NCBI GenBank assembly: GCA_001898935.1
Contig: MKVT01000013.1
Coordinates: 124,001 to 188,000 of the forward strand
Reading direction: 5' to 3'
From: Paludibacter sp. 47-17
GTDB taxonomy: Bacteria > Bacteroidota > Bacteroidia > Bacteroidales > Paludibacteraceae
Length of the DNA stretch: 64,000 nt
Shown: in pieces, positions 1 to 64,000 of the stretch
Layout of the letters: the number at the start of each line of letters is the position of its first letter
Numbering within the stretch: the first letter of the stretch is position 1
Position numbers and translations under genes: made by a program
Notes under the pieces: model-generated
The model's database searches: none
Told to the model about the DNA's origin: nothing
The model's input: only the letters and a program-made list of their open reading frames with translations

Positions 1-1168
1 TAATGGCAGGGCTTAATTCTTTCTTATTTTTCGAAATGAAGTATTCGGGATAGCTTTTGCGTAATTCCGACACTTTCATTCCTTTTTTGGCCAGATGAGT
101 GAGGAACAGGGCAATCCCTACCAATGCGTCGCGACCGTAATGACTGGCCGGATAAATAACTCCCCCATTGCCTTCGCCACCAATCACCGCACCGGTTTCC
201 TTCATCTTCGTCACCACATTCACCTCGCCTACGGCAGCTGCGTTGTACTCCATGCCATAGCTGCGGGTCACATCACGCAGGGCACGCGTCGAACTCAGGT
301 TCGAAACCGTATTACCCGGAGTGCGCGACAATACATAATCGGCAACAGCCACCAGGGTGTATTCTTCACCGAACATCGATCCGTCCTCGCAAATAATGGC
401 CAACCGGTCGACATCGGGATCGACCACAAAACCAACATCGGCTTTTCCCGACTTCATCACCGCAGCAATTTCGGTAAGATGTTCGGGCAGAGGCTCGGGA
501 TTGTGCGGAAATTGCCCGTTAGGCTCACAGAACAGCTTTTGTACCTTCTTCACCCCCAAGGCCTCCAGCAAGGCCGGGATCGCAACCCCTCCCACCGAAT
601 TTACACAGTCGATGGCCACCGAAAAATCCGCCGCACGAATGGCTTCTACATCTACTAATTCCAGATCGAGCACGCTCCGGATATGTGCATCGGTATAGTC
701 CTTACGCGAAAGTTTTCCCAGTGCATCCACTTCAGGAAAAACAAAGGCCTCGCCGGCTGCCCGTTGCAACACATCTTCGCCCTGGGCAGCATTCAGAAAC
801 TCGCCGCGCTCGTTGAGCAACTTCAACGCATTCCACTGACGGGGATTATGACTGGCCGTCAGTATAATACCACCAGCCGCCTTTTCCATCACCACCGCCA
901 ACTCGGTAGTAGGCGTGGTCGCAAGTCCAATATTCACCACATCGAAGCCCATACCCAATAAGGTACCGGTAACTACCTGATCGACCATTTCGCCGGAGAT
1001 ACGCGCATCACGTCCCACCACGATAGTCATCGAATCGGTTGTTTTATTATCACGAATGTGCATGGCATAAGCAGCCGTAAAACGCACAATATCCAAGGGG
1101 TTGAGTCCCTCTCCTACCGAACCGCCTATAGTGCCGCGAATTCCGGAGATCGATTTTATTAATGTCAT
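1..1168 (-). CDS. glmM: Phosphoglucosamine mutase (C-terminus cut by window edge)
   Basis: Alpha-D-phosphohexomutase family enzyme that interconverts glucosamine-6-P and glucosamine-1-P for UDP-GlcNAc, peptidoglycan and LPS synthesis in the cytoplasm. The minus-strand reading starts MTLIKSISGIRGTIGG at 1168 and stays open to base 1, about 389 codons. The family is usually about 450-460 residues, so roughly the last 70 are missing. The phosphoserine loop reads TASHNPRQWNALK, and the Mg-binding loop is seen as DPDVDRLA. A later GEGNGGV sugar-binding segment is also present. Phosphomannomutase or phosphoglucomutase activity cannot be excluded by sequence alone, but this N-terminus matches Bacteroidota proteins annotated GlmM. 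It lies 13 bp after the DUF4827 lipoprotein gene and probably shares its transcript with thrA. Confidence 0.9.
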   Translation of the reverse strand, partial: MTLIKSISGIRGTIGGSVGEGLNPLDIVRFTAAYAMHIRDNKTTDSMTIVVGRDARISGEMVDQVVTGTLLGMGFDVVNIGLATTPTTELAVVMEKAAGGIILTASHNPRQWNALKLLNERGEFLNAAQGEDVLQRAAGEAFVFPEVDALGKLSRKDYTDAHIRSVLDLELVDVEAIRAADFSVAIDCVNSVGGVAIPALLEALGVKKVQKLFCEPNGQFPHNPEPLPEHLTEIAAVMKSGKADVGFVVDPDVDRLAIICEDGSMFGEEYTLVAVADYVLSRTPGNTVSNLSSTRALRDVTRSYGMEYNAAAVGEVNVVTKMKETGAVIGGEGNGGVIYPASHYGRDALVGIALFLTHLAKKGMKVSELRKSYPEYFISKNKKELSPAI

Positions 1169-1181
1169 AGCAATATTTATG

Positions 1182-1727
1182 TTAATAATTCTTTTGTATC
1201 TTGATTTTCAAATCGTAGCCGATCGGGGTAGCCGGACGATTAAACTGAGTGAAGCCAATACGTGAAAAAACAAGGATACTTGCTTCCGAATTGTGGCGTT
1301 TCATATACCCTACCGCCTCGTGCCAGCCCACACAAGCCTGAGTGAAGTCGAGGTAATTGAATTTGGAGGGATACTCAAAATCGGTCGTCGACAAATTAAA
1401 AAGCGTATCGGGCTTTGCGGTAAGCGTATATTGGATATAACGGGGAACAATCAGGTCGCCCGACTCGACCGTATCGTTGCTTTGTGTATCGCCTGCATTG
1501 GTAAGCCGGAAATACAATCCCGAAGGACTTTTATAAAACACCTTGGCAGGCCAGGGCTGCGAGGGCATCGTAGTAACCACCGAAATACCGTTGCGTTTTA
1601 TAAAATCGGAAATGATCTTTTGCTCGGCAGCCAGTTCTTCGGCATAGGTTACATTATCGTCCTTACACGAACTAAGTACGAAACCCGCGAGCAAAACAGA
1701 AAAAAGAAAAATAACTAAAGACTTCAT
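1182..1727 (-). CDS. DUF4827-type lipoprotein
   Basis: A 181-residue exported lipoprotein. The N-terminus MKSLVIFLFSVLLAGFVLSSC is a hydrophobic signal with an LSSC lipobox, so the mature protein should be lipid-anchored at Cys. The body resembles the Bacteroidota family DUF4827: a charged helix after the lipobox (EELAAEQKIISDFIKRNGI), then a beta-rich domain containing GLYFRLTNAGD and a C-terminal GYDLKIKIQKNY. The topology suggests an FKBP-like fold, but no catalytic role is established. It sits between thrA (11 bp upstream) and glmM (13 bp downstream), an arrangement I recall from other Bacteroidales. Function unknown. Confidence 0.8.
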   Translation of the reverse strand: MKSLVIFLFSVLLAGFVLSSCKDDNVTYAEELAAEQKIISDFIKRNGISVVTTMPSQPWPAKVFYKSPSGLYFRLTNAGDTQSNDTVESGDLIVPRYIQYTLTAKPDTLFNLSTTDFEYPSKFNYLDFTQACVGWHEAVGYMKRHNSEASILVFSRIGFTQFNRPATPIGYDLKIKIQKNY

Positions 1728-1738
1728 ATACTAAAAAA

Positions 1739-4177
1739 TTATCGAATATTGGCAATACTAATGACATCGGCAAACACTCCCGCAGCAGTTACACTCGCTC
1801 CGGCACCATAGCCCTTGATCATCATCGGGAATTCGTTGTAACGCGCCGTGGTAATCAGAATTATATTATTACTTCCCTGTAAATCGTAGAACGGATGCAG
1901 ATGATCGACCTCCTCGAGGCCTACGCTGCATTTACCCATGTCCATTTTGGCAACAAACCTCCACCGTTTGCCTTCCGAGGCCAGACGCCGGCGCTTCGCT
2001 TCGAATTCGGCATCGTAGGCCGGCACATCGTTCCAGAACTCATCCAGCGAACCATGAAACAGGGCTTCGGGAATGAACAGGTTCTTTTCCACCTCTTCCT
2101 GATCGACCTGGTAACCCGCTTCACGGGCCAGAATCACCAACTTCCGGACCACATCCTTCCCGCTCAGATCCTCCCGCGGGTCCGGCTCCGAAAAGCCCGC
2201 TTCCTTCGCCATCCTGATCGCCTTACTCATCGGCACATCTTCGCTCAAGGTATTGAAGATAAAGTTGAGCGTTCCCGATAACACGGCTTGAATTTTCAGA
2301 ATATGGTCGCCACTATTGATAAGACTGTTGATCGTGTTGATAATCGGCAGTCCGGCACCCACATTCGTCTCAAAAAGAAATTTGACGCCTTTCCGACGGG
2401 CGGTCTCCTTGAGTCGGGCATAATTGTTATAGGGCGACGAAGCCGCTATTTTATTGGCCGTAACCACCGAAGTATTGTTTTCGAGCAAACGCTGGTAAAG
2501 ATGAGCTATATCGTCGTTGGCCGTACAATCCACAAACACCGAATTAAAAATATTCATTTCGGTGATTTCGCGGGCGATGGCCGCTGCACTGGCATCCATG
2601 CCCTGAGCATACAACTCGTCGCGGTAGTTCGTAAGGTCGATACCCTCGCGCCGGAACAACATTTTCTTACTGGAAGCTACTCCGACCACTTTTATTTTCA
2701 AGCCGTTTTCCTCCATGAGTTTTTGCTGCTGACGGCGAATCTGATCGAGCAGTTTCCCCCCCACAGTGCCAATACCAGCCACAAACAAGTTCAGCACCTG
2801 ATATTCCGACAGAAAGAACGAATCGTGAATTACGTTGAGCGCTTTACGCAGCGACGAGCGATCGGTTACAAACGAGATATTGGTTTCGGATGCACCCTGT
2901 GCACAGGCAATTACATTGATACCATTGCGGCCCAGCGTACCGAAAAGCTTTCCGGCAATCCCCGGGGTACGTTTCATATTATCGCCCACGATGGCCACGG
3001 TTGCCAGATCGTCTTCCGAAAAAATATTATCGATTTCGCCCTGGGCAATTTCCTGGGCGAATTCGGCACGCAGCACTTCCACTGCCAGTTTACTGTCGGC
3101 ATTGCGCACCCCTATCGAAGTGGAATTTTCCGACGAAGCCTGCGACACCAGGAACACCGAAATGCCGTTTACCGCCAGAACCTTGAAAATGCGCCGGTTC
3201 ACTCCGATAACGCCTACCATACCCAAGCCCTGAATGGTAATGAGCGAGGTATCGTTGATAGACGAGATTCCCTTGATCGCTTTCGATTTCCGGTCGATTT
3301 TATCCTGGGAGATATAGGTGCCTTTGGCAGCCGGATTGAAGGTATTTTTGATCACTACCGGTATTTTCTGATGGAAAACCGGGAAAATGGTAGGCGGATA
3401 AATTACTTTGGCACCGAAGTTACACAGCTCCATAGCTTCGCTGAAACTCAGTTCTTCGATCACATAGGTATTGGAAATAATCCGCGGATCGGCCGTCATG
3501 AACCCATCCACATCGGTCCAGATTTCGAGCACCTCAGCATGAAGAGCAGCAGCCAGAATAGCCGCAGTATAATCGGATCCGCCTCTTCCGAGATTGGTTA
3601 TAAAATTGGTCTGCGATTCGGTAGCAATGAAACCGCCACACACCGTGACATCGGGCATACCGGTGAAATGTTCGCGGATCAGCCGGTTGGTTTGCTCGAA
3701 ATCGACCACATGTTTGTTGAACTGATGCACCGTTTTGATGAAGGTTCGCGCCTCGGCATGGCGTGCACCTTTTATTGCGTTGGCTACAATAATCGACGAA
3801 AGCGCCTCGCCATAGCTAACGATGGTATCGGTAATCTTAGGCGAACTATCCTTGATCAGGAAAACGCCCCGGAGAATATTCGACAGATCGGTAAACAGCT
3901 CCTGCACCGCATCGAGCGTACGGGCTTGCGTCATGGTATCGTCAACCACCTGGGGAATCAGTTCCAGGTGCCTGCGAAGCATGGACTTGTATTCGGTCAG
4001 GTAATTATCGTCGCCCGATGCCGCCATACCAGCCACTTTGTACAATTGGTCGGTAATTCCCGAAAGGGCCGACACCACGACGATGACCGGCTTAGAAGCC
4101 GATTCCACAATGCGTTTCACACTTAAAATACCCTCAACGGAACCTACGGATGTTCCGCCAAATTTCATTACCTTCAT
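1739..4177 (-). CDS. thrA: Bifunctional aspartate kinase / homoserine dehydrogenase I
   Basis: Carries out the first and third steps of threonine/methionine synthesis from aspartate. About 812 residues, the usual size for the fusion. The aspartokinase domain opens with MKVMKFGGTSVGS, the kinase signature. Tandem ACT regulatory domains lie in the middle (ITIQGLGMVGVIGVNRRIF and VAIVGDNMKRTPGIAGKLF). The homoserine dehydrogenase domain begins with the NAD(P)-binding LFVAGIGTVGGKLLDQIRR and carries GLPIINTINSLINSGD and the LSGTLNFIFNTL motif. I chose the ATG at 4177 because residues upstream of it (to 4219) do not resemble the family and the kinase motif starts immediately. Allosteric control by threonine is known for the family. 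It leads the minus-strand cluster with DUF4827 and glmM. Confidence 0.95.
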   Translation of the reverse strand: MKVMKFGGTSVGSVEGILSVKRIVESASKPVIVVVSALSGITDQLYKVAGMAASGDDNYLTEYKSMLRRHLELIPQVVDDTMTQARTLDAVQELFTDLSNILRGVFLIKDSSPKITDTIVSYGEALSSIIVANAIKGARHAEARTFIKTVHQFNKHVVDFEQTNRLIREHFTGMPDVTVCGGFIATESQTNFITNLGRGGSDYTAAILAAALHAEVLEIWTDVDGFMTADPRIISNTYVIEELSFSEAMELCNFGAKVIYPPTIFPVFHQKIPVVIKNTFNPAAKGTYISQDKIDRKSKAIKGISSINDTSLITIQGLGMVGVIGVNRRIFKVLAVNGISVFLVSQASSENSTSIGVRNADSKLAVEVLRAEFAQEIAQGEIDNIFSEDDLATVAIVGDNMKRTPGIAGKLFGTLGRNGINVIACAQGASETNISFVTDRSSLRKALNVIHDSFFLSEYQVLNLFVAGIGTVGGKLLDQIRRQQQKLMEENGLKIKVVGVASSKKMLFRREGIDLTNYRDELYAQGMDASAAAIAREITEMNIFNSVFVDCTANDDIAHLYQRLLENNTSVVTANKIAASSPYNNYARLKETARRKGVKFLFETNVGAGLPIINTINSLINSGDHILKIQAVLSGTLNFIFNTLSEDVPMSKAIRMAKEAGFSEPDPREDLSGKDVVRKLVILAREAGYQVDQEEVEKNLFIPEALFHGSLDEFWNDVPAYDAEFEAKRRRLASEGKRWRFVAKMDMGKCSVGLEEVDHLHPFYDLQGSNNIILITTARYNEFPMMIKGYGAGASVTAAGVFADVISIANIR

Positions 4178-4275
4178 CTTGAGCTTGTATCGTTGAACGG
4201 TTAATATATCGAAGCGCAAAAGTAACGAAAAAACAGCAATAAACGCGACGGACTCTTCCTTTTTTAGTTAAACAG

Positions 4276-4306
4276 TTGCAAATCTATGAAAAATGTACTA
4301 CTTTTG
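4276..4306 (+). promoter_or_regulatory. Bacteroidota-type promoter of tRNA-Arg(UCU)
   Basis: TTG at 4276-4278, a 20-bp spacer, then TACTTTTG at 4299-4306, matching the TAnnTTTG -7 consensus used by the primary sigma factor of Bacteroidota. The tRNA begins 35 bp downstream. Confidence 0.75.
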
Positions 4307-4340
4307 CACCGCATTTTTGCAATTGCTTTTCCTTATTTTT

Positions 4341-4414
4341 GGTCTCGTAGCTCAGCTGGATAGAGCAACAGCCTTCTAAGCTGTGGGTCGTGGGTTCGAA
4401 TCCCGCCGGGATCA
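4341..4414 (+). tRNA. tRNA-Arg (anticodon UCU)
   Basis: A full cloverleaf can be drawn. The acceptor stem is GGTCTCG/CGGGATC, the D arm GCTC..GAGC, the anticodon stem ACAGC/GCTGT with loop CTTCTAA (anticodon TCT), and the T arm GTGGG-TTCGAAT-CCCGC. Discriminator base is A. No 3' CCA is encoded (the next bases are CAT). It reads AGA codons. The canonical G18-G19 and C56 elbow bases are present, which gives a useful contrast with the second tRNA-Arg in this window. Confidence 0.97.
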
Positions 4415-4426
4415 CATTATGCATAA

Positions 4427-4463
4427 AACACTTAGCAGTTCAATATTGCTGGGTGTTTTTTAT
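4427..4463 (+). terminator. Terminator after tRNA-Arg(UCU)
   Basis: An 11-bp stem AACACTTAGCA / TGCTGGGTGTT with two G-U wobbles and a 9-nt loop, followed by a T-rich run. Confidence 0.75.
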
Positions 4464-4485
4464 TAGTTCTTATATACATCCCCAA

Positions 4486-4534
4486 AAAGAGACTGCCTTA
4501 TTTAAAGAGACTGCCTTATTTTTTTAAGACAGCC
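4486..4534. repeat. 18-bp tandem repeat plus hairpin
   Basis: AAAGAGACTGCCTTATTT occurs twice, head to tail and identical, at 4486-4503 and 4504-4521. The second copy's GACTGCCTTA (4509-4518) can pair with TAAGACAGCC (4525-4534) around a six-T loop, with two wobble pairs when read on the minus strand. It lies downstream of the minus-strand secreted repeat protein and may serve as its terminator. Confidence 0.6.
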
Positions 4535-4607
4535 TCCTTTTATTAAACGTTACCAGCAACACCTATAGTTTGAATTTGTTATCAAATTCCATGGAAGACC
4601 AAAGGAT

Positions 4608-7600
4608 TTACTTTTTAATTACGACAAACGATTCTGATTTGCCATCCTTTTCGATGCGGAAACAATAGATGCCCGAGGAGAGATCCAAAAGTACAGTTTC
4701 CTTCTCCTGTGTCAGCAGGTGGGAATATAGGAGCGCCCCGTTTGTACTGAATATTTGGAACCAACCATCTTTTGCTCCTTCCACAACAATTTCTTTATCG
4801 AAAGGATTCGGATACAACTTGACGCCGGACAGACTCAAGCGTTTTAAACTTGTGATTTGCTTTTTAACCGTCATACTACTTTCGTCGGCTTCGAAATTGT
4901 TGTTGTCGTAACTTTCACCTGGAATGGCATTCAGCACAATTCCTCCATTTTCTGCAACATAGCCCGGCAAATCGACCACAATCATGTAACGTCCGGCCGG
5001 GAGATTGTCTAACTGATAGCGTCCTTGAGCATTGGTTCTAAGTCTGGCGATCAATTCCCAATTGGCAGGATTTGCCACACGGTAAGGCGCGGGGGCAACT
5101 TGCGGACGACCACCTTGCGACTGCTGCAACCGTTCGCGATAGATGCTGACATTTACGTCCCGTATCGTTATTTGTCCATTCGATTCGGCGTCGTAGACGG
5201 TACCTGAAATAGTTATATCGCCTGTGGATATATCGGAAGGAATAGCTTTGGGAGTGTATCTCACCCGGGCACCTTGTTGGGTCAGGTTGATTTCGGTAGC
5301 ATCTTCCCATACTCCGGCATTTTGATACCATCCGGGTAGATGTCCGGGCACATTGTCGATATAGACAAGGTAAGTGCCTTCCTCCAAGGAGAGGCTTGAG
5401 AATGTGCTGCCGACAAAGTTATCGGCTTCCGGATCCCAATTGGCCTGATCGGCTAAGGTCAGTGTATTGCCTTGTTTCCGGTAGATGTAAATACCGGCAT
5501 CCGAAACATTGGTGAGTGGCTGGTCGTTGCCGTCGGCCAGTGAAACACGGATCATGCTTTTCCCCGCAACATTACCGGTTTTGACAAGTTCCCAGGTGAA
5601 ACTTGGACTAACCTGGTGTTCATTAGCCAGTAAGAAATAGTACGTTTTGTTGGCATCGACTTGGAAACTAATTCTTCCACGGTTGAAACCATGTCCCGCA
5701 GACCCGATATAACTGGTTGAAGCATCACAACTTCCGAACACGTTTACATAGTAGAATGGACCATAATAGTAGCCATCGTCAAGATTCCCGTTGTCGTCCT
5801 GTTCTTCATAATATTGCCATTGTTCCAATCTCACCTCATATATTCCGGCTTCCAGATTGGAAATTTTGTACCATGTGCCATTGGAGAATCCGATGGGATA
5901 AATAGATCCGGCGGGTGTAAATTCAAATTCTACTCCATTGCCGGTTGTAGTTATTTCCCGTCCGACCTCTATTTCAATTCCATCATAACACCGGCGGCCT
6001 TCCGCGGACACTTCCTTGATATACCACTGCGCATTATTCCCGGCAGATGCTTTCACGTACAATGTGGCGTTGTTTTCGGAGTTTATCACTTTTTTATTCC
6101 CGAACAGCGACGCCAACGGGGTGTTTTCCCCACAAGCGGTATAAACCTCCAGTTGCGCATACTGCGAGTTCACTGTTCCTATTTCGTAAAACTTACCGCC
6201 TTCTATTTCCACTTTGTACCAGCGACGTCCGATTCCATTGCTCAGGTCTATGGTCGTGTTATCGCCCACGTTCACGGTTGTGGCGTATTCGCACAGCCGG
6301 TTGTCGGGGGTCGCCGTATTAAACGACCAACTCCACGCATCTTCGGAACTAAATCCTTCTTCTAGTGAAACATGTACTAAATAAGTTCCTGTCTGTGCAG
6401 CTTTAAACAGGATCTTTTCGTCTTTTCCGGCATCCAGCGGGCTTGAATCCGAGCAAGAGGAGTATATTTTACAATTGGCTCTCTCGTTGTTGATGCCGGA
6501 GAAGTCGAACTCGTAAACACCTCCTGCTTCAAGACTTACCGAAAACCACCTGCCGTCGGAGTTAAGACCTGTTCCCGATGCGTTTTCGGTTATCGGTACA
6601 GCAACGGGATACAAACACGAACGGTTGTCGATGATACCTTCTACCGTGCAATTAACTTCAGTTTTCAAGTTGTAATTGGAGAATTTCAGGTAATACATCC
6701 CACCCGTTTGGGCCAAGAAAGAAAAGTTTTGAGCATATCCCCTCTTTAAAACCAAATCGGGATCGTCATCACTGAAAATCTCCACATTTTGATAATTAGC
6801 TCTGAAATTAATGGAGTACAAAGCTCCTGCTGCCATATTAACCTTGTACCAGCGCACATTGCTTTCTCTGTGATCGACCGAAAACGCGGTCCCCGGAGTT
6901 ACTTCCGTGGCAAACGCACGCAACCGGTTGTCGCCTTCGGATTCTTTGATATTCCAGGTGAAACTACTGTTTGTTTCCTGATTTTGGCTTAAGAAATAAT
7001 ATTCCGAGGTTTCATCCGGAGCTATTAATACTTTATTACCAGCCGGGATCGTGTTATTGTAGTTTAGCTGAACATTGCAGATATTTCCTTTATAATAATA
7101 AAGGTCGTTACCTGCCTGCGAGGCATCTACTTCATAAATTTTACCTTCTGTGAGCGCTATTTTGTACCACTGTTTTACATAACCCGGCGTATGATCGGTT
7201 TGTATATTGGTGTTCAATAAAACAGGAGTTGCGTGCGAGCAAAGCCGGTTGTCGGGGGCACTCAGTTCATTTATTCGCCATACGAGCGGTTCTTCGAGAT
7301 ATTGGTATGTGGTTAACTTGACGCGCAGATATAAAACAGAGTCTTTTTCCGGGGCGAGTAAATGTTTGGATTTGTAGATGTTTTCCAGGGAATAAATCGA
7401 TTTGCACCCACCGTAAAATTCCATGTCGTCGTCGTAGTACAAGCTTTTGTAGGCATTGCTGAAGTCAATTTCGTATATTTTACCGCCTTTCATATCCAAT
7501 TTGTACCAATATGTATTGTTGGCGTGACTGTTGCGTGTAATGGTAATATCTTGCCCTACCGGAACCATTTCAGCCATCGAGCAGGTGCGGTGATCGGTAA

Positions 7601-9245
7601 CTTCATTTATTTGCCATGTAAAAGCAGCAGTTGAAGCATCGCCTATCCAATTGATGTAATATACGCCGTCGGCTTCAGGTTCTAAATAGAGCAGCAGCGG
7701 ACTGGAAGAGCCGGAATAAACCGGGCTTGTTTGTCCGCAAGCGGCAAACACCCTTACTACATCCGACCAGGAAGAAGCCCTGTTCCGGCCGTCTATTTCG
7801 TATGCTTTACCGGCTTTTACGTTTACCTTATACCAGAGATTATTTCCAAAACTATGCGCGGTAGTTACCATGTTGCCAGGCTCGATAGACAAAGCCGATG
7901 CGCAATCAAAGTTATTCTGATTGGCGATTTTCCGTACCGCGAAACTGCTTAACTCTTCATCATATTGCCGGTATTGGGAAGAAGCCTGCAGATAATAAGT
8001 TCCTGTTTTTGACGCGACAAAGCTGAAAGATTTGTCGCCCTGTTCTATGGGATTTTCGTCGCCGCATTCGGCAAAAACTCCTATTTTGCTGCTGCTCCCG
8101 TTTTTATTCACAAAATCTACCCAATAAGTATTTCCTGCTTCCAAATCGATTTTCCACCAATGGCTGAGGTAATCCTTGTGATGGTATGACATAGTTTGAT
8201 TTTCGGCGGCAACCAGGGCATTGTTGCAAATGCGGGCATCGGTAATTTCGGCTACAACCATCGACCAAAGAGTGTTGATGGCAGAGGAAGAATAGTATTT
8301 GTTCCGGAAAATATAAAACACTCCTGTACCCGGTGCTGTAAACCAACGAGAATCTCCTGCAGGAGAAACAGACTCATTTACGCCGGATATGGAATTACCT
8401 TCCGAATCGGAGACAGAAACCATACTCTGATGAAACTGATTGATGTTATCGGCTATTATTTCGTATACCTTTCCTGCTTCGAGGTTTACTTTAAAACAAA
8501 GCGACTGCCCGAAGATATGCGAATATTCAACAGCTTGTCCTAAGTTTAATAAAAGAGCAGTTTCTTTAGTAGTATTGGTCTGAGCGGGGATTGTTCTCAC
8601 CTTTAGAGTCCCGCCACTCTTCGCTCCGGTTAACTTGAAGAGCCTATCGGCAGAATTTTCCGTACGATATACCTGGTCATTGCCAGCCAATACAGTTCCT
8701 CCACAAGATTCAAATACGGAAGTCGATAAACTTCCCTCAACCACATAATATTGATTAGCCTCGTGAGCAACCTTGTACCATCGTTCGCGCTGTCCGGTAG
8801 GCACGTCGACTGTAACACCTATCTGAGCGGTTTCGGCATTGGAGCATACGCGGTTGTCGGTGACTTCTACCATGCTCCATTCGAGCCTGTCGCCAACAGC
8901 GCTGGTATAAAAGCGTTCAATGTAATAAAATCCCGTTTCTTCGGCTTTAAACTGTATAGCCCTAAAATCTTCGTAAGAGTCGTTATAGCTGTATCCATGC
9001 CACTCATAATCGTCGATATATAAGCTAAGGGCGTATGGCGGGTGTGGTATTTCGTACCATTTCCCTGCGGTTACACTGATTTTGTACCAAAGGTGTTCTA
9101 CTGATCCGGGAGTGAATTGGGTAATAATTTGCTCCCCTGTGGTGATTTCCTGGGCATTTTGTCTCGTAGTGTTGGTCTGGGCAATGCCTTGCCGTGTTGT
9201 GGCCATCAACAGTAAGCCACATAAAAATAAAATTTTACGATTCAT
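4608..9245 (-). CDS. Giant secreted repeat protein with T9SS sorting domain
   Basis: A 1545-residue exported protein. The signal peptide is MNRKILFLCGLLLMATTRQGIAQ. The body consists of about eleven repeats of roughly 105-120 residues. Each has a core of W-Y-K-V/I, then an aliphatic/A-G-K-x-Y-E-I stretch, then FxAxxTGxYYL, and most start with D-N-R-x-C-x-x-A. This pattern is close to bacterial pre-peptidase C-terminal (PPC)-like beta-sandwiches. Near residues 1300-1450 come two carboxypeptidase-regulatory-like domains (ISGTVYDAESNGQITIRDVN ... YQLDNLPAGRYMIVVDLPGY). The end, KLYPNPFDKEIVVEGA to FVVIKK, is a T9SS type A sorting domain, so the protein should cross the outer membrane and stay at the surface or be released. 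No catalytic domain was recognised. Adhesion or carbohydrate binding is plausible inference only. It appears monocistronic. Confidence 0.85.
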   Translation of the reverse strand: MNRKILFLCGLLLMATTRQGIAQTNTTRQNAQEITTGEQIITQFTPGSVEHLWYKISVTAGKWYEIPHPPYALSLYIDDYEWHGYSYNDSYEDFRAIQFKAEETGFYYIERFYTSAVGDRLEWSMVEVTDNRVCSNAETAQIGVTVDVPTGQRERWYKVAHEANQYYVVEGSLSTSVFESCGGTVLAGNDQVYRTENSADRLFKLTGAKSGGTLKVRTIPAQTNTTKETALLLNLGQAVEYSHIFGQSLCFKVNLEAGKVYEIIADNINQFHQSMVSVSDSEGNSISGVNESVSPAGDSRWFTAPGTGVFYIFRNKYYSSSAINTLWSMVVAEITDARICNNALVAAENQTMSYHHKDYLSHWWKIDLEAGNTYWVDFVNKNGSSSKIGVFAECGDENPIEQGDKSFSFVASKTGTYYLQASSQYRQYDEELSSFAVRKIANQNNFDCASALSIEPGNMVTTAHSFGNNLWYKVNVKAGKAYEIDGRNRASSWSDVVRVFAACGQTSPVYSGSSSPLLLYLEPEADGVYYINWIGDASTAAFTWQINEVTDHRTCSMAEMVPVGQDITITRNSHANNTYWYKLDMKGGKIYEIDFSNAYKSLYYDDDMEFYGGCKSIYSLENIYKSKHLLAPEKDSVLYLRVKLTTYQYLEEPLVWRINELSAPDNRLCSHATPVLLNTNIQTDHTPGYVKQWYKIALTEGKIYEVDASQAGNDLYYYKGNICNVQLNYNNTIPAGNKVLIAPDETSEYYFLSQNQETNSSFTWNIKESEGDNRLRAFATEVTPGTAFSVDHRESNVRWYKVNMAAGALYSINFRANYQNVEIFSDDDPDLVLKRGYAQNFSFLAQTGGMYYLKFSNYNLKTEVNCTVEGIIDNRSCLYPVAVPITENASGTGLNSDGRWFSVSLEAGGVYEFDFSGINNERANCKIYSSCSDSSPLDAGKDEKILFKAAQTGTYLVHVSLEEGFSSEDAWSWSFNTATPDNRLCEYATTVNVGDNTTIDLSNGIGRRWYKVEIEGGKFYEIGTVNSQYAQLEVYTACGENTPLASLFGNKKVINSENNATLYVKASAGNNAQWYIKEVSAEGRRCYDGIEIEVGREITTTGNGVEFEFTPAGSIYPIGFSNGTWYKISNLEAGIYEVRLEQWQYYEEQDDNGNLDDGYYYGPFYYVNVFGSCDASTSYIGSAGHGFNRGRISFQVDANKTYYFLLANEHQVSPSFTWELVKTGNVAGKSMIRVSLADGNDQPLTNVSDAGIYIYRKQGNTLTLADQANWDPEADNFVGSTFSSLSLEEGTYLVYIDNVPGHLPGWYQNAGVWEDATEINLTQQGARVRYTPKAIPSDISTGDITISGTVYDAESNGQITIRDVNVSIYRERLQQSQGGRPQVAPAPYRVANPANWELIARLRTNAQGRYQLDNLPAGRYMIVVDLPGYVAENGGIVLNAIPGESYDNNNFEADESSMTVKKQITSLKRLSLSGVKLYPNPFDKEIVVEGAKDGWFQIFSTNGALLYSHLLTQEKETVLLDLSSGIYCFRIEKDGKSESFVVIKK

Positions 9246-9414
9246 AATGATATTTTTTAGATTAACATGAGTTCGTAGGACGAATCATTAAAAACGGCAG
9301 CATCATTCATCGAGATAATTGGTAGTTTCATAGTATTAATACTAATTGGCAATAATCCTGAATTGCAATATGGGGGATGTGAACCCCTAGTTGCTGAGAT
9401 GCGGAGTCAAGTAA

Positions 9415-9807
9415 AAAGTCATTTCATTTTCAGGAACGACGAGAAAACAAAGAGCACGTTATGACCAGTCATTTTTAGAAAATGCTGTCAAAAAGTTGAG
9501 AATAAACCATGTATCAGAATTCGTACAAAAACACGGAGGGAGGATCTCTGAAGCGACGAGGTCCATCGGCAAACACCAACAAACGGATATACCGCAGTTG
9601 GTCCCAACGATTAAGCGGGTCTGTTTTCAGTCTAAAAAAGGCAATTGTTGGGATTACACCGTAGCTGAGAGCTTGTTTAAAACCCTCGTATCTGAACTGG
9701 TTGATGGGACAAAACTTAAACCTAAAGAAGTAAGTTCGTATGTTTTTAAATATATTGAATCCCGACGCAATCATAGGAAAGAAGGTTTTTGCATCTCGAC
9801 TTTCTAA
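9415..9807 (+). pseudogene. Relic of an IS3-family transposase
   Basis: An open frame that seems to join an OrfA-like start to an OrfB end. The start reads RKQRARYDQSFLENAVKKL, resembling helix-turn-helix OrfA openings. From about 9640 it reads SKKGNCWDYTVAESLFKTL, matching the conserved SRKGNCWDNAxAESFFKTLK tail of IS3 integrase domains and covering the last catalytic Glu, followed by a degraded YIES..R. The DDE core between the two is missing. A TGAACCCC sequence at 9380-9387, like IS150-group ends, lies just upstream. No matching right end or target duplication was found. It is too short and decayed to be active. Confidence 0.75.
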
Positions 9808-10077
9808 CTATTGACGAATCCTGAAAACAGTATAGTATTTAAAATAAATCAGTTAACATCATCACTTAACTCTTCGTTTCAAACAAAAGGTTGCAGGTCT
9901 AATCTTCATGGCGTTAACCAATGCCGAAATTACTATTTTTTTTCATTTCTGCAATCGTTTTTTCAAAAAAAACAATAAAACATACAAAATTCAGAGTATG
10001 GTTGCCAAGCGCTGAAAAAAGAACGACTTCTCGATTATTTCTGTATCTTTGTCGCTGCATTTTTTTAAACATTACTC
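9808..10077. other. AT-rich leader between IS relic and FAD dehydrogenase
   Basis: No open frame with protein-like character. It is AT-rich with A and T homopolymers around 9940-9975. The only signal recognised is the promoter -7 box TATCTTTG at 10044-10051. Confidence 0.6.
10044..10051 (+). promoter_or_regulatory. Promoter -7 box of FAD dehydrogenase gene
   Basis: TATCTTTG matches the Bacteroidota TAnnTTTG element and lies 26 bp before the ATG at 10078. No clear TTG was found at the expected upstream spacing. Confidence 0.65.
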
Positions 10078-11643
10078 ATGCAATTACAAGTTCAACTTAT
10101 ATTAACTCCCGAACAGGCAGCGAAAGAATCGCAGCTCAAGCGTCGCATTGCCGACAAGGCAGGCATCAACGAACAGGATATCAGCTACATACGAATCACG
10201 AAGAAATCGATCGACGCCCGTAGCCAACAACCCAAAATAAACCTCAGTGCCGAAGTGTACATCCACGAGCAGCCCAATCCTGAAGAGCTGAAGCGACAGT
10301 TTCAGTTTAAAGACGTGCACACGGCCAAACCGGTATTAATTATCGGCGCGGGTCCGGCAGGTATGTTTGCCGCACTGAAACTGGTGGAGCTGGGAATGAA
10401 ACCTATTGTGATCGAACGTGGCAAACAAGCCAGGGAAAGGGTGTCGGACATTGCCGCGTTGAACCGTAATAAGGCGTTCAACACCGAATCCAATTATTGT
10501 TATGGCGAAGGCGGTGCTGGCACGTTCAGCGACGGAAAGCTCTATACGCGATCGAAAAAGAAGGGCGATTCGAACGAAATTTTCGAATTGTTTCATTACC
10601 ATGGAGCTTCCGATGAAATTTTATTCGAGGCCCATCCGCATATCGGGTCCGACCTGCTTCCGGGCATAGTGGGCAATATGAGCTATACGATTACTTCGCA
10701 TGGAGGTGAAATCTACTTCGACGCCAGGATGAAGGAATTGATTATCGAGAACGGCCGGGCTGTGGGTTGTATTACTGCCGACGGCCGCATATTCAGGGCC
10801 GAGGCGGTAATTCTGGCTACCGGGCATTCGGCTCACGATATCTACGAGATGCTTCATGCTCAGGGCATCCAGCTGGAACAAAAAGGATTTGCCATGGGAG
10901 TCCGGGTGGAGCATCCGCAGGCGCTCATCGATAGTATTCAATATCATTGCCCGGCACGGGGCGACTATTTGCCGGCTGCCAATTACAGTCTTGTCGAGCA
11001 GATCGACGACCGGGGTGTTTACTCCTTCTGCATGTGCCCCGGGGGGCGTATCGTTCCGGCGGGAACCAGTGAAGAGGAAATTGTGGTGAACGGAATGTCG
11101 GCTTCGCGCCGTAACTCGCCGTTTGCGAACTCGGGCATGGTGGTCGAAATCCGTCCCGAGGACATCCCCGAAGAGTTTCGTCAGCATGGCGTATTGGCCG
11201 GGTTACGCTTTCAGCAACATGTGGAAAGGCTGGCATTTATCAACAACGGGGGAAAAGGCAGGGTAGCTCCGGCACAGCGGCTGGTCGATTTTGTGAAAGG
11301 GAAAGTGTCGGCCGATTTGCCCGAATGTTCGTACATGCCTGGAGTGATTTCATCGCCGTTGCATTTCTGGTTGCCCGAGCATATTTCAAGGCGATTGAGG
11401 GAGGCGTTCCGCCGCTTCGATCGTAAAATGAGGGGTTACCTGACCAACGATGCCGTAGTAGTGGCGGTCGAATCGCGTTCGTCGTCGTCGGTACGCGTTC
11501 CGCGCGACCCGGAAACCGGCGAACATCCGCAGATTAAAGGCTTGTTCCCTGCAGGCGAAGGATCGGGGTATTCAGGAGGTATTACCTCATCGGCCATCGA
11601 CGGTCAGAATGCCGCCATTCATGTTTTTTCGCTAATGAATTAA
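10078..11643 (+). CDS. FAD-dependent dehydrogenase (COG2509-like)
   Basis: A 521-residue flavoprotein oxidoreductase of unknown substrate. A short N-terminal domain (about residues 1-80, ending in FQFKDVHTAKP) precedes the dinucleotide-binding motif VLIIGAGPAGMFAALKLVE at about residue 86. A GEGGAGTFSDGKLYTR segment follows, which is diagnostic of this family of uncharacterised FAD proteins. The second FAD-contact region AVILATGHSAHDIYEML and the C-terminal GLFPAGEGSGYSGGITSSA motif are intact, so the fold looks complete. It is cytoplasmic, with no signal peptide. It is a stand-alone gene with its own promoter, and convergent with the nqr operon across two hairpins. Geranylgeranyl-reductase/HI0933-type relatives exist, so the reaction cannot be stated. 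Confidence 0.85.
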   Translation: MQLQVQLILTPEQAAKESQLKRRIADKAGINEQDISYIRITKKSIDARSQQPKINLSAEVYIHEQPNPEELKRQFQFKDVHTAKPVLIIGAGPAGMFAALKLVELGMKPIVIERGKQARERVSDIAALNRNKAFNTESNYCYGEGGAGTFSDGKLYTRSKKKGDSNEIFELFHYHGASDEILFEAHPHIGSDLLPGIVGNMSYTITSHGGEIYFDARMKELIIENGRAVGCITADGRIFRAEAVILATGHSAHDIYEMLHAQGIQLEQKGFAMGVRVEHPQALIDSIQYHCPARGDYLPAANYSLVEQIDDRGVYSFCMCPGGRIVPAGTSEEEIVVNGMSASRRNSPFANSGMVVEIRPEDIPEEFRQHGVLAGLRFQQHVERLAFINNGGKGRVAPAQRLVDFVKGKVSADLPECSYMPGVISSPLHFWLPEHISRRLREAFRRFDRKMRGYLTNDAVVVAVESRSSSSVRVPRDPETGEHPQIKGLFPAGEGSGYSGGITSSAIDGQNAAIHVFSLMN

Positions 11644-11650
11644 AAAAAGA

Positions 11651-11769
11651 GGGTGTATCAACACCCAACTTCAGAAGAAAGCAACTTTTAATTTAAAAGC
11701 TGACCGCTCTCAAAACACTAAAAGAGCCATATCAGTACTCCTTATCAGAGTTAGATATGGCTCTTTTAG
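11651..11769. terminator. Two hairpins between converging FAD dehydrogenase and nqr operon
   Basis: The first is GGGTGT-atca-ACACCC at 11651-11666. The second is a perfect 16-bp stem, CTAAAAGAGCCATATC at 11718-11733 with GATATGGCTCTTTTAG at 11754-11769, around a 20-nt loop. The A-rich and T-rich flanks of the second stem let it terminate both the plus-strand dehydrogenase and the minus-strand nqr transcript. Confidence 0.75.
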
Positions 11770-11846
11770 ACTGAATGATTCTAATTTGTAACTTCCCGGA
11801 GTGCTCAGTATGGTGACACACCTACTTCGTTTAATCTGTTGATCGA

Positions 11847-13106
11847 TCAGGCACCGAAATCGTCGAACATCAACATTTCGCGTGGCACGCCCAGGTCGTA
11901 AAGCATTTTCTCTACCGCTTTAGCCATCGGACCAGGTCCACACATGTAGTATTCAATATCTTCGGGAGCATCGTGGTGGGCTAAATAATTATCGTGGATT
12001 ACTTTGTGGATAAACCCGACATATCCGGTCCAGTTGTCTTCCGGCATGGGTTCGCTCAGCGCGATATTGAACTGGAAGTTCGGGAATTCGCGTTCGAGTT
12101 TGCGGAAATCCTCTTCGTAGAAAATTTCGTTTTTCGAACGGGCTCCGTACCAGTACGTAATTTTCCGGTCGGTAATCTTCAATGTTTCGAGCAGGTGAAG
12201 GATATGCGAACGTAGCGGGGCCATACCTGCACCACCTCCAATATACAGCATTTCGCGTTTGGTATGGAGCAGGGGGTGGAACTCGCCGAACGGACCCGAA
12301 ACCATTACCTTATCGCCCGGTTTAAGGTTGAAGATATACGACGAGCAGATACCCGGCTTCACATCGGCCCAGCCGCCTTTGGCGCGGTCGAAGGGAGGAG
12401 TGGCGATACGCACGTTGAGCATCACGATATTTCCTTCGGCCGGATAGTTGGCCATGGAGTAAGCCCGCATGGTTTCTTCGTCGTTTTTACAAGCCAGATC
12501 CCACATTTTGAATTTATCCCAGTCGCCACGGAAGCGATCGGCCACATCAAAATCGGCAAATTTAATATCGTATTTCGGAACATCGATCTGGATATAACCG
12601 CCCGGTTTGAAATTAAGGGTTTCGCCCTCAGGAAGCTTCACCACAAACTCCTTAATAAAGGTAGCCACATTGTTGTTCGAAACCACTTCGCATTCCCATT
12701 TCTTCACACCCAGGATGGTTTCGTCCATGCGGATGCTCATGTCGTTTTTCACCTTCACCTGGCAACCCAGCCGCCAGTTTTCCTTGATTTCCTTGCGGGT
12801 AAAATGCACTGCTTCGGTAGGAAGAATTTCGCCGCCTCCTTCGTCGACCTGACATTTACACTGTGCACACGAGCCGCCTCCACCGCAGGCCGAAGGCAGG
12901 AAGATGCTTTGCTGAGCCAGGGTAGTAAGAAGGGTTGTTCCGGCCGGAGCCACTACTTCCTTTTCGCCGTTGATGGTTATTTTAACATCGCCCGAAGCTA
13001 CCAGGTACCGTTTAGCTACCAGCAGAATAATGGTGAGGAGCAGAATCACCAGCAGGAATACTCCCAGACTGGCGAAAATCATTGTTGTATTGATTGCTAC
13101 TATCAT
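11847..13106 (-). CDS. nqrF: Na+-NQR subunit F (NADH dehydrogenase / diaphorase)
   Basis: Entry subunit of the Na+-translocating NADH:quinone reductase: takes a hydride from NADH to FAD, then passes electrons to a 2Fe-2S cluster. 419 residues, the normal length. One N-terminal membrane helix (IFASLGVFLLVILLLTIILL) anchors it. The ferredoxin domain has ligands in SACGGGGSCAQCKCQ with a later Cys in RLGCQVKV. The FAD-binding RAYSMANYP and NAD-binding GGGAGMAPLRSHIL motifs are present, and the C-terminal CGPGPMAKAVEKML region and FDDFGA end are intact. It is the last gene of the six-gene operon, 28 bp after nqrE, and is followed by the convergent terminator. Confidence 0.97.
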   Translation of the reverse strand: MIVAINTTMIFASLGVFLLVILLLTIILLVAKRYLVASGDVKITINGEKEVVAPAGTTLLTTLAQQSIFLPSACGGGGSCAQCKCQVDEGGGEILPTEAVHFTRKEIKENWRLGCQVKVKNDMSIRMDETILGVKKWECEVVSNNNVATFIKEFVVKLPEGETLNFKPGGYIQIDVPKYDIKFADFDVADRFRGDWDKFKMWDLACKNDEETMRAYSMANYPAEGNIVMLNVRIATPPFDRAKGGWADVKPGICSSYIFNLKPGDKVMVSGPFGEFHPLLHTKREMLYIGGGAGMAPLRSHILHLLETLKITDRKITYWYGARSKNEIFYEEDFRKLEREFPNFQFNIALSEPMPEDNWTGYVGFIHKVIHDNYLAHHDAPEDIEYYMCGPGPMAKAVEKMLYDLGVPREMLMFDDFGA

Positions 13107-13134
13107 GATTGAATTTCAATTTTTTAGTTTACGA

Positions 13135-13752
13135 TCAGATTTTGAGACCGGAGAAGCTCATGAAGGCCATCGCCATCAAAGCTACCGTGATGAAGGTAAT
13201 ACCCAAGCCACGCAATGCCGGAAACACATCCGAATACGCCATTTTTTCGCGGATAGCTGCCAGCCCTACAATGGCCAGCCAGAAACCGATACCCGAACCT
13301 ACTGCATAACCGGTAGCCTCGCCGATGTTGACAAACTGACGTTGCTGCATGAAAAGCGAGCCTCCCATGATGGCACAGTTTACGGCTATCAGCGGAAGGA
13401 AAATACCCAGTGAAGCATAAAGCGAAGGGCTCACTTTTTCGACCACCATTTCAACTAACTGGGTGATGGCCGCAATAACTGCAATGAACAGGATGAACGA
13501 CAGGTAGCTCAAATCGAGCGAAGCCATTTCAGGACTCAACCAGGCCAGGGCACCTTCTTTCAGCACGTAGTTTTCGAGCAGGTAATTGATGGGCAGCGTT
13601 ACGGCCAACACAAATGTTACGGCCAGTCCTAATCCCATAGATGTCTTCACATTCTTCGAAACAGCCAGGTACGAACACATACCCAGGAAGAACGCGAAAA
13701 TCATATTGTCGACAAAGATCGACTTAACTAATATACTAAATACATTTTCCAT
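13135..13752 (-). CDS. nqrE: Na+-NQR subunit E
   Basis: Integral membrane subunit of the sodium pump, 205 residues with about six transmembrane helices (for example [15 protein letters not shown] and [20 protein letters not shown]). It is homologous to NqrD with inverted topology. Together the pair binds the intramembrane iron centre between half-helices. Family-typical segments [20 protein letters not shown] and [14 protein letters not shown] contain the conserved Cys residues expected for that centre. Located 12 bp after nqrD. Confidence 0.96.
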
Positions 13753-13764
13753 TGCTGTTCTGTT

Positions 13765-14397
13765 TTATTTTTCCTGCAATTCTTTATTGATCGAACGGTG
13801 TACCCAGATGATAACGGCCACAATAATGAGCGCCATCGGAGGCATTACCATCAATCCATTATTTACATAACCGGCATCGTAGAACGACTGCGGAATAATT
13901 TTCACCCCGAACAAACTGCCGGCTCCCAACAATTCGCGGAAGAACGCTGTAACAACCAGAATCCAGGCGTACCCCAATCCGTTGCCGATTCCATCCACAA
14001 ACGATTCCCACGGCCGGTTACCCATAGCAAAGGCTTCGAGACGGCCCATCAGGATACAGTTCGTAATAATCAAACCGATATATACCGAAAGCTGTACGCT
14101 CACATCGTAGGCAAACGCTTTCAGCACTTCGCTCACCACGGTAACCAGCGCGGCAACCACTACCAGCTGCACAATAATACGGATACGATTAGGAATTGTA
14201 TTCCGCAGCAACGAAATAATAACATTGGAAAATCCGAGAATAATCGTTACCGAAAGTCCCATTACGATGGCCGGTTCGAGCTTGGCAGTAACAGCCAGTG
14301 CCGAACAGATCCCCAATACCTGGACAGCAATCGGGTTATTCTTGCTCAACGGCCCTAAAAAGACCTGTTTGGTTTTATCTGAAAATAATTTACTCAT
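13765..14397 (-). CDS. nqrD: Na+-NQR subunit D
   Basis: Membrane subunit paired with NqrE, 210 residues with about six transmembrane helices. Recognisable segments are NNPIAVQVLGICSALAVT near the N-terminus and LIITNCILMGRLEAFAM in the middle, each with a Cys at the position expected to hold the shared intramembrane Fe. Its ATG overlaps the nqrC stop by 4 bp, so translation is probably coupled. Confidence 0.96.
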   Translation of the reverse strand: MSKLFSDKTKQVFLGPLSKNNPIAVQVLGICSALAVTAKLEPAIVMGLSVTIILGFSNVIISLLRNTIPNRIRIIVQLVVVAALVTVVSEVLKAFAYDVSVQLSVYIGLIITNCILMGRLEAFAMGNRPWESFVDGIGNGLGYAWILVVTAFFRELLGAGSLFGVKIIPQSFYDAGYVNNGLMVMPPMALIIVAVIIWVHRSINKELQEK

Positions 14398-15116
14398 TGT
14401 GCAGTTCCTCCCACGGTTGATTGTTTAAAATAAGCAGCATACTGTCCCAGACAATCCTGCAGCATTTTCTCAACTCCTTTACTGGTAATCGTACCCCCCG
14501 AAATGCCGTCGACATAATCCTGACCGTCGGCGGTTTGACCGGGTTTCACGATAGCGATCGACATAAACTCGCGCTGATCGTTGAGAATGGATTTACCAAT
14601 AAATTTTTCCTGAAACGCCTTCAGGGCAATCTCGGCACCCAGGCCCGGAGTTTCGCTGGCATGCGAGAAATAGGTGCCGTACACGGTATTCATATCTTCG
14701 TTGAGCGCCACATAGCCCCAGATAGGACCCCACAAACCGGCACCGTACAGTGAAATAATATACTTGGTCGCTCCGTCCACATTGGCCACGAACAGCGGTA
14801 GCTCGCGAGCGTCCAGGGGTTTGGCCAGCTCCTTTTTCAACACGATATCGAACGCTTTTACTTTAGGAGCCGCAATTACTTCGGCAGCCGAGTTCACAAC
14901 CTGTTCTTCGGTAATATACTGACTCCAGAGTGCCTTGGCATCCTGACCCTGCGTATCGACATTCAGCGAACTCAGAATCTGTTTCATTTTATCCAGCTCC
15001 ACGTTGGTCGTCTGCTTTTCTTTCAGCGATCCCGAAACGAGGGCCAGTACCAGCGCTACGATGACTACCATCACCGTAGCATACAATAAAGTATAACTGT
15101 TATTATTTGTATTCAT
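14394..15116 (-). CDS. nqrC: Na+-NQR subunit C (covalent FMN)
   Basis: A 240-residue subunit with one N-terminal membrane helix (TLLYATVMVVIVALVLALVS) and a periplasmic FMN-binding domain. The flavinylation site is visible as SGGTITSKGV near residue 205, where FMN attaches through a phosphoester to Thr. ApbE flavin transferase would be needed but is not encoded in this window. It overlaps nqrD by 4 bp and starts 15 bp after nqrB. Confidence 0.96.
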   Translation of the reverse strand: MNTNNNSYTLLYATVMVVIVALVLALVSGSLKEKQTTNVELDKMKQILSSLNVDTQGQDAKALWSQYITEEQVVNSAAEVIAAPKVKAFDIVLKKELAKPLDARELPLFVANVDGATKYIISLYGAGLWGPIWGYVALNEDMNTVYGTYFSHASETPGLGAEIALKAFQEKFIGKSILNDQREFMSIAIVKPGQTADGQDYVDGISGGTITSKGVEKMLQDCLGQYAAYFKQSTVGGTAQ

Positions 15117-15131
15117 ACTGTTTCCTCCTTA

Positions 15132-16337
15132 TTAAGCATTGGTTTTTGCCCGTTTCAGACGCTTCTTGATGTTAGCATCCACCACATAATAGTCGATGAG
15201 CGGCGCGAAGATGTTCATGAACAAGATGGCCAGCATCATTCCTTCGGGATATCCCGGATTTAACACACGGATGATGATGGTAAACGCTCCGATCATGAAA
15301 CCATAAATCCATTTCCCGATTTCGGTACGGGCCGATGTTACCGGGTCGGTGGCCATAAACACGGCTCCGAAGGCAAATCCGCCAAACACCAGGTGGTTGA
15401 ACCATTCGAGGTTGGCATAGGCATTGTCCGGACCGATGGCGTTGAACACCATAGCCATAAGGGCTCCGCCTCCGAAAACCGAAAACATCACTTTCCAGCT
15501 TGCCACACCGGTCATCAGCAAAATTACCGCACCGATAAGAATAGCCAATGTCGAAGTTTCACCTACCGAGCCGGGAATGAATCCCAGAAAACCGTCGATA
15601 AAGCTGATCGGATTCCCCAGAATATCGGTCAGCGTTGCAGTAGCTCCCGGGGCGGTCGCAATTTCTCCCAGTACGGTGGCACCCGAGAACGAATCGAGCG
15701 GCGTGCCGGCTCCCAGTCCGAAGGTCGTACCTGTACGTACCCACACCTGATCGCCCGACATGAAGGTCGGATAGGCAAAGAAAAGAAACGCACGGGCAAC
15801 CAGGGCCACGTTGAAAATATTCATACCCGTACCCCCAAAAACTTCTTTGGCAAACACCACCGCAAACGCAGTAGCTACAGCCACCATCCACAGCGGAGTA
15901 TCGATCGGTACGATAAGCGGAATAAGCATCCCCGAAACCAGGAAACCTTCCTGAATTTCATGACCTCTTATTTGTGCTATAATAAATTCGATTCCCAATC
16001 CGACTCCGTACGACACGATAATGGTCGGCAGTACGGCCAGGGCTCCGAATAAAAAGGTTTCCCAGAATCCTACTTCCTGGCCCACTGCCAGAAAATGCTG
16101 ATAACCAACATTGAACATACCGAAAAGAAGGGCCGGAACCAGGGCAATCACCACTACGATCATGGTGCGTTTCGAATCGATGGCGTCGTGAATATGCGTA
16201 CCTCTTTTGGAAGTCACATTCGGCGTAAAGAGAAAGGTCTCAAAACCATCGAAAACTGAATGCAGTTTTTCAAACTTACCGCCTTTCACAAAATGCGGCT
16301 TCAGCTGATCTACATATTTTCTTAATTTATTACTCAT
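15132..16337 (-). CDS. nqrB: Na+-NQR subunit B (covalent FMN, quinone side)
   Basis: A 401-residue polytopic membrane subunit that binds covalent FMN and riboflavin and hosts the Na+ path and quinone reduction. The flavinylation motif S-G-A-T is seen in PLDSFSGATVLGEI. Other family landmarks are GGTGMNIFNVALVARAFLFF and the C-terminal PEGMMLAILFMNIFAPLIDY. Length and order match the family. It begins 1 bp after the nqrA stop, with no sign of an internal promoter. Confidence 0.97.
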   Translation of the reverse strand: MSNKLRKYVDQLKPHFVKGGKFEKLHSVFDGFETFLFTPNVTSKRGTHIHDAIDSKRTMIVVVIALVPALLFGMFNVGYQHFLAVGQEVGFWETFLFGALAVLPTIIVSYGVGLGIEFIIAQIRGHEIQEGFLVSGMLIPLIVPIDTPLWMVAVATAFAVVFAKEVFGGTGMNIFNVALVARAFLFFAYPTFMSGDQVWVRTGTTFGLGAGTPLDSFSGATVLGEIATAPGATATLTDILGNPISFIDGFLGFIPGSVGETSTLAILIGAVILLMTGVASWKVMFSVFGGGALMAMVFNAIGPDNAYANLEWFNHLVFGGFAFGAVFMATDPVTSARTEIGKWIYGFMIGAFTIIIRVLNPGYPEGMMLAILFMNIFAPLIDYYVVDANIKKRLKRAKTNA

Positions 16338-16338
16338 A

Positions 16339-17712
16339 TTATTCCAGTTCTTTTTTCATTAAATCGAGCGATTCGCGCACTATCTGCTGAAGTGGCAATT
16401 TCGATGTACAAACGAATTCACAAAGAGCCACATCTTCGGGTGCAATTTCGTAAGCTCCGAGAGCCTCCATCTTATCGAGGTCCTTGGTGATCATTGCTTT
16501 GAAGAGGTATTCGGGATAGATGTCCATGGGAAGTACCTTGTCGTATTCACCCGACATGATCATGGCACGACGTCCTCCCATGAGGCGGGCATCCCATTGG
16601 TAACGGATATGTCCGAAGACGCCGCGCATCAACTTGGTTTCGAGCAGCGGTGCCAGGTAAGCGCGACTCATACTGAACCTGCGGATACGGGGCATACCCC
16701 ATCCGAGCAATTCGTGCGTTTCGTTGCCTTCCTCGATGATGGTAATCTGAGTAGCATACGGATCGAGGTAACCATTACCCGGAATTTTATCACCGGTAAG
16801 AATATTGCCGCTTATAATGCGATGGGTGGCATTGCCTTTGATTTTATCTTTCAGCAACTCTTCCACTTTTACTCCCGGCAACAACTTGAAATACTGCGGC
16901 GCTTTCACGCTCGGTCCGGTAAGGGCTACCGTGCGGGTAAGATCGACAATTCCTTTGTTGAACAAGCGGCCAATAAACACGACATCCTGGGCGGCAACAG
17001 TATACACTGTTTCTCCTTTATTTACCGGACTGATGTGATTGATCTGGATTCCGACATTACCAACCGGATGCGGACCGGCATACTCCGTAATAATGGCATT
17101 CTTTACAGTGCTGAACGGAGTTTTCTTGCCGCTGCGCACACCCAGGTGAACCGGGGCGATTTTAGCCAGTGCATCGATACCTGCCTGAAAATCGGCCATC
17201 TGATTACCCAACACATAATCGTTGTTTGGTGCTAATGGTGCGGTATCGAAAGAGGAAACGAAAACTGCCTTCGGAGTTACGGAAGGATTGGCAATTACAT
17301 CGTACGGACGTTGCTTGATATAAGCCCAAAGGCCCGATTGCTGTAACCGGAGAACGATTTGTTCGCGTGAAGCACCGGCGAGTGCAAGCGGGTCGAAAGA
17401 GGCAAAGTCCATCTTGCCGTCATTCTCGATTTGAATGCTCATGATTTTGCGCCGCTCTCCCCGGTTGATAGCTTTTATCGTTCCGCTGACAGGAGATACA
17501 AACTTCGTGTCGGGAAATTGCTTGTCATAAAACACCGGAGAACCTGCCTTCACCACATCGCCTTCTTTTACTACCATCTTAGGTGTAATTCCGTGGTAAT
17601 AATCCGGTATCATCGCAAATTCACGAGGGAGCGTACAGGTACCTATGCTCTCCACTGCTTTGCCATTGACGGGAATATCCAAACCACGTTTTGTTGTAAT
17701 CAGGTTTGCCAT
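16339..17712 (-). CDS. nqrA: Na+-NQR subunit A
   Basis: First gene of the operon, 457 residues: a peripheral cytoplasmic subunit related to RnfC/Nqo1 without its cofactors. The N-terminus MANLITTKRGLDIPVNGKA and the segments SPVSGTIKAINRGERRKI and GPHPVGNVGIQINHISPV are typical. No Fe-S cysteine motif is present, as expected for NqrA versus RnfC. A candidate -7 box for the operon, TATTTTTG on the minus strand, lies at 17783-17790, about 70 bp upstream. The divergent T9SS plug gene begins at 17884. Confidence 0.97.
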   Translation of the reverse strand: MANLITTKRGLDIPVNGKAVESIGTCTLPREFAMIPDYYHGITPKMVVKEGDVVKAGSPVFYDKQFPDTKFVSPVSGTIKAINRGERRKIMSIQIENDGKMDFASFDPLALAGASREQIVLRLQQSGLWAYIKQRPYDVIANPSVTPKAVFVSSFDTAPLAPNNDYVLGNQMADFQAGIDALAKIAPVHLGVRSGKKTPFSTVKNAIITEYAGPHPVGNVGIQINHISPVNKGETVYTVAAQDVVFIGRLFNKGIVDLTRTVALTGPSVKAPQYFKLLPGVKVEELLKDKIKGNATHRIISGNILTGDKIPGNGYLDPYATQITIIEEGNETHELLGWGMPRIRRFSMSRAYLAPLLETKLMRGVFGHIRYQWDARLMGGRRAMIMSGEYDKVLPMDIYPEYLFKAMITKDLDKMEALGAYEIAPEDVALCEFVCTSKLPLQQIVRESLDLMKKELE

Positions 17713-17858
17713 ATTAAACGTATAAGTGTTTGATATTTAAAATTTTACTGCAGAATAGTTATCTCTGATGCAAAAAACGCCACAAAAATACAACAAATTT
17801 GTATTAGTTTCATCATGAATAATGATTTTTTTCCGCATAATGACTGGGGAATTTTATG

Positions 17859-17866
17859 TACATTTG
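17859..17866 (+). promoter_or_regulatory. Promoter -7 box of T9SS plug gene
   Basis: TACATTTG fits TAnnTTTG and ends 17 bp before the ATG at 17884. It implies a very short leader and rules out an in-frame start at 17815, which would lie upstream of transcription. Confidence 0.65.
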
Positions 17867-17883
17867 CATTTTTAACACTATCG

Positions 17884-19155
17884 ATGCAAACCCGACGACT
17901 GATTATTCTATTGATTCTGATCTGCGGACGGCTCGTTTCCCACGGAACCGAACCGCTGCGGACCCGTATTTTTGCTCCTAACATCAAATCGCTTATTGCC
18001 GGTGTTGAGGGTGAAAAATACAGTCTCCCTCATATTGCGCTGGGAAGTGATCAGGTGCTGGGCATCCGGTTCGACGAAATGTCGCACGATACCCGTACGT
18101 TCAGCTACCGGGTGTTGCATTGCAATGCCGATTGGACCCCCTCCGAACTCACCAGTTCCGAATACCTCGAAGGATTCACCAATGCCGACATTACCACTTT
18201 CGAACGTTCGATGAACACCGCCTACCTGTATACACATTACCGGTTCACCTTGCCCAACGGCGACATACGCTTTAAAGTATCGGGAAATTACCTCGTGCAG
18301 ATTTACGAAGACAACAGGCAGGACCATCCGTCGGCACAGGTTTGTTTCGTGGTTTACGACCCGAAAGTAGGGATCGATGCGGCGATCAGGCCCAATACCG
18401 ACACCGAAATCAACGGACGCTACCAGCAACTCGATATTACGGTAAACCTGAGTGGCTATTATGTACGCGAACCGATGAATGAAATTAAACTGGTAGTCCG
18501 CCAGAACAACCGTACCGACAACGAAGTAACCGGCCTCCGCCCTACTTCATTTGCGGGCAACCGGCTGATGTACACCAACAATCGATCCCTTATTTTTGAA
18601 GGTGGAAGCGAGTTCCGTTCGTTCGATTTTTCGTCGGTGTATGCTGCAGGCCGGGGTATCGAAGAAGTAACCATCCATAATCAGCAGGCCGAAGTGTGGC
18701 TCGTTGCCGACAAGGTGCGCCGGGGAGCCTACGAATTCGACTTTGATGTCAACGGCCGGTTTCTGATCCATCACCAGGAAGCTTTCTACGATCCTCATAC
18801 CGAAGCCGATTACCTGCCTGTGCATTTCCGCTTACTGGCGCCTCAACCTTTTTTCGATGGTTGGGTATATATCGGCGGCGAATTTAATTACAACCGAATG
18901 GATCAGTCGGCCCGGATGAATTACAATAACGACCGAAAACAATACGAACAAACCATTTTGCTGAAACAAGGCGGATACAATTACCAGTATCGCTTTGTTC
19001 CGAAGGGACAGCAACCGGCAACCCTGATGCGCACCGAAGGTTCGTACTGGCAAACGCGTAACGAATATACGGTTTATGTATATCACCGGCCCTGGGGCGA
19101 ACGGTACGATAAACTGATCGGCATCCGTACGGTCACCAATACCGGAACGGACTGA
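17884..19155 (+). CDS. T9SS plug protein (DUF5103 family)
   Basis: About 423 residues, exported by the signal peptide MQTRRLIILLILICGRLVS. The body matches the DUF5103 family, whose structurally characterised member closes the periplasmic side of the SprA/Sov translocon of the type IX secretion system. Seen segments include RVLHCNADWTPSELTSSEYL, FTLPNGDIRFKVSGNYLVQI and FDGWVYIGGEFNYNRMDQSA. That fits the several T9SS-tailed proteins in this window. Start placed at 17884 because it gives a clean signal peptide and lies just after the promoter. It is followed 23 bp later by a radical SAM gene. It probably does not bind DNA or have enzymatic activity. Confidence 0.85.
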   Translation: MQTRRLIILLILICGRLVSHGTEPLRTRIFAPNIKSLIAGVEGEKYSLPHIALGSDQVLGIRFDEMSHDTRTFSYRVLHCNADWTPSELTSSEYLEGFTNADITTFERSMNTAYLYTHYRFTLPNGDIRFKVSGNYLVQIYEDNRQDHPSAQVCFVVYDPKVGIDAAIRPNTDTEINGRYQQLDITVNLSGYYVREPMNEIKLVVRQNNRTDNEVTGLRPTSFAGNRLMYTNNRSLIFEGGSEFRSFDFSSVYAAGRGIEEVTIHNQQAEVWLVADKVRRGAYEFDFDVNGRFLIHHQEAFYDPHTEADYLPVHFRLLAPQPFFDGWVYIGGEFNYNRMDQSARMNYNNDRKQYEQTILLKQGGYNYQYRFVPKGQQPATLMRTEGSYWQTRNEYTVYVYHRPWGERYDKLIGIRTVTNTGTD

Positions 19156-19178
19156 TCTGTTCCGGAATATTTTTCACT

Positions 19179-20105
19179 ATGACACGTTATACAAATTTCA
19201 ATACACTGGTACGCTCCAAGTTCGACACGCGCGTACAAAAGATTTCGATTAATGCCGGTTTTACCTGTCCCAACCGCGACGGCAGCAAGGGCCGGGGTGG
19301 TTGCACCTATTGCAACAACCAGACCTTCGTACCGGGCTATTGCCATCCGGTAAAAACCATCAGTCAACAGATTGAAGAGGGAATCGGTTTTTTCCGGAAA
19401 AAAGAAAAATACAACGACCAGGCCTACCTGGCTTATTTTCAGTCGTACACCAACACCTACGACAGCCTGGAAAAACTGGAATCGGTATATGGCGAGGCCC
19501 TGCGGCATCCCGGCGTAAAGGGCATCGTGGTAGGTACCCGCCCCGATTGTGTCGACGAACGTATACTCGCCTATTTCGCCGGTCTTGCGCGCGATCATTA
19601 TGTGATGATCGAATATGGCATCGAATCGACTTCCGACAAAACCCTGGAGCGCATCAACCGTGGGCACGATTACCAATGTGCTGTCGATGCTATCGAGCTC
19701 ACGGCGTCGATGGGATTGCAGGTCGGTGCACATATGATTTTAGGTTTACCCGGCGAAGACAGGGATTTGATCCTTACCCATGCCGACCGGTTGAGTAAAT
19801 TGCCGCTCGACGCTTTAAAACTGCATCAACTTCAACTGGTCAAGGGTACGATTATGGCAAGGGTGGCGCGGGAACATCCCGAACTGTTCAGTTTTTTCAG
19901 TGCCGATGCCTACCTCGATCTGCTGGTCGATTTTCTGGAACGATTGAATCCGGCTATCGCCATCGAACGGTTTGTGTCGCAATCGCCGAAGGCGTTTCTG
20001 ATATCGCCCGATTGGGGCTTGAAGAATTTTGAATTTGTGACCCTCGTGGAAAGAAGGCTGGAAGAGCGGGACACCTGGCAGGGAAGGTTGTATAAAGGTG
20101 AATGA
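19179..20105 (+). CDS. TIGR01212 family radical SAM protein (YhcC-like)
   Basis: A 308-residue radical SAM enzyme of unknown substrate. The 4Fe-4S binding region is TCPNRDGSKGRGGCTYCNNQ, i.e. Cys-x11-Cys-x2-Cys counted from the first Cys, the spacing used by the Elp3-like TIGR01212 group. Downstream are VVGTRPDCVDERIL, YGIESTSDKTLERINRGH and GAHMILGLPGEDRD, which are SAM-binding/barrel segments. It is complete and cytoplasmic. It lies 23 bp after the plug gene and 16 bp before the UPF0597 gene, suggesting one transcript. A role in sulfur or tRNA modification is only conjecture. Confidence 0.9.
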   Translation: MTRYTNFNTLVRSKFDTRVQKISINAGFTCPNRDGSKGRGGCTYCNNQTFVPGYCHPVKTISQQIEEGIGFFRKKEKYNDQAYLAYFQSYTNTYDSLEKLESVYGEALRHPGVKGIVVGTRPDCVDERILAYFAGLARDHYVMIEYGIESTSDKTLERINRGHDYQCAVDAIELTASMGLQVGAHMILGLPGEDRDLILTHADRLSKLPLDALKLHQLQLVKGTIMARVAREHPELFSFFSADAYLDLLVDFLERLNPAIAIERFVSQSPKAFLISPDWGLKNFEFVTLVERRLEERDTWQGRLYKGE

Positions 20106-20121
20106 TTAATACGAATACTAT

Positions 20122-21396
20122 ATGTTGGCACTTGAATACCGTACTAAAATTATTGAGCTGATAAAGCTGGAGGTGATTCCGGCCATCGGTTGCACCGAGC
20201 CCATATCGGTGGCCCTGGCAGTGGCTAAAACCAGGGAAATGCTGGGCGGCATTCCCGATTTCGTGGAAGTACTGTTGAGCGCCAATGTATTGAAAAATGC
20301 GATGGGCGTCGGAATTCCCGGCACCGGGATGTACGGCTTGCCCATTGCCATTGCCATGGGGGCTATTGCCGGAAAACCGGATTACGGATTGGAGGTGCTC
20401 CGCGACATGACGCCCGGGCTGCTGGAGCAGGGTAAATTGTTTATTCAGGATAAAAAACTGAAGGTAAGCTTAAAAGAGAATATTGCCGAAAAGCTGTACA
20501 TCGAGGTGGTTTCAATACGCGGCAACGATCAGGCGAAGGCTATTATCAGCGGAGAACATACGCGTTTCGTGTACCTGGCGAAGAACGACGAGGTAACGCT
20601 CAGCTCCCGGGAGCTGAATACGGCCGACGAAGCAGAAAAAGGAGACCTGCATCTATCGTTCGACAAAGTATGTGAGTTTGCCTGCACCACTCCGCTCGAC
20701 GAACTGCGCTTTATCCTGGAATCGGTCGAAGTAAACAAAGCTGCCGCCGCCGAATCGCTGAAAGGCACATACGGGCATGGCGTGGCTCAAACCCTCTCGG
20801 GTGGTTTGATGGGCAACAATGTGTACACCCATATGCTTTCGTATACTGCCGCCGCCTGCGATGCGCGCATGGCGGGAGCCATGATTCCGGTAATGAGTAA
20901 TTCGGGAAGTGGAAATCAGGGCATTACCGCTACCCTGCCCGTTTCGGTCTTTGCCGAGGAAACCGGCAAATCGGAAGAAGAGCTGATACGGGCTTTAACC
21001 TTGAGCCACCTGATGACCATTTACATCAAACAAAGCCTGGGACGTCTTTCCGGCCTGTGCGGCGCCGTTGTTGCCGCCACCGGTTCAAGTTGCGGCATCA
21101 CGTATCTCATGGGCGGCAGCCGTGAGCAGATTGGCTTTGCCATTAAAAACATGATCGGGAATATTACCGGCATGATTTGCGACGGGGCAAAGCCCAGTTG
21201 CGCACTGAAGGTATCGAACGGAGTCTCCACGGCTACTTTATCGGCCATGATGGCAATGGAAAATAAAGTGGTAACTGCTGTAGAAGGCATTGCTGCTGAA
21301 GAAGTTGACAAAACCATCGAGAACCTTACCAAGATCGGTCGTTTTGGCATGCTCGAAACCGACCGCATGATATTAGAGATTATGACCAGTAAATAA
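20122..21396 (+). CDS. L-cysteine desulfidase-like protein (UPF0597, CyuA/YhaM)
   Basis: A 424-residue member of the serine dehydratase alpha-like UPF0597 family. Characterised relatives (CyuA, archaeal CdsB) break L-cysteine to pyruvate, ammonia and sulfide using a 4Fe-4S cluster. The family start VIPAIGCTEPISVALAVAKT is present. The SGSGNQGITATLPVSVF segment and the cysteine-bearing SSCGITYLMGG and CDGAKPSCALKV segments supply plausible cluster ligands. It follows the radical SAM gene by 16 bp. Whether it uses Cys, Ser or another amino acid cannot be told from sequence. Confidence 0.88.
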   Translation: MLALEYRTKIIELIKLEVIPAIGCTEPISVALAVAKTREMLGGIPDFVEVLLSANVLKNAMGVGIPGTGMYGLPIAIAMGAIAGKPDYGLEVLRDMTPGLLEQGKLFIQDKKLKVSLKENIAEKLYIEVVSIRGNDQAKAIISGEHTRFVYLAKNDEVTLSSRELNTADEAEKGDLHLSFDKVCEFACTTPLDELRFILESVEVNKAAAAESLKGTYGHGVAQTLSGGLMGNNVYTHMLSYTAAACDARMAGAMIPVMSNSGSGNQGITATLPVSVFAEETGKSEEELIRALTLSHLMTIYIKQSLGRLSGLCGAVVAATGSSCGITYLMGGSREQIGFAIKNMIGNITGMICDGAKPSCALKVSNGVSTATLSAMMAMENKVVTAVEGIAAEEVDKTIENLTKIGRFGMLETDRMILEIMTSK

Positions 21397-21408
21397 GCGG
21401 CCGGATGC

Positions 21409-21438
21409 TTTGTAATTCGGAAAAAACAATTATCTTTG
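21409..21438 (+). promoter_or_regulatory. Promoter of tRNA-Arg(CCG)
   Basis: TTTG at 21409-21412, an 18-bp spacer, and TATCTTTG at 21431-21438. The tRNA starts 13 bp after the -7 box. This is a good promoter match despite the atypical tRNA it drives. Confidence 0.75.
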
Positions 21439-21451
21439 CACCGCTTTACAA

Positions 21452-21528
21452 GGCTCCGTAGTTCAGCTGTATAGAACGTCAGATTCCGGTTCTGAAGGTC
21501 GTGGGTTAGAATCCCGCCGGGGTCACCA
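21452..21528 (+). tRNA. tRNA-Arg (anticodon CCG), with altered elbow bases
   Basis: The cloverleaf is complete: acceptor GGCTCCG/CGGGGTC, D stem GTTC/GAAC, anticodon stem TCAGA/TCTGA with loop TTCCGGT (anticodon CCG), and T stem GTGGG/CCCGC. It has A as discriminator and an encoded CCA (21526-21528). The D loop reads AGCTGTATA, so position 19 is U instead of G. The T loop reads TTAGAAT, so position 56 is A instead of C. The near-universal G19-C56 tertiary pair is therefore replaced by a compatible U19-A56 pair. It decodes CGG. Confidence 0.93.
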
Positions 21529-21530
21529 AT

Positions 21531-21570
21531 AAAAATGCTAATCTTCTGATATTCAGAGATTAGCATTTTT
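21531..21570 (+). terminator. Terminator after tRNA-Arg(CCG)
   Basis: Perfect 14-bp stem AAAAATGCTAATCT (21531-21544) / AGATTAGCATTTTT (21557-21570) with a 12-nt loop. It ends in a T run and sits directly after the tRNA 3' end. Confidence 0.85.
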
Positions 21571-21611
21571 GTTAATTCCCGGTTTATGCCATCTGGCACA
21601 TCCTACCATTT

Positions 21612-21731
21612 TTAACAGGTAATTTCAGCACTCACAATGCCTGTATGCGCAATTATAGTACAGTAAGCATTGCCATTGGATTTCATCATCGTAAAATTGG
21701 TAGTTAATACTGTAGTTGAAGCATTTTCTTC
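21612..21731 (-). other. In-frame read-through segment after the ELWxxDGT gene stop
   Basis: Directly after the TAA of the minus-strand gene ending at 21734, the same frame stays open for about 40 codons to a TAA at 21612-21614. It gives a protein-like stretch containing EENASTTVLTTNFTMMKSNG and ending AYCTIIAHTGIVSAEITC. It could be debris of another secreted domain or chance. No start signal or homologue is recognised. Confidence 0.2.
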
Positions 21732-21733
21732 AT

Positions 21734-23464
21734 CTACAATTTAATCACTCTGTAAAAATGGTTTCTCCTTGATAGTATACCGCTTGTCGTCACAATATAC
21801 ATACCTTCAGGAACATCCGACAAGGTTACGGGATTGTCGCCCGCTGTCAGCTGCGCTTCCATTACCACTTTACCCTGCAAATTCAAGATTTTAAGTGCTA
21901 AAGGCTCATTCGTCCGGATCGTCAACGTCTCCTTAAACGGATTGGGGAAAACACTCTCCACAGAACTGCCGGCCCGATCCACGGAAGTCGGGTCCCCCAG
22001 TCGGTACAGATTCATCGCATTCCCGTTCTTCGCAACAAAATAAAGGCTGTTGCCTAACGAAAAAAACGAACGGGGCGAGGACGATAACTTCAAAGGAGGG
22101 GTATAGAACGTCACTTCGCCGGGATAAATATCATAAATCATCTTCGTATTTTCAGGCGTACCATCCGAGCGCCATAATTCCATATTCGAATATGCAGCTC
22201 CGTTGCGGGATTCATGATGAGGAAAGTACAACTCATTCTTAAACAAGCCAAAAGTACCTGAAACCGGACCGTCTTCCATCACCGTTCTGGTGCCGGCAGC
22301 TGTTCCATCGCTATACACCAGTTGGTATTTCGCACTGGTCGAAAATTGAAAGTTCCACGTTTCAATAAACACAAAGCCATTACCCAAAGTGATCTTATTG
22401 GGCATGAAGTTCGACTCATTTCGTATTTTCCGGGTGTTGCCCGGAGTAAAATCCGTGGCCCACAACTCAGCAGTCTTCGTGTCCGATGAAGGTTGTAGCG
22501 TGAAATAAACCTGCCTGCCATCATTGGCGAGATCAGCTCCGAGCTGATAATAGGTTTTCTTTCCAGCCGTACCATTCAGGCCGGTAAACGGCTTGGTACC
22601 TGCATCAGTACCATCACTTTCCCAGAGTTCATAGTTCTCGTTCACCGTATTGGCCCAAAAAAGCATCTTTCCATTTAGAGGTTCACTTGTGTTAGAGCTC
22701 ATGTAAAACAAACCGGAGTTCACTTTTTTAGTACCAGCATTGGTTCCATCCGTTTCATACAGATAACCGCCCGGATCAATCGCGTTTTGTGCACGTCCTC
22801 CGAAATAATATTTACCATTCATACGAGTGCCGAAAAAAACGCCGCCATACACTTTCCCGCCATTGGAATCGAGAAGCGGATGGGTACCATTTGCCGTTCC
22901 GTCCGTCACCCACATTATCAGTGTATTACCGGGACTATCAGGATCATAGGCATTAAATATCAGCTTATTACCTATGCTATTCTGGTAGGTGTGATAGGTC
23001 CCGTTACTCTCGCCATTCAGCACTACCCCAAACCTGCTAGTTCCCATGTAACGATACGAAAGCACCTTGACAGTACCTTCCCCGGTGCCATCCGATGCCC
23101 ATAATTCAGTAATGGCATCCAAAGGGGTAGCCCCATTAAACCGCATCGAATAACGGGTAAAAAACAACTTGTCGGAAGTCTGGTTGAAATTGGATACCGA
23201 TATACCAGTTCCGACCTCTCCGTCAGGATAGACCGGACCAAATTCTTTTACCAATGAAATAGTGGTTCCGTCCGTTTTGTAAAGCTGGCTGGTTGTCGAA
23301 CTCCCTTGTCCAAAATAAAACAATTGTCCCTTGAAATAATTATCATCGCGTAACTGCTTTTCTTTTAGCTCGTTATCAGCATTAAAGGTGGCGACTACCG
23401 AAAGCTGAGCCGACAGGCCGGAACACGCCACCAGGATAATCGCAAGCAGGTAATTTTTATTCAT
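21734..23464 (-). CDS. Secreted ELWxxDGT-repeat protein with T9SS sorting domain
   Basis: 576 residues. The N-terminus MNKNYLLAIILVACSGLSAQ is a signal peptide. The body carries repeated E-L-W-x-S/T-D-G-T-x-x-G-T units (for example ELWASDGTGEGTVKV, WVTDGTANGTHPL, ELWESDGTDAGTKP, ELWRSDGTPENTKM) of the ELWxxDGT repeat family, predicted to form a beta-propeller. The C-terminus, VESVFPNPFKETLTIRTNEP to HFYRVIKL, is a T9SS type A sorting domain, so the product should reach the surface. Ligand unknown. It is transcribed alone, with only 163 bp between its stop and the tRNA-Arg terminator on the other side. Confidence 0.85.
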   Translation of the reverse strand: MNKNYLLAIILVACSGLSAQLSVVATFNADNELKEKQLRDDNYFKGQLFYFGQGSSTTSQLYKTDGTTISLVKEFGPVYPDGEVGTGISVSNFNQTSDKLFFTRYSMRFNGATPLDAITELWASDGTGEGTVKVLSYRYMGTSRFGVVLNGESNGTYHTYQNSIGNKLIFNAYDPDSPGNTLIMWVTDGTANGTHPLLDSNGGKVYGGVFFGTRMNGKYYFGGRAQNAIDPGGYLYETDGTNAGTKKVNSGLFYMSSNTSEPLNGKMLFWANTVNENYELWESDGTDAGTKPFTGLNGTAGKKTYYQLGADLANDGRQVYFTLQPSSDTKTAELWATDFTPGNTRKIRNESNFMPNKITLGNGFVFIETWNFQFSTSAKYQLVYSDGTAAGTRTVMEDGPVSGTFGLFKNELYFPHHESRNGAAYSNMELWRSDGTPENTKMIYDIYPGEVTFYTPPLKLSSSPRSFFSLGNSLYFVAKNGNAMNLYRLGDPTSVDRAGSSVESVFPNPFKETLTIRTNEPLALKILNLQGKVVMEAQLTAGDNPVTLSDVPEGMYIVTTSGILSRRNHFYRVIKL

Positions 23465-23695
23465 TCTTATTGAAACTTTAAGGTCAATACTTCAGTAGGC
23501 GTACTTTTATCGCTATCAGTTACCATAAACAGAGAGGGTATCCAATATGTTTACGGACACTCATAATTTAACTCTTTTTCTAAAGCACCCTATTCGAAAC
23601 CCGCTTTCACTTCCCAAGCAGCACCTGTAACTTAAAACAACATCCGGAATGAGCCGATTCAATAGTAATATTTTAACGATAGGCTTGATTGAGCT

Positions 23696-24055
23696 CTATT
23701 TGGTTATCTCTTTTTTAAGCAAATAATGATATTTATATGTATCAGCAGAATAAGTTGACGTAAACACTTGGACTAACTCCCAACCATCGCTTCCCATGTA
23801 GTTTAATGCATCAATTAATGAATTAAATTTTATGGGTTTCCCATCTTTGTCTTTTAACCTTGTATCTGCAAATATCTTTGTTTTTTGACCAAAGTCAATA
23901 TCAACCGTAACTTTTGAACCAGCCAGGCCGGACGTACCAATTATCTCACAATAAGTAAATCGCTTTATCACTACAGTTGGGATTGAATCCGATTGAGCAG
24001 TTGCAAATAATGACATTAGACATAAAACAAACAAGGAAAACATGAATTTTTTCAT
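23696..24055 (-). CDS. Small secreted protein with DUF4177-like core
   Basis: A 119-residue hypothetical protein. The signal peptide is MKKFMFSLFVLCLMSLFATAQ. The mature part has two short beta/alpha segments: VVIKRFTYCEIIGTSGLAGS, then LIDALNYMGSDGWELVQVF and a final YHYLLKKEI. The 'LN-MGSDGWELV' motif followed by a Tyr/Lys-rich strand resembles DUF4177-type proteins, usually cytoplasmic or membrane-associated, but here apparently exported. Base composition is more AT-rich than neighbouring genes. It is flanked by over 190 bp of non-coding sequence on each side, suggesting independent expression. Function unknown. Confidence 0.7.
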   Translation of the reverse strand: MKKFMFSLFVLCLMSLFATAQSDSIPTVVIKRFTYCEIIGTSGLAGSKVTVDIDFGQKTKIFADTRLKDKDGKPIKFNSLIDALNYMGSDGWELVQVFTSTYSADTYKYHYLLKKEITK

Positions 24056-24246
24056 ATCGTAAACATTTAATCATTAAACCATTGAATTTAATAGCAAATA
24101 TATTAGTTCTCAAACTTACTGTGCAGACGCTTCACCTGCCTTTATATATGTCATCCCCATCAGATTTATCCCAGACTTCCATTTGCTGAGTTTTGTTAAC
24201 CAGTATTACACATTGGCCTGTTTTTAGGTTGGCATTCGAGTACAAT

Positions 24247-26205
24247 CTATTGCACAACCATGCGTTTTAAAACTATTTTTTCGTCCGCTTTTTCCACGAT
24301 CTGGCTGTAAAAGTTGCGAAGCCCGGAATATTCCTCCGGTTGATACACCGACTTCTTCAACAGAAAAACCAAGGTAATAATGAGTTTATTATTTTGTAAA
24401 TCCGTCGAATATTCCATGGCATACTCGTCGGCTGCAATACGCCGGTTTTCGGGCAGGTATTCCACCCGGTAGCCATCGGGAATCGACAAAATACAATTAT
24501 AAGAACGTTGATAGGGATACATCAGGTCGACCGGATAGCTGCGTTCGGCGGATACAAAGAGGTTTTCGGAAGGAGCTTCTTGTAAAAACGGACGGATATA
24601 AATGGATTCGTCTGTGCTTGCTGCCGGATTCGACACCTGGTACGTTAGCTCATAATTACTGCGGGCTCCCGCCATCTGCCTGATGGTAAGCGACGAATCC
24701 GACACCTGATCGTTTTCCTGTTCAAGATGCGCTAAGATCTTACTTCGTTCGCCTCCGAAATGGCGCTGCATCGATAAAGCGTCGTAATCCGAGAATACCG
24801 ATTTGATATCGCTTTCGATGCGCCCATCGACCCATCTCGACTGAATAATGGTTTTTGTCTTACTGTAATTGACCGCCCTTACCGCCGTCCAGGTCTCGGC
24901 ACCTTTGTCGATGAGCAATCCCACTTCATTGAGACAGTTGAGCGGCAAGCGATCGTTGGCCAGCAATCCATCGGTTGCATCGCACAACTGGTCTTTGCCG
25001 TCGACTTTCGCAAGAACAATCGTGTTATTAAACGCATTCAAGAACGGATAGGAAGACCGGATTTTCCCATGATCCCGATTGCTGATGATCACAGGCCTGG
25101 CTTCAATTCCGGCTGCATTCAACAATCCTGCGGTAAGCAAATTAAGTTCGCTCGAACTTCCCTTCCGGGTAGTCTGCAACTCTTTAAACTTCTGCCGGGC
25201 ATAGAGTCCGTACGTTTCGTCCCATTGGTAATTCGACTTCACAAAATGAAGTACCGAATCGAAACGCTGCCGTTGAGAAAGGGGGAGCAAATCGCTGATC
25301 GGCATTAATTTCGCCGCTTGTTTCTGGGCCGTCGTACAGAACTTCCCAAAGTTCGGATCATCGTTCAACTCCTTGATCAGAGCCGGCCAGGTCGATAATA
25401 TTTCTCTGACCGTGCCATTGGGAAAGTTGATTTTTGAAAGCTGAAAGTCAATTTTACTGATATAATCGGAAGCAGAAGTAATAAAAGCTTCATCTTTGAA
25501 AGACGGCACATTCTTCATCCCGAAAGTATAAATCATATCCTTAAATATAATCCCGAAATAATTCCGCTCCAAGCCGTCCGATATTTCTGAAGTATACTCA
25601 TCGAGTCCCTTTGAACCTTGCAGTTTAAACTGGTATTCGTAGAAGGGAACCATGGCGATGGTATAGCTGCTGTTCATCACCGGAATTTTCCATTGAAACT
25701 CCCAATCGGGAATGTTAAACAAATAATCGGATTCGATGCGGTAGGTATACTCGATCACTGATCCTGCCCGGGCATTCGGAATAGCAAACTTTAAACGGCG
25801 CCAGTTACCGGACATTTCGGTGTGAAGGTTGGTCATATCGAGTTCAGTCACCACAGGCTGATGGTTTTCGTAATTGTACGACCGGGCTTGCACATCATAC
25901 ACCCGTTCGCTAACCGTCGAAGAATTATAATATGGAATTTCAATATTCGACCAATGAACTCCTGCTTCCGTAAAAATCTTTATTCGCACTTTCCGCTCGA
26001 GAATATACACGAACTTATCGTCGAACTTACTGATATTGGTTGTTCCCTGATCAAAGATTACAACTGCCGCCGCATCGGGTTCGAAATCGCATTGCTGCAA
26101 TTGCAGATCATGATGACTCAAGGTACCGAAAACACGCGCAGTGGTTTCATTGGCAGACAATTGGACACAAAACAATAACACGGATAAACATAGATGTGCT
26201 TTCAT
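24247..26205 (-). CDS. DUF3857/transglutaminase-like secreted protein, triad apparently lost
   Basis: 652 residues with signal peptide MKAHLCLSVLLFCVQLSANE. The N-terminal DUF3857 domain includes AIPNARAGSVIEYTYRIESD. A transglutaminase-like domain sits around residues 300-420 and a DUF3858-like C-terminal domain follows. Aligned to the neighbouring gene at 26328-28196, the catalytic Cys is replaced by Ser (about S351 in KGSSSELNL) and the His by Asn (about N394 in AFNNTIVLA). The Asp is kept (about D409 in LCDATDG). This points to a structural, non-catalytic transglutaminase fold. It lies 122 bp after its paralogue's stop. Periplasmic location is likely. Confidence 0.82.
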   Translation of the reverse strand: MKAHLCLSVLLFCVQLSANETTARVFGTLSHHDLQLQQCDFEPDAAAVVIFDQGTTNISKFDDKFVYILERKVRIKIFTEAGVHWSNIEIPYYNSSTVSERVYDVQARSYNYENHQPVVTELDMTNLHTEMSGNWRRLKFAIPNARAGSVIEYTYRIESDYLFNIPDWEFQWKIPVMNSSYTIAMVPFYEYQFKLQGSKGLDEYTSEISDGLERNYFGIIFKDMIYTFGMKNVPSFKDEAFITSASDYISKIDFQLSKINFPNGTVREILSTWPALIKELNDDPNFGKFCTTAQKQAAKLMPISDLLPLSQRQRFDSVLHFVKSNYQWDETYGLYARQKFKELQTTRKGSSSELNLLTAGLLNAAGIEARPVIISNRDHGKIRSSYPFLNAFNNTIVLAKVDGKDQLCDATDGLLANDRLPLNCLNEVGLLIDKGAETWTAVRAVNYSKTKTIIQSRWVDGRIESDIKSVFSDYDALSMQRHFGGERSKILAHLEQENDQVSDSSLTIRQMAGARSNYELTYQVSNPAASTDESIYIRPFLQEAPSENLFVSAERSYPVDLMYPYQRSYNCILSIPDGYRVEYLPENRRIAADEYAMEYSTDLQNNKLIITLVFLLKKSVYQPEEYSGLRNFYSQIVEKADEKIVLKRMVVQ

Positions 26206-26327
26206 ACGGCAATAATTTATTCATTGAACGGTCGTGCGAAACTCACCTGTCAGTAGTATCTCCTACCTCTGACTGCCGGGAAGCAACAGGTTCGTTTCAT
26301 ATTAAATATATAGCATTAAACTCTCAC

Positions 26328-28196
26328 TTACAGAACATTCCGGTTCGCACTGAGTACCAACAGGGTATTTTCGACCTCGGTCACCCTGCGAATAAAATCG
26401 TATAAACCGGGATATTGCTGCTGCGAATAAAACCCTGCGTTTAATTCGAATTTCTTATAAATCAACAGCTTTCCCGACGAATCCACCACGGTTTTCCTGC
26501 AATAGTTTCCTGCATGGCTGGTGAATTCAATATCCGCAATCGCATCTTTCACCGGGGAAACAACTCCGGGAATCTCGAATATTTGCGTATCGGTAAAGCA
26601 CAGGGGGACATCGATCTGGACGGGCAGTTGCCTGGAGGAGGGTTTGCGAAAAGGCGGAATCGCAAAAGGGATGGAAGAAATATGCCATTCGCCGGCCACC
26701 TTCTTGATATATTGGCGTGATCGGGCCGTAAATTTTAAGGTTGCAAATGCCGAATCCCGATGCGAAAAACCCACCTGAAAATTTTCGGACACACTGCTTT
26801 TCACACCAAAGTAGTCGTGCAGTACCCGCGCTTTGTCGGCAACCGGCACATTACGGTCGATCGAACTAATCGTCTCGAAATCGGCGCCTCTATACCTGCA
26901 GTCGACCTCGAGTCGATTGACGGTGTTCGTATCGCACCCTATCGTTATGGTACGGGCCGAATGCACATCAGCTTTCGTCAGAGCTGGAATCGTCACCAGC
27001 TTCGATTCCTCTTTATCGATCAATAGGGCCGGACGGTGCTGAATAAAGGTTCCGGCATAGTTAAACGGACCTTTACTGGTACAATCGAGCCACAGGGTAT
27101 CGCCGGAAAGAGGCACTGCTAAAATCACATGATTAAATTGTTGCGCCGGTAAGGTATCGTTGATGTAATTAATCGGGTTACCGGCATGAACATCGGCATA
27201 ATGCGAACGGATACCTACCGCCCTCAACAAGGCCATCATATAATTGGACAAACCCTTGCAATCGCCGTATTTGTTGATGGCTACGCGATGGGCCGCAACC
27301 GGTATCAGCCCTCCGTTTTCGATGGAAATATTCACATAACGGGTGTGATCCTGCAGGTAGTGATACACCGCCCGCACCATCTCCAGCGTATCTGTAATGC
27401 CACTTACCAGCGACCGTACCGTCTGAATTTCAGCAGCAGGCAATTGCTGCAGTTTATCGTTGACTGCGTACTGCCAGCTCCCATACGATTTCCAGCTATG
27501 AAACGAACCCGGCGAAGTATAGTTAAAACGCAGCGGAACTACCCACAATCCGGGCACAAACGAAATCAGAGGAGGCGAATAGAGTTCTCCCTCCACTTCT
27601 CCATTAAAACGGGTATTCCAGGTATAGGTTCGAATGCCCTCTTGTTCGTCAATATCCGGCGGTCCTATTTGATTCATGGCGTAACGCAACTTACAATCCA
27701 CCGGAACCTGCAAGCTTAATTGTGCCGACCGGGTTTCAATACCGGTATCCAATACCGGAATCCATCGTGTGAGATGCATGAAATCGGTTTGTTGACTCAC
27801 ATACGAATAATGCAAAACATAGGGATAGCGGGGCGAAGTAAGCGAAAATTCAAGCTCCATGGCATCCTGAAAAAAAGCTTCATCAGTCATCAACGATCTT
27901 TTCCTGATAGCCGACGGCTTCAACTTCGCCACCACATTCCCGTCGCTATCGGTTATATGCGCCTGCAAATCCGACACTTTCAATATTTTACTGAACGGAA
28001 CCGCTACCGTAGCATACTTGTCGCCTTTACGGTTGTTGATCTGAATCCGATTACCTACTTCAGTTCTCAGGGTCCGGCCTTTCAGGGTAACCACCGTACG
28101 GTGGCTGAGCAACACAGCATCGGCAGCCGCCTGAGCAAACAATGAATGCAGCGAACCGGCCAACAACAATAAACAAACAACCATTTCTCGTCCCAT
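26328..28196 (-). CDS. DUF3857 and transglutaminase-domain secreted protein
   Basis: 622 residues. The signal peptide is MGREMVVCLLLLAGSLHSLFAQ. The DUF3857 domain spans about 45-230, followed by a transglutaminase-like core with the full triad: Cys about 313 (KYGDCKGLSNYM), His about 356 (QFNHVILAV) and Asp about 371 (LWLDCTSKG). A C-terminal beta domain follows. Members are exported in Bacteroidota, and substrates are undefined; a protease or amidase-like action on peptides is an alternative to cross-linking. It sits 17 bp after the M28 peptidase ORF end and before the inactive paralogue, so the three may form one transcript. Confidence 0.85.
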   Translation of the reverse strand: MGREMVVCLLLLAGSLHSLFAQAAADAVLLSHRTVVTLKGRTLRTEVGNRIQINNRKGDKYATVAVPFSKILKVSDLQAHITDSDGNVVAKLKPSAIRKRSLMTDEAFFQDAMELEFSLTSPRYPYVLHYSYVSQQTDFMHLTRWIPVLDTGIETRSAQLSLQVPVDCKLRYAMNQIGPPDIDEQEGIRTYTWNTRFNGEVEGELYSPPLISFVPGLWVVPLRFNYTSPGSFHSWKSYGSWQYAVNDKLQQLPAAEIQTVRSLVSGITDTLEMVRAVYHYLQDHTRYVNISIENGGLIPVAAHRVAINKYGDCKGLSNYMMALLRAVGIRSHYADVHAGNPINYINDTLPAQQFNHVILAVPLSGDTLWLDCTSKGPFNYAGTFIQHRPALLIDKEESKLVTIPALTKADVHSARTITIGCDTNTVNRLEVDCRYRGADFETISSIDRNVPVADKARVLHDYFGVKSSVSENFQVGFSHRDSAFATLKFTARSRQYIKKVAGEWHISSIPFAIPPFRKPSSRQLPVQIDVPLCFTDTQIFEIPGVVSPVKDAIADIEFTSHAGNYCRKTVVDSSGKLLIYKKFELNAGFYSQQQYPGLYDFIRRVTEVENTLLVLSANRNVL

Positions 28197-28213
28197 AAGG
28201 TGATTATTTTAGT

Positions 28214-29704
28214 TTAACGCTGAAGCACATACAAACCGTCGCGCGGCAACAAACGCTTCAGATTGGCAATATTATAAAGCGTCACGGCCTGCGTCACCGC
28301 GGTATATTCCATATATTCGGGAATACTCATATCGTAACGATCGCGGTTGGTATGCCAGATTTCGCGGTAATTAAAATTATAACCCAGCGGATCGGTATTC
28401 CGGAAAGCAATCACCGGCACTCCATGCATTTGAAAATAGGCATGATCGCTGCTTCCCGGCTTTGTAGGCGGAAGTTGAGGACTGGCCGTATTTTTTTCAA
28501 CCGTAAACGGGATCTGCGGATGATAATCGGCCAAACCTTCAGTGCATTTCACAATATCGTCGTACATATTGGCCGGAACCACCAGTCCCGAGGCAGCGGT
28601 AGGCCCACCATCGCGGTTGAAATAATTCGAAATCCGGTGCAATTTATCCTTGTTTTGTTCCACCCAGAATTTCGAGCCCAGCAAGCCGAATTCTTCGCCT
28701 GCCCAAAAACAAAACAACAACGTACGGTCGGGGCCGGAACCTCCGGCCGCCATTATCATACGCGCCATTTCGAGGTTGGGAGCTACTCCCGTACCACAAT
28801 CCACTCCCCCGGTCGCCACATCGTAAGCATCGAGATGGCAACCCGACATGACGTATTCGTCGGGATACTTCACACCTTTAATTTTACCGATCACATTGTG
28901 ATACTTCACCGGACCTGGTTTAAAATGGTTCCGGATATCGAATTCCAACACCACATATTCGCGCCGTTCGGCCTTTTCCCTGATTTTCCGGTATTGCTGT
29001 TCATTGAGTTTAATGTCGGGCGTCGATGGCAGATGGTCAAACGACATCGTCCATACATTGTTACGGTCGTAGGTGGCCACCAAGGGTACGGGAGCCGATT
29101 GGATGATCCCGAGAATACCGGCTTCCACCATTTCGCGGTAAAACAACGCAGGCTCTGGTTTGCGTTTAGCAGGCTCTTTCACCGTATCGTTGAACTGACG
29201 GACAGCCCTCCGCAGAGAATCTCCTTTAGCCGACCAATCGATGGGAAAACCCGTATTAGTACCTTCAATAAGCACCCAGGCCCCTTTCAGTTTACCTTTC
29301 ATCCGTTGAAATTCGGCCGATGTCTTGGGCTCGATCAGCACAGGTCCACGTTGAAGACCCTTGGTGCCCGATGTGTACGAAGGTGTCACAAATTCGAGCA
29401 CCTCCGATTCGTCGCCATACATACGCCCGAACCAGGGTCCCCGGTTGAATCCTACAGGCAACTCGCCCACTTCCTGGATTTCAACTTCCAATCCCCATTT
29501 CTCGAGTTGGCCGGCCACCCAATAGGTAGCTGTCGTGTAGGCATCCGATCCGATCGGCCTTCCGCCGATTCTGTTCGACAACACATCCAAATGATGCATG
29601 GTACGATTGTCGGTCCGGCCGATTTCAATGATTCGTCGTGCTACCTTAGTCTGAGCCTGAAGCGAAAAAGCACTTACCAAAAGTACTACCAATAATCTGA
29701 TCAT
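28214..29704 (-). CDS. Secreted M28-family zinc aminopeptidase
   Basis: About 496 residues after choosing the ATG at 29704, which gives the signal peptide MIRLLVVLLVSAFSLQAQ. An in-frame start at 29770 would overlap the upstream kinase gene and precede the signal. A PA-like inserted domain occupies roughly residues 100-260. The di-zinc peptidase core has CHLDAYDVATGGVDCGTGVA (His and bridging Asp ligands), FWAGEEFGLLGSKF (catalytic Glu, Glu ligand), a YFNRDGGP region and SSDHAYFQMHGVPVIAF (final His). All expected ligands appear present. It should be an exported exopeptidase. It is 7 bp after the REC-histidine kinase gene stop and heads the run of exported proteins. Confidence 0.88.
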   Translation of the reverse strand: MIRLLVVLLVSAFSLQAQTKVARRIIEIGRTDNRTMHHLDVLSNRIGGRPIGSDAYTTATYWVAGQLEKWGLEVEIQEVGELPVGFNRGPWFGRMYGDESEVLEFVTPSYTSGTKGLQRGPVLIEPKTSAEFQRMKGKLKGAWVLIEGTNTGFPIDWSAKGDSLRRAVRQFNDTVKEPAKRKPEPALFYREMVEAGILGIIQSAPVPLVATYDRNNVWTMSFDHLPSTPDIKLNEQQYRKIREKAERREYVVLEFDIRNHFKPGPVKYHNVIGKIKGVKYPDEYVMSGCHLDAYDVATGGVDCGTGVAPNLEMARMIMAAGGSGPDRTLLFCFWAGEEFGLLGSKFWVEQNKDKLHRISNYFNRDGGPTAASGLVVPANMYDDIVKCTEGLADYHPQIPFTVEKNTASPQLPPTKPGSSDHAYFQMHGVPVIAFRNTDPLGYNFNYREIWHTNRDRYDMSIPEYMEYTAVTQAVTLYNIANLKRLLPRDGLYVLQR

Positions 29705-29711
29705 AGAGTAG

Positions 29712-30818
29712 TTAGTCCTGACAGGCCGCAGGCAACTTGAAACTAAAGGTCGTACCTTTGTCGGGTTCACTGCTCACGGTTAATGTTCCATTATTATATT
29801 CTACAAAATCTTTCACCAACAACAACCCAAGTCCCGAACCTTTTTCGTTACCTGTACCATAGGTGGTAAAATGCTGACTCGGTTTAAACAAGCGGCTCAA
29901 CGCTTCTTCGGTCATCCCTATTCCATTGTCGCTCACCGAAATACGTACCCATCCTTCTTCCTCGGCATCGTCTACCGAAACCACAATCTTTCCGTTTGCC
30001 TTGGTGAATTTAATCGCATTCGACAATAAATTCCTGAAAATCAAACTCAACGAATTCGAATCAACATATACGGTATATACTTTGGGCGCTACAAATTCGA
30101 GCGAGATCTGCTTGGAATTAGCAATTGGTTTGAGCAATCGTATGCTTTCCATCACTGCCAGATTAATGATCACATCCTGAGGATCGATAACAATCCGTTT
30201 CGACTGACTGCGCGACCAGTTGAGCAAGTTGTCGAGCAGGTACATGACGCTTTTCGAAGTAGTGCGCAATTCTTCCACCAGTCGCGCCTTCAGAGGATCG
30301 TTGAATACCAGGTCTTCCGACAATAAATCCAATACCTGGCTGAAATTACCGCAAGGTCCCCGCAAGTCGTGCGAAATAATCGAGAAAAGCTTGTCTTTCG
30401 TGGCATTAAGCTGCTGCAACTCCTTACTTTGCTGCCTGATTTTCAAATGAGTGGAAACACGAACTTTTACTTCTTCGGCCTTAAAAGGTTTACTCACATA
30501 ATCGACGCCACCTACCGCAAAAGCCTGAATCACACTTTCCGTATCGCTCAGAGCACTGATAAAAATTACCGGAATCTCGGCCAATTCGGGCGAACTTTTC
30601 AGACGCTTGCAAACTTCGTATCCATTAATATCGGGCATCATTATATCGAGCAAAATCAAATCAGGCTTCTGCAATTTTGCTACTTCAAGAGCCTGGTTAC
30701 CGTTGAGCACCGGACGTACCCTATACCCCTCCAACCTCAGAATTTCGCTGAGTACTTTCAGGTTGGCCGGAGCATCGTCGGCAATTAAAATATCGTACAT
30801 CTGATTACGTTCGTTCAT
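29712..30818 (-). CDS. Receiver-histidine kinase (REC-HisKA-HATPase)
   Basis: About 368 residues, soluble with no membrane helix. An N-terminal receiver has D58 as phosphoacceptor (DLILLDIMMPDINGYE) and K110 (YVSKPF). It is followed by HisKA with H150 (FSIISHDLRGPCGNF) and a HATPase domain with N box NLLSNAIKFT, G1 VSDNGIGM and G2 GSGLGLLLVK. The receiver-first order means it is probably controlled by phosphoryl transfer from another kinase. Several ATGs are possible (30827, 30818, 30800); 30818 is a compromise. A -7-like TATTTTTG (minus) at 30915-30922 serves it. It is divergent from the hybrid kinase at 31008 and is a paralogue of 33416-34531. Confidence 0.87.
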   Translation of the reverse strand: MNERNQMYDILIADDAPANLKVLSEILRLEGYRVRPVLNGNQALEVAKLQKPDLILLDIMMPDINGYEVCKRLKSSPELAEIPVIFISALSDTESVIQAFAVGGVDYVSKPFKAEEVKVRVSTHLKIRQQSKELQQLNATKDKLFSIISHDLRGPCGNFSQVLDLLSEDLVFNDPLKARLVEELRTTSKSVMYLLDNLLNWSRSQSKRIVIDPQDVIINLAVMESIRLLKPIANSKQISLEFVAPKVYTVYVDSNSLSLIFRNLLSNAIKFTKANGKIVVSVDDAEEEGWVRISVSDNGIGMTEEALSRLFKPSQHFTTYGTGNEKGSGLGLLLVKDFVEYNNGTLTVSSEPDKGTTFSFKLPAACQD

Positions 30819-30914
30819 ATCATGCATGGCGTACAAGTTATTTTATCATAGAAAGCCGATAACTTCTCATCGAACAACCGTTGTGTTTTACTAATGAATT
30901 ATTATATTATTTCA

Positions 30915-30993
30915 CAAAAATAGAATAATTTTCTGATGATTCAGCATAAAAACACTTTGCGAGTTGAATTTTTAAAAAAAAGCACTACTTTCG
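30915..30993. promoter_or_regulatory. Divergent promoters of the two kinase genes
   Basis: On the minus strand, TATTTTTG (30915-30922) faces the REC-kinase. On the plus strand, TTG (30964-30966) plus 19 bp plus TACTTTCG (30986-30993, one mismatch to TAnnTTTG) faces the hybrid kinase. The plus promoter leaves a leader of only about 14 bp before the ATG at 31008. Confidence 0.55.
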
Positions 30994-31007
30994 TTTCTTC
31001 AAACTCA

Positions 31008-33227
31008 ATGAATGGAATGAACAAGGATTTCGAACATGACGCATCGCTGCCAAAAAGAGAATTCAACTCAACATTACCCGAATTGGAACTCAGCAATTAC
31101 AACTCCTTCGAATGGACCTGTAATAAACTGACCTGCAACTTTCAACAGCTTATCAATTCAATCACGCTTATTTATTCGAGGCCCGATCTCGATTTTATTG
31201 AACGGAATATTCCTTCGGTGCTGGCCTCCATGGCCCGGTTTACCAATGCCGATCACCTGGCCGTGTGTACCTGCGGCCCCAATTATAAAACCATTACTTC
31301 GTATTACGAATGGAATGCGCCCGAAGTGGAATTTATTCAGGGAAATTCGGGGAAGGTGACAACAGCCAATTTTTTAAAATATTATTACCCCCTTCATGCG
31401 CAAGGAAAAGAAATTTACCTAAAAAAAACCATTCAATCGGAAAAAGAGCTAAAACCGGTCACCGACCAGATGATCCTTAACGGAATAAAAAGCCTGATCA
31501 GCTTTCCTTTGTTTCAAAACAACTCGCTGATTGGAACAATAGAATTTTACTACCTCCGCCACGATACCGATTTCCACGAACGCGAACTTAGTTTTTTGCG
31601 GTATTTTGCTCAGTTACAATCCAATGTTATTCAACGTATACTGCATCATAAAAAATGGCTGGAGGACGCCAATGCGTATGTCACCCGTCAGCAAGGATAC
31701 GAAAAAGAACTGAAAGCAGCCCGAAAAAATGCTGAAAATGCCAAAAAAGCAAAAGAAACATTTTTTGTCAATCTAAGCCATGAAATACGCACTCCGCTGA
31801 ATATCATTTCAGGAATGCATCGCGAACTCATGCGCGAACAGCTCAACAGCCGGCAGAAACAATTCCTGCAACAGTCGGCAGTGGCTTCCAAATTATTGCT
31901 CAACCTGTTTCAAAACGTGATGGATATCAACGATATGGAAAGTGGCAATTTCACCTTAAAACAAAGAGACTTTAATTTAAGGCAGCTGCTGCTCGAGGTA
32001 AAAGAGATGATGGACGGCAAAATAAACGAAAACAAATCGATTGACTTCCAAATGATTATAGCCGACAATCTGCCCGGAGCCTACAAAGGCGACGATCAGC
32101 GACTGCAACAGGTTTTAATCAAACTGATTTCAAATGCGTTCAAATTTACCGAACGGGGCGTGATTCGTGTCGAAGCCACTATCCGGCGCAAAACCAGTGG
32201 CTTTCACGAAATTCTCTTTGAAATTGCCGATTCGGGCATTGGTATGAGCAAAGACTTTATCGACACTGTTTTCACGCGGTTTTCACAGGAAGATGATTCG
32301 TTGAACCGCATACACAGAGGTGCCGGCCTGGGATTGTTTATTTGTCACCGCTTGGTGAAGTACATGGGAGGCACCCTTACTTTCGAGAGCGAAAAAGGCA
32401 TAGGAACCCTCATTCATCTCACGCTACCCTTAGCCCTGGGCAACGAAAAAAGCCTGGAATCTCAGCAGATGCAGGCCTCCGGTTATTCTTTCAAGAACAT
32501 GAAAGTATTGCTGGTCGAGGATAACGACACAAACCGTTTTATCGCCCGCCAATCGCTCCTTTCAACGGGTTGTGAAACCTACGAAGCTTCCAACGGAGAA
32601 GAAGCAGTTGCATACCTGCGTACCCACAATGTAGATATCATCCTGATGGATATTCAAATGCCGGTGATGAATGGCCTGGAAGCAACCCGGCTGATACGCA
32701 AGGAACTAAAACTAAAGACGCCGGTAATAGCCTTTACCGCCAACGCGGTGGACAGCGAAATCGCCAAATACATGAGTTACGGTATGGAGGATTATATCGT
32801 AAAACCCTATCGTGAAGATGAATTATTCGAAAAAATTAAAAAACTTACCCGTTCAATCCAAGAGAATATGATGGAATATAATTCGACAGAAAAATTGTAC
32901 GATCTGAGTTACCTGCAGGAATTAAGTCAGGGCGATGAAAGTTTTACACGTCAGATAATAGAAACTTTTCTGATAATGGCCGAGCAATCGGTCGAACAAC
33001 TCAGGGCCGCCCAAACCGACAACGATGTGTCGGCCGTACGGAGGATAGCACACAAAATAAAACCGACTCTGGCAAATTTCCAGATCACATCGCTTAAAGC
33101 GCTGATTGAAAAGCTAAATCAGGCGGAGCCTGGAAGCATGGAACCAGAGGAATTACGCAGGGATGTCGATAAAGTAATCGACATTCTCACCATTATTCAG
33201 TCGCAACTGAAAGAAACGCTCGGTTGA
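31008..33227 (+). CDS. GAF hybrid histidine kinase with receiver and Hpt
   Basis: About 739 residues, soluble. A GAF-like sensor occupies about 55-215, followed by a coiled linker rich in Lys/Ala (KELKAARKNAENAKKAKE). HisKA has H258 (NLSHEIRTPLNI). HATPase has N box LIKLISNAFKFT, G1 ADSGIGM and G2 GAGLGLFIC. The receiver has D548 (IILMDIQMPVMNG) and K (IVKPY). The C-terminal Hpt domain has H682 (RIAHKIKPTL). All phosphorelay residues are in place, so a full His-Asp-His relay is expected, passing phosphate to another receiver. Upstream in-frame starts from 30936 were rejected because they precede the predicted promoter. No output domain. Confidence 0.88.
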   Translation: MNGMNKDFEHDASLPKREFNSTLPELELSNYNSFEWTCNKLTCNFQQLINSITLIYSRPDLDFIERNIPSVLASMARFTNADHLAVCTCGPNYKTITSYYEWNAPEVEFIQGNSGKVTTANFLKYYYPLHAQGKEIYLKKTIQSEKELKPVTDQMILNGIKSLISFPLFQNNSLIGTIEFYYLRHDTDFHERELSFLRYFAQLQSNVIQRILHHKKWLEDANAYVTRQQGYEKELKAARKNAENAKKAKETFFVNLSHEIRTPLNIISGMHRELMREQLNSRQKQFLQQSAVASKLLLNLFQNVMDINDMESGNFTLKQRDFNLRQLLLEVKEMMDGKINENKSIDFQMIIADNLPGAYKGDDQRLQQVLIKLISNAFKFTERGVIRVEATIRRKTSGFHEILFEIADSGIGMSKDFIDTVFTRFSQEDDSLNRIHRGAGLGLFICHRLVKYMGGTLTFESEKGIGTLIHLTLPLALGNEKSLESQQMQASGYSFKNMKVLLVEDNDTNRFIARQSLLSTGCETYEASNGEEAVAYLRTHNVDIILMDIQMPVMNGLEATRLIRKELKLKTPVIAFTANAVDSEIAKYMSYGMEDYIVKPYREDELFEKIKKLTRSIQENMMEYNSTEKLYDLSYLQELSQGDESFTRQIIETFLIMAEQSVEQLRAAQTDNDVSAVRRIAHKIKPTLANFQITSLKALIEKLNQAEPGSMEPEELRRDVDKVIDILTIIQSQLKETLG

Positions 33228-33270
33228 CAGCATTTTTTCCGTTTATATTGAATAAAATAATTCAAACCTA

Positions 33271-33299
33271 TTGATATTTAAAATAATTTACTACTTTTG
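33271..33299 (+). promoter_or_regulatory. Promoter and 110-nt leader of the second REC-kinase
   Basis: TTG 33271-33273, an 18-bp spacer, and TACTTTTG 33292-33299. The ATG is at 33416, so the leader is about 110 nt. Within it, ATTTTGTA (33319-33326) and TACAAAAT (33332-33339) can pair into a hairpin. No known riboswitch is recognised. This promoter probably drives the whole polysaccharide operon. Confidence 0.65.
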
Positions 33300-33415
33300 C
33301 ATGTAGAAATAGTAAATAATTTTGTAGCAATTACAAAATCTGAAAACTAGTCTGAATTACTTATAAATGCTTGTTTGCAACTCTCTCGAAAAGTAGGCAA
33401 CTTCATTTAGTAAAC

Positions 33416-34531
33416 ATGAAGAAAGTAATCGTAATCGACGACAATACAGTATCGCTGGTACTGATCGCAAAAATATTAACTACGGCAGGTTACAAAGCGG
33501 TTGTGACCGACGACGCAGTAAATGCGCTTGAAAAAATAAGGTCGGAGAAGCCATCACTGATCATATTGGATATCGAGATGCCGGAAATCACTGGGTTTGA
33601 ACTCTGTAGAAAAATCAAAACTCAGGATGATCTGAAAGATATACCGGTTATATTCTTAACGGCCAACCAGGAAACCGATACCATGGTAGAAGGTTTTCAA
33701 TCGGGAGGTGTCGACTTTATCACCAAGCCATTCAGAAAAGAAGAGTTGTACGTGCGGGTACGAAATCATATCGAGCTGGCCGAATCGCGTAAAACCATCG
33801 TAGAGATGAACAATTCGCGCGACAAGCTGTACTCGATTATTGCTCATGACATTCGTTCCCCGCTGGCAGGGATCTTACAAACCATCGACGCCATCGATCA
33901 GGGTTTTTTTGATCCGTCCTCTGAGCTTTTCAGCGAAATTATTCGGGATTTAAAAAATCGGACAAATGAGACAAACACTTTACTGAACAGTTTGTTACAG
34001 TGGACGAGAATGCAGGACAAGAACGTGGCGCTCAACCTTAAGATGACCAATATATACGAGTTGATGAAAAGTTGTATTAGTCTTCTTGAACTGAACGCCA
34101 AAGAAAAAAACATCGGCATAGAGCTCAAGTTGAAGAAAAATTTTGAAGCATTTTGTGACGAAGTAAGTACGCATACCGTGTTCAGAAACCTGATCAACAA
34201 TGCAATTAAGTTTACGCCGGAAAACGGGAAAGTAATTATAAACGGCAAAAGCGGCCTGCGGTACATGGAAGTTTCGATTGAAGATACGGGAGTGGGGATG
34301 AGCGCCGAAGTCATCAACAAGATACTGGTCGAAAACGAACATTATACCAGTTTTGGTACTCACAACGAAAAGGGGACAGGATTGGGATTGATGATCGTAA
34401 AAAACTTTATACAACGTAATAAAGGACTTTTAAAAATCGAAAGCGAAGTAGGTGCGGGGAGTAAATTTACAGTATGCCTGCCTTCCTTACCCCGGGCCGG
34501 TAGCGTATCGAAAAAAAGAAAGTTGAAATAG
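33416..34531 (+). CDS. Receiver-histidine kinase (REC-HisKA-HATPase), paralogue
   Basis: About 371 residues, soluble. The receiver has D52 (SLIILDIEMPEITGFE) and Lys in FITKPF. HisKA carries H144 (YSIIAHDIRSPLAGI), N box NLINNAIKFT, G1 EDTGVGM and G2 GTGLGLMIVK. The ATG at 33416 starts directly with MKKVIVIDDN; residues upstream in frame are not receiver-like. It shares the unusual YTSFGTHNEKG/FTTYGTGNEKG lid with the kinase at 29712, showing that the two arose by duplication. It is 28 bp before the lone receiver and the first gene of the run into the glycan genes. Confidence 0.88.
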   Translation: MKKVIVIDDNTVSLVLIAKILTTAGYKAVVTDDAVNALEKIRSEKPSLIILDIEMPEITGFELCRKIKTQDDLKDIPVIFLTANQETDTMVEGFQSGGVDFITKPFRKEELYVRVRNHIELAESRKTIVEMNNSRDKLYSIIAHDIRSPLAGILQTIDAIDQGFFDPSSELFSEIIRDLKNRTNETNTLLNSLLQWTRMQDKNVALNLKMTNIYELMKSCISLLELNAKEKNIGIELKLKKNFEAFCDEVSTHTVFRNLINNAIKFTPENGKVIINGKSGLRYMEVSIEDTGVGMSAEVINKILVENEHYTSFGTHNEKGTGLGLMIVKNFIQRNKGLLKIESEVGAGSKFTVCLPSLPRAGSVSKKRKLK

Positions 34532-34559
34532 CAAACAAAACGAACAAATTGTGCCTGAA

Positions 34560-34934
34560 ATGAATAAAAAGATATTAATAATTGACGACAACAACGAGTT
34601 CCGGAGGCTGACCAAAACCATCCTGACGAGCAAATACGAAGTAGAAACAGCCATCAATGGTATCGAAGCTTTCGCCTTGTTGCAATCAGGTTATCTACCC
34701 GATTTAATTGTTACCGACCTGATGATGCCAGGGATGGGAGGCAAAGGATTTGTAGAACAACTAAAAAGTAGCGGGGCATTCCGGCAGATCCCGGTCATCG
34801 TCTTATCGTCGATCGATAAAAGCGATGAAAAAATCCAATTGCTACAATTGGGGGCTGCCGACTACCTTGAGAAACCCTACAATCCTACCGAACTACTGAT
34901 CCGGATCGAAAACATTTTCAAATACAGAAGTTAA
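34560..34934 (+). CDS. Single-domain response regulator (CheY-like)
   Basis: 124 residues from the ATG at 34560; a GTG nine bases earlier is less likely. The receiver is complete: DD at 9-10 in ILIIDDNN, D53 (LIVTDLMMPGMGG), Ser at about 83-84 in VIVLSSID and K105 (DYLEKPYNPT). It has no output domain, so it must act by binding a partner or by acting as phosphate sink for the Hpt of the hybrid kinase. It lies 19 bp before the sugar transferase gene, whose N-terminus is itself receiver-like. Confidence 0.9.
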   Translation: MNKKILIIDDNNEFRRLTKTILTSKYEVETAINGIEAFALLQSGYLPDLIVTDLMMPGMGGKGFVEQLKSSGAFRQIPVIVLSSIDKSDEKIQLLQLGAADYLEKPYNPTELLIRIENIFKYRS

Positions 34935-34953
34935 CCAAATCGAAACGCTGCTT

Positions 34954-36066
34954 ATGCTTTATAAGGCATTGTACATAGGAAAAGATCCCTCGTCGGCCAA
35001 CCGGCTGAACGAAGGGGAGAGTCGCTTTGAATGCCAAACCGTAACGACGGTATTTGAGGCAATAGCCATCAAACCTGCCTGCCAATGCGTCCTATACCAG
35101 CACGAGAATGACCAGGAAACCTTACTCGCCCTGCAGGTCCTGAATCAGAATCTGATTCAATCGCCTACCGTCATCTTTGTAATCGGCGATGTAAGCAATG
35201 CGCCTGTCTGGATTAAAAACGGGGCCCATGATGTATTTCCTCCCGACTTCACCCCTTCGTCGCTGGTGGCCCGTTTCAATTTTGTATACGAACATTTCGA
35301 ACAATTGAGCGCCGGCAACCGTAGCGACGACAGGATAACATCGTTTCGCCTGCCCTTGTGGAAACGTGTGTTCGACATTGCTTTTTCGTTGGCTGTGCTC
35401 TTGATATTACTGCCTTTCTTTCTGCTTATCGCCCTGGCCATCCGTATCGAATCGAAAGGTAAGGTTTATTACATAGCCCCCCGGGTGGGCACAGGTTACA
35501 GGATTTTCGGATTTATAAAATTCCGGAGCATGTATCTGAATGCCGATACAAAAGTCGACACCTTGATGAACGACAATCAGTACGTTGTGCGGGAAGCGAA
35601 ATCGGATCAGTACAACAACGAAAGTCCTTTATTAATCAGCGACGACGGGTTGGTACAGGAAGATATTTACAAGGCCAAAAAGTCGAGAAAAAGAGATAAT
35701 GCATTTTTCAAGGTCGCCAACGACCCCCGTATCACGAAGGTAGGACGATTGATCCGGAATACAAGTATCGACGAATTACCTCAATTTATCAATGTGCTGA
35801 AAGGCGACATGTCGATAGTGGGGAATCGTCCGCTTCCGCTTTATGAAGCCGAATTACTCACCACCGACCAATGGTCGAAACGTTTTTCGGCTCCGGCAGG
35901 CATTACAGGACTTTGGCAGATCACAAAACGAGGTGGAGCTAACAAGATGTCGGCCGATGAGCGAAAACAACTCGATGTTGAATATGCCGAGAACTTTTCG
36001 TTCTGGTACGATTTAAGAATAATTTTAAAAACAATCCCTGCAATGTTGCAGCATGAAAATGTGTAA
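34954..36066 (+). CDS. Sugar-phosphate transferase with N-terminal pseudo-receiver
   Basis: 370 residues. Residues about 1-120 look like a receiver fold with the phosphorylation site gone: the strand QCVLYQHEND stands where the Asp should be, and GAHDVFPPDFTPSSLVARF resembles the end of a receiver (GADDYLTKPF...) with Lys replaced by Pro. A membrane helix follows at about 140-163. The catalytic domain of the bacterial sugar transferase (WcaJ/PglC-like) family then carries FIKFRSM at about 187-193, DPRITKVGRLIRNTSIDELPQ with the Asp-Glu pair at about 273-274, and GNRPLP. It should start glycan synthesis by moving a sugar phosphate to undecaprenyl phosphate. An insertion of about 55 residues follows KFRSM. 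Confidence 0.88.
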   Translation: MLYKALYIGKDPSSANRLNEGESRFECQTVTTVFEAIAIKPACQCVLYQHENDQETLLALQVLNQNLIQSPTVIFVIGDVSNAPVWIKNGAHDVFPPDFTPSSLVARFNFVYEHFEQLSAGNRSDDRITSFRLPLWKRVFDIAFSLAVLLILLPFFLLIALAIRIESKGKVYYIAPRVGTGYRIFGFIKFRSMYLNADTKVDTLMNDNQYVVREAKSDQYNNESPLLISDDGLVQEDIYKAKKSRKRDNAFFKVANDPRITKVGRLIRNTSIDELPQFINVLKGDMSIVGNRPLPLYEAELLTTDQWSKRFSAPAGITGLWQITKRGGANKMSADERKQLDVEYAENFSFWYDLRIILKTIPAMLQHENV

Positions 36067-36079
36067 ACAGAACTGTTGT

Positions 36080-36826
36080 ATGCGAAAACTGATTTTTATC
36101 CTTGTGCTTTTTTTAATTGGCTCTGTGTCGGCGAAGGCTCAGAAGATGACCGATTTATTTAAAGACATCGATAACGACACCATCCTGCTGGAGTTTGATT
36201 TTCCCGAACTGAGCGATCTTGTCAAGGCTGCCCAGGAGCATCATGCCTATCACAAGATGCAGAATGCGCAGATGCGCAATTTTCAATCGCAGATCGATGC
36301 AAAGAAAAGAGAATGGCTGGATCACTTTTATATCGATGCAGACACGCGTTACGGTTTGTACAATTATATTTTTGTTGCCGGGAATCAGAATGTTCCCGGA
36401 ATTACGCCGGTCGATAACCAGTTTAGTTACTATGTAGCCTTTTCGGTGCGGATCCCCTTGTCGGTCTTTACCAAAACCAAGCATGAAATACGGGCGCTCG
36501 AACATACGATCGAGCAGCACCGGGCCTATCAGCAACAGCTCAACGATGAGTTGGAGCGTCTGGTGATCGAGGAGTATTACCTCATGTATACGTTCAGGGA
36601 ACAAATGGTGTCGTTTCAGGAAGTAATGCAAACCGTACGTACGATGTACTTGAAAGCGCTGCGCGATCTGGAGCGGGGTTACATCAGCATGGAAGCCCTT
36701 ATCGATATAGGCGAATCAAAGGCAAAGGCAGAAACTGATTTTTTCAAAGCAAAATATGAATTTTTCATGCATGCAGAAAAATTGATGGCATTAACGGGTT
36801 ATAAATTCAAACCACAGATCCGATGA
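36080..36826 (+). CDS. Single-repeat TolC-like outer-membrane protein
   Basis: About 248 residues with signal peptide MRKLIFILVLFLIGSVSAKAQ; an ATG at 36053 that overlaps the previous gene is an alternative start. The mature protein has a helix (ELSDLVKAAQEH...SQIDAKKREW), two probable outer-membrane strands (FYIDADTRYGLYNYIFV and QFSYYVAFSVRIPLSVF), then a long helical hairpin (TKTKHEIRALEHTIEQH ... GYISMEALIDIGESKAK ... EKLMALTGY). This is the pattern of one TolC repeat, whereas classical TolC has two in about 430 residues. In this operon it occupies the place of a polysaccharide exporter. It overlaps the next gene by 4 bp. Confidence 0.72.
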   Translation: MRKLIFILVLFLIGSVSAKAQKMTDLFKDIDNDTILLEFDFPELSDLVKAAQEHHAYHKMQNAQMRNFQSQIDAKKREWLDHFYIDADTRYGLYNYIFVAGNQNVPGITPVDNQFSYYVAFSVRIPLSVFTKTKHEIRALEHTIEQHRAYQQQLNDELERLVIEEYYLMYTFREQMVSFQEVMQTVRTMYLKALRDLERGYISMEALIDIGESKAKAETDFFKAKYEFFMHAEKLMALTGYKFKPQIR

Positions 36827-38997
36827 ATTTAGTTACTATATTGAAGCTTCTGTATTCGAAGCTCACCTACATAATTATTATTCCGCTGGTGTTCGGGTTC
36901 ATCACCTTTCTGATTACCCGTAATCTGCCCGAGCGATATACTTCGACGGCGACTTTATTTACCGGTATTACGTCCAATACCGGACTCGAAATGCTGGGTA
37001 CCCGGATCGATAACGTGCAAACCCTGAACGAGTACAATAATATCTTGAGTATCCTCAAGTCGCGTTCGCTGGCCGAGGAAACCGGATTGCGGCTGCTGGC
37101 CCAGCACTTGATGCAGGACGGGCCTAATGGTCTTATTATCAACGAGGAGGCATTCAGCGAACTGATGGAGGATACGCCCGAAGATGTGAAACGTCTGATC
37201 GTGAAGGGTGATATGGAAAAGAGCTATCACAACCTCCGGTACAATGTGACCCACGACAAGGATGGGTATCTTTACAAATTGTTGAACGAAGATCATCCCC
37301 ATTATAGTGTCGAAGCAATCAATAAGCTGAATTCGGAACGGATAGGCGCATCGGATCTTATTAAGATTTCGTACGATTCCGACGATCCTGCTATTGCTTA
37401 CAACACCATTAAATTTGCCACCGAAATCTTCAACAACAAATACATTGTTCTGAAAAAAAACCAGTCGAGCAATGCGATCGCCTATTTCCAGCGTAAATTA
37501 CGTGAACTATCGGCCCAGCTACAGGCTGCCGAGCAGAAACTGTTGGAATATAACATCGCCAACAATATTATTAACTACGACGAACAAACCGAACAGATTA
37601 CCACCCAGCAGGAAAAAATCGAGGTGCGCCTGCAGGACGTAAAAATGGAGTATGAAGCGGCCGGTGCAGTAGTCAAGAAGTTGGAGGACGAAATTGAAGC
37701 CCGTTATAAAATCAATTTACAGAACAAGCAGATTATTGACCTCCGGAGGCAATTGGTGAATATGAATAACGAAATTGCCCAGATACAAGTGTACGATTCG
37801 GAGACCAACCCCCAGAAACTGCAACAGCTGATTTTGCGGCGTGCACAGCTGGAGCGCAGAATACAGAATAATATCGACTCGACCTATACCACCGACAGCA
37901 AGACGCAGGGAGTGGAATTTCAGCGGATGATGGCCGAATGGTTAACTGCGATTACCAATTATGAATCGAACGCAGCTTACTACAAATCGATGCTGGAGCG
38001 TCACCGTGAATTTATGAGCCAATACAAGGAACTGGCCCCGGTAGGTGCGACCATTAAACGGTACGAACGGGAAATCAATGTAATCGAGAACGAATACCTC
38101 AATGTTCTGAACAACCTGAACGTAGCATTACAGAAGGAACAAAACATGGAAATGGTTACCGACATGAAAATGATGGACGAAGCCACACTTCCACTGATTC
38201 CCAACAAATCGCGTCATTTACTCTACATTTTAATCGTTTCCATTTTCTCGTTAATCTTTTATATCGCAGCACTGTTGGCCATCGAGATACTCGATATGCG
38301 AATCAAAACACCTTCCAACCTGTCCCGGTTGAGCGAGATGGAGGTGCTGGGTGCGTTTTGTTCGCCAGTAACCAATTACCAAGCGGCAGCCGATCATATC
38401 AACAAACGCACTTCTGTGTTTATATTCGAGAAAATCAGGGAGTTGGCCACCACCAGCAACCGCCCGATGATTATCCAGATCCTCAGTATCTGGGATCAGG
38501 CGGGAAAAGTAGAAACGGCGAATTATATCGCATCCGAACTGAAGGACCGGGACTGGAATGTAAAGATTTTCAATTTTGCCGCCGTGACTTCCAACAATGG
38601 CGAGACGACCGTAAACGAAGATCCGGCAAACCCCTATTCGTTGACTTATCGTTACCGGAACTCCGACACCTATACCGAATTGTTCAGCTACCTCCGCACC
38701 AACCCCGAAGTGATCATCAGTATCCTGCCGTCGGTAAGCAATGGTATCGACAACTCGGTGATTATAAAAACAGCCGACATGAGTCTGGTCGTATTCGACG
38801 GCATGCTTACCTGGCACGAAGCAGAAACGATGCACCTGACCAAACTGAAAGCACTGATTGGCAAATCGTTCTTCACCTTGCTCACCAACGGTAAAGTGGA
38901 GTATATGGAAGATATGTTTGGCGAAATACCGAAAGACCGTTCGGCATTCCGCAAAAAGATGAAACAATTACTGACTCGCTTTGCCGGGCGTCCCTGA
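36823..38997 (+). CDS. Wzz/GumC-like chain-length protein with degenerate BY-kinase tail
   Basis: 724 residues. An N-terminal Wzz domain has TM1 (LTYIIIIPLVFGFITFLI) and ERYTSTATLF. A long periplasmic coiled coil spans about 220-440 (many Q/E/K heptads). TM2 is near 466-490 (LLYILIVSIFSLIFYIAALLA). A cytoplasmic tail of about 230 residues aligns in shape with BY-kinases, but the Walker A loop is reduced to WDQAGKVETANYIA (about 555-570) and the Walker B position reads VIISILPSVSNG. No C-terminal Tyr cluster is visible. It should set chain length or form the periplasmic conduit without ATPase activity. It is translationally coupled to the TolC-like gene. Confidence 0.85.
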   Translation: MNLVTILKLLYSKLTYIIIIPLVFGFITFLITRNLPERYTSTATLFTGITSNTGLEMLGTRIDNVQTLNEYNNILSILKSRSLAEETGLRLLAQHLMQDGPNGLIINEEAFSELMEDTPEDVKRLIVKGDMEKSYHNLRYNVTHDKDGYLYKLLNEDHPHYSVEAINKLNSERIGASDLIKISYDSDDPAIAYNTIKFATEIFNNKYIVLKKNQSSNAIAYFQRKLRELSAQLQAAEQKLLEYNIANNIINYDEQTEQITTQQEKIEVRLQDVKMEYEAAGAVVKKLEDEIEARYKINLQNKQIIDLRRQLVNMNNEIAQIQVYDSETNPQKLQQLILRRAQLERRIQNNIDSTYTTDSKTQGVEFQRMMAEWLTAITNYESNAAYYKSMLERHREFMSQYKELAPVGATIKRYEREINVIENEYLNVLNNLNVALQKEQNMEMVTDMKMMDEATLPLIPNKSRHLLYILIVSIFSLIFYIAALLAIEILDMRIKTPSNLSRLSEMEVLGAFCSPVTNYQAAADHINKRTSVFIFEKIRELATTSNRPMIIQILSIWDQAGKVETANYIASELKDRDWNVKIFNFAAVTSNNGETTVNEDPANPYSLTYRYRNSDTYTELFSYLRTNPEVIISILPSVSNGIDNSVIIKTADMSLVVFDGMLTWHEAETMHLTKLKALIGKSFFTLLTNGKVEYMEDMFGEIPKDRSAFRKKMKQLLTRFAGRP

Positions 38998-39018
38998 TAA
39001 TATTTTACGTATCCCACC

Positions 39019-40473
39019 ATGCCCAGCACTTCATCAGGTTTCAGGAGCAATGCACACACGATGTTGTCTATCATCGTGTTAAGCTTTTTCCTATTGTTGA
39101 TGTTGGCTGCAATGGTGCTGTTTGCCGGTAATAACCTGACTACCGGTCTGTTGTTAATTCTATCCCCGGGATTTCTGATAGCTGCGATCTGGATGCTGGT
39201 AAAACCCCATTTCGGAGTCGTAGCGATAATGTTTGCCAATTTCTTTTCCATCGGTATTTCAAGGTATGTGAACCTGCCTACCGGCTTAATGGTGGACGGA
39301 TTCCTGGGACTTACCTTGGTCGGGATATTTTTCAGTCAGTTACACACCAAGGTGGAATGGAAGAATGCATTTCGCGACTTCACCTATCTTGTTGTATTCT
39401 GGATGTTTATGACCACCGCCCAGCTTCTCAATCCCGAAGTGGCGAGCCGTACGGCCTGGATTTATGCCATGCGAAGTATGGCGCTATACTCGGTTATTAT
39501 TGTACCGGTAGTGTATCTGATCTACAACAAGCCCAAGGATATGATGTCGTTTATCTACCTATCGGGCTGGTTCACCTTGTTGGCGATATTGAAAGGAGTA
39601 CAGCAAAAATTTATCGGTCCCGATCCCTGGGAACAACGCTGGCTCGAGATACCCGGGAATCAAACCACTCACGTACTTTTCGGTATTATCCGCGTGTTTT
39701 CCTTTTTTGCCGATGCCGGTACGTATGGAGGAATGATGGCCTACTTCGGCGTGGTGTTTTTAATATTGGCCATACACCTGAAAGTATCGGCCGGTAAAAA
39801 ATTGTTTTTCTGGTTGGTTGCCCTGGGATCTTTTTACGCGATGGCTATTTCGGGTACCCGGAGTGCGGTGGCCGTACCCTTTGTCGGATTTTTCGTATAT
39901 GCCTTCCTGACAAAAAACTTCAAAGCGATGTTTTTCACCGCTATCTTTTTGTTTTTTGCCGTATTCATCCTTCGATATACACAGATTGGAGAAAGTATCT
40001 ACGAAATACGAAGGATGCGTACCGTGTTCCAGACCGACGAACCCTCGTTGAAGGTACGTGAAGAAAACAGGGCATTGTTCAGAAAATACCTCGAATCGCG
40101 CCCTTTCGGAGGTGGAGTGGGATCGGCCGGAAACTGGGGTTTACGCTTCTCGCCGGGGACCTTCCTGGCGCAGACTCCCACCGACGGATGGTATATACAG
40201 GTATGGGTGGAGCAGGGAATCGTAGGATTGGTTTTCTATTTGTTTATGATTTTGTACTTTGCCGGTAAGGCCGGGGTGCTCATTTTATTTAAAATCAAAG
40301 ACAATAATTTCAGATTTACGGCCATTGCCTTTCTTGCGGGAGCGTTCGGGATCATGGTGTCGTCGTACAGTGCCTCGACGCTGGGTCAGATGCCCGGAAC
40401 CATTTTGTTCTTTATGTCAATGTGTTTTATTTCGCTGATGCCCGAATGGGAAAAAAACAACTTGACACTATGA
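39019..40473 (+). CDS. O-antigen polymerase/ligase-like membrane protein
   Basis: 484 residues with about ten or more membrane helices, starting after a short cytosolic tail (MPSTSSGFRSNAHT). The large periplasmic loop between about 315 and 400 (RRMRTVFQTDEPSLKVREEN ... GGVGSAGNWGLRFSPGTF...PTDGWYIQVWVEQGIVGL) matches the layout of the Wzy_C/O-antigen ligase family. It likely polymerises repeat units made by this operon; a ligase role is the alternative. The gene ends in an ATGA overlap with the flippase. Confidence 0.82.
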   Translation: MPSTSSGFRSNAHTMLSIIVLSFFLLLMLAAMVLFAGNNLTTGLLLILSPGFLIAAIWMLVKPHFGVVAIMFANFFSIGISRYVNLPTGLMVDGFLGLTLVGIFFSQLHTKVEWKNAFRDFTYLVVFWMFMTTAQLLNPEVASRTAWIYAMRSMALYSVIIVPVVYLIYNKPKDMMSFIYLSGWFTLLAILKGVQQKFIGPDPWEQRWLEIPGNQTTHVLFGIIRVFSFFADAGTYGGMMAYFGVVFLILAIHLKVSAGKKLFFWLVALGSFYAMAISGTRSAVAVPFVGFFVYAFLTKNFKAMFFTAIFLFFAVFILRYTQIGESIYEIRRMRTVFQTDEPSLKVREENRALFRKYLESRPFGGGVGSAGNWGLRFSPGTFLAQTPTDGWYIQVWVEQGIVGLVFYLFMILYFAGKAGVLILFKIKDNNFRFTAIAFLAGAFGIMVSSYSASTLGQMPGTILFFMSMCFISLMPEWEKNNLTL

Positions 40474-41810
40474 AACTAAAGAACTCAACTAATCTGCATT
40501 CTTTACTGGGTAATGTTGTGTATGCCGGATTCAGCATGGTGCTGTTTATCATGCTGGCAAGATTCACCGATAAAGAACTTTATGGTCGCTGGGTGATTTT
40601 CATAACCGCGTTGGGCCTGCTCGATATGCTGCGGATAGGCCTGGCCGGAACAGGGGCGATACGGTATATATCCACTTCTGTGGGCACCGATCGTGACATG
40701 ACGGTAGGAACCGCCTATCACCTAAATATCCTGACCACGGTTGCCATCACCATACTGTTTGTACCCGCCTGGTTGCTACTGTCGCCACATGCCGCCGATA
40801 ATTATTATTTGCCGGTTCTCCTCTTCTACCCGCTCTGTGCATTCGCCAGTTTGCCGCATATCCAGGCTGCCAATTACAGTCAGGGTATCATGGATTTCAG
40901 GAGGGTAATGATTATTCGTGCCCTGGTAGGTTTTTTCAACCTGGCATTCATGGGCATTTATATTTACCTGGCCGACGAGACCCTGACCGGCTTGATCCTG
41001 ATGTATAGCTTGTCGGACGTAACCGTTTCGGTCGTCGCCATGCTGATGCGCTGGGATGGCTGGAAATTCTTAAAATACTTCAACCGGTCCATCATGAAGG
41101 ATTTGTTACGATTCGGCAAATTCTCATCGGCAATCAGTATCAGCAGCAGCTTATTACGTAGCAGCGATACCTTTATTATCAGTTTGTCGGCCGCGATGGG
41201 AGCTCCTGCGGTGGCCATTTATACCATACCCATGAAACTGGTTGAAATGATCGAAATACCGCTTCGAAGCTTTGCCGCTACCGCATTCCCGAAGCTCTCG
41301 ACCGGCTTTCACGAAAAATCGGACCGTTTTGTAAAGGACTTCAACACCTATCTCAGCTATTCGGTACTCATGTTGATTCCGGTCATACTGCTATTACCTT
41401 TTCTATCCGAGTGGGTATTGCTTTTCTTCGGAGGGAATCAATACATTGACGCCCTCGACACTCAAAAAAACATCTTACTGATCATCACTTTCTACATTCT
41501 CACCTTACCCTTCGACCGGTTTATCGGAGTTGCCCTGATGGCCATCAATAAGCCCGAATTAAACTTCTACAAATTACTTATCATGCTCGTACTCAACATC
41601 AGTTTTGATTTGATTGCAGTATTTGTTTTCCAATCGCTCGAATTGGTCGCCATGGCTACTATTCTGTTTACAATCACCGGTATAGTTACCGGCTGGAGGA
41701 TGCTGGTTAAACATACCGAAATACGGATTAAAAATACATTGGAAGATCTTTCGACAAATATTGACGGACTTAAAACCAAGTACTCGTCTCGCTTGTTTAA
41801 ACGCTATTAA
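40470..41810 (+). CDS. Wzx-type polysaccharide flippase
   Basis: About 446 residues, polytopic, member of the oligosaccharide flippase/MOP superfamily. It starts at the ATG at 40470 (MKLKNSTNLHSLLGNVVYAG), which overlaps the previous stop; a longer in-frame start from 40422 lies inside the upstream gene. Typical features are the N-terminal GNVVYAGFSMVLFIMLARFT with KELYGRWVIF, FGKFSSAISISSSLLRSSDT in the middle, and about 12 to 14 helices overall. It should move lipid-linked repeat units to the periplasmic face. Confidence 0.85.
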   Translation: MKLKNSTNLHSLLGNVVYAGFSMVLFIMLARFTDKELYGRWVIFITALGLLDMLRIGLAGTGAIRYISTSVGTDRDMTVGTAYHLNILTTVAITILFVPAWLLLSPHAADNYYLPVLLFYPLCAFASLPHIQAANYSQGIMDFRRVMIIRALVGFFNLAFMGIYIYLADETLTGLILMYSLSDVTVSVVAMLMRWDGWKFLKYFNRSIMKDLLRFGKFSSAISISSSLLRSSDTFIISLSAAMGAPAVAIYTIPMKLVEMIEIPLRSFAATAFPKLSTGFHEKSDRFVKDFNTYLSYSVLMLIPVILLLPFLSEWVLLFFGGNQYIDALDTQKNILLIITFYILTLPFDRFIGVALMAINKPELNFYKLLIMLVLNISFDLIAVFVFQSLELVAMATILFTITGIVTGWRMLVKHTEIRIKNTLEDLSTNIDGLKTKYSSRLFKRY

Positions 41811-41820
41811 CAATTGCAGC

Positions 41821-42975
41821 ATGAAGATAGGGATAGAAGGACAAAGACTGTTCAGGCAAAAAAAACACGGTATGGATATCGTGGCATTAGAGCTGGTGCG
41901 CCGGTTATCGAAACTCGATAACCGCAACGAATATGTGATCTTCGTAAAGGACGACGACGACAGGGCTTGTATTCAGGAAAGCGCCAATGTAAAAATCAAG
42001 GTGCTTCCTTCCACCTCCTATCCTGTATGGGAACAGGTAATATTACCCAAAGCTGCATCGGACGAACAATGCGATCTGTTACATTGCACCAGCAACACAG
42101 CACCTGTAGCCACCCGTATCCCGCTCATTACCACTATTCACGATATCATCTACCTCGAAAAAGTAAGCCTGTTTTCAAAAGAAGGCACCAGTTATCAGCG
42201 ATTCGGGAATATGTACCGGCGGTTTATCGTTCCATCGGTCGCCCATAAAAGCCGCCGCGTGGTAACCGTGTCTCGGTTTGAAAAAGAAAACATCGACAAG
42301 GTGCTGCATCTGGGGAATAAGCTTTCGGTGATTCATAACGGAGTAGGCGATCATTTTGTAAAAATCAACAATACAGAACTACTTACCGAAGCCCGGAGGA
42401 AGTACAAGCTGCCTGAGCGTTACATTTTCTTCCTGGGTAATACCGATCCCAAGAAAAATACGGCTAATGTTTTGAAGGCATTTGCGTTGTACCATCAAAA
42501 ATACAACGACGATCTGCACCTGGTAATGCCCGATTATGACGAATCCACACTGCTCGATCTGCTTCGCGATACCGTAAAGCCCGACGTCAGAAACAAAATA
42601 ATTATAACCGGATACATATCGAACGAGGAACTGCCGGCCATCATCAACCAGTGTTGTATTTTGCTGTATCCGTCGCTCCGTGAAAGTTTCGGGATTCCGA
42701 TACTTGAAGGCATGGCCTGTGGCGTACCGGTTATAACCTCCAACACTTCGTCGATGCCCGAAATAGCAGGTAATGCCGCATTGATGATTGAGCCTTCCGA
42801 CCCGGTTGCCATTACGCATGCCATCGAACGAATAGTCGGGAATCCGGTATTGGCGGCCGAATTATCGGCTAAAGGGCTGAACCGGGCAAAAACCTTTTCG
42901 TGGGATAATATGACAGCAGCATATATTCAATTGTATCAGGAAGTGTACGACGAAATTAAAAATACTAAATCATGA
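41821..42975 (+). CDS. Glycosyltransferase family 4
   Basis: About 384 residues, cytoplasmic GT-B fold. Start taken at MKIGIEGQRLFRQKKHGMD (41821), since the in-frame start at 41761 lies within the flippase gene. The acceptor half contains CDLLHCTSNTAPVA and ITTIHDIIYLE. The nucleotide-sugar half has FFLGNTDPKKNTANVLKAF, then LYPSLRESFGIPILEGMACG, the E-x7-E signature, and NTSSMPEIAGNAAL. It adds a sugar to the lipid-linked repeat. The donor is unknown. It overlaps the phosphoribosyltransferase gene by 4 bp. Confidence 0.9.
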   Translation: MKIGIEGQRLFRQKKHGMDIVALELVRRLSKLDNRNEYVIFVKDDDDRACIQESANVKIKVLPSTSYPVWEQVILPKAASDEQCDLLHCTSNTAPVATRIPLITTIHDIIYLEKVSLFSKEGTSYQRFGNMYRRFIVPSVAHKSRRVVTVSRFEKENIDKVLHLGNKLSVIHNGVGDHFVKINNTELLTEARRKYKLPERYIFFLGNTDPKKNTANVLKAFALYHQKYNDDLHLVMPDYDESTLLDLLRDTVKPDVRNKIIITGYISNEELPAIINQCCILLYPSLRESFGIPILEGMACGVPVITSNTSSMPEIAGNAALMIEPSDPVAITHAIERIVGNPVLAAELSAKGLNRAKTFSWDNMTAAYIQLYQEVYDEIKNTKS

Positions 42976-43685
42976 TCAAAACCAGTTATAGGAATATCGC
43001 AGACATGAACAGCTTGCTGCTCAAAAAATTAAGTATTCTGCCCCGTCATTTCGATCTCGTTGTGGGAATCAAAGAAAGTGGATTGATACCTGCCAACTTA
43101 TTGGCGTTGTATTTGAACCTCCCTTTTTCCGATCTCAATTCTTTTTTAAAAGGTCATATTTATAAGGCCGGCGAACGAGGGAGTTTTTTTACTCACCAGG
43201 AAAACAAACGGGTACTGATTATTGACGATAGTCTGCGAACCGGGGCCACCATGCAAAAGGTACGGAGCGAACTGGCCCCATTATCCGACCGGTTCCAGTT
43301 CAGTTATGGCGTCGTGTACCTTGTTCCCGGCAAGGAACCGGAAGTCGACTATTTTTTCGAACACCTGGACCTTCCTCAGTTTATGCAGTGGCATATGATG
43401 GCCGACGGGATCCGGGAAAAAGTAAGCTTTGATCATCAGAAAACACCGGTGTATACCGAATTGAGCGATTACCCTTTTCTTTTTTCGCCAAGCACCATAC
43501 AGGCACAGGCCGCTTTCAAAAAAACCGGGAAAGCGGTTTTAAGTCTCTCCGATTTCGAACTGGTGAGTTCGACAAATACGGTGTGGAAGGACCTGAAAAG
43601 CGGAAAGTTTATGCCCGGAGTGCGGAATTTTCTGATCCAGGGCCGGAATTTTATCCGCAGAACCCTTAAAAAACTGCGAAAATGA
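42972..43685 (+). CDS. Phosphoribosyltransferase-family protein within glycan operon
   Basis: 237 residues. The PRPP-binding loop VLIIDDSLRTGATMQKV (about residues 77-93) is a clear type I phosphoribosyltransferase signature with both acidic residues intact. The N-terminal part includes FDLVVGIKESGLIPANLLAL, a PRTase-like GIxxxG region. The C-terminal 100 residues (DYFFEHLDLPQFMQWHM..., ending in a basic [13 protein letters not shown]) match no family I know. It overlaps the flanking glycosyltransferase genes by 4 bp on each side, so it is part of the glycan machinery rather than a passing nucleotide salvage gene. Possible role: making a phosphoribosylated precursor or attaching ribose. Orotate PRTase activity itself is unlikely. 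Confidence 0.82.
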   Translation: MIKTSYRNIADMNSLLLKKLSILPRHFDLVVGIKESGLIPANLLALYLNLPFSDLNSFLKGHIYKAGERGSFFTHQENKRVLIIDDSLRTGATMQKVRSELAPLSDRFQFSYGVVYLVPGKEPEVDYFFEHLDLPQFMQWHMMADGIREKVSFDHQKTPVYTELSDYPFLFSPSTIQAQAAFKKTGKAVLSLSDFELVSSTNTVWKDLKSGKFMPGVRNFLIQGRNFIRRTLKKLRK

Positions 43686-44872
43686 GTACTGCTGAAATCC
43701 TTTTCTGGATACTTGCGGCACTAATCGTATATACTTACCTGGGGTACGGGCTTGTGTTGTATATGCTTGTCAGAATCAAGCGTTTGTTTGTGAAACGCAC
43801 GATCGCCCCGCTCCATGACGACGAACTTCCGCCGGTCACCCTCCTGATTGCAGCTTACAACGAGCTCGATTATGTTCATCAAAAGATGAAAAATACGGCA
43901 GAACTGAACTATCCCGCCGGCAAACTGCATGTGATGTGGGTTACCGACGGTTCCGACGATGGAACTCCGGAGCTCATCCGGTCGTCGTATCCCGGGGTGG
44001 AAGTACTGCATCTCCCCGAACGTAAAGGCAAAATTGCCGCAATGAACAGGGCTGTTCGCTATGTTAGCACTCCGATTCTGGTCTTTTCTGATGCCAACAC
44101 CTTTATTGGTAGCGATTCGATTCGGAAAATAGCCAATCTGTTCGGTAATGCTTCGGTTGGTTGTGTTTCGGGCGAAAAGCGCATTCTGAACGAACAAAAA
44201 GAAGCAGCTTCATCGGCCGGCGAGGGTATATACTGGAAGTACGAATCGGCCTTGAAACGCTGGGATGCAGAATTGTATTCGGTCGTAGGAGCCGCAGGAG
44301 AATTATTTGCGGTACGTACCGGATTGTTTCAGGAAGTAGAACCCGACACCTTGCTCGACGATTTTATCATATCGCTCCGGATTGCCATGAAAGGATATCG
44401 GATCGAATACGATCCCGATGCCTATGCTTCCGAATGGGCGTCGGCTTCGATACAAGAAGAGTTAAAGCGAAAGATCCGGATTGCCGCAGGAGGTATTCAG
44501 GCAGTAATACGCCTTTTTCCATTGCTCAATATTTTCAAGTACCGTACGCTCTCGTTCCAGTACATTTCTCACCGGGTACTCAGATGGGCAGTAACTCCAT
44601 TTCTTCTTCCTATCGTACTGGTACTTAATCTATTTATTGCACCCGAAAGCACTCTGCTTGCGGTTATGCTGGCGCTTCAGGTTTTGTTTTATCTTGCCGG
44701 CTGGATAGGACAAATATTCGAGAGTAAAAAAATCAAACTGAAAATCTTTTTCATTCCTTACTATTTTTTATTTATGAACTATGCCGTATTTTTAGGAATT
44801 TTCAGATATTTGCAAAAAAATCAAAGCGTCAATTGGGAACGAGCCAAACGAATTAACAAAAAAACCACTTAA
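43682..44872 (+). CDS. Membrane glycosyltransferase family 2
   Basis: 396 residues. An N-terminal membrane helix ([20 protein letters not shown]) is followed by the GT-A catalytic domain: [14 protein letters not shown], then [14 protein letters not shown], the metal-binding DxD-like FSDANTF, and [20 protein letters not shown] with the catalytic acidic residue. Three C-terminal helices follow. The arrangement is that of processive or membrane-bound GT2 enzymes of polysaccharide synthesis. A Q-x-x-R-W motif is not evident, so it is probably not a cellulose-type synthase. It overlaps the PRTase gene by 4 bp, and the nucleotide-sugar gene follows 11 bp later. Confidence 0.88.
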
Positions 44873-44883
44873 TTACTGTCGGA

Positions 44884-45834
44884 ATGAAACGTATTTTAAT
44901 AACAGGCGGTGCCGGCTTTATCGGCTCACATCTTTGTGAACGTAAACTGAAGGAAGGACATGAGGTCATCTGCCTCGATAACTTCTTTACCGGACGCCGT
45001 AAAAACATTGAACACCTCAGGCAATATCCCGAATTTGAATTGGTACGGCACGACATCACCAATCCCTACCTCGCCGAAATTGATGAGATCTATAATCTGG
45101 CTTGTCCGGCCTCCCCTGTGCATTACCAGTACAATGCCATAAAAACAATAAAAACCTCGATATTGGGCGCTACCAATATGCTGGGTTTGGCAAAAAGGGT
45201 AAAAGCAAAGATTTTACAGGCATCGACCAGTGAAGTGTATGGCGACCCCATCGTACACCCCCAAACCGAAGAATACTGGGGAAACGTAAATCCCATCGGA
45301 ATACGTTCGTGCTACGACGAGGGCAAGCGCTGTGCCGAAACTTTATTCATGGATTTTCACCGGCAGCATCAAATCAAAATTAAAATCATTCGTATTTTTA
45401 ACACCTACGGCCCCAATATGCATCCCAACGACGGCCGCGTGGTTTCCAATTTCATCATGCAGGCGCTCAGAGGAGAAGATATAACTATTTTCGGAACGGG
45501 AAATCAAACCCGCAGTTTTCAATACGTCGACGACCTGATTGAAGGAATGACCAGAATGATGAATACTTCCGATGATTTTATCGGTCCGGTCAACATCGGT
45601 AATCCCAACGAATTCACTATGCTCGAACTGGCCCAGAAAGTGATCGACCTTACCGGCACCAAATCGAAAATGATTTTTAAACCGCTTCCTTCCGACGATC
45701 CCCGCCAGCGGCAACCCGACATCAGCCTGGCCAAGCAAAAGCTGAACGGGTGGGAACCTACCATCCAACTCGAAGAAGGGTTGAAAAAAACCATTTTATA
45801 TTTTGAAAATGAAATGAAAGAAGGAAGAGTATAA
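44884..45834 (+). CDS. UDP-glucuronate decarboxylase (UDP-xylose synthase)
   Basis: 316 residues, short-chain dehydrogenase/epimerase. The nucleotide-binding [17 protein letters not shown], the [15 protein letters not shown] segment, and [14 protein letters not shown] with the catalytic Tyr and Lys are all intact. [19 protein letters not shown] and [15 protein letters not shown] are characteristic of UXS, which makes UDP-xylose and CO2 from UDP-glucuronate. The plain NAD-dependent epimerase alternative is less likely because the PASPVHYQ loop fits UXS. It is the last gene of the operon, followed by a bidirectional terminator. It implies that the polymer contains xylose or a derivative. No UDP-glucose dehydrogenase is in the window. 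Confidence 0.9.
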
Positions 45835-45922
45835 AAAAAGCGGAGTGAAACTGACATGAACCCCGAAAGTTTTTTGTCCAACTTTTGGGGGTCACATCAA
45901 AACCGATTACTTCGCTTTTTTT
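45833..45922. terminator. Bidirectional terminator built around IS150-like inverted ends
   Basis: Outer stem A7-GCGGAGT (45833-45846) pairs with ACTTCGC-T7 (45909-45922). Inside is a near-palindrome from TGAACCCC (45857) to GGGGGTCA (45894), whose arms TGAACCCCGAAAGTT and AACTTTTGGGGGTCA resemble the terminal inverted repeats of IS3-family (IS150-group) elements. It lies between converging genes and would terminate both. Confidence 0.75.
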
Positions 45923-46472
45923 ATTCCTGCACTACCGATAAAGGAGTAAGATTTACTTTTTCGCAATTACCCAGCCCCCTGTCGATCAACACATTCAGCT
46001 CGTAGATCAGATTTTTATAGTCGGACCGAAGGCCACAGCGATACATCACGGTAAGCGGGTGGGTGTCGATTATCTTCAACATCATATCCACCAGATGAGG
46101 CGGAGCGCTTAGTTTGCTATATTCGTCGTAGGTGATACTTAAAAATGCAACATGTTCATTAATACCTCTGTTATCCAGGAGGTAGCCGTGCTTCAGGCGA
46201 ACGGGCCGCATCAGCTTACCCTCCGAAACCAGGTCGAGGGGATCGGGATAGGAAACAATGCGTGTTCTTTCGGCATTCATTATTACAGGTACCAGATTGG
46301 AATAGTCGGCCCTGGTTTTATAGATTACTGCAGGAGCCGAAGGTTGCCACAGCGTAAGATACTCACCCGAAAGATCGGCAGCATCACGCCCCTGTTTATG
46401 GGCGGCACAGCCCAGCAAGGCCAACCCAACCAACATGGCTATTGAATACCGGAATAGTTTATAGTTGTTCAT
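45921..46472 (-). CDS. Lipoprotein of unknown function
   Basis: 183 residues from the ATG at 46472, which sits 4 bp after the C10 protease stop and so is likely co-translated. The signal ends in lipobox ALLGC (MNNYKLFRYSIAMLVGLALLGCAAHKQ begins the protein in two parts: a basic n-region and a hydrophobic core). The mature part is rich in Leu and Tyr, with RTRIVSYPDPLDLVSEGKLM and GYLLDNRGINEHVAFLSITY. No domain is recognised. It may be an inhibitor or chaperone for the upstream secreted protease, an inference from the coupling alone. Its stop codon lies inside the terminator stem. Confidence 0.78.
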   Translation of the reverse strand: MNNYKLFRYSIAMLVGLALLGCAAHKQGRDAADLSGEYLTLWQPSAPAVIYKTRADYSNLVPVIMNAERTRIVSYPDPLDLVSEGKLMRPVRLKHGYLLDNRGINEHVAFLSITYDEYSKLSAPPHLVDMMLKIIDTHPLTVMYRCGLRSDYKNLIYELNVLIDRGLGNCEKVNLTPLSVVQE

Positions 46473-46476
46473 CGGC

Positions 46477-48975
46477 CTATTTTTTAACAAAACGGATCAC
46501 TTTATTTTTATCCCCCATCAGTTTAAGAATATATACCCCAGGCTTAAGGTCCGAAATGTCGACAACCGGAGAAGATTCCATATTCACTTTCTGCACGCCG
46601 ACCCGCCGTCCGTCGGCCGAAAATATTTCGACCGATTCGATCGGTTGATTATCGAGCACCATAATATAATCGGTTGCTGGATTAGGAAATACTTTTATCT
46701 GACTGGTTTCAAGATTGTTAACTGACGTGACCGTATCGTTGATCAAGGTAAAATTGATCATCGACCAGTTGGTTGGAGCCAGCCGGCTCCAGCCATTAGC
46801 GGTATTCTGGTAAACTCCGATACGGTAATTGCCCGCCTCCTGCACAATTTCGCCTTTAAAATGCAGGGTAACGGTTTCCAACGAATCGATAATCACGTTA
46901 CGGTAGCCCAAATAGGCTATCGAGCTGGGACCGGTAGGCGTGAAGATAAAGGCAATAACCTTATTGTCAAAGTATCCGCCTGTATTGGTGATGGTAGCCG
47001 AAAGATCGGCATTACTTTTCACGACTGCATTGTTGGCCGGGAACGAAATAGCTTGCTCCAGCGCCAGTGCCGGAGGAGTTACAGGAGTAGTACGGATTTT
47101 TATCCGTACGGTATCGCCCAGTTGCTGAAACAAAGGATTCGAATAATTATTGGCAACATCGTAATAGGCCGTCATCACATAATCGCCTGCAGGAGCATTC
47201 ACCTCACCGGCAAACGAAAGGGTCCCCGATTCGTTGGTAAGCAGACTCAACCATTCGCGCGATGTTTCAAATACCGGATCCCCTCCAGCCAGCGGAGTAA
47301 GTTTAATCATCACCGATGAATTGTATTCCCTTCCGGTATTGTGAACAGTTAACGAAAACCGGCCGGTCTTTTCCGAATAAACATTCCCTATTGGTTTCAT
47401 TTCCTGTAAGGTAAGTAGCGGCCATTCACCCGCAGGTTGTGAAAAAACAACACTATCGCTGGTAATCCGGGTATCGATCCAGGCAGGAACACCAATGCGT
47501 ACGGGAACCAGACGCCAATCCTGGCCAGCATCGGTCCGGTACATCAGTTTTAACTGATAGTTGCCTGCAGGCACAGTGGCCGGAACCGACATATTGGAAA
47601 AGGAGAAAGTGTTCCAGCCGTAATTTGATGCCAGATCATTGATTTGATGCGATTTCAACACATTAACCAGCGACGATCCGTTGTAAATCCCCAACGCGAG
47701 TTGTAACGAAACTTTTTGCAGCCCGTAATTGTATATCCTCCGGGCATTTATTGAAAAAGTCTGGGTGCGAAGTGCGCCGGGCACAGCATTTTCGAGCGGG
47801 TCGTTCATATAAAACGTAACCACCGGTGTCCTGCCCTGGGTTGGCTTCTGCACACCGATAACTGCCTGCTGATGAAAATTATAGCCCCCGCTTTCGGCAT
47901 CACCTCCAATACCGTCGGGATTTAAAGCTGTCATGGAAAAATAACCATCGTAGGCACCACCCCATCCCCAGTTGAAGTGAAAATAGCCATTCTGATCCAC
48001 CCCGTCGCATACCCATAAATGGCCACCGTTATCCGATCCCGTTCCTCCATAAAGGATGGGCCGGGCCGCATACAGTTCGTTCATTAACAGCTGCTGCCAC
48101 TCCGTACGCGACATATAATTACGGAATACAAGCTGTAAGTTCGGATCATAACTAAAATGCTGGAACAATGCCCTTCCCATGGTAGAAATGGAGGCGCTGC
48201 TGGTCGTATTATAATCCATATTAACTGCTACCCCGCTATGATACATGATAGTTGCAACCGCCGCCTTCGCCTCTTCCGAACTTGACGAACCATATTGTGG
48301 AGTCATTTGCTCCCAGTTATAGTTCGCCGACGAAAAATCGAGTTCCAACGGGATTTTCAGAGTCGTGGTGGTATAGGACTGCGAACCCGTCCCCCTTTCC
48401 GGCCAGCGATGGTAATACATCAGCTGTGCCATACCGGTGGCTACGCATCCCGTTACCGCCCTTGTGCCGTCCTGGTTGTTAATTACAGGACACAAAGCGT
48501 TGTAGGGCGATCCCTGATTCCACTTGATGGCCCCTAACAAAGGAGAAACCGGCTGAACAGCTTGTACCGTATGCCTGATCGGCACAGGTTTAGCCGGTCG
48601 ATTTCGAAGCAGCTGCAATTCATCCTGATAGACGGAAACCCAGTACCGGAAATTTTCAGGGATAGTCCGGTAATCGAATCCCGACCTATCGGACCAGCCA
48701 AGAATGGCACGGGCCCGTTCGTCGCCGGAAACCATCACATAGCCTCTGTTGTCGGCCACATTGAATACATAAACCGAATTCGCGAGCAAAGTATCTGAAA
48801 ATTCAACCGGTTCTAAGGCCGCGGCATCCAGCGGCACGCGCTGTCCTTGCGTCGACGAGCTATTCAAAAACGAAAGCGCCAGGCCCAACGCCTCTTCCTG
48901 GCTTCTTGACTGCGAAACCACCGCCAGCGACACCAAAAACAGCAGGGCTGCCACTATATAAAATTTATTCTTCAT
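46477..48975 (-). CDS. C10-family cysteine protease (streptopain-like), T9SS-sorted
   Basis: 832 residues. Signal peptide MKNKFYIVAALLFLVSLAVV, then a Spi/prodomain (SQEEALGLALSFLNSS, MVSGDERARAILGWSD). The C10 catalytic domain has Cys about 177 (AVTGCVATGMAQLMYY) and His about 319 (GGHLWVCDGV) followed by FHFNWGWGGAYDGYFS. Two or three beta-sandwich domains follow from about 370 to 750. The C-terminal VFPNPATDYIMVLDNQPIES to VIRFVKK is a T9SS type A sorting signal. It should be secreted as a zymogen and matured outside, like interpain- or streptopain-type enzymes. It is followed immediately by a lipoprotein gene. Confidence 0.93.
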   Translation of the reverse strand: MKNKFYIVAALLFLVSLAVVSQSRSQEEALGLALSFLNSSSTQGQRVPLDAAALEPVEFSDTLLANSVYVFNVADNRGYVMVSGDERARAILGWSDRSGFDYRTIPENFRYWVSVYQDELQLLRNRPAKPVPIRHTVQAVQPVSPLLGAIKWNQGSPYNALCPVINNQDGTRAVTGCVATGMAQLMYYHRWPERGTGSQSYTTTTLKIPLELDFSSANYNWEQMTPQYGSSSSEEAKAAVATIMYHSGVAVNMDYNTTSSASISTMGRALFQHFSYDPNLQLVFRNYMSRTEWQQLLMNELYAARPILYGGTGSDNGGHLWVCDGVDQNGYFHFNWGWGGAYDGYFSMTALNPDGIGGDAESGGYNFHQQAVIGVQKPTQGRTPVVTFYMNDPLENAVPGALRTQTFSINARRIYNYGLQKVSLQLALGIYNGSSLVNVLKSHQINDLASNYGWNTFSFSNMSVPATVPAGNYQLKLMYRTDAGQDWRLVPVRIGVPAWIDTRITSDSVVFSQPAGEWPLLTLQEMKPIGNVYSEKTGRFSLTVHNTGREYNSSVMIKLTPLAGGDPVFETSREWLSLLTNESGTLSFAGEVNAPAGDYVMTAYYDVANNYSNPLFQQLGDTVRIKIRTTPVTPPALALEQAISFPANNAVVKSNADLSATITNTGGYFDNKVIAFIFTPTGPSSIAYLGYRNVIIDSLETVTLHFKGEIVQEAGNYRIGVYQNTANGWSRLAPTNWSMINFTLINDTVTSVNNLETSQIKVFPNPATDYIMVLDNQPIESVEIFSADGRRVGVQKVNMESSPVVDISDLKPGVYILKLMGDKNKVIRFVKK

Positions 48976-49101
48976 GACTTAAACGGAATATACATATTTG
49001 CTAAAAAAATATCCGCTTGCAAATTTACAGAAAAGATTGAACAAACTGTAAAATAAATCTTGAATACAAGAAATTACATGTTCCTATTCATAAAAAAATG
49101 C

Positions 49102-49109
49102 TATTTTTG
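49102..49109 (+). promoter_or_regulatory. Promoter -7 box of glycogen synthase gene
   Basis: TATTTTTG fits TAnnTTTG and lies 17 bp before the ATG at 49127. No convincing upstream TTG is present. Confidence 0.5.
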
Positions 49110-49126
49110 CAACTAATTTTTACAAT

Positions 49127-50779
49127 ATGATGCACAATCAATCGGAACCTGAATATATTTTTGAAAGTAGCTGGGAAGTTTGCAACATGGTAGGCGGCAT
49201 CTACACCGTACTTTCAACGCGAGCTGCTACGCTGGTCAGCACCAAAAAGGACAAATTGATTTTCATAGGGCCCGATCTCTGGGCCGAACATGAGAGTCCT
49301 TACTTCAGCAAAGACGCCGGCCTGTACAGCGAGCTGATTCCTTTTACAAAAAAAGAATACGGACTGACCATCCGCATAGGCCGGTGGCAAATACCCGGCA
49401 AGCCGGTAGCTATCCTGGTCGATTTCTACCCTTTAATGGCTCAGAAAGACCATATTTACGGAAAAGTATGGGAAACTGCAGGGGTCAATTCGCTTGGAGC
49501 GTATGGCGACTACGACGAATCGTCGATGTTCGGTTATGCCAGCGGAATGATCGTTGAATCGTTTATCAGATGTTATGGGATCACTACAGGCACCCCGGTG
49601 GTTGCACATTTCAACGAATGGATGACTACCTTCGGACTCTTCTACCTGCGTACCCATCAGCCACAGGTAGCCACCTTGTTCACTACGCATGCTACGTCGA
49701 TCGGCCGTTCGATAGCCGGCAACCATAAACCACTTTACGATTATCTGAACGAATACAACGGCGATCAGATGGCCAGCGAGTTGAATATGGTGTCGAAACA
49801 TTCGACAGAGAAGCAAGCCGCCCGTCTGGCCGATTGCTTTACGACCGTAAGTAAAATCACCGCAATCGAATGCGAACAATTACTGGATAAAAAACCGGAT
49901 ATAATTACTCCCAACGGTTTCGAAGACGATTTCGTTCCGCCGGCCGGCCGGTTCGAGCAACAAAGGGAAGCAGCCCGCAGACTGCTGATACGGGTAGCCG
50001 AAACCCTGCTGGGCGAAACCTTGCAACACGATGCCTTGCTTATCGGAACTGCCGGAAGGTATGAATATAAGAACAAAGGCCTCGATGTGTTTATCGAATC
50101 GCTGAAATTGCTCAACGACGACCCGGACAACAAACGCCAGGTAGTTGCCTTCATCATGGTACCTGCATGGACAAAAAGTCATCGTGCCGACCTGGCCAAC
50201 AGCCTCCTGCACAACCATCCGCTGCATGCCTACAACCGTATCACCACACACGAACTCCACGATTATTCCGGCGATCCGGTAATAGGAGCTCTGAATTGGT
50301 TTCACCTTCACAATTCGGCCCACGACAGGATCAAGGTTATCTTTGTGCCTGCCTATCTCAATGGAAAAGACGGCATATTCAACAAGAGTTATTACGATTT
50401 ACTGATCGGACTCGATCTGAGTGTTTTTGCTTCGTACTACGAACCCTGGGGATATACCCCGCTCGAAAGCGTTGCTTTCCATGTACCCACTATCACAACC
50501 GACCTGTCGGGATTTGGCGAATGGGTTTCGGAACAGCCTCAACACATCCGTGAGGGAGTCGGCATCATACACCGCTCCGATTACAACGGACATGTCGTAG
50601 CCCGCGAAATCGCTCAAATGATCAACGACTTTGCCGCAGCCAATCCATCGGAAACCTCCGTCATCCGGCAAAAAGCAGCCGCCATTGCCCGGCAAGCCCT
50701 GTGGAAAAATTTCATCCGGTTTTATGAATCGGCCTATACAATCGCATTACAAAATGTAAATGCCCGGGCACAAAAATAA
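49127..50779 (+). CDS. Glycogen synthase, GT3 (eukaryotic-type)
   Basis: 550 residues, cytoplasmic GT-B enzyme of family GT3. The start YIFESSWEVCNMVGGIYTVL and the segments NEWMTTFGLFYLRTHQPQVA and TLFTTHATSIGRSIAGN are hallmarks of GYS-type synthases. ITPNGFEDDFVP and the C-terminal YYEPWGYTPLESVAFHVPTI (E-x7-E-like) complete the donor site. These enzymes add glucose from UDP-glucose to glycogen. The protein is shorter than yeast GYS because the N- and C-terminal regulatory regions are absent. It is followed by alpha-glucan phosphorylase 135 bp downstream with its own promoter, an arrangement common in Bacteroidota. Confidence 0.92.
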   Translation: MMHNQSEPEYIFESSWEVCNMVGGIYTVLSTRAATLVSTKKDKLIFIGPDLWAEHESPYFSKDAGLYSELIPFTKKEYGLTIRIGRWQIPGKPVAILVDFYPLMAQKDHIYGKVWETAGVNSLGAYGDYDESSMFGYASGMIVESFIRCYGITTGTPVVAHFNEWMTTFGLFYLRTHQPQVATLFTTHATSIGRSIAGNHKPLYDYLNEYNGDQMASELNMVSKHSTEKQAARLADCFTTVSKITAIECEQLLDKKPDIITPNGFEDDFVPPAGRFEQQREAARRLLIRVAETLLGETLQHDALLIGTAGRYEYKNKGLDVFIESLKLLNDDPDNKRQVVAFIMVPAWTKSHRADLANSLLHNHPLHAYNRITTHELHDYSGDPVIGALNWFHLHNSAHDRIKVIFVPAYLNGKDGIFNKSYYDLLIGLDLSVFASYYEPWGYTPLESVAFHVPTITTDLSGFGEWVSEQPQHIREGVGIIHRSDYNGHVVAREIAQMINDFAAANPSETSVIRQKAAAIARQALWKNFIRFYESAYTIALQNVNARAQK

Positions 50780-50822
50780 TGCAATCGTTTGTGTAACTTA
50801 TTGATAAATATGTTGTAAAACA

Positions 50823-50854
50823 TTGTATTTAATAAAATAATAATTGTAACTTTG
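50823..50854 (+). promoter_or_regulatory. Promoter of alpha-glucan phosphorylase gene
   Basis: TTG at 50823-50825, a 21-bp spacer, and TAACTTTG at 50847-50854. The ATG is at 50915, so the leader is about 54 nt. Confidence 0.7.
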
Positions 50855-50914
50855 CGAACTATATTATAAAACATATTTTTCGACTATCTATTGATTGTCT
50901 CACAAGTATAAGTT

Positions 50915-53476
50915 ATGAAAATTAAAACCAATCATGTAAACGAAGCTATCTGGCGGGAACTGAATGTAACCTCCAATCTTCCCGAAAGTCTTAAGAAGCT
51001 GGAAGAACTGGCGCACAATCTTTGGTGGGTATGGAACAGCGAAGCCAAAAGCATGTTCCGGACCCTTCATCCCGAAGCCTGGAAAGAAGCGCATTCCAAC
51101 CCGGTTCAGCTTTTAAACATACTCACTCACGAAGAACTCATTACGCTGGCCAACAATACCGAGTTTATCACCAAGCTCGAAAGTATATATGCCGATTTCC
51201 AGGCCTACATCAACACTCCGTTGAAACAGGACAAACCTTCGGTAGCCTATTTCAGCATGGAATACGGCATGACGGAAATTTTAAAAATCTATTCGGGCGG
51301 CCTGGGCGTACTTGCCGGCGACTACCTGAAAGAAGCCAGCGATTGCGCCATCAATATGACAGCGATCGGATTTCTGTATCGTTACGGATATTTTACCCAA
51401 TCGCTGTCGGTCGACGGTCAACAGATTGCTGTTTACGAACCGCAAAACTTCAATGCGCTGCCTATTAAGCAGGTAATGGACGCCAACAACCACCCCCTGG
51501 TCGTTGAGGTTCCATACCCCGATCGTATGGTGTACGCACATGTATGGAAAGTTGCAGTGGGACGCATCTCGCTCTATCTGCTCGATACCGACCACGAAAT
51601 GAACAGCGAGTTCGACCGCTCCATCACCCACCAGCTGTATGGAGGGGATTGGGAAAACCGGCTGAAACAGGAAATCATGCTGGGCATCGGCGGTATACTG
51701 ACCTTAAAGAAATTGGGTATTGAAAAGCAAGTATATCATTGCAACGAAGGACATGCCGCCTTAATAAATGTTCAGCGCCTGGTCGATTATATCGCCGGAG
51801 GCCTGAGCTTCAACGAAGCACTTGAAGTGGTCCGGGCCAGTTCGCTGTATACCGTACACACTCCGGTTCCCGCCGGTCACGACAGCTTCGACGAAGGCCT
51901 ATTCCATAAATACATGTCGGACTATCCGTCGAAACTCCAGATCAGCTGGGACGAGTTCATGGATATGGGACGCGAACACCCGGGCAATAAAGAAGAAAAA
52001 TTCTCGATGAGCGCATTTGCCTGCAATGCCAGTCAGGAAGTAAACGGTGTCAGCTGGCTCCACGGCAAGGTATCGCAGGAAATGTTCAATCCGATATGGA
52101 AAGGCTATTTCCCCGAAGAACTACACGTGAGCTATGTGACCAACGGCGTACACTTACCCACCTGGACCGCTTCGGAATGGAAAAAGGTATATGAAAAATA
52201 CTTCACCAAGGAGTTTTACGACGATCAGTCGAATATGAAAATCTGGAAGGCTATTTACGACGTGCCCGACCAGACGATCTGGGAAACCCGTATGTACCTC
52301 AAAAACCGGCTGGTGGAGTTCATCAAGGATCAATTCCGCGACAACTGGCTGAAGAACCAGGGCGATCCGTCGCGTATTGTGAATATTCTGGAAGCCATTA
52401 ATCCCAAGGCTTTAATTATAGGTTTCGGACGCAGGTTTGCCACTTATAAACGGGCCCATTTACTGTTTACCGACCTGGAAAGGCTGGAGCGTATCGTGAA
52501 TAATCCGCAACGTCCTGTTCAGATTCTGTACACCGGCAAGGCGCATCCTGCCGATGGCGCGGGACAGGGACTCATTCGCCGGATCGTGGAGATTTCACGT
52601 ATGCCACAGTTTATCGGCAAAATCATCTTCCTCGAAAATTACGACATGCGCCTTGCCAAGCGTTTAATCTCGGGGGTCGACATCTGGCTCAACACCCCTA
52701 CCCGCCCGCTCGAAGCTTCGGGTACATCGGGCGAAAAGGCTCAAATGAATGGCGTGCTCAATTTCTCGGTACTCGACGGATGGTGGCTCGAAGGCTATGT
52801 CAAAGGAGCTGGCTGGGCATTGACCGAAAAACGCACCTACGAAAACCAGGAACATCAGGATCAGCTGGATGCCGCCACCCTGTACAGTATGCTGGAAAAC
52901 GAGATCATTCCCATGTATTTTGCCAAGAACACCAAAGGTTATTCGACCGAATGGATCCAGCACATCAAGAATTCGATCGCCCAGATTACTCCCCGCTTCA
53001 CCACGAAACGCATGATGGACGATTACATCAGCCGTTTCTATACTAAACTGGCCCAACGCAGTTCTTATCTGAAAGAAAACAACTTTGCAAAAGCCCGTGA
53101 ACTAACGGTATGGAAATCGAACATGGCTGCCAAATGGGACCAGATTGAAGTTGTAAGCGTGAGTCATGTCGACAATGAATTGCAGCAAACTCATGTGGGC
53201 GAAGGCACTACCCTTGAAGTGGTGATCGACACCAAAGAGCTGAACGACAAAGGTCTTGGAATCGAATTGGTGGTTACCCGGATGTCGCAAAACAATATCG
53301 AACAATTGTACGACGTAGAAGAAATGCAACTGGTTCGCACCGAAGGAAGCCGCATGTATTTCAGCATGGATTATATAATGAACCGTGCCGGCAACTTCCG
53401 CTATGCGTTCCGCATGTTCCCTAAAAATGAGGACCTCCCGCATCGCCAGGACTTCTGCTACGTGCGCTGGATTTAA
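50915..53476 (+). CDS. glgP: Alpha-glucan (glycogen) phosphorylase, GT35 short form
   Basis: 853 residues, the archaeal/bacterial short phosphorylase (TIGR02094-like), which releases glucose-1-phosphate from glycogen. The N-terminal DUF3417 segment reads [20 protein letters not shown]. The [21 protein letters not shown] and [20 protein letters not shown] regions are typical. The PLP region has [20 protein letters not shown], in which the Lys is the expected Schiff-base residue, and the phosphate-binding [17 protein letters not shown] is intact. It is partner of the synthase upstream. It ends before a perfect bidirectional hairpin. Confidence 0.93.
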
Positions 53477-53486
53477 CATCAGTCAC

Positions 53487-53527
53487 AAACAAAACAAGCT
53501 AACTTTTGAAGTTAGCTTGTTTTGTTT
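53487..53527. terminator. Bidirectional terminator between glgP and tgt
   Basis: A perfect 19-bp stem, AAACAAAACAAGCTAACTT (53487-53505) with its complement at 53509-53527, closed by a 3-nt TTG loop. The A/T-rich outer part works for both converging genes. The tgt stop codon overlaps the last bases. Confidence 0.9.
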
Positions 53528-54662
53528 ACAACCGGCGGGTAACCCGCACCAGCATTTCTTTTTTCCAGCTTACAAAATCGCCTGCAATGATGTGTCGTCG
53601 CGCTTCTTTCACGAGCCACAGGTAGAAAGCCAGGTTATGAATGGAAGCGATCTGCATGGCCAGCAGCTCTTTGCTGATAAACAGATGGCGCAGGTAAGCC
53701 CGGGTGTAAACCCGGTCGACATAGGAAGTGCCGTAAGGATCGAGCGGTGAAAAATCGTTCTTCCATTTTTCATTACGCATATTCAGGATTCCTTCCGAAG
53801 TGAACAGCATTCCGTTGCGCCCGTTGCGGGTAGGCATCACGCAATCGAACATATCCACTCCGCGCTCGATGCCTTCCAGAATATTTTCGGGAGTCCCCAC
53901 TCCCATCAGATAGCGTGGTTTATCCTGAGGTAAAATTTCATTCACCACTTCAATCATTTCGTACATCTTCGCAGCCGGCTCACCCACTGCAAGGCCGCCT
54001 ATGGCATTTCCTTCGCGATTCCGGGAAGCAACAAATTCGGCCGACTGGCGGCGTAAATCGGGATACACACAGCCTTGTACAATAGGAAAAAAGGTCTGGG
54101 AGTAACCATACTTATTCTCCGTCGAATCGAAGCGTTTCAACCCTCTTTCCAACCAGCGGTGGGTAAGCTCCATCGAAGTTTTGGCATATGCATAAGGAGC
54201 ATCGCCCGGCGTACACTCGTCAAATGCCATCATAATATCGGCGCCGATAATGCGCTGGATATCGACCACATTCTCCGGAGTAAACAGGTGTTTGCTTCCA
54301 TCGATATGCGAACGGAAATGAGCGCCCTCTTCCTTCAACTTGCGATTGGCCGAAAGTGAAAACACCTGATAACCGCCACTGTCGGTAAGTATAGGGCGGT
54401 CCCAGCCATTAAATTTATGCAGCCCTCCGGCCTGTTCCAGGATCTCCAAACCCGGACGCAGGTATAAATGATAAGTGTTGCCCAGAATAATCTGAGCTCC
54501 GATATCGTCCTTCAATTCATGAAAATGTACGGCTTTGACCGACGCCACCGTGCCTACCGGCATAAATATCGGTGTTTCGATCGTACCATGATCGGTGGTA
54601 ATGAGGCCGGCGCGAGCCCACGAACCGGTATCGGTGTGTTGCAACTCAAATTTCATAGCCAT
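53526..54662 (-). CDS. tgt: tRNA-guanine transglycosylase, zinc-site Cys replaced
   Basis: About 378 residues. It exchanges guanine-34 for preQ1 or queuine in GUN-decoding tRNAs. The barrel start LQHTDTGSWARAGLITTDHG, the substrate-binding LTDSGGYQVFSLS and the nucleophile region FDCVMPTRNGRNG are intact. The usual C-x-C-x2-C zinc site before YxxAYLxHL is replaced here by G311-x-S313-x2-D316 (in DPYGTSYVDRVYTRAYLRHL), while the fourth ligand His (about 342, SIHNLAFY) is kept. ATG at 54662 chosen: 4 bp after the hisH stop, MAMKFELQ. An ORF extension to 54908 runs through hisH and was rejected. It ends in the convergent terminator. Confidence 0.93.
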   Translation of the reverse strand: MAMKFELQHTDTGSWARAGLITTDHGTIETPIFMPVGTVASVKAVHFHELKDDIGAQIILGNTYHLYLRPGLEILEQAGGLHKFNGWDRPILTDSGGYQVFSLSANRKLKEEGAHFRSHIDGSKHLFTPENVVDIQRIIGADIMMAFDECTPGDAPYAYAKTSMELTHRWLERGLKRFDSTENKYGYSQTFFPIVQGCVYPDLRRQSAEFVASRNREGNAIGGLAVGEPAAKMYEMIEVVNEILPQDKPRYLMGVGTPENILEGIERGVDMFDCVMPTRNGRNGMLFTSEGILNMRNEKWKNDFSPLDPYGTSYVDRVYTRAYLRHLFISKELLAMQIASIHNLAFYLWLVKEARRHIIAGDFVSWKKEMLVRVTRRL

Positions 54663-54666
54663 CGGG

Positions 54667-55254
54667 TTAAGAAAGAAGAAAATTACGAAGAATCTGCTCC
54701 CCGGCATCGCCCGATTTTTCGGGATGAAACTGCACCGCCATGAAATTATCCTTCCGTACGGCAGCGCTGTAAGCATGAGTATAGACCGTAGTGGCAATGG
54801 TGTATTCCGAATGAGGAACATAATACCCATGCACAAAATACACATAGGTATTGTCGTTGAGCTGGGCAAACAACTGCGACTGAAGACCGGTAAGGGTGTT
54901 CCATCCAATCTGAGGAACTTTCAAGCCTTTATCTTCCGGAAACTTCTTCACTGTCATCGGAAAAATCCCCAGACAACCGGTCGAGTTTTCTTCGGAAGCC
55001 GCACACATCAGCTGCATGCCCAGGCAAATCCCCAGCACCGGCTGCTTCAACGAGGGAATCAAGGTATCGAGCCCTTTATCACGGAGATATCGCATTGCCG
55101 ATGCCGCCTCCCCGACTCCCGGAAAAATCACCCGGTCGGCCGTCCTGATTACCTCCGGATCGTCGGTCACAACTGCGTCCACCCCAATACGCTCGAGGGC
55201 GAAAAGTACCGAACGTATATTCCCGGCGTTGTACTTGATAATCGCTACTTTCAT
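54667..55254 (-). CDS. hisH: Imidazole glycerol phosphate synthase, glutaminase subunit
   Basis: 195 residues, class I glutamine amidotransferase that supplies ammonia to HisF in histidine synthesis. The nucleophile elbow [10 protein letters not shown] contains the catalytic Cys (about 77), and [10 protein letters not shown] holds the His-Glu pair. The start [20 protein letters not shown] is diagnostic for HisH rather than PdxT or GuaA. Its start overlaps the panD stop by 3 bp (ATGA). No hisF, hisA or other his gene lies beside it, so it appears split from the rest of the pathway. Confidence 0.92.
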
Positions 55255-55607
55255 CCCTTCAGCAAACGATTGGTGGATGTTTCGGGAAAAACCACGGAAG
55301 GCTTGAACACCTTCGCCTCTTCCAGCTCCATCATCGCGTAGGCCATGATGATGATGACATCACCCGGCTGCACCAGACGGGCCGCCGCACCATTGATGCA
55401 GATCATTCCCGAACCACGCTCGCCCGTAATTACATAGGTCTCGAAACGCTGGCCATTATTGTTGTCGACTATGGTTACTTTTTCGTTGGCAATCAGGTTG
55501 GCAGCCTCCATCAAGTCCTCGTCGATGGTAATACTCCCGATGTAATTCAGGTTGGCCTCGGTGACCGAAGCGCGGTGAATTTTTGACTTTAATACTGTTA
55601 CGAACAT
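55251..55607 (-). CDS. panD: Aspartate 1-decarboxylase
   Basis: 118 residues. Makes beta-alanine for pantothenate. It is a pyruvoyl enzyme that cleaves itself at Gly-Ser: the site is visible in [16 protein letters not shown], giving a short beta chain and an alpha chain starting with pyruvoyl-Ser. The start ATG at 55607 ([16 protein letters not shown]) matches the family and overlaps panC by 10 bp; a longer frame to 55655 runs into pan[19 protein letters not shown] and [12 protein letters not shown] are typical segments. Confidence 0.95.
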
Positions 55608-56443
55608 TTTATTACATCGATTAACCTCACATCTCCGCAAAACACTGCAATACAACCTACGGTAGGCTCATCCCAGCTCAAGGCTGACTGTAAGGTATTA
55701 CTATTGGCAATTTCAAAATACTCCAGCCGCAACCCTTCCACCGCATCAATCTGTGTTTCAACCCAGGCGCGCAGTTCGGCCGGCGACTTTCCGGGTACAA
55801 AGGTACGACATTCGAATAAAACTTTCGATATAGTGGCTGCAATTTCACGCTCCTGCAGTGTTAAACGTTCGTTACGACTGCTCATAGCCAGTCCCGAAGG
55901 CTCTCTTACAATGGCACATTCCACAATTTCGAGCCCGAATTCCATAACGCGGGTCATGTGCCTGATGATGGCCAATTGCTGAAAATCCTTTTGTCCGAAA
56001 TACGCTTTCCGGGGCTCCACCAACCGGAACAACTTACTCACAACCTGTACAACTCCGTTGAAATGACCGGGACGGAATTTTCCTTCCATCACCTTGTCCA
56101 GTCCCTGAAAATCAAACTCAAAAGGTGTGTCGAGTTCCTCCGGCGTATACATATCGCTCACCTCCGGAGCAAACACCAGATCGCAACCCACTGCTTCAAG
56201 CAGGGCAGCATCCCGTTGCAAATCGCGGGGATACTTCGCGAGATCCGATTTATTGTTAAACTGGGTAGGATTCACAAATACACTTACCACGGTAACATCA
56301 TTCTCGGCCACCGAACGGCGAACCAGGGTGAGATGTCCCTCGTGAAGCGCTCCCATGGTAGGAACCAACCCGATCTGCTTTCCTTCTTCACGCCAGCGCT
56401 GCAACACTTCCTGCAACACGGTGGTCGAACTTACTATCTGCAT
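55598..56443 (-). CDS. panC: Pantothenate synthetase
   Basis: 281 residues. Joins pantoate and beta-alanine using ATP. Signature segments are [19 protein letters not shown] (the HxGH nucleotide-binding motif), [18 protein letters not shown] and [30 protein letters not shown] carries the KMSKS-like loop. First gene of panC-panD-hisH-tgt. A possible -7 box for it on the minus strand, TATTTTTG, lies at 56481-56488. It diverges from the glycogen-synthase-like gene at 56570. Confidence 0.95.
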
Positions 56444-56539
56444 GTGTTGAAAAATTAATTTTTATACTAAAAAAGGCCTGCAAAAATACAAAAACTTATT
56501 GGTAAAAAAGGGTGGAGCGTTAAATTCAATTTTTTTTCG

Positions 56540-56547
56540 TATCTTTG
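56540..56547 (+). promoter_or_regulatory. Promoter -7 box of GT5 N-domain gene
   Basis: TATCTTTG, a full match to TAnnTTTG, lies 22 bp before the ATG at 56570. Confidence 0.65.
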
Positions 56548-56569
56548 CAAAGAGAATTTTTACTACTGC

Positions 56570-57382
56570 ATGAAAAAAGTTAACAAAGTACTTTATATTT
56601 CCCAGGAAATATTCCCTTACTTACCCTCTTCCCCGGTAGCCGATATGGGCCGGTATCTTCCTCAGGCTGTTCAGGACCGTGGTCGGGAAACACGTACTTT
56701 CATGCCTAAATTCGGGGCTATTAACGAGCGCCGCAACCAGCTGCACGAGGTAATCCGTCTTTCGGGGATGAATCTGATCATCGACGATACCGATCATCCG
56801 CTGATCATTAAAGTCGCCTCTATCCAGGCAGCCCGTTTACAGGTGTATTTTATCGACAACGAGGATTTCTTCCGGAGAAAAAACACCATTGCCGATTCCG
56901 ACGAGGTTGAATACAGCGACAACGACGAACGCACCATCTTTTTCGTGCGCGGCGTAATGGAAACCGTAAAAAAATTACGCTGGACCCCCGATGTCATCCA
57001 TTGCCTGGGATGGATGTCGGCGCTGGCGCCTCTTTACATAAAAAAAGCTTATAATCAGGATCCTTTCTTTAAAAATTCAAAAGTAATCTATTCTTTGTTT
57101 CAGGACGACTTCAAGCAGCCCTTTCGCAGCCTGTTTGCCGACAAACTGCTGCTCGATGGTATAGAACCTACTGATGTGGCGCAGTTGAAAAAAGGCGATA
57201 TCGATTACGTTGAATTAACCAAGCTGGCGATCGATTATTCCGACGGCGTCATACAATCGGTTCCCGGAACCAACCCTGATGTATTACAGTACATCGGTTC
57301 TACCGGTAAAAAGTTCCTTCCCTACAAAGAAGACGAAGATTATGCCGACGACTATGTGCGCTTTTACGACAGTGTGATGTAA
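56570..57382 (+). CDS. Stand-alone N-terminal domain of a GT5 glycogen synthase
   Basis: 270 residues. Matches only the first Rossmann half of bacterial glycogen/starch synthase. It opens VLYISQEIFPYLPSSPVADM, where the usual GlgA opening has K-x-G-G-L near P-x-x-K (here SPVADMGRYLPQAV, without the ADP-glucose-binding K-x-G-G). FMPKFGAINERRNQLHEVIR and PDVIHCLGWMSALAPLYIKK follow. It ends at residue 270 with no second Rossmann domain and hence no E-x7-E donor motif. It is a clean ORF with a proper stop, not a truncation by frameshift: the following 37 bp lead straight to the DUF4270 gene. A full GT3 synthase exists at 49127, so this one is probably non-catalytic. Confidence 0.85.
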   Translation: MKKVNKVLYISQEIFPYLPSSPVADMGRYLPQAVQDRGRETRTFMPKFGAINERRNQLHEVIRLSGMNLIIDDTDHPLIIKVASIQAARLQVYFIDNEDFFRRKNTIADSDEVEYSDNDERTIFFVRGVMETVKKLRWTPDVIHCLGWMSALAPLYIKKAYNQDPFFKNSKVIYSLFQDDFKQPFRSLFADKLLLDGIEPTDVAQLKKGDIDYVELTKLAIDYSDGVIQSVPGTNPDVLQYIGSTGKKFLPYKEDEDYADDYVRFYDSVM

Positions 57383-57419
57383 CCCTTTCATTGACTCACC
57401 CTCAATTTTCACTTCAAGT

Positions 57420-58802
57420 ATGAAGACCTCTCCGTTTATTTTGCTTATTGCTGTGTTGTTCGCTGCCTGTTCCGATATAAATGTAAGCGACATGGGAAGT
57501 CAGCTGCTCCCTCCATCCGACCAGATGACAGTAAATACCGATACGTTTACGGTACGCACCGACAACTACGTCGTGCCCTACATTTATGCCTATCCCGATT
57601 CGTTTTTGCTGGGTACGTTTTACGACCAGAAATTCGGGACGACACATGCCGACATCTTTGCCCAGGTCGAAAAGCCGGCAAAATATGTATACCCCGACAG
57701 TGTAACGATCACGCCCGACTCCATCTACCTGATCATGTACTATAAAAAGTACTTCGGCGACAAATATTCGCCCATGCATATCAGCGTGTACGAAATGAAC
57801 AAGGGCACTTTCAACTACACCACGGCCTACCCCTCCAATCTGAATCCTGCCGCCTATACCGACAAGTCGATACTGATCGGACAGAAAAGCGTGACGGCAG
57901 TCAACGCCCTGATAAAAGGCGACTCCACAGCTATAGCCATCAAACTTTCGTCCGACTTCCTGAAGCGGTTTACAAGCGCGGGCCCCGACATCTATGCCGA
58001 CGAGAACAAATTCCTCGATTTCTTCAAGGGGCTGCATATCACCGCCGACTTCGGCTCGGCCACCATGTTCTATATCAACCAAATCGGATTGGAATATTTC
58101 CATCATTACACCTATACGACCAAAGGAAGCGCCGGACAGGACACCCTTATCACGGTCAACAATGTCATTCCATTTCCGGCCAACGATATGGTCCGACAGG
58201 TCAACCGGTTCCTGCATCCCGACACCACCGAGATTCTGAACAACCTGAAATCGAGCCCGAAACAAATCCATCAGGTTTCGGCGCCCGCCAATCTGTTTAC
58301 CAAAGTACAACTTCCGCTACGGGCCATGCACAAAAAAATGGAAAGCCAGAACAAACGTACTTTTATCAACAGCGCCCGGCTTAGAATCGACATCGCCGAG
58401 TTCGACGATGCCAAAATTGCGCGTCCGGTAAGTGCCAGTCTGTTATTGATCAAGGAAAGCGCCATGCATCGCTTCTTCGCGAAAAAAGAACTGCCCAACG
58501 ACACGGTTTCGATCATCGGAACCTACACTCCCACACTCAACAGCGTCACCAACGAATACGATTACTATTACGAATTCGACCTGTCGCGCCTCATAGCCAA
58601 TGAATTCCTGACGGCCAATCATAAAAACGAACTGCTGCCCGAATGGTCCGACTTTGTCGTGGTGCCCGTGCGGGTTAGCTACGGCACCAACAATGTCGTA
58701 ACCAAAGTCCGCCACCAGATTCTAATGAACGGAGTAACCATCGCCGGAGGTCAACATCCTGATAAACCCATGCTTATCAGAACAATTTACAGCAAATTCT
58801 GA
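57420..58802 (+). CDS. DUF4270-family lipoprotein
   Basis: 460 residues. Signal plus lipobox VLFAAC in MKTSPFILLIAVLFAACSD. The mature protein starts INVSDMGSQLLPPSDQMTVN and contains YPDSFLLGTFYDQKFGTTHA, both typical of the Bacteroidota family DUF4270. The rest is beta-rich with no catalytic motif seen. It is surface- or periplasm-anchored with unknown role. It lies 37 bp after the GT5-like half-gene, a neighbourhood I recall from other Bacteroidales, so the pair may act together. It precedes rpsA by about 100 bp containing a separate promoter. Confidence 0.85.
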   Translation: MKTSPFILLIAVLFAACSDINVSDMGSQLLPPSDQMTVNTDTFTVRTDNYVVPYIYAYPDSFLLGTFYDQKFGTTHADIFAQVEKPAKYVYPDSVTITPDSIYLIMYYKKYFGDKYSPMHISVYEMNKGTFNYTTAYPSNLNPAAYTDKSILIGQKSVTAVNALIKGDSTAIAIKLSSDFLKRFTSAGPDIYADENKFLDFFKGLHITADFGSATMFYINQIGLEYFHHYTYTTKGSAGQDTLITVNNVIPFPANDMVRQVNRFLHPDTTEILNNLKSSPKQIHQVSAPANLFTKVQLPLRAMHKKMESQNKRTFINSARLRIDIAEFDDAKIARPVSASLLLIKESAMHRFFAKKELPNDTVSIIGTYTPTLNSVTNEYDYYYEFDLSRLIANEFLTANHKNELLPEWSDFVVVPVRVSYGTNNVVTKVRHQILMNGVTIAGGQHPDKPMLIRTIYSKF

Positions 58803-58823
58803 CAATATTCCAAATATTATAAT

Positions 58824-58831
58824 TATCTTTG
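58824..58831 (+). promoter_or_regulatory. Promoter -7 box of rpsA
   Basis: TATCTTTG, an exact -7 match, with about 70 bp of A/T-rich leader before the ATG at 58902. No TTG at the expected spacing was found. Confidence 0.7.
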
Positions 58832-58901
58832 CACCCGCAATTTTTTATATCAACATAAAGTCTAACCTACTATTTATTAGTAAAAAAACAAATTTCATCA
58901 A

Positions 58902-60875
58902 ATGGAAGAAAATCAGATTCCGGTTGAAGAAACCAACATCCCTGCTGAGGAAACAGTAGCTGCTGCCGCTGCTGTGGAAGCAAGTCCTGCAGTAATTGAA
59001 GAAGCCCCGTCGGCTGTTAAACCCGCTCCTGCCGCGCCGGCAGCAGTTGAAGAAGATTTCGACTGGGATGCTTACGAAAAAGGCGACACAATGACGGCTG
59101 CCGATAAAAAAGCGCTCGAAAGTGTGTACGACAACACCCTGAACGCCATCAAAGACAAAGAGGTGGTTGAAGGTACGGTTATTTCGATCAACAAACGCGA
59201 AGTTGTAGTCAACGTAGGCTACAAATCGGACGGTATTGTTCCGATGAGCGAATTCCGCTACAATCCCGAACTGAAAGTAGGCGATAAAGTGGAAGTGTAC
59301 ATCGAAAGCCAGGAAGACAAAAAAGGTCAGCTTATCCTTTCACACAAACAAGCTCGCGCTACCCGTTCGTGGGATCGCGTAAACGAAGCGCTCGAATCGC
59401 AGGAAGTGGTAAAAGGCTTCGTAAAATGCCGCACCAAGGGCGGTATGATCGTGGATATCTTCGGTATCGAAGCCTTCCTCCCCGGATCGCAGATCGATGT
59501 GAAGCCCATCCGCGATTACGATGTATTCGTGAACAAAACCATGGAGTTCAAGGTGATCAAAATCAACCACGAATTCAAAAACGTGGTGGTTTCGCACAAG
59601 GCACTTATCGAAGCCGAACTCGAAAACCAGAAGAAAGAAATCATCAGCAAGCTGCAAAAAGGTCAGGTACTCGAAGGTACTGTTAAAAACATCACCTCTT
59701 ACGGTGTGTTCATCGACCTGGGCGGTGTCGACGGGCTTATCCACATTACCGACCTGTCGTGGGGCCGCGTAACTCATCCGGAAGAAATCGTAACACTGGA
59801 TCAGAAAATCAATGTCGTTATCCTCGATTTCGATGATGAAAAGAAACGGATCGCTTTGGGTCTGAAACAATTGGTACCGCATCCATGGGAAGCGTTGAGC
59901 GCCGACCTGAAAGTAGGCGACAAGGTAACCGGCAAAGTGGTGGTTATGGCCGATTACGGTGCATTTGTTGAAATTGCTCCGGGTGTCGAAGGACTGATCC
60001 ACGTTTCGGAAATGAGCTGGTCGCAGCACCTGCGCTCGGCACAGGATTTCCTGAAAGTAGGCGACGAAGTAGAAACCGTTATCCTGACCCTGGACCGCGA
60101 AGAGCGTAAAATGTCGCTGGGTATCAAACAACTGAAATCGGATCCATGGGAAAACATCGAGGAAAAATATGCAGTCGGTTCGCAACACACAGCTAAGGTT
60201 CGCAACTTCACCAATTTCGGTGTATTTGTTGAAATCGAAGAAGGTGTCGACGGTCTGATTCATATCTCCGACCTGTCGTGGACCAAAAAAGTAAAACACC
60301 CCTCGGAATTCACCCAGATCGGCAGCGAAATCGAAGTGCAGGTACTGGAAATCGACAAAGCGAACCGTCGCCTGAGCCTCGGTCACAAACAAATGGAAGA
60401 AAACCCATGGGATGTGCTCGAAACCATGTTTACGGTCGACAGTATCCACGAAGGTACTATCATCGAAATGATGGACAAAGGCGCAGTAGTTTCGTTGCCT
60501 TATGGCGTCGAAGGTTTTGCTACCCCTAAACACCTGATCAAGGAAGATGGCGGACAGGCGCAACTCGACGAGAAACTGATGTTCAAAGTGATTGAATTCA
60601 ACAAGGACGCAAAACGGATCATTCTTTCGCACAGCCGCATCCACGAAGATGTGAAACGTGCCGAAAAAGCTGCGGCTTCCGATTCGAATCCCGAAGCTCC
60701 TAAAAAAGCGAAAAAAGCGAAAAAAGAAGAGCCTGTTGTAGTTCAGTCGTCGGAAAAAACCACCTTGGGTGATATCCAATCGCTGGCCGACCTGAAAGAT
60801 CAGCTCATCAACGAAGCTGCCGAAAAAATGGTAAAAGCCGAAAAAGCGAAAAAAGCCAAAGAAGGCGAAGAATAA
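58902..60875 (+). CDS. rpsA: Ribosomal protein S1 with extended acidic and basic tails
   Basis: 657 residues, six S1 RNA-binding repeats. Their starts are VVEGTVISINKREVVVNVGY, VVKGFVKCRTKGGMIVDI, VLEGTVKNITSYGVFIDL, KVTGKVVVMADYGAFVEI, HTAKVRNFTNFGVFVEI and HEGTIIEMMDKGAVVSL. An N-terminal tail of about 85 residues is rich in Glu, Ala and Pro, and a C-terminal tail of about 60 is rich in Lys, Ala and Glu. The core is the S1 that helps mRNAs bind the 30S subunit. Bacteroidota lack a strong Shine-Dalgarno and depend on S1, so the long tails are of interest. A strong terminator follows. Confidence 0.95.
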   Translation: MEENQIPVEETNIPAEETVAAAAAVEASPAVIEEAPSAVKPAPAAPAAVEEDFDWDAYEKGDTMTAADKKALESVYDNTLNAIKDKEVVEGTVISINKREVVVNVGYKSDGIVPMSEFRYNPELKVGDKVEVYIESQEDKKGQLILSHKQARATRSWDRVNEALESQEVVKGFVKCRTKGGMIVDIFGIEAFLPGSQIDVKPIRDYDVFVNKTMEFKVIKINHEFKNVVVSHKALIEAELENQKKEIISKLQKGQVLEGTVKNITSYGVFIDLGGVDGLIHITDLSWGRVTHPEEIVTLDQKINVVILDFDDEKKRIALGLKQLVPHPWEALSADLKVGDKVTGKVVVMADYGAFVEIAPGVEGLIHVSEMSWSQHLRSAQDFLKVGDEVETVILTLDREERKMSLGIKQLKSDPWENIEEKYAVGSQHTAKVRNFTNFGVFVEIEEGVDGLIHISDLSWTKKVKHPSEFTQIGSEIEVQVLEIDKANRRLSLGHKQMEENPWDVLETMFTVDSIHEGTIIEMMDKGAVVSLPYGVEGFATPKHLIKEDGGQAQLDEKLMFKVIEFNKDAKRIILSHSRIHEDVKRAEKAAASDSNPEAPKKAKKAKKEEPVVVQSSEKTTLGDIQSLADLKDQLINEAAEKMVKAEKAKKAKEGEE

Positions 60876-60904
60876 TCGACTTCCTTTTTAAGCAATAAAT
60901 ACTG

Positions 60905-60965
60905 CAACGTAAGCGCTGCCCGGAGTAATCCGTTACCCGGCAGCCTTACGTTGTGCTTTTTTATA
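60905..60965 (+). terminator. Terminator after rpsA
   Basis: Stem CAACGTAAG-x-GCTGCCCGG on the left and CCGGGCAGCCTTACGTTG on the right, about 17 paired bases with one bulge around a loop of about 9-12 nt, ending in a T run (TGCTTTTTTA). Confidence 0.85.
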
Positions 60966-61030
60966 GAATCCGATCCTGTATTTATTTTCAGAATTCATTT
61001 TTTTTTACGAAATTTGCGGGCTTAAAATGA

Positions 61031-62659
<1,629 letters not shown>

Positions 62660-62675
62660 CATAAATATCAGTTAA

Positions 62676-64000
62676 ATGGATAAGAACACTATTATCGGCT
62701 TTTTACTCATCATCGGCATCCTGATCGGTTTTTCGCTGCTCAATCGTCCGAGCGAAGAGGAAATAGCCCGTCAGAAAGCCTACAACGATTCAATAAGTGC
62801 TGTATATGAGGCGCAATTGGAAGCCGAAGCGAAAGCGGCAGCCCTCCGACAGGCAGCGGTAGCGCAATTGCCCGGCGATTCGGCAGCAAACGATTCGATA
62901 GCCAACGAACAACAACTGTCGGCCTACGGCGATTTTCGTTCGGCCGCAACAGGAGAAGAACAAAAGTTTATTGTTGAAAACGATCTGGTACGTCTTACCA
63001 TCAGCTCGAAAGGGGGTAAGGTGATTTCGGCTCAATTGAAACAGTACTTATCACAGGATTCGTCGGAAATCGAATTGTTTAATGAGGAAGAAGCCGATTA
63101 CAGTTTTACAATGGCCCTGCGCAACAATCACATTGTGAACACCAGTGATTTGTATTTTACTCCGGCAGGCAATATTGTAAAAGATGAGGAAGGTAATCAG
63201 ACATTAACGCTGAGGCTACAGTCGGAAACGGAAGCATTTATGGAGTTCGTTTACACCTTACCTGCCGACGATTACATGCTCGGATTCACCGTCAGGGGAA
63301 ATAAGATGAATACCATCATGCCATTGGGATCCAATTATATGATTTTCAACTGGGATGCGCGAATTCGTCAGCAGGAGAAAGGTCGTCAGTTTGAAGAGCG
63401 TTATTCCACACTCAGCTACAAATATGTGGCCGACGATATGGAAAATCTGGATGCTGCAAAAGACGATGCGAAGAAAATTGCCAATAAGTTGAAATGGATC
63501 GCCTTCAAGGATCAATTCTTCAGTTCGGTACTTATAGCCGGCAAAGAATTCAGCAATACGACCCTGGAAAGTAAAGTAGAACCAAAAGAAAGCGGATACC
63601 TGAAATCGTACAAAGCCGAAATGCAGGTCGACCTGGCAGCTGCTTCAACAGCCGGGAATTGGGAGGATCTTGATTTCCGCTTTTACTTTGGTCCCAATAA
63701 ATACAAAATTCTTTCGGATTACGACAAGGGCGTACCTGCCGATGAAAAACTGAAACTGCGCAACCTGGTGCCGCTCGGCTGGGGTATTTTCGGCTGGGTC
63801 AACCGGTTTGCCATCATTCCGATGTTCAATCTGTTTAGCGGATTTATCGATAATTTTGGTATTATCATCTTATTGATGACGGTTGTTATCAAACTGGTAC
63901 TGTATCCGCTTACCTACAAATCGTATGTTTCGAGCGCGAAAATGCGTGTATTGAAACCTGAGATCGACGAAATCAACGCACGTATTCCGGCCGATAAACC
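62676..64000 (+). CDS. yidC: Membrane protein insertase YidC (3' end cut by window)
   Basis: At least 441 codons from the ATG at 62676, still open at base 64000. N-terminal membrane helix (IIGFLLIIGILIGFSLLN), followed by a Glu/Ala-rich linker (PSEEEIARQKAYNDS...) and a periplasmic P1 beta domain (for example KFIVENDLVRLTISSKGGKV, about residues 95-350). The first core helices appear at the end (GWGIFGWVNRFAIIPMFNLF and NFGIIILLMTVVIKLVLYPL). The start of the loop after it, TYKSYVSSAKMRVLKPEIDE, is the YidC/Oxa1 hairpin region. It inserts membrane proteins and cooperates with SecYEG. About 170-180 residues are missing. Confidence 0.95.
   Translation, partial: MDKNTIIGFLLIIGILIGFSLLNRPSEEEIARQKAYNDSISAVYEAQLEAEAKAAALRQAAVAQLPGDSAANDSIANEQQLSAYGDFRSAATGEEQKFIVENDLVRLTISSKGGKVISAQLKQYLSQDSSEIELFNEEEADYSFTMALRNNHIVNTSDLYFTPAGNIVKDEEGNQTLTLRLQSETEAFMEFVYTLPADDYMLGFTVRGNKMNTIMPLGSNYMIFNWDARIRQQEKGRQFEERYSTLSYKYVADDMENLDAAKDDAKKIANKLKWIAFKDQFFSSVLIAGKEFSNTTLESKVEPKESGYLKSYKAEMQVDLAAASTAGNWEDLDFRFYFGPNKYKILSDYDKGVPADEKLKLRNLVPLGWGIFGWVNRFAIIPMFNLFSGFIDNFGIIILLMTVVIKLVLYPLTYKSYVSSAKMRVLKPEIDEINARIPADK

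Follow-up and report, generated by a model that had tools for sequence, protein, structure and literature searches.

The window analyzed here, a 64,000-nucleotide stretch of the Paludibacter sp. 47-17 genome, contains a candidate polysaccharide system at positions 29712–45834, with all parts named in the original prediction in place (Table 1). From 33416 to 45834, 11 genes lie on the + strand in the order kinase, single-domain response regulator (SDRR), priming phosphoglycosyltransferase (PST), one-repeat TolC-like protein, Wzz whose kinase-like tail is dead, Wzy, Wzx, two glycosyltransferases together with a phosphoribosyltransferase (PRTase), and a UDP-glucuronate-decarboxylase-like enzyme. 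The recomputed intergenic gaps (28, 19, −14, −4, 21, about −4, 10, −4, −4, and 11 bp, in order) bear out the predicted one-way run with spacing of 28 bp or less and 4-bp overlaps. The wzx start is the in-frame ATG at 40470, which overlaps wzy by 4 bp. The prediction had also counted four signaling proteins in this unit. However, one of these genes is divergent and the hybrid kinase gene is separated from the tight operon by 143–188 bp (depending on the start codon chosen), such that only two of the four are certain members.

Table 1. Genes of the candidate polysaccharide system and supporting matches.
Feature	Position	Strand	Basis or remark
REC-HisKA-HATPase protein	29712..30836	-	Pfam Response_reg 1.7e-29, HATPase_c 1e-28; divergent from operon
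GAF-HisKA-HATPase-REC-Hpt hybrid kinase	30936..33227	+	Pfam
REC-HisKA-HATPase kinase	33416..34531	+	Pfam; first gene of tight operon
SDRR, complete phosphorylation site	34560..34934	+	Pfam Response_reg 1.1e-24
PST: pseudo-receiver (about 1-115) and small-type monotopic phosphoglycosyltransferase (137-365)	34954..36066	+	Bac_transf 2.6e-59
One-repeat TolC-like (OEP) protein	36053..36826	+	Pfam OEP; N-terminal signal-like hydrophobic segment
Wzz-type co-polymerase, degenerate BY-kinase-like tail	36823..38997	+	Wzz 8.1e-6
Wzy_C polymerase/ligase family protein	39019..40473	+	PF04932 7.6e-8
Wzx-type flippase	40470..41810	+	33-35% identity to Polysacc_synt proteins of loci L091 and L099
GT4 glycosyltransferase	41821..42975	+	Glycos_transf_1 1.2e-28
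Phosphoribosyltransferase-fold protein	42972..43685	+	Pribosyltran 1.1e-9
GT2 membrane glycosyltransferase	43682..44872	+	Glyco_tranf_2_3 4.8e-20
UDP-glucuronate decarboxylase-like enzyme (UDP-xylose)	44884..45834	+	Solved-structure match

With a priming enzyme, Wzx, Wzy, and Wzz all present, the operon is a Wzx/Wzy-dependent polysaccharide gene set, conserved in Bacteroidota, that probably makes and exports a surface sugar polymer. Wzx has no Pfam match of its own and contains 10 hydrophobic segments. In the Wzz protein, which has two hydrophobic segments, the N-terminal Wzz domain is the sole Pfam match. Its tail has a degenerate P-loop (DQAGKV in the P-loop place of the tail alignment) and no kinase Pfam match, indicating loss of the Walker/kinase motif that marks BY-kinase co-polymerases (PCP-2a). 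The nearest solved relative is the Psl-type co-polymerase PslE (9v6l, E 3.2e-5), and the degenerate tail falls outside the matched residues (174–495). Among the sugar enzymes, the GT2 protein scored 95 bits against the PgaC_IcaA model, under the cut-off of 422. The product of the last gene has UDP-glucuronic acid decarboxylase 1 as its best solved relative (E 3.8e-124), with no NCBIfam model above its cut-off. The PRTase-fold protein recurs at other loci (L011, L014, L017, L051, L090, L096, and L099).

PST has one hydrophobic segment (residues 135–153). Its Bac_transf domain (137–365) is complete (Pfam) and contains the PF02397 monotopic phosphoglycosyltransferase motif (DX12P, K, R, a DE dyad, and R). 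The corresponding residues (D141, P154, K189, R268, D273, E274, and R292), identified by spacing from the motif given in the available part of PMC12802240, are invariant among 21 sequences. Residues 1–136 have no Pfam match, and the identity of this region was judged by profile comparison and residue counts. In hhalign comparisons with the SDRR profile, the PST N-terminus reached a probability of 99.4 (E 7e-22), compared with 0.8 or less for five other operon proteins. A profile built from Paludibacter alone still gave 87.1 (its three controls, 1.0 or less), and the SDRR model was matched by the PST proteins of L095 (3e-15) and L100 (2e-22). The phosphorylation triad is intact in none of 77 PST N-termini, and the acceptor Asp is replaced by Glu in 41 of them. 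Given this homology to receivers and the loss of the triad, the N-terminus is a pseudo-receiver, i.e., a real but dead receiver. When the whole PST profile was compared with solved structures, the receiver match was weak (3luf, E 0.0093) and the matches to WbaP and a bacillosaminyl-phosphate transferase were strong. An unrelated Rossmann-like domain was also considered for this region and dropped, as the profile-comparison controls did not exceed 1.0.

By comparison, the SDRR encoded next to this enzyme retains its phosphorylation site. Residues D12, D13, D56, S86, and K108 (numbered in the 127-aa form starting at 34551) are invariant among 15 sequences, and the triad is preserved in 72 of 73 partners of PST. 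The hybrid kinase is the likely source of a phosphorelay, and kinases near the SDRR-PST pair at three other loci (L092, L097, and L105) share its HK-REC-Hpt order. The first operon gene has a counterpart (52–87% identity) at 13 of 15 listed loci (exceptions L016 and L018; L052 repeats L017), the divergent kinase gene has a homolog upstream at L011 (81% identity), and the kinase-SDRR-PST trio stands by itself at L048. The sensor modules nearby vary among relatives and include H-NOX and FIST proteins as well as kinases with HNOBA and/or REC-Hpt. In a search with sensors taken from the searched loci themselves, the sole match beyond the query loci was L098.

The association between SDRR and PST was evaluated against other priming enzymes. 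At 32 of 34 loci in this PST clade, the gene immediately upstream of PST encodes an SDRR, compared with 0 of 59 other PF02397 priming enzymes in 22 genomes, and this arrangement is far beyond chance. When only the clade loci in those same 22 genomes are counted, the proportion is 20 of 22; the remaining 12 loci are from outside the control genomes. The window's own locus and two duplicates (L052 and L058, of L017 and L012) were not counted. For the controls, 60 places were fetched, one of which (L201) gave no frame matching the PST model; four weak Bac_transf matches (84–91 bits), one broken fragment, and second PST-clade copies in two genomes (G264 and G433) were left out. In a wider sample, with identical PST proteins merged, SDRR adjoins 58 of 62 N-domain PSTs and 4 of 12 catalytic-only relatives (Fisher p 1.3e-5). 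Three of the four N-domain PSTs lacking SDRR are <400 bp from the end of the available DNA; L066/L096 is a case with the N-domain and no adjacent SDRR. Because the SDRR model was built only from Paludibacter-type proteins, its matches in 20 phylum loci are independent. The pair persists at loci whose PST is 35–70% identical to that of the window. In the segment covered from Bacteroides finegoldii, the pair is present and Wzz/Wzy are absent, and catalytic-only PSTs of Aureispira and Salinibacter have a TolC family gene and no adjacent SDRR. These cases, like L066/L096, count against the regulated pathway proposed below.

The possibility that this is an ordinary exopolysaccharide cluster, with unrelated signaling genes placed beside it by chance or joint transfer, is compatible with its standard Wzx/Wzy chemistry and pathway, and receivers and kinases are plentiful in genomes of this kind. 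However, the persistence of the pair in divergent relatives and its absence from all 59 controls already count against this explanation, which is very improbable. An arrangement peculiar to one genome was likewise dropped, as the parts co-occur in genus, order, class, and phylum samples; failure to co-occur in other genomes had been named beforehand as a possible refutation. At E 1e-70, the widespread PST clade was found in 54 of 395 genomes sampled at class level and 54 of 295 at order level, although these samples overlap, some members are catalytic-only, and counts are not comparable between samples because the E limits of the searches differed (1e-40; 1e-20 with 1e-40 applied by hand; 1e-30; 1e-70). 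Gut genera such as Parabacteroides are among the carriers.

The placement of SDRR beside the priming enzyme suggests a switch acting on the initial step of polymer synthesis. Four catalytic-only relatives keep an adjacent SDRR despite having no pseudo-receiver (L076, L078/L104, L079, and L080/L105), as does the catalytic-only enzyme of Hymenobacter yonginensis, so SDRR may contact the catalytic domain. In Myxococcus xanthus, EpsW is modeled as touching EpsZ at its DUF and also at its catalytic domain (PMC12802240, in the accessible portion). In a distance-matrix test, SDRR shows a stronger correlation with the catalytic domain (partial r 0.45) than with the N-domain (0.22), and neither value was reached in 2000 permutations, which take no account of shared ancestry; given its modest size and the saturated N-domain distances, this result carries no weight. 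These observations would fit phosphorylated SDRR (SDRR~P) binding the catalytic domain, also or instead, with the pseudo-receiver, derived from a receiver fusion, acting as a built-in competitor or spacer. However, adjacency is far weaker where the N-domain is missing, and we regard this explanation as unlikely. Alternatively, the pseudo-receiver may be only a homodimerization or stability domain, in the role that the cytoplasmic DUF has in large monotopic phosphoglycosyltransferases (monoPGTs), with SDRR acting on some other target. Dead receivers can serve as plain dimerization modules, and the N-domain diverges far faster than SDRR (mean distance 3.5 vs 0.95). Large monoPGTs also dimerize in part via their cytoplasmic domain, according to the same partly available source (PMC12802240). 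Nevertheless, an SDRR target elsewhere is hard to reconcile with SDRR adjoining nearly all N-domain PSTs and none of the other priming enzymes, making this second alternative quite unlikely.

The gene following PST encodes a protein with a single OEP stretch (residues 53–249 of 257 aa; Pfam), whereas two OEP repeats per chain are the norm for TolC-type channels. Six divergent relatives likewise have one stretch, and among the four matches to the OEP profile in the genome, the window protein alone is in a short (265-aa) frame; a truncated ordinary TolC was therefore dropped as an explanation. Accordingly, all three features singled out as unusual in the original prediction, namely the pseudo-receiver on the priming enzyme, the one-repeat TolC-like protein, and the kinase-dead Wzz tail, have held up in the profile, domain, and alignment results. 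The OEP domain is shared with the TolC, CusC, and OprM channels, and the matches of its profile to the CusC and OprM structures are faint (E about 0.05). A 12-strand barrel like that of TolC would presumably need six copies of the one-repeat protein.

An OEP gene occurs within 1.5 kb downstream of PST at 25 of 34 clade loci and at 0 of 59 controls; two of the nine other loci (L014 and L103) have one further off. The wide OEP model was built partly from 12 proteins of phylum loci, six of them confirmed by Pfam, so OEP matches of those 12 are not independent; a Paludibacter-only model already matched eight others of those 12 or their kind. No PF02563 (OPX) match was found in the cluster or elsewhere on the window's contig (C13). 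The five PF02563 matches in the genome are all on other contigs (C1, C8, and C9), and these proteins could serve this pathway. The OEP protein may then have a periplasmic or accessory role, and the outer-membrane exit may be formed by an OPX protein encoded at a different locus, which would agree with the common use of OPX proteins in polysaccharide export (PMC9601211, in the part available). This route is somewhat unlikely given the linkage of OEP to PST and the lack of an OPX match on the contig. For the export described as non-standard in the original prediction, we instead infer that the polymer would exit through a homo-oligomer of the one-repeat protein, replacing a Wza/OPX channel.

In published work, the closest precedent is EpsW/EpsZ of M. 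xanthus, in which a phosphorylatable SDRR partners the phosphoglycosyltransferase that primes a Wzx/Wzy exopolysaccharide, although this enzyme is of a different kind (PMC12802240, as far as available, also for the following points). The window operon likewise encodes, together with PST, a stand-alone receiver whose phosphorylation site is intact. EpsZ belongs to the large monoPGTs, with four transmembrane helices and a DUF, whereas PST consists of a small-type catalytic domain and a dead receiver and scored 158.5 bits against the EPS_EpsZ model (cut-off 800; best stretch 249–365). The one-repeat TolC-like partner and the dead Wzz tail also set the window operon apart, and the EpsW/EpsZ genomic survey covers myxobacteria. 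Small monoPGTs that carry receiver domains, presumably fusions like that in PST, have been reported (O'Toole 2021 PNAS, as cited in PMC12802240). OPX/beta-barrel systems (PMC9601211, seen in part) also move polysaccharide over the outer membrane, but the window cluster has no OPX match, and the main text of that paper has 0 occurrences of "TolC". In agreement with the claim that no such system had been described, searches of an open-licence library yielded no report of the whole gene set as one system, of SDRR together with a sugar transferase in Bacteroid- taxa, of a Paludibacter exopolysaccharide biosynthesis gene cluster, or of TolC-like/OEP polysaccharide export combined with Wzz and Wzy. 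"Pseudo-receiver" had 0 occurrences among the matches listed, and the matches for DUF4842, as far as their available text goes, concern other subjects.

Taken together, we consider it reasonably probable that this is a Wzx/Wzy exopolysaccharide pathway with its first enzyme under direct two-component control and a one-repeat TolC-like exit. As to the phosphorelay control named in the original prediction, we infer that the hybrid kinase and/or the REC-kinase would phosphorylate SDRR, and that SDRR~P would dock on the non-phosphorylatable receiver fused to PST. The docked regulator would gate the first sugar-phosphate transfer to undecaprenyl phosphate, the first committed step; it would more likely activate PST than inhibit it. 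Wzx would then flip the repeat units and Wzy/Wzz would polymerize them. GGDEF was without a match in 18 of 22 PST carriers, including the window genome, and the SDRR switch perhaps stands in for c-di-GMP. More tentatively, Bacteroidota without c-di-GMP enzymes may share a phylum-wide fast switch for surface polysaccharides, in which exchangeable sensors (GAF here; H-NOX/FIST in relatives) feed a phosphorelay to an SDRR whose partner is a dead receiver within the priming enzyme, in many cases frozen by Asp-to-Glu replacement at the phosphorylation site, and the polymer exits via a TolC channel formed as a homo-oligomer of the one-repeat protein, with a symmetry that could match the Wzz ring.

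Lipid-linked sugar priming uses undecaprenyl phosphate, and because this carrier is common to cell wall synthesis, a direct switch at priming, of a kind only starting to be described, would be economical. Because a live receiver is paired here with a dead one, the function of pseudo-receivers could be tested cleanly in this system. If the proposed scheme is true, it would add an export channel type beyond the OPX scheme and provide bacteria without c-di-GMP with a post-translational link between a sensor and the surface polymer.

The window covers positions 124001–188000 of contig 13 in a genome of 4.18 Mb and 39 contigs. The 11 genes of the operon form the tightly packed, same-strand run described in the original prediction, with gaps of no more than 28 bp and several 4-bp overlaps. 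The larger 16-kb unit proposed to begin at 29712 is certain only for this run, as the kinase gene at that position is divergent and the gene for a GAF-kinase-REC-Hpt protein ends before the operon begins. All of the predicted parts were recognized by Pfam except for the flippase. The Pfam scan of this Wzx-type protein gave no match, and its identity to proteins from three related loci is 33–35%; two of those proteins are Polysacc_synt matches. The last enzyme of the operon matches UDP-glucuronic acid decarboxylase 1 among solved structures (E = 3.8e-124), and because of this resemblance UDP-xylose is probably one of the building blocks. The PRTase-fold gene recurs inside polysaccharide clusters, being found in the window and in the compared loci L011, L014, L017, L051, L090, L096, and L099 of other genomes. 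Beside the operon, the window encodes a Peptidase C10 protein with an inhibitor domain and a type IX secretion tail, and its gene adjoins a 189-aa gene without an assigned family; homologs of both also adjoin the operon in L011. Right-handed beta-helix proteins occur near the clusters of L017 (with a type IX secretion tail) and L206.

Coordinates of features in the window and in compared loci (L numbers) of other genomes
Locus	Feature	Coordinates	Strand	Remark
Window	Kinase gene	29712	minus	Divergent from operon
Window	GAF-kinase-REC-Hpt gene	30936		End 143–188 bp before operon
Window	Operon	33416–45834	one strand	11 genes
Window	PRTase-fold gene	42972–43685		Within operon
Window	Peptidase C10 gene region	45921–48975		Adjoins 189-aa gene
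L017	Beta-helix protein	2–1504
L206	Beta-helix protein	15112–16425
L047	DUF4842 lipoprotein-like gene	6848–8944		Before response regulator gene
L088	DUF4842 lipoprotein-like gene	12544–14901		Before response regulator gene

The priming phosphoglycosyltransferase (PST) carries an N-terminal domain that had been predicted to be a pseudo-receiver. Consistent with this, 31 of these N-domains aligned to their 31 partner single-domain response regulators (SDRRs) with an hhalign probability of 99.4 (hhalign E-values refer to comparison with one profile), versus 0.8 or less for five other operon proteins and 95.4 for the REC-kinase. A profile built solely from Paludibacter N-domains reached 87.1 against the SDRRs. 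A full phosphorylation triad (D13 or E, D56, K108) occurs in 72 of 73 SDRRs versus none of 77 N-domains. At the acceptor position, the N-domains have Glu in 41 and Asp in nine of the 77, and the window PST has Gln. In some response regulators, Glu in place of the acceptor imitates phosphorylation, so the N-domain may be kept in a state ready for its partner. Only one hydrophobic segment is predicted in the PST, so its catalytic domain is of the small type and lacks the four-helix bundle that WbaP and EpsZ have. None of the NCBIfam models reached its own cut-off against the PST. The residues invariant among 21 divergent PSTs (D141, P154, K189, R268, D273, E274, and R292) match the monoPGT motif residues given in PMC12802240.

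The two other features predicted to be unusual, in export and chain length, were also recovered. The TolC-like protein has a single repeat of the outer membrane efflux protein (OEP) domain, as do all six of the divergent relatives tested. Among the four matches to the OEP profile in the window genome, the one in the operon alone lies in a short frame, and the frames of the others span 443–505 aa. The usual polysaccharide export proteins (OPX; PF02563) have no match on the window's contig, and all five OPX matches in the genome are on other contigs. For Wzz, the nearest solved structure is PslE. The tail of Wzz, predicted to be kinase-dead, has DQAGKV in place of a P-loop with serine/threonine, and because of this loss it is a degenerate BY-kinase-like domain; the distant relatives L099 and L107 retain NEGKT and NEGKS.

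Within the genus, the PST was found at E ≤ 1e-40 in 14 of 48 genomes, and in the family sample it was found in 3 of 150, the window's own genome being included in both counts. Of the 15 loci compared, 14 are distinct, and 12 of these keep the order SDRR-PST-OEP(-Wzz-Wzy) to the extent that their contigs cover it. L014 has a 550-aa protein between PST and OEP, L048 has kinase-SDRR-PST only, and L018 keeps the order with a more divergent sequence. The genes 3′ of Wzy vary among the 14 loci, as expected of a polysaccharide locus. Between the kinase and SDRR, nine of the 14 encode a regulator of roughly 460 aa (NtrC-type in the scanned L015) and a lipoprotein-like protein of roughly 570–700 aa (DUF4842 and DUF4114 in the scanned L047); both are absent from this position in the window, L010, L011, L018, and L048. 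In the scanned loci L047 and L088, large DUF4842 lipoprotein-like genes, one with DUF4114, precede the SDRR, and similar genes occur in most Paludibacter-type loci. A role of these products as matrix proteins is possible. The only DUF4842 match of the window genome lies on a contig other than the window's. The locus L017 (CAMDNO010000012.1, from a MAG titled Porphyromonas cangingivalis) is the same as that in G182, a genome placed in the window's genus, so the label of the MAG looks wrong.

Across the phylum, a profile search of 395 genomes found related PST enzymes in many families. The loci compared were 34 PST loci, comprising 20 phylum loci and 14 Paludibacter-type loci (12 genus matches by E-value and the more distant L018 and L048), and 60 other PF02397 places in 22 genomes as controls, 59 of which have a usable frame. 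The clade is well separated from the controls, since its PST-model scores are at least 303 bits versus at most 180. An SDRR (<170 aa, E < 1e-8, same strand, ≤400 bp upstream of the PST) is present in 32 of the 34 clade loci versus 0 of the 59 controls, its model being independent of the 20 phylum loci. A one-repeat OEP gene within 1.5 kb downstream is present in 25 of 34 versus 0 of 59, by a model built partly from the loci tested. The predicted parts thus co-occur in other genomes, and among the 22 of the 34 PST loci that are inside the control genomes themselves, 20 have the SDRR and 15 have the OEP gene. When loci from class and order searches were added, an SDRR was found beside 58 of 62 distinct PSTs with the N-terminal domain versus 4 of 12 catalytic-only relatives lacking it (Fisher p = 1.3e-5); three of the four misses lie ≤400 bp from the end of the available sequence, and L066 is a true miss. 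An OEP gene lies ≤1.5 kb from the PST in 41 of the 62 and 6 of the 12, respectively. These linkages, of a live receiver to a PST fused to a dead receiver and of a one-repeat OEP gene, are the strongest facts established here.

The arrangement is also visible, in full or in part, in named records. In Parabacteroides distasonis (NZ_OY725779.1), the annotated genes are, in order, a response regulator, a 391-aa sugar transferase, a TolC family protein, a hypothetical protein, and an O-antigen ligase. This order recurs in Hymenobacter yonginensis (NZ_CP115397.1), where the sugar transferase is catalytic-only and has 279 aa. In Bacteroides finegoldii (NZ_OY725918.1), only a glycosyltransferase and an acyltransferase come after the response regulator and sugar transferase. 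In Salinibacter ruber pSR84, the response regulator is about 4 kb from a 274-aa sugar transferase, and the TolC family protein and O-antigen ligase are on the opposite strand. Aureispira anguillae encodes a sugar transferase of 227 aa along with a TolC family protein, a hypothetical protein, and an O-antigen ligase, and no response regulator is adjacent. The P. distasonis and B. finegoldii records (L204 and L203) are labeled as plasmids and may be circularized pieces of chromosome, since they carry apparently chromosomal genes (glyA and a trp run, respectively).

The sensor modules near the SDRR-PST pair differ among relatives, with H-NOX in L091, L092, and L096 and FIST in L048, L091, L096, and L105, which suggests nitric oxide or a related signal as an input. 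Searched locally with these proteins, 38 PST loci yielded H-NOX in three, FIST in four, and HNOBA in four, all matches apart from L098 being in loci that supplied the queries, and 60 shorter control loci yielded none of the three; an unannotated Phocaeicola record was used in this sensor search only. Nearby kinases carry HNOBA in L092, L096, and L097 and an Hpt domain in L092, L097, and L105, and the GAF-HK-REC-Hpt protein of the window fits the kinase plan of L092, L097, and L105. At E = 1e-10, 4 of 22 carrier genomes gave GGDEF matches; none of the four belongs to the window's class, which accounts for 17 of the carriers, among them the window genome. Control by c-di-GMP is therefore unlikely in the carriers of this class. 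Since the class as a whole may lack GGDEF, this result serves as context rather than proof.

The nearest described mechanism is that of Myxococcus xanthus, in which phosphorylated EpsW activates the priming enzyme EpsZ, as reported in PMC12802240 from proximity labeling and heterologous activity; stabilization of the dimer was proposed there from models. For receiver domains on small monoPGTs, the same paper refers to a previous survey. The window system is alike in anatomy, but its enzyme type places it outside EpsW/EpsZ; its mechanism is inferred. The finding itself is real and widespread, largely as the original prediction had guessed.
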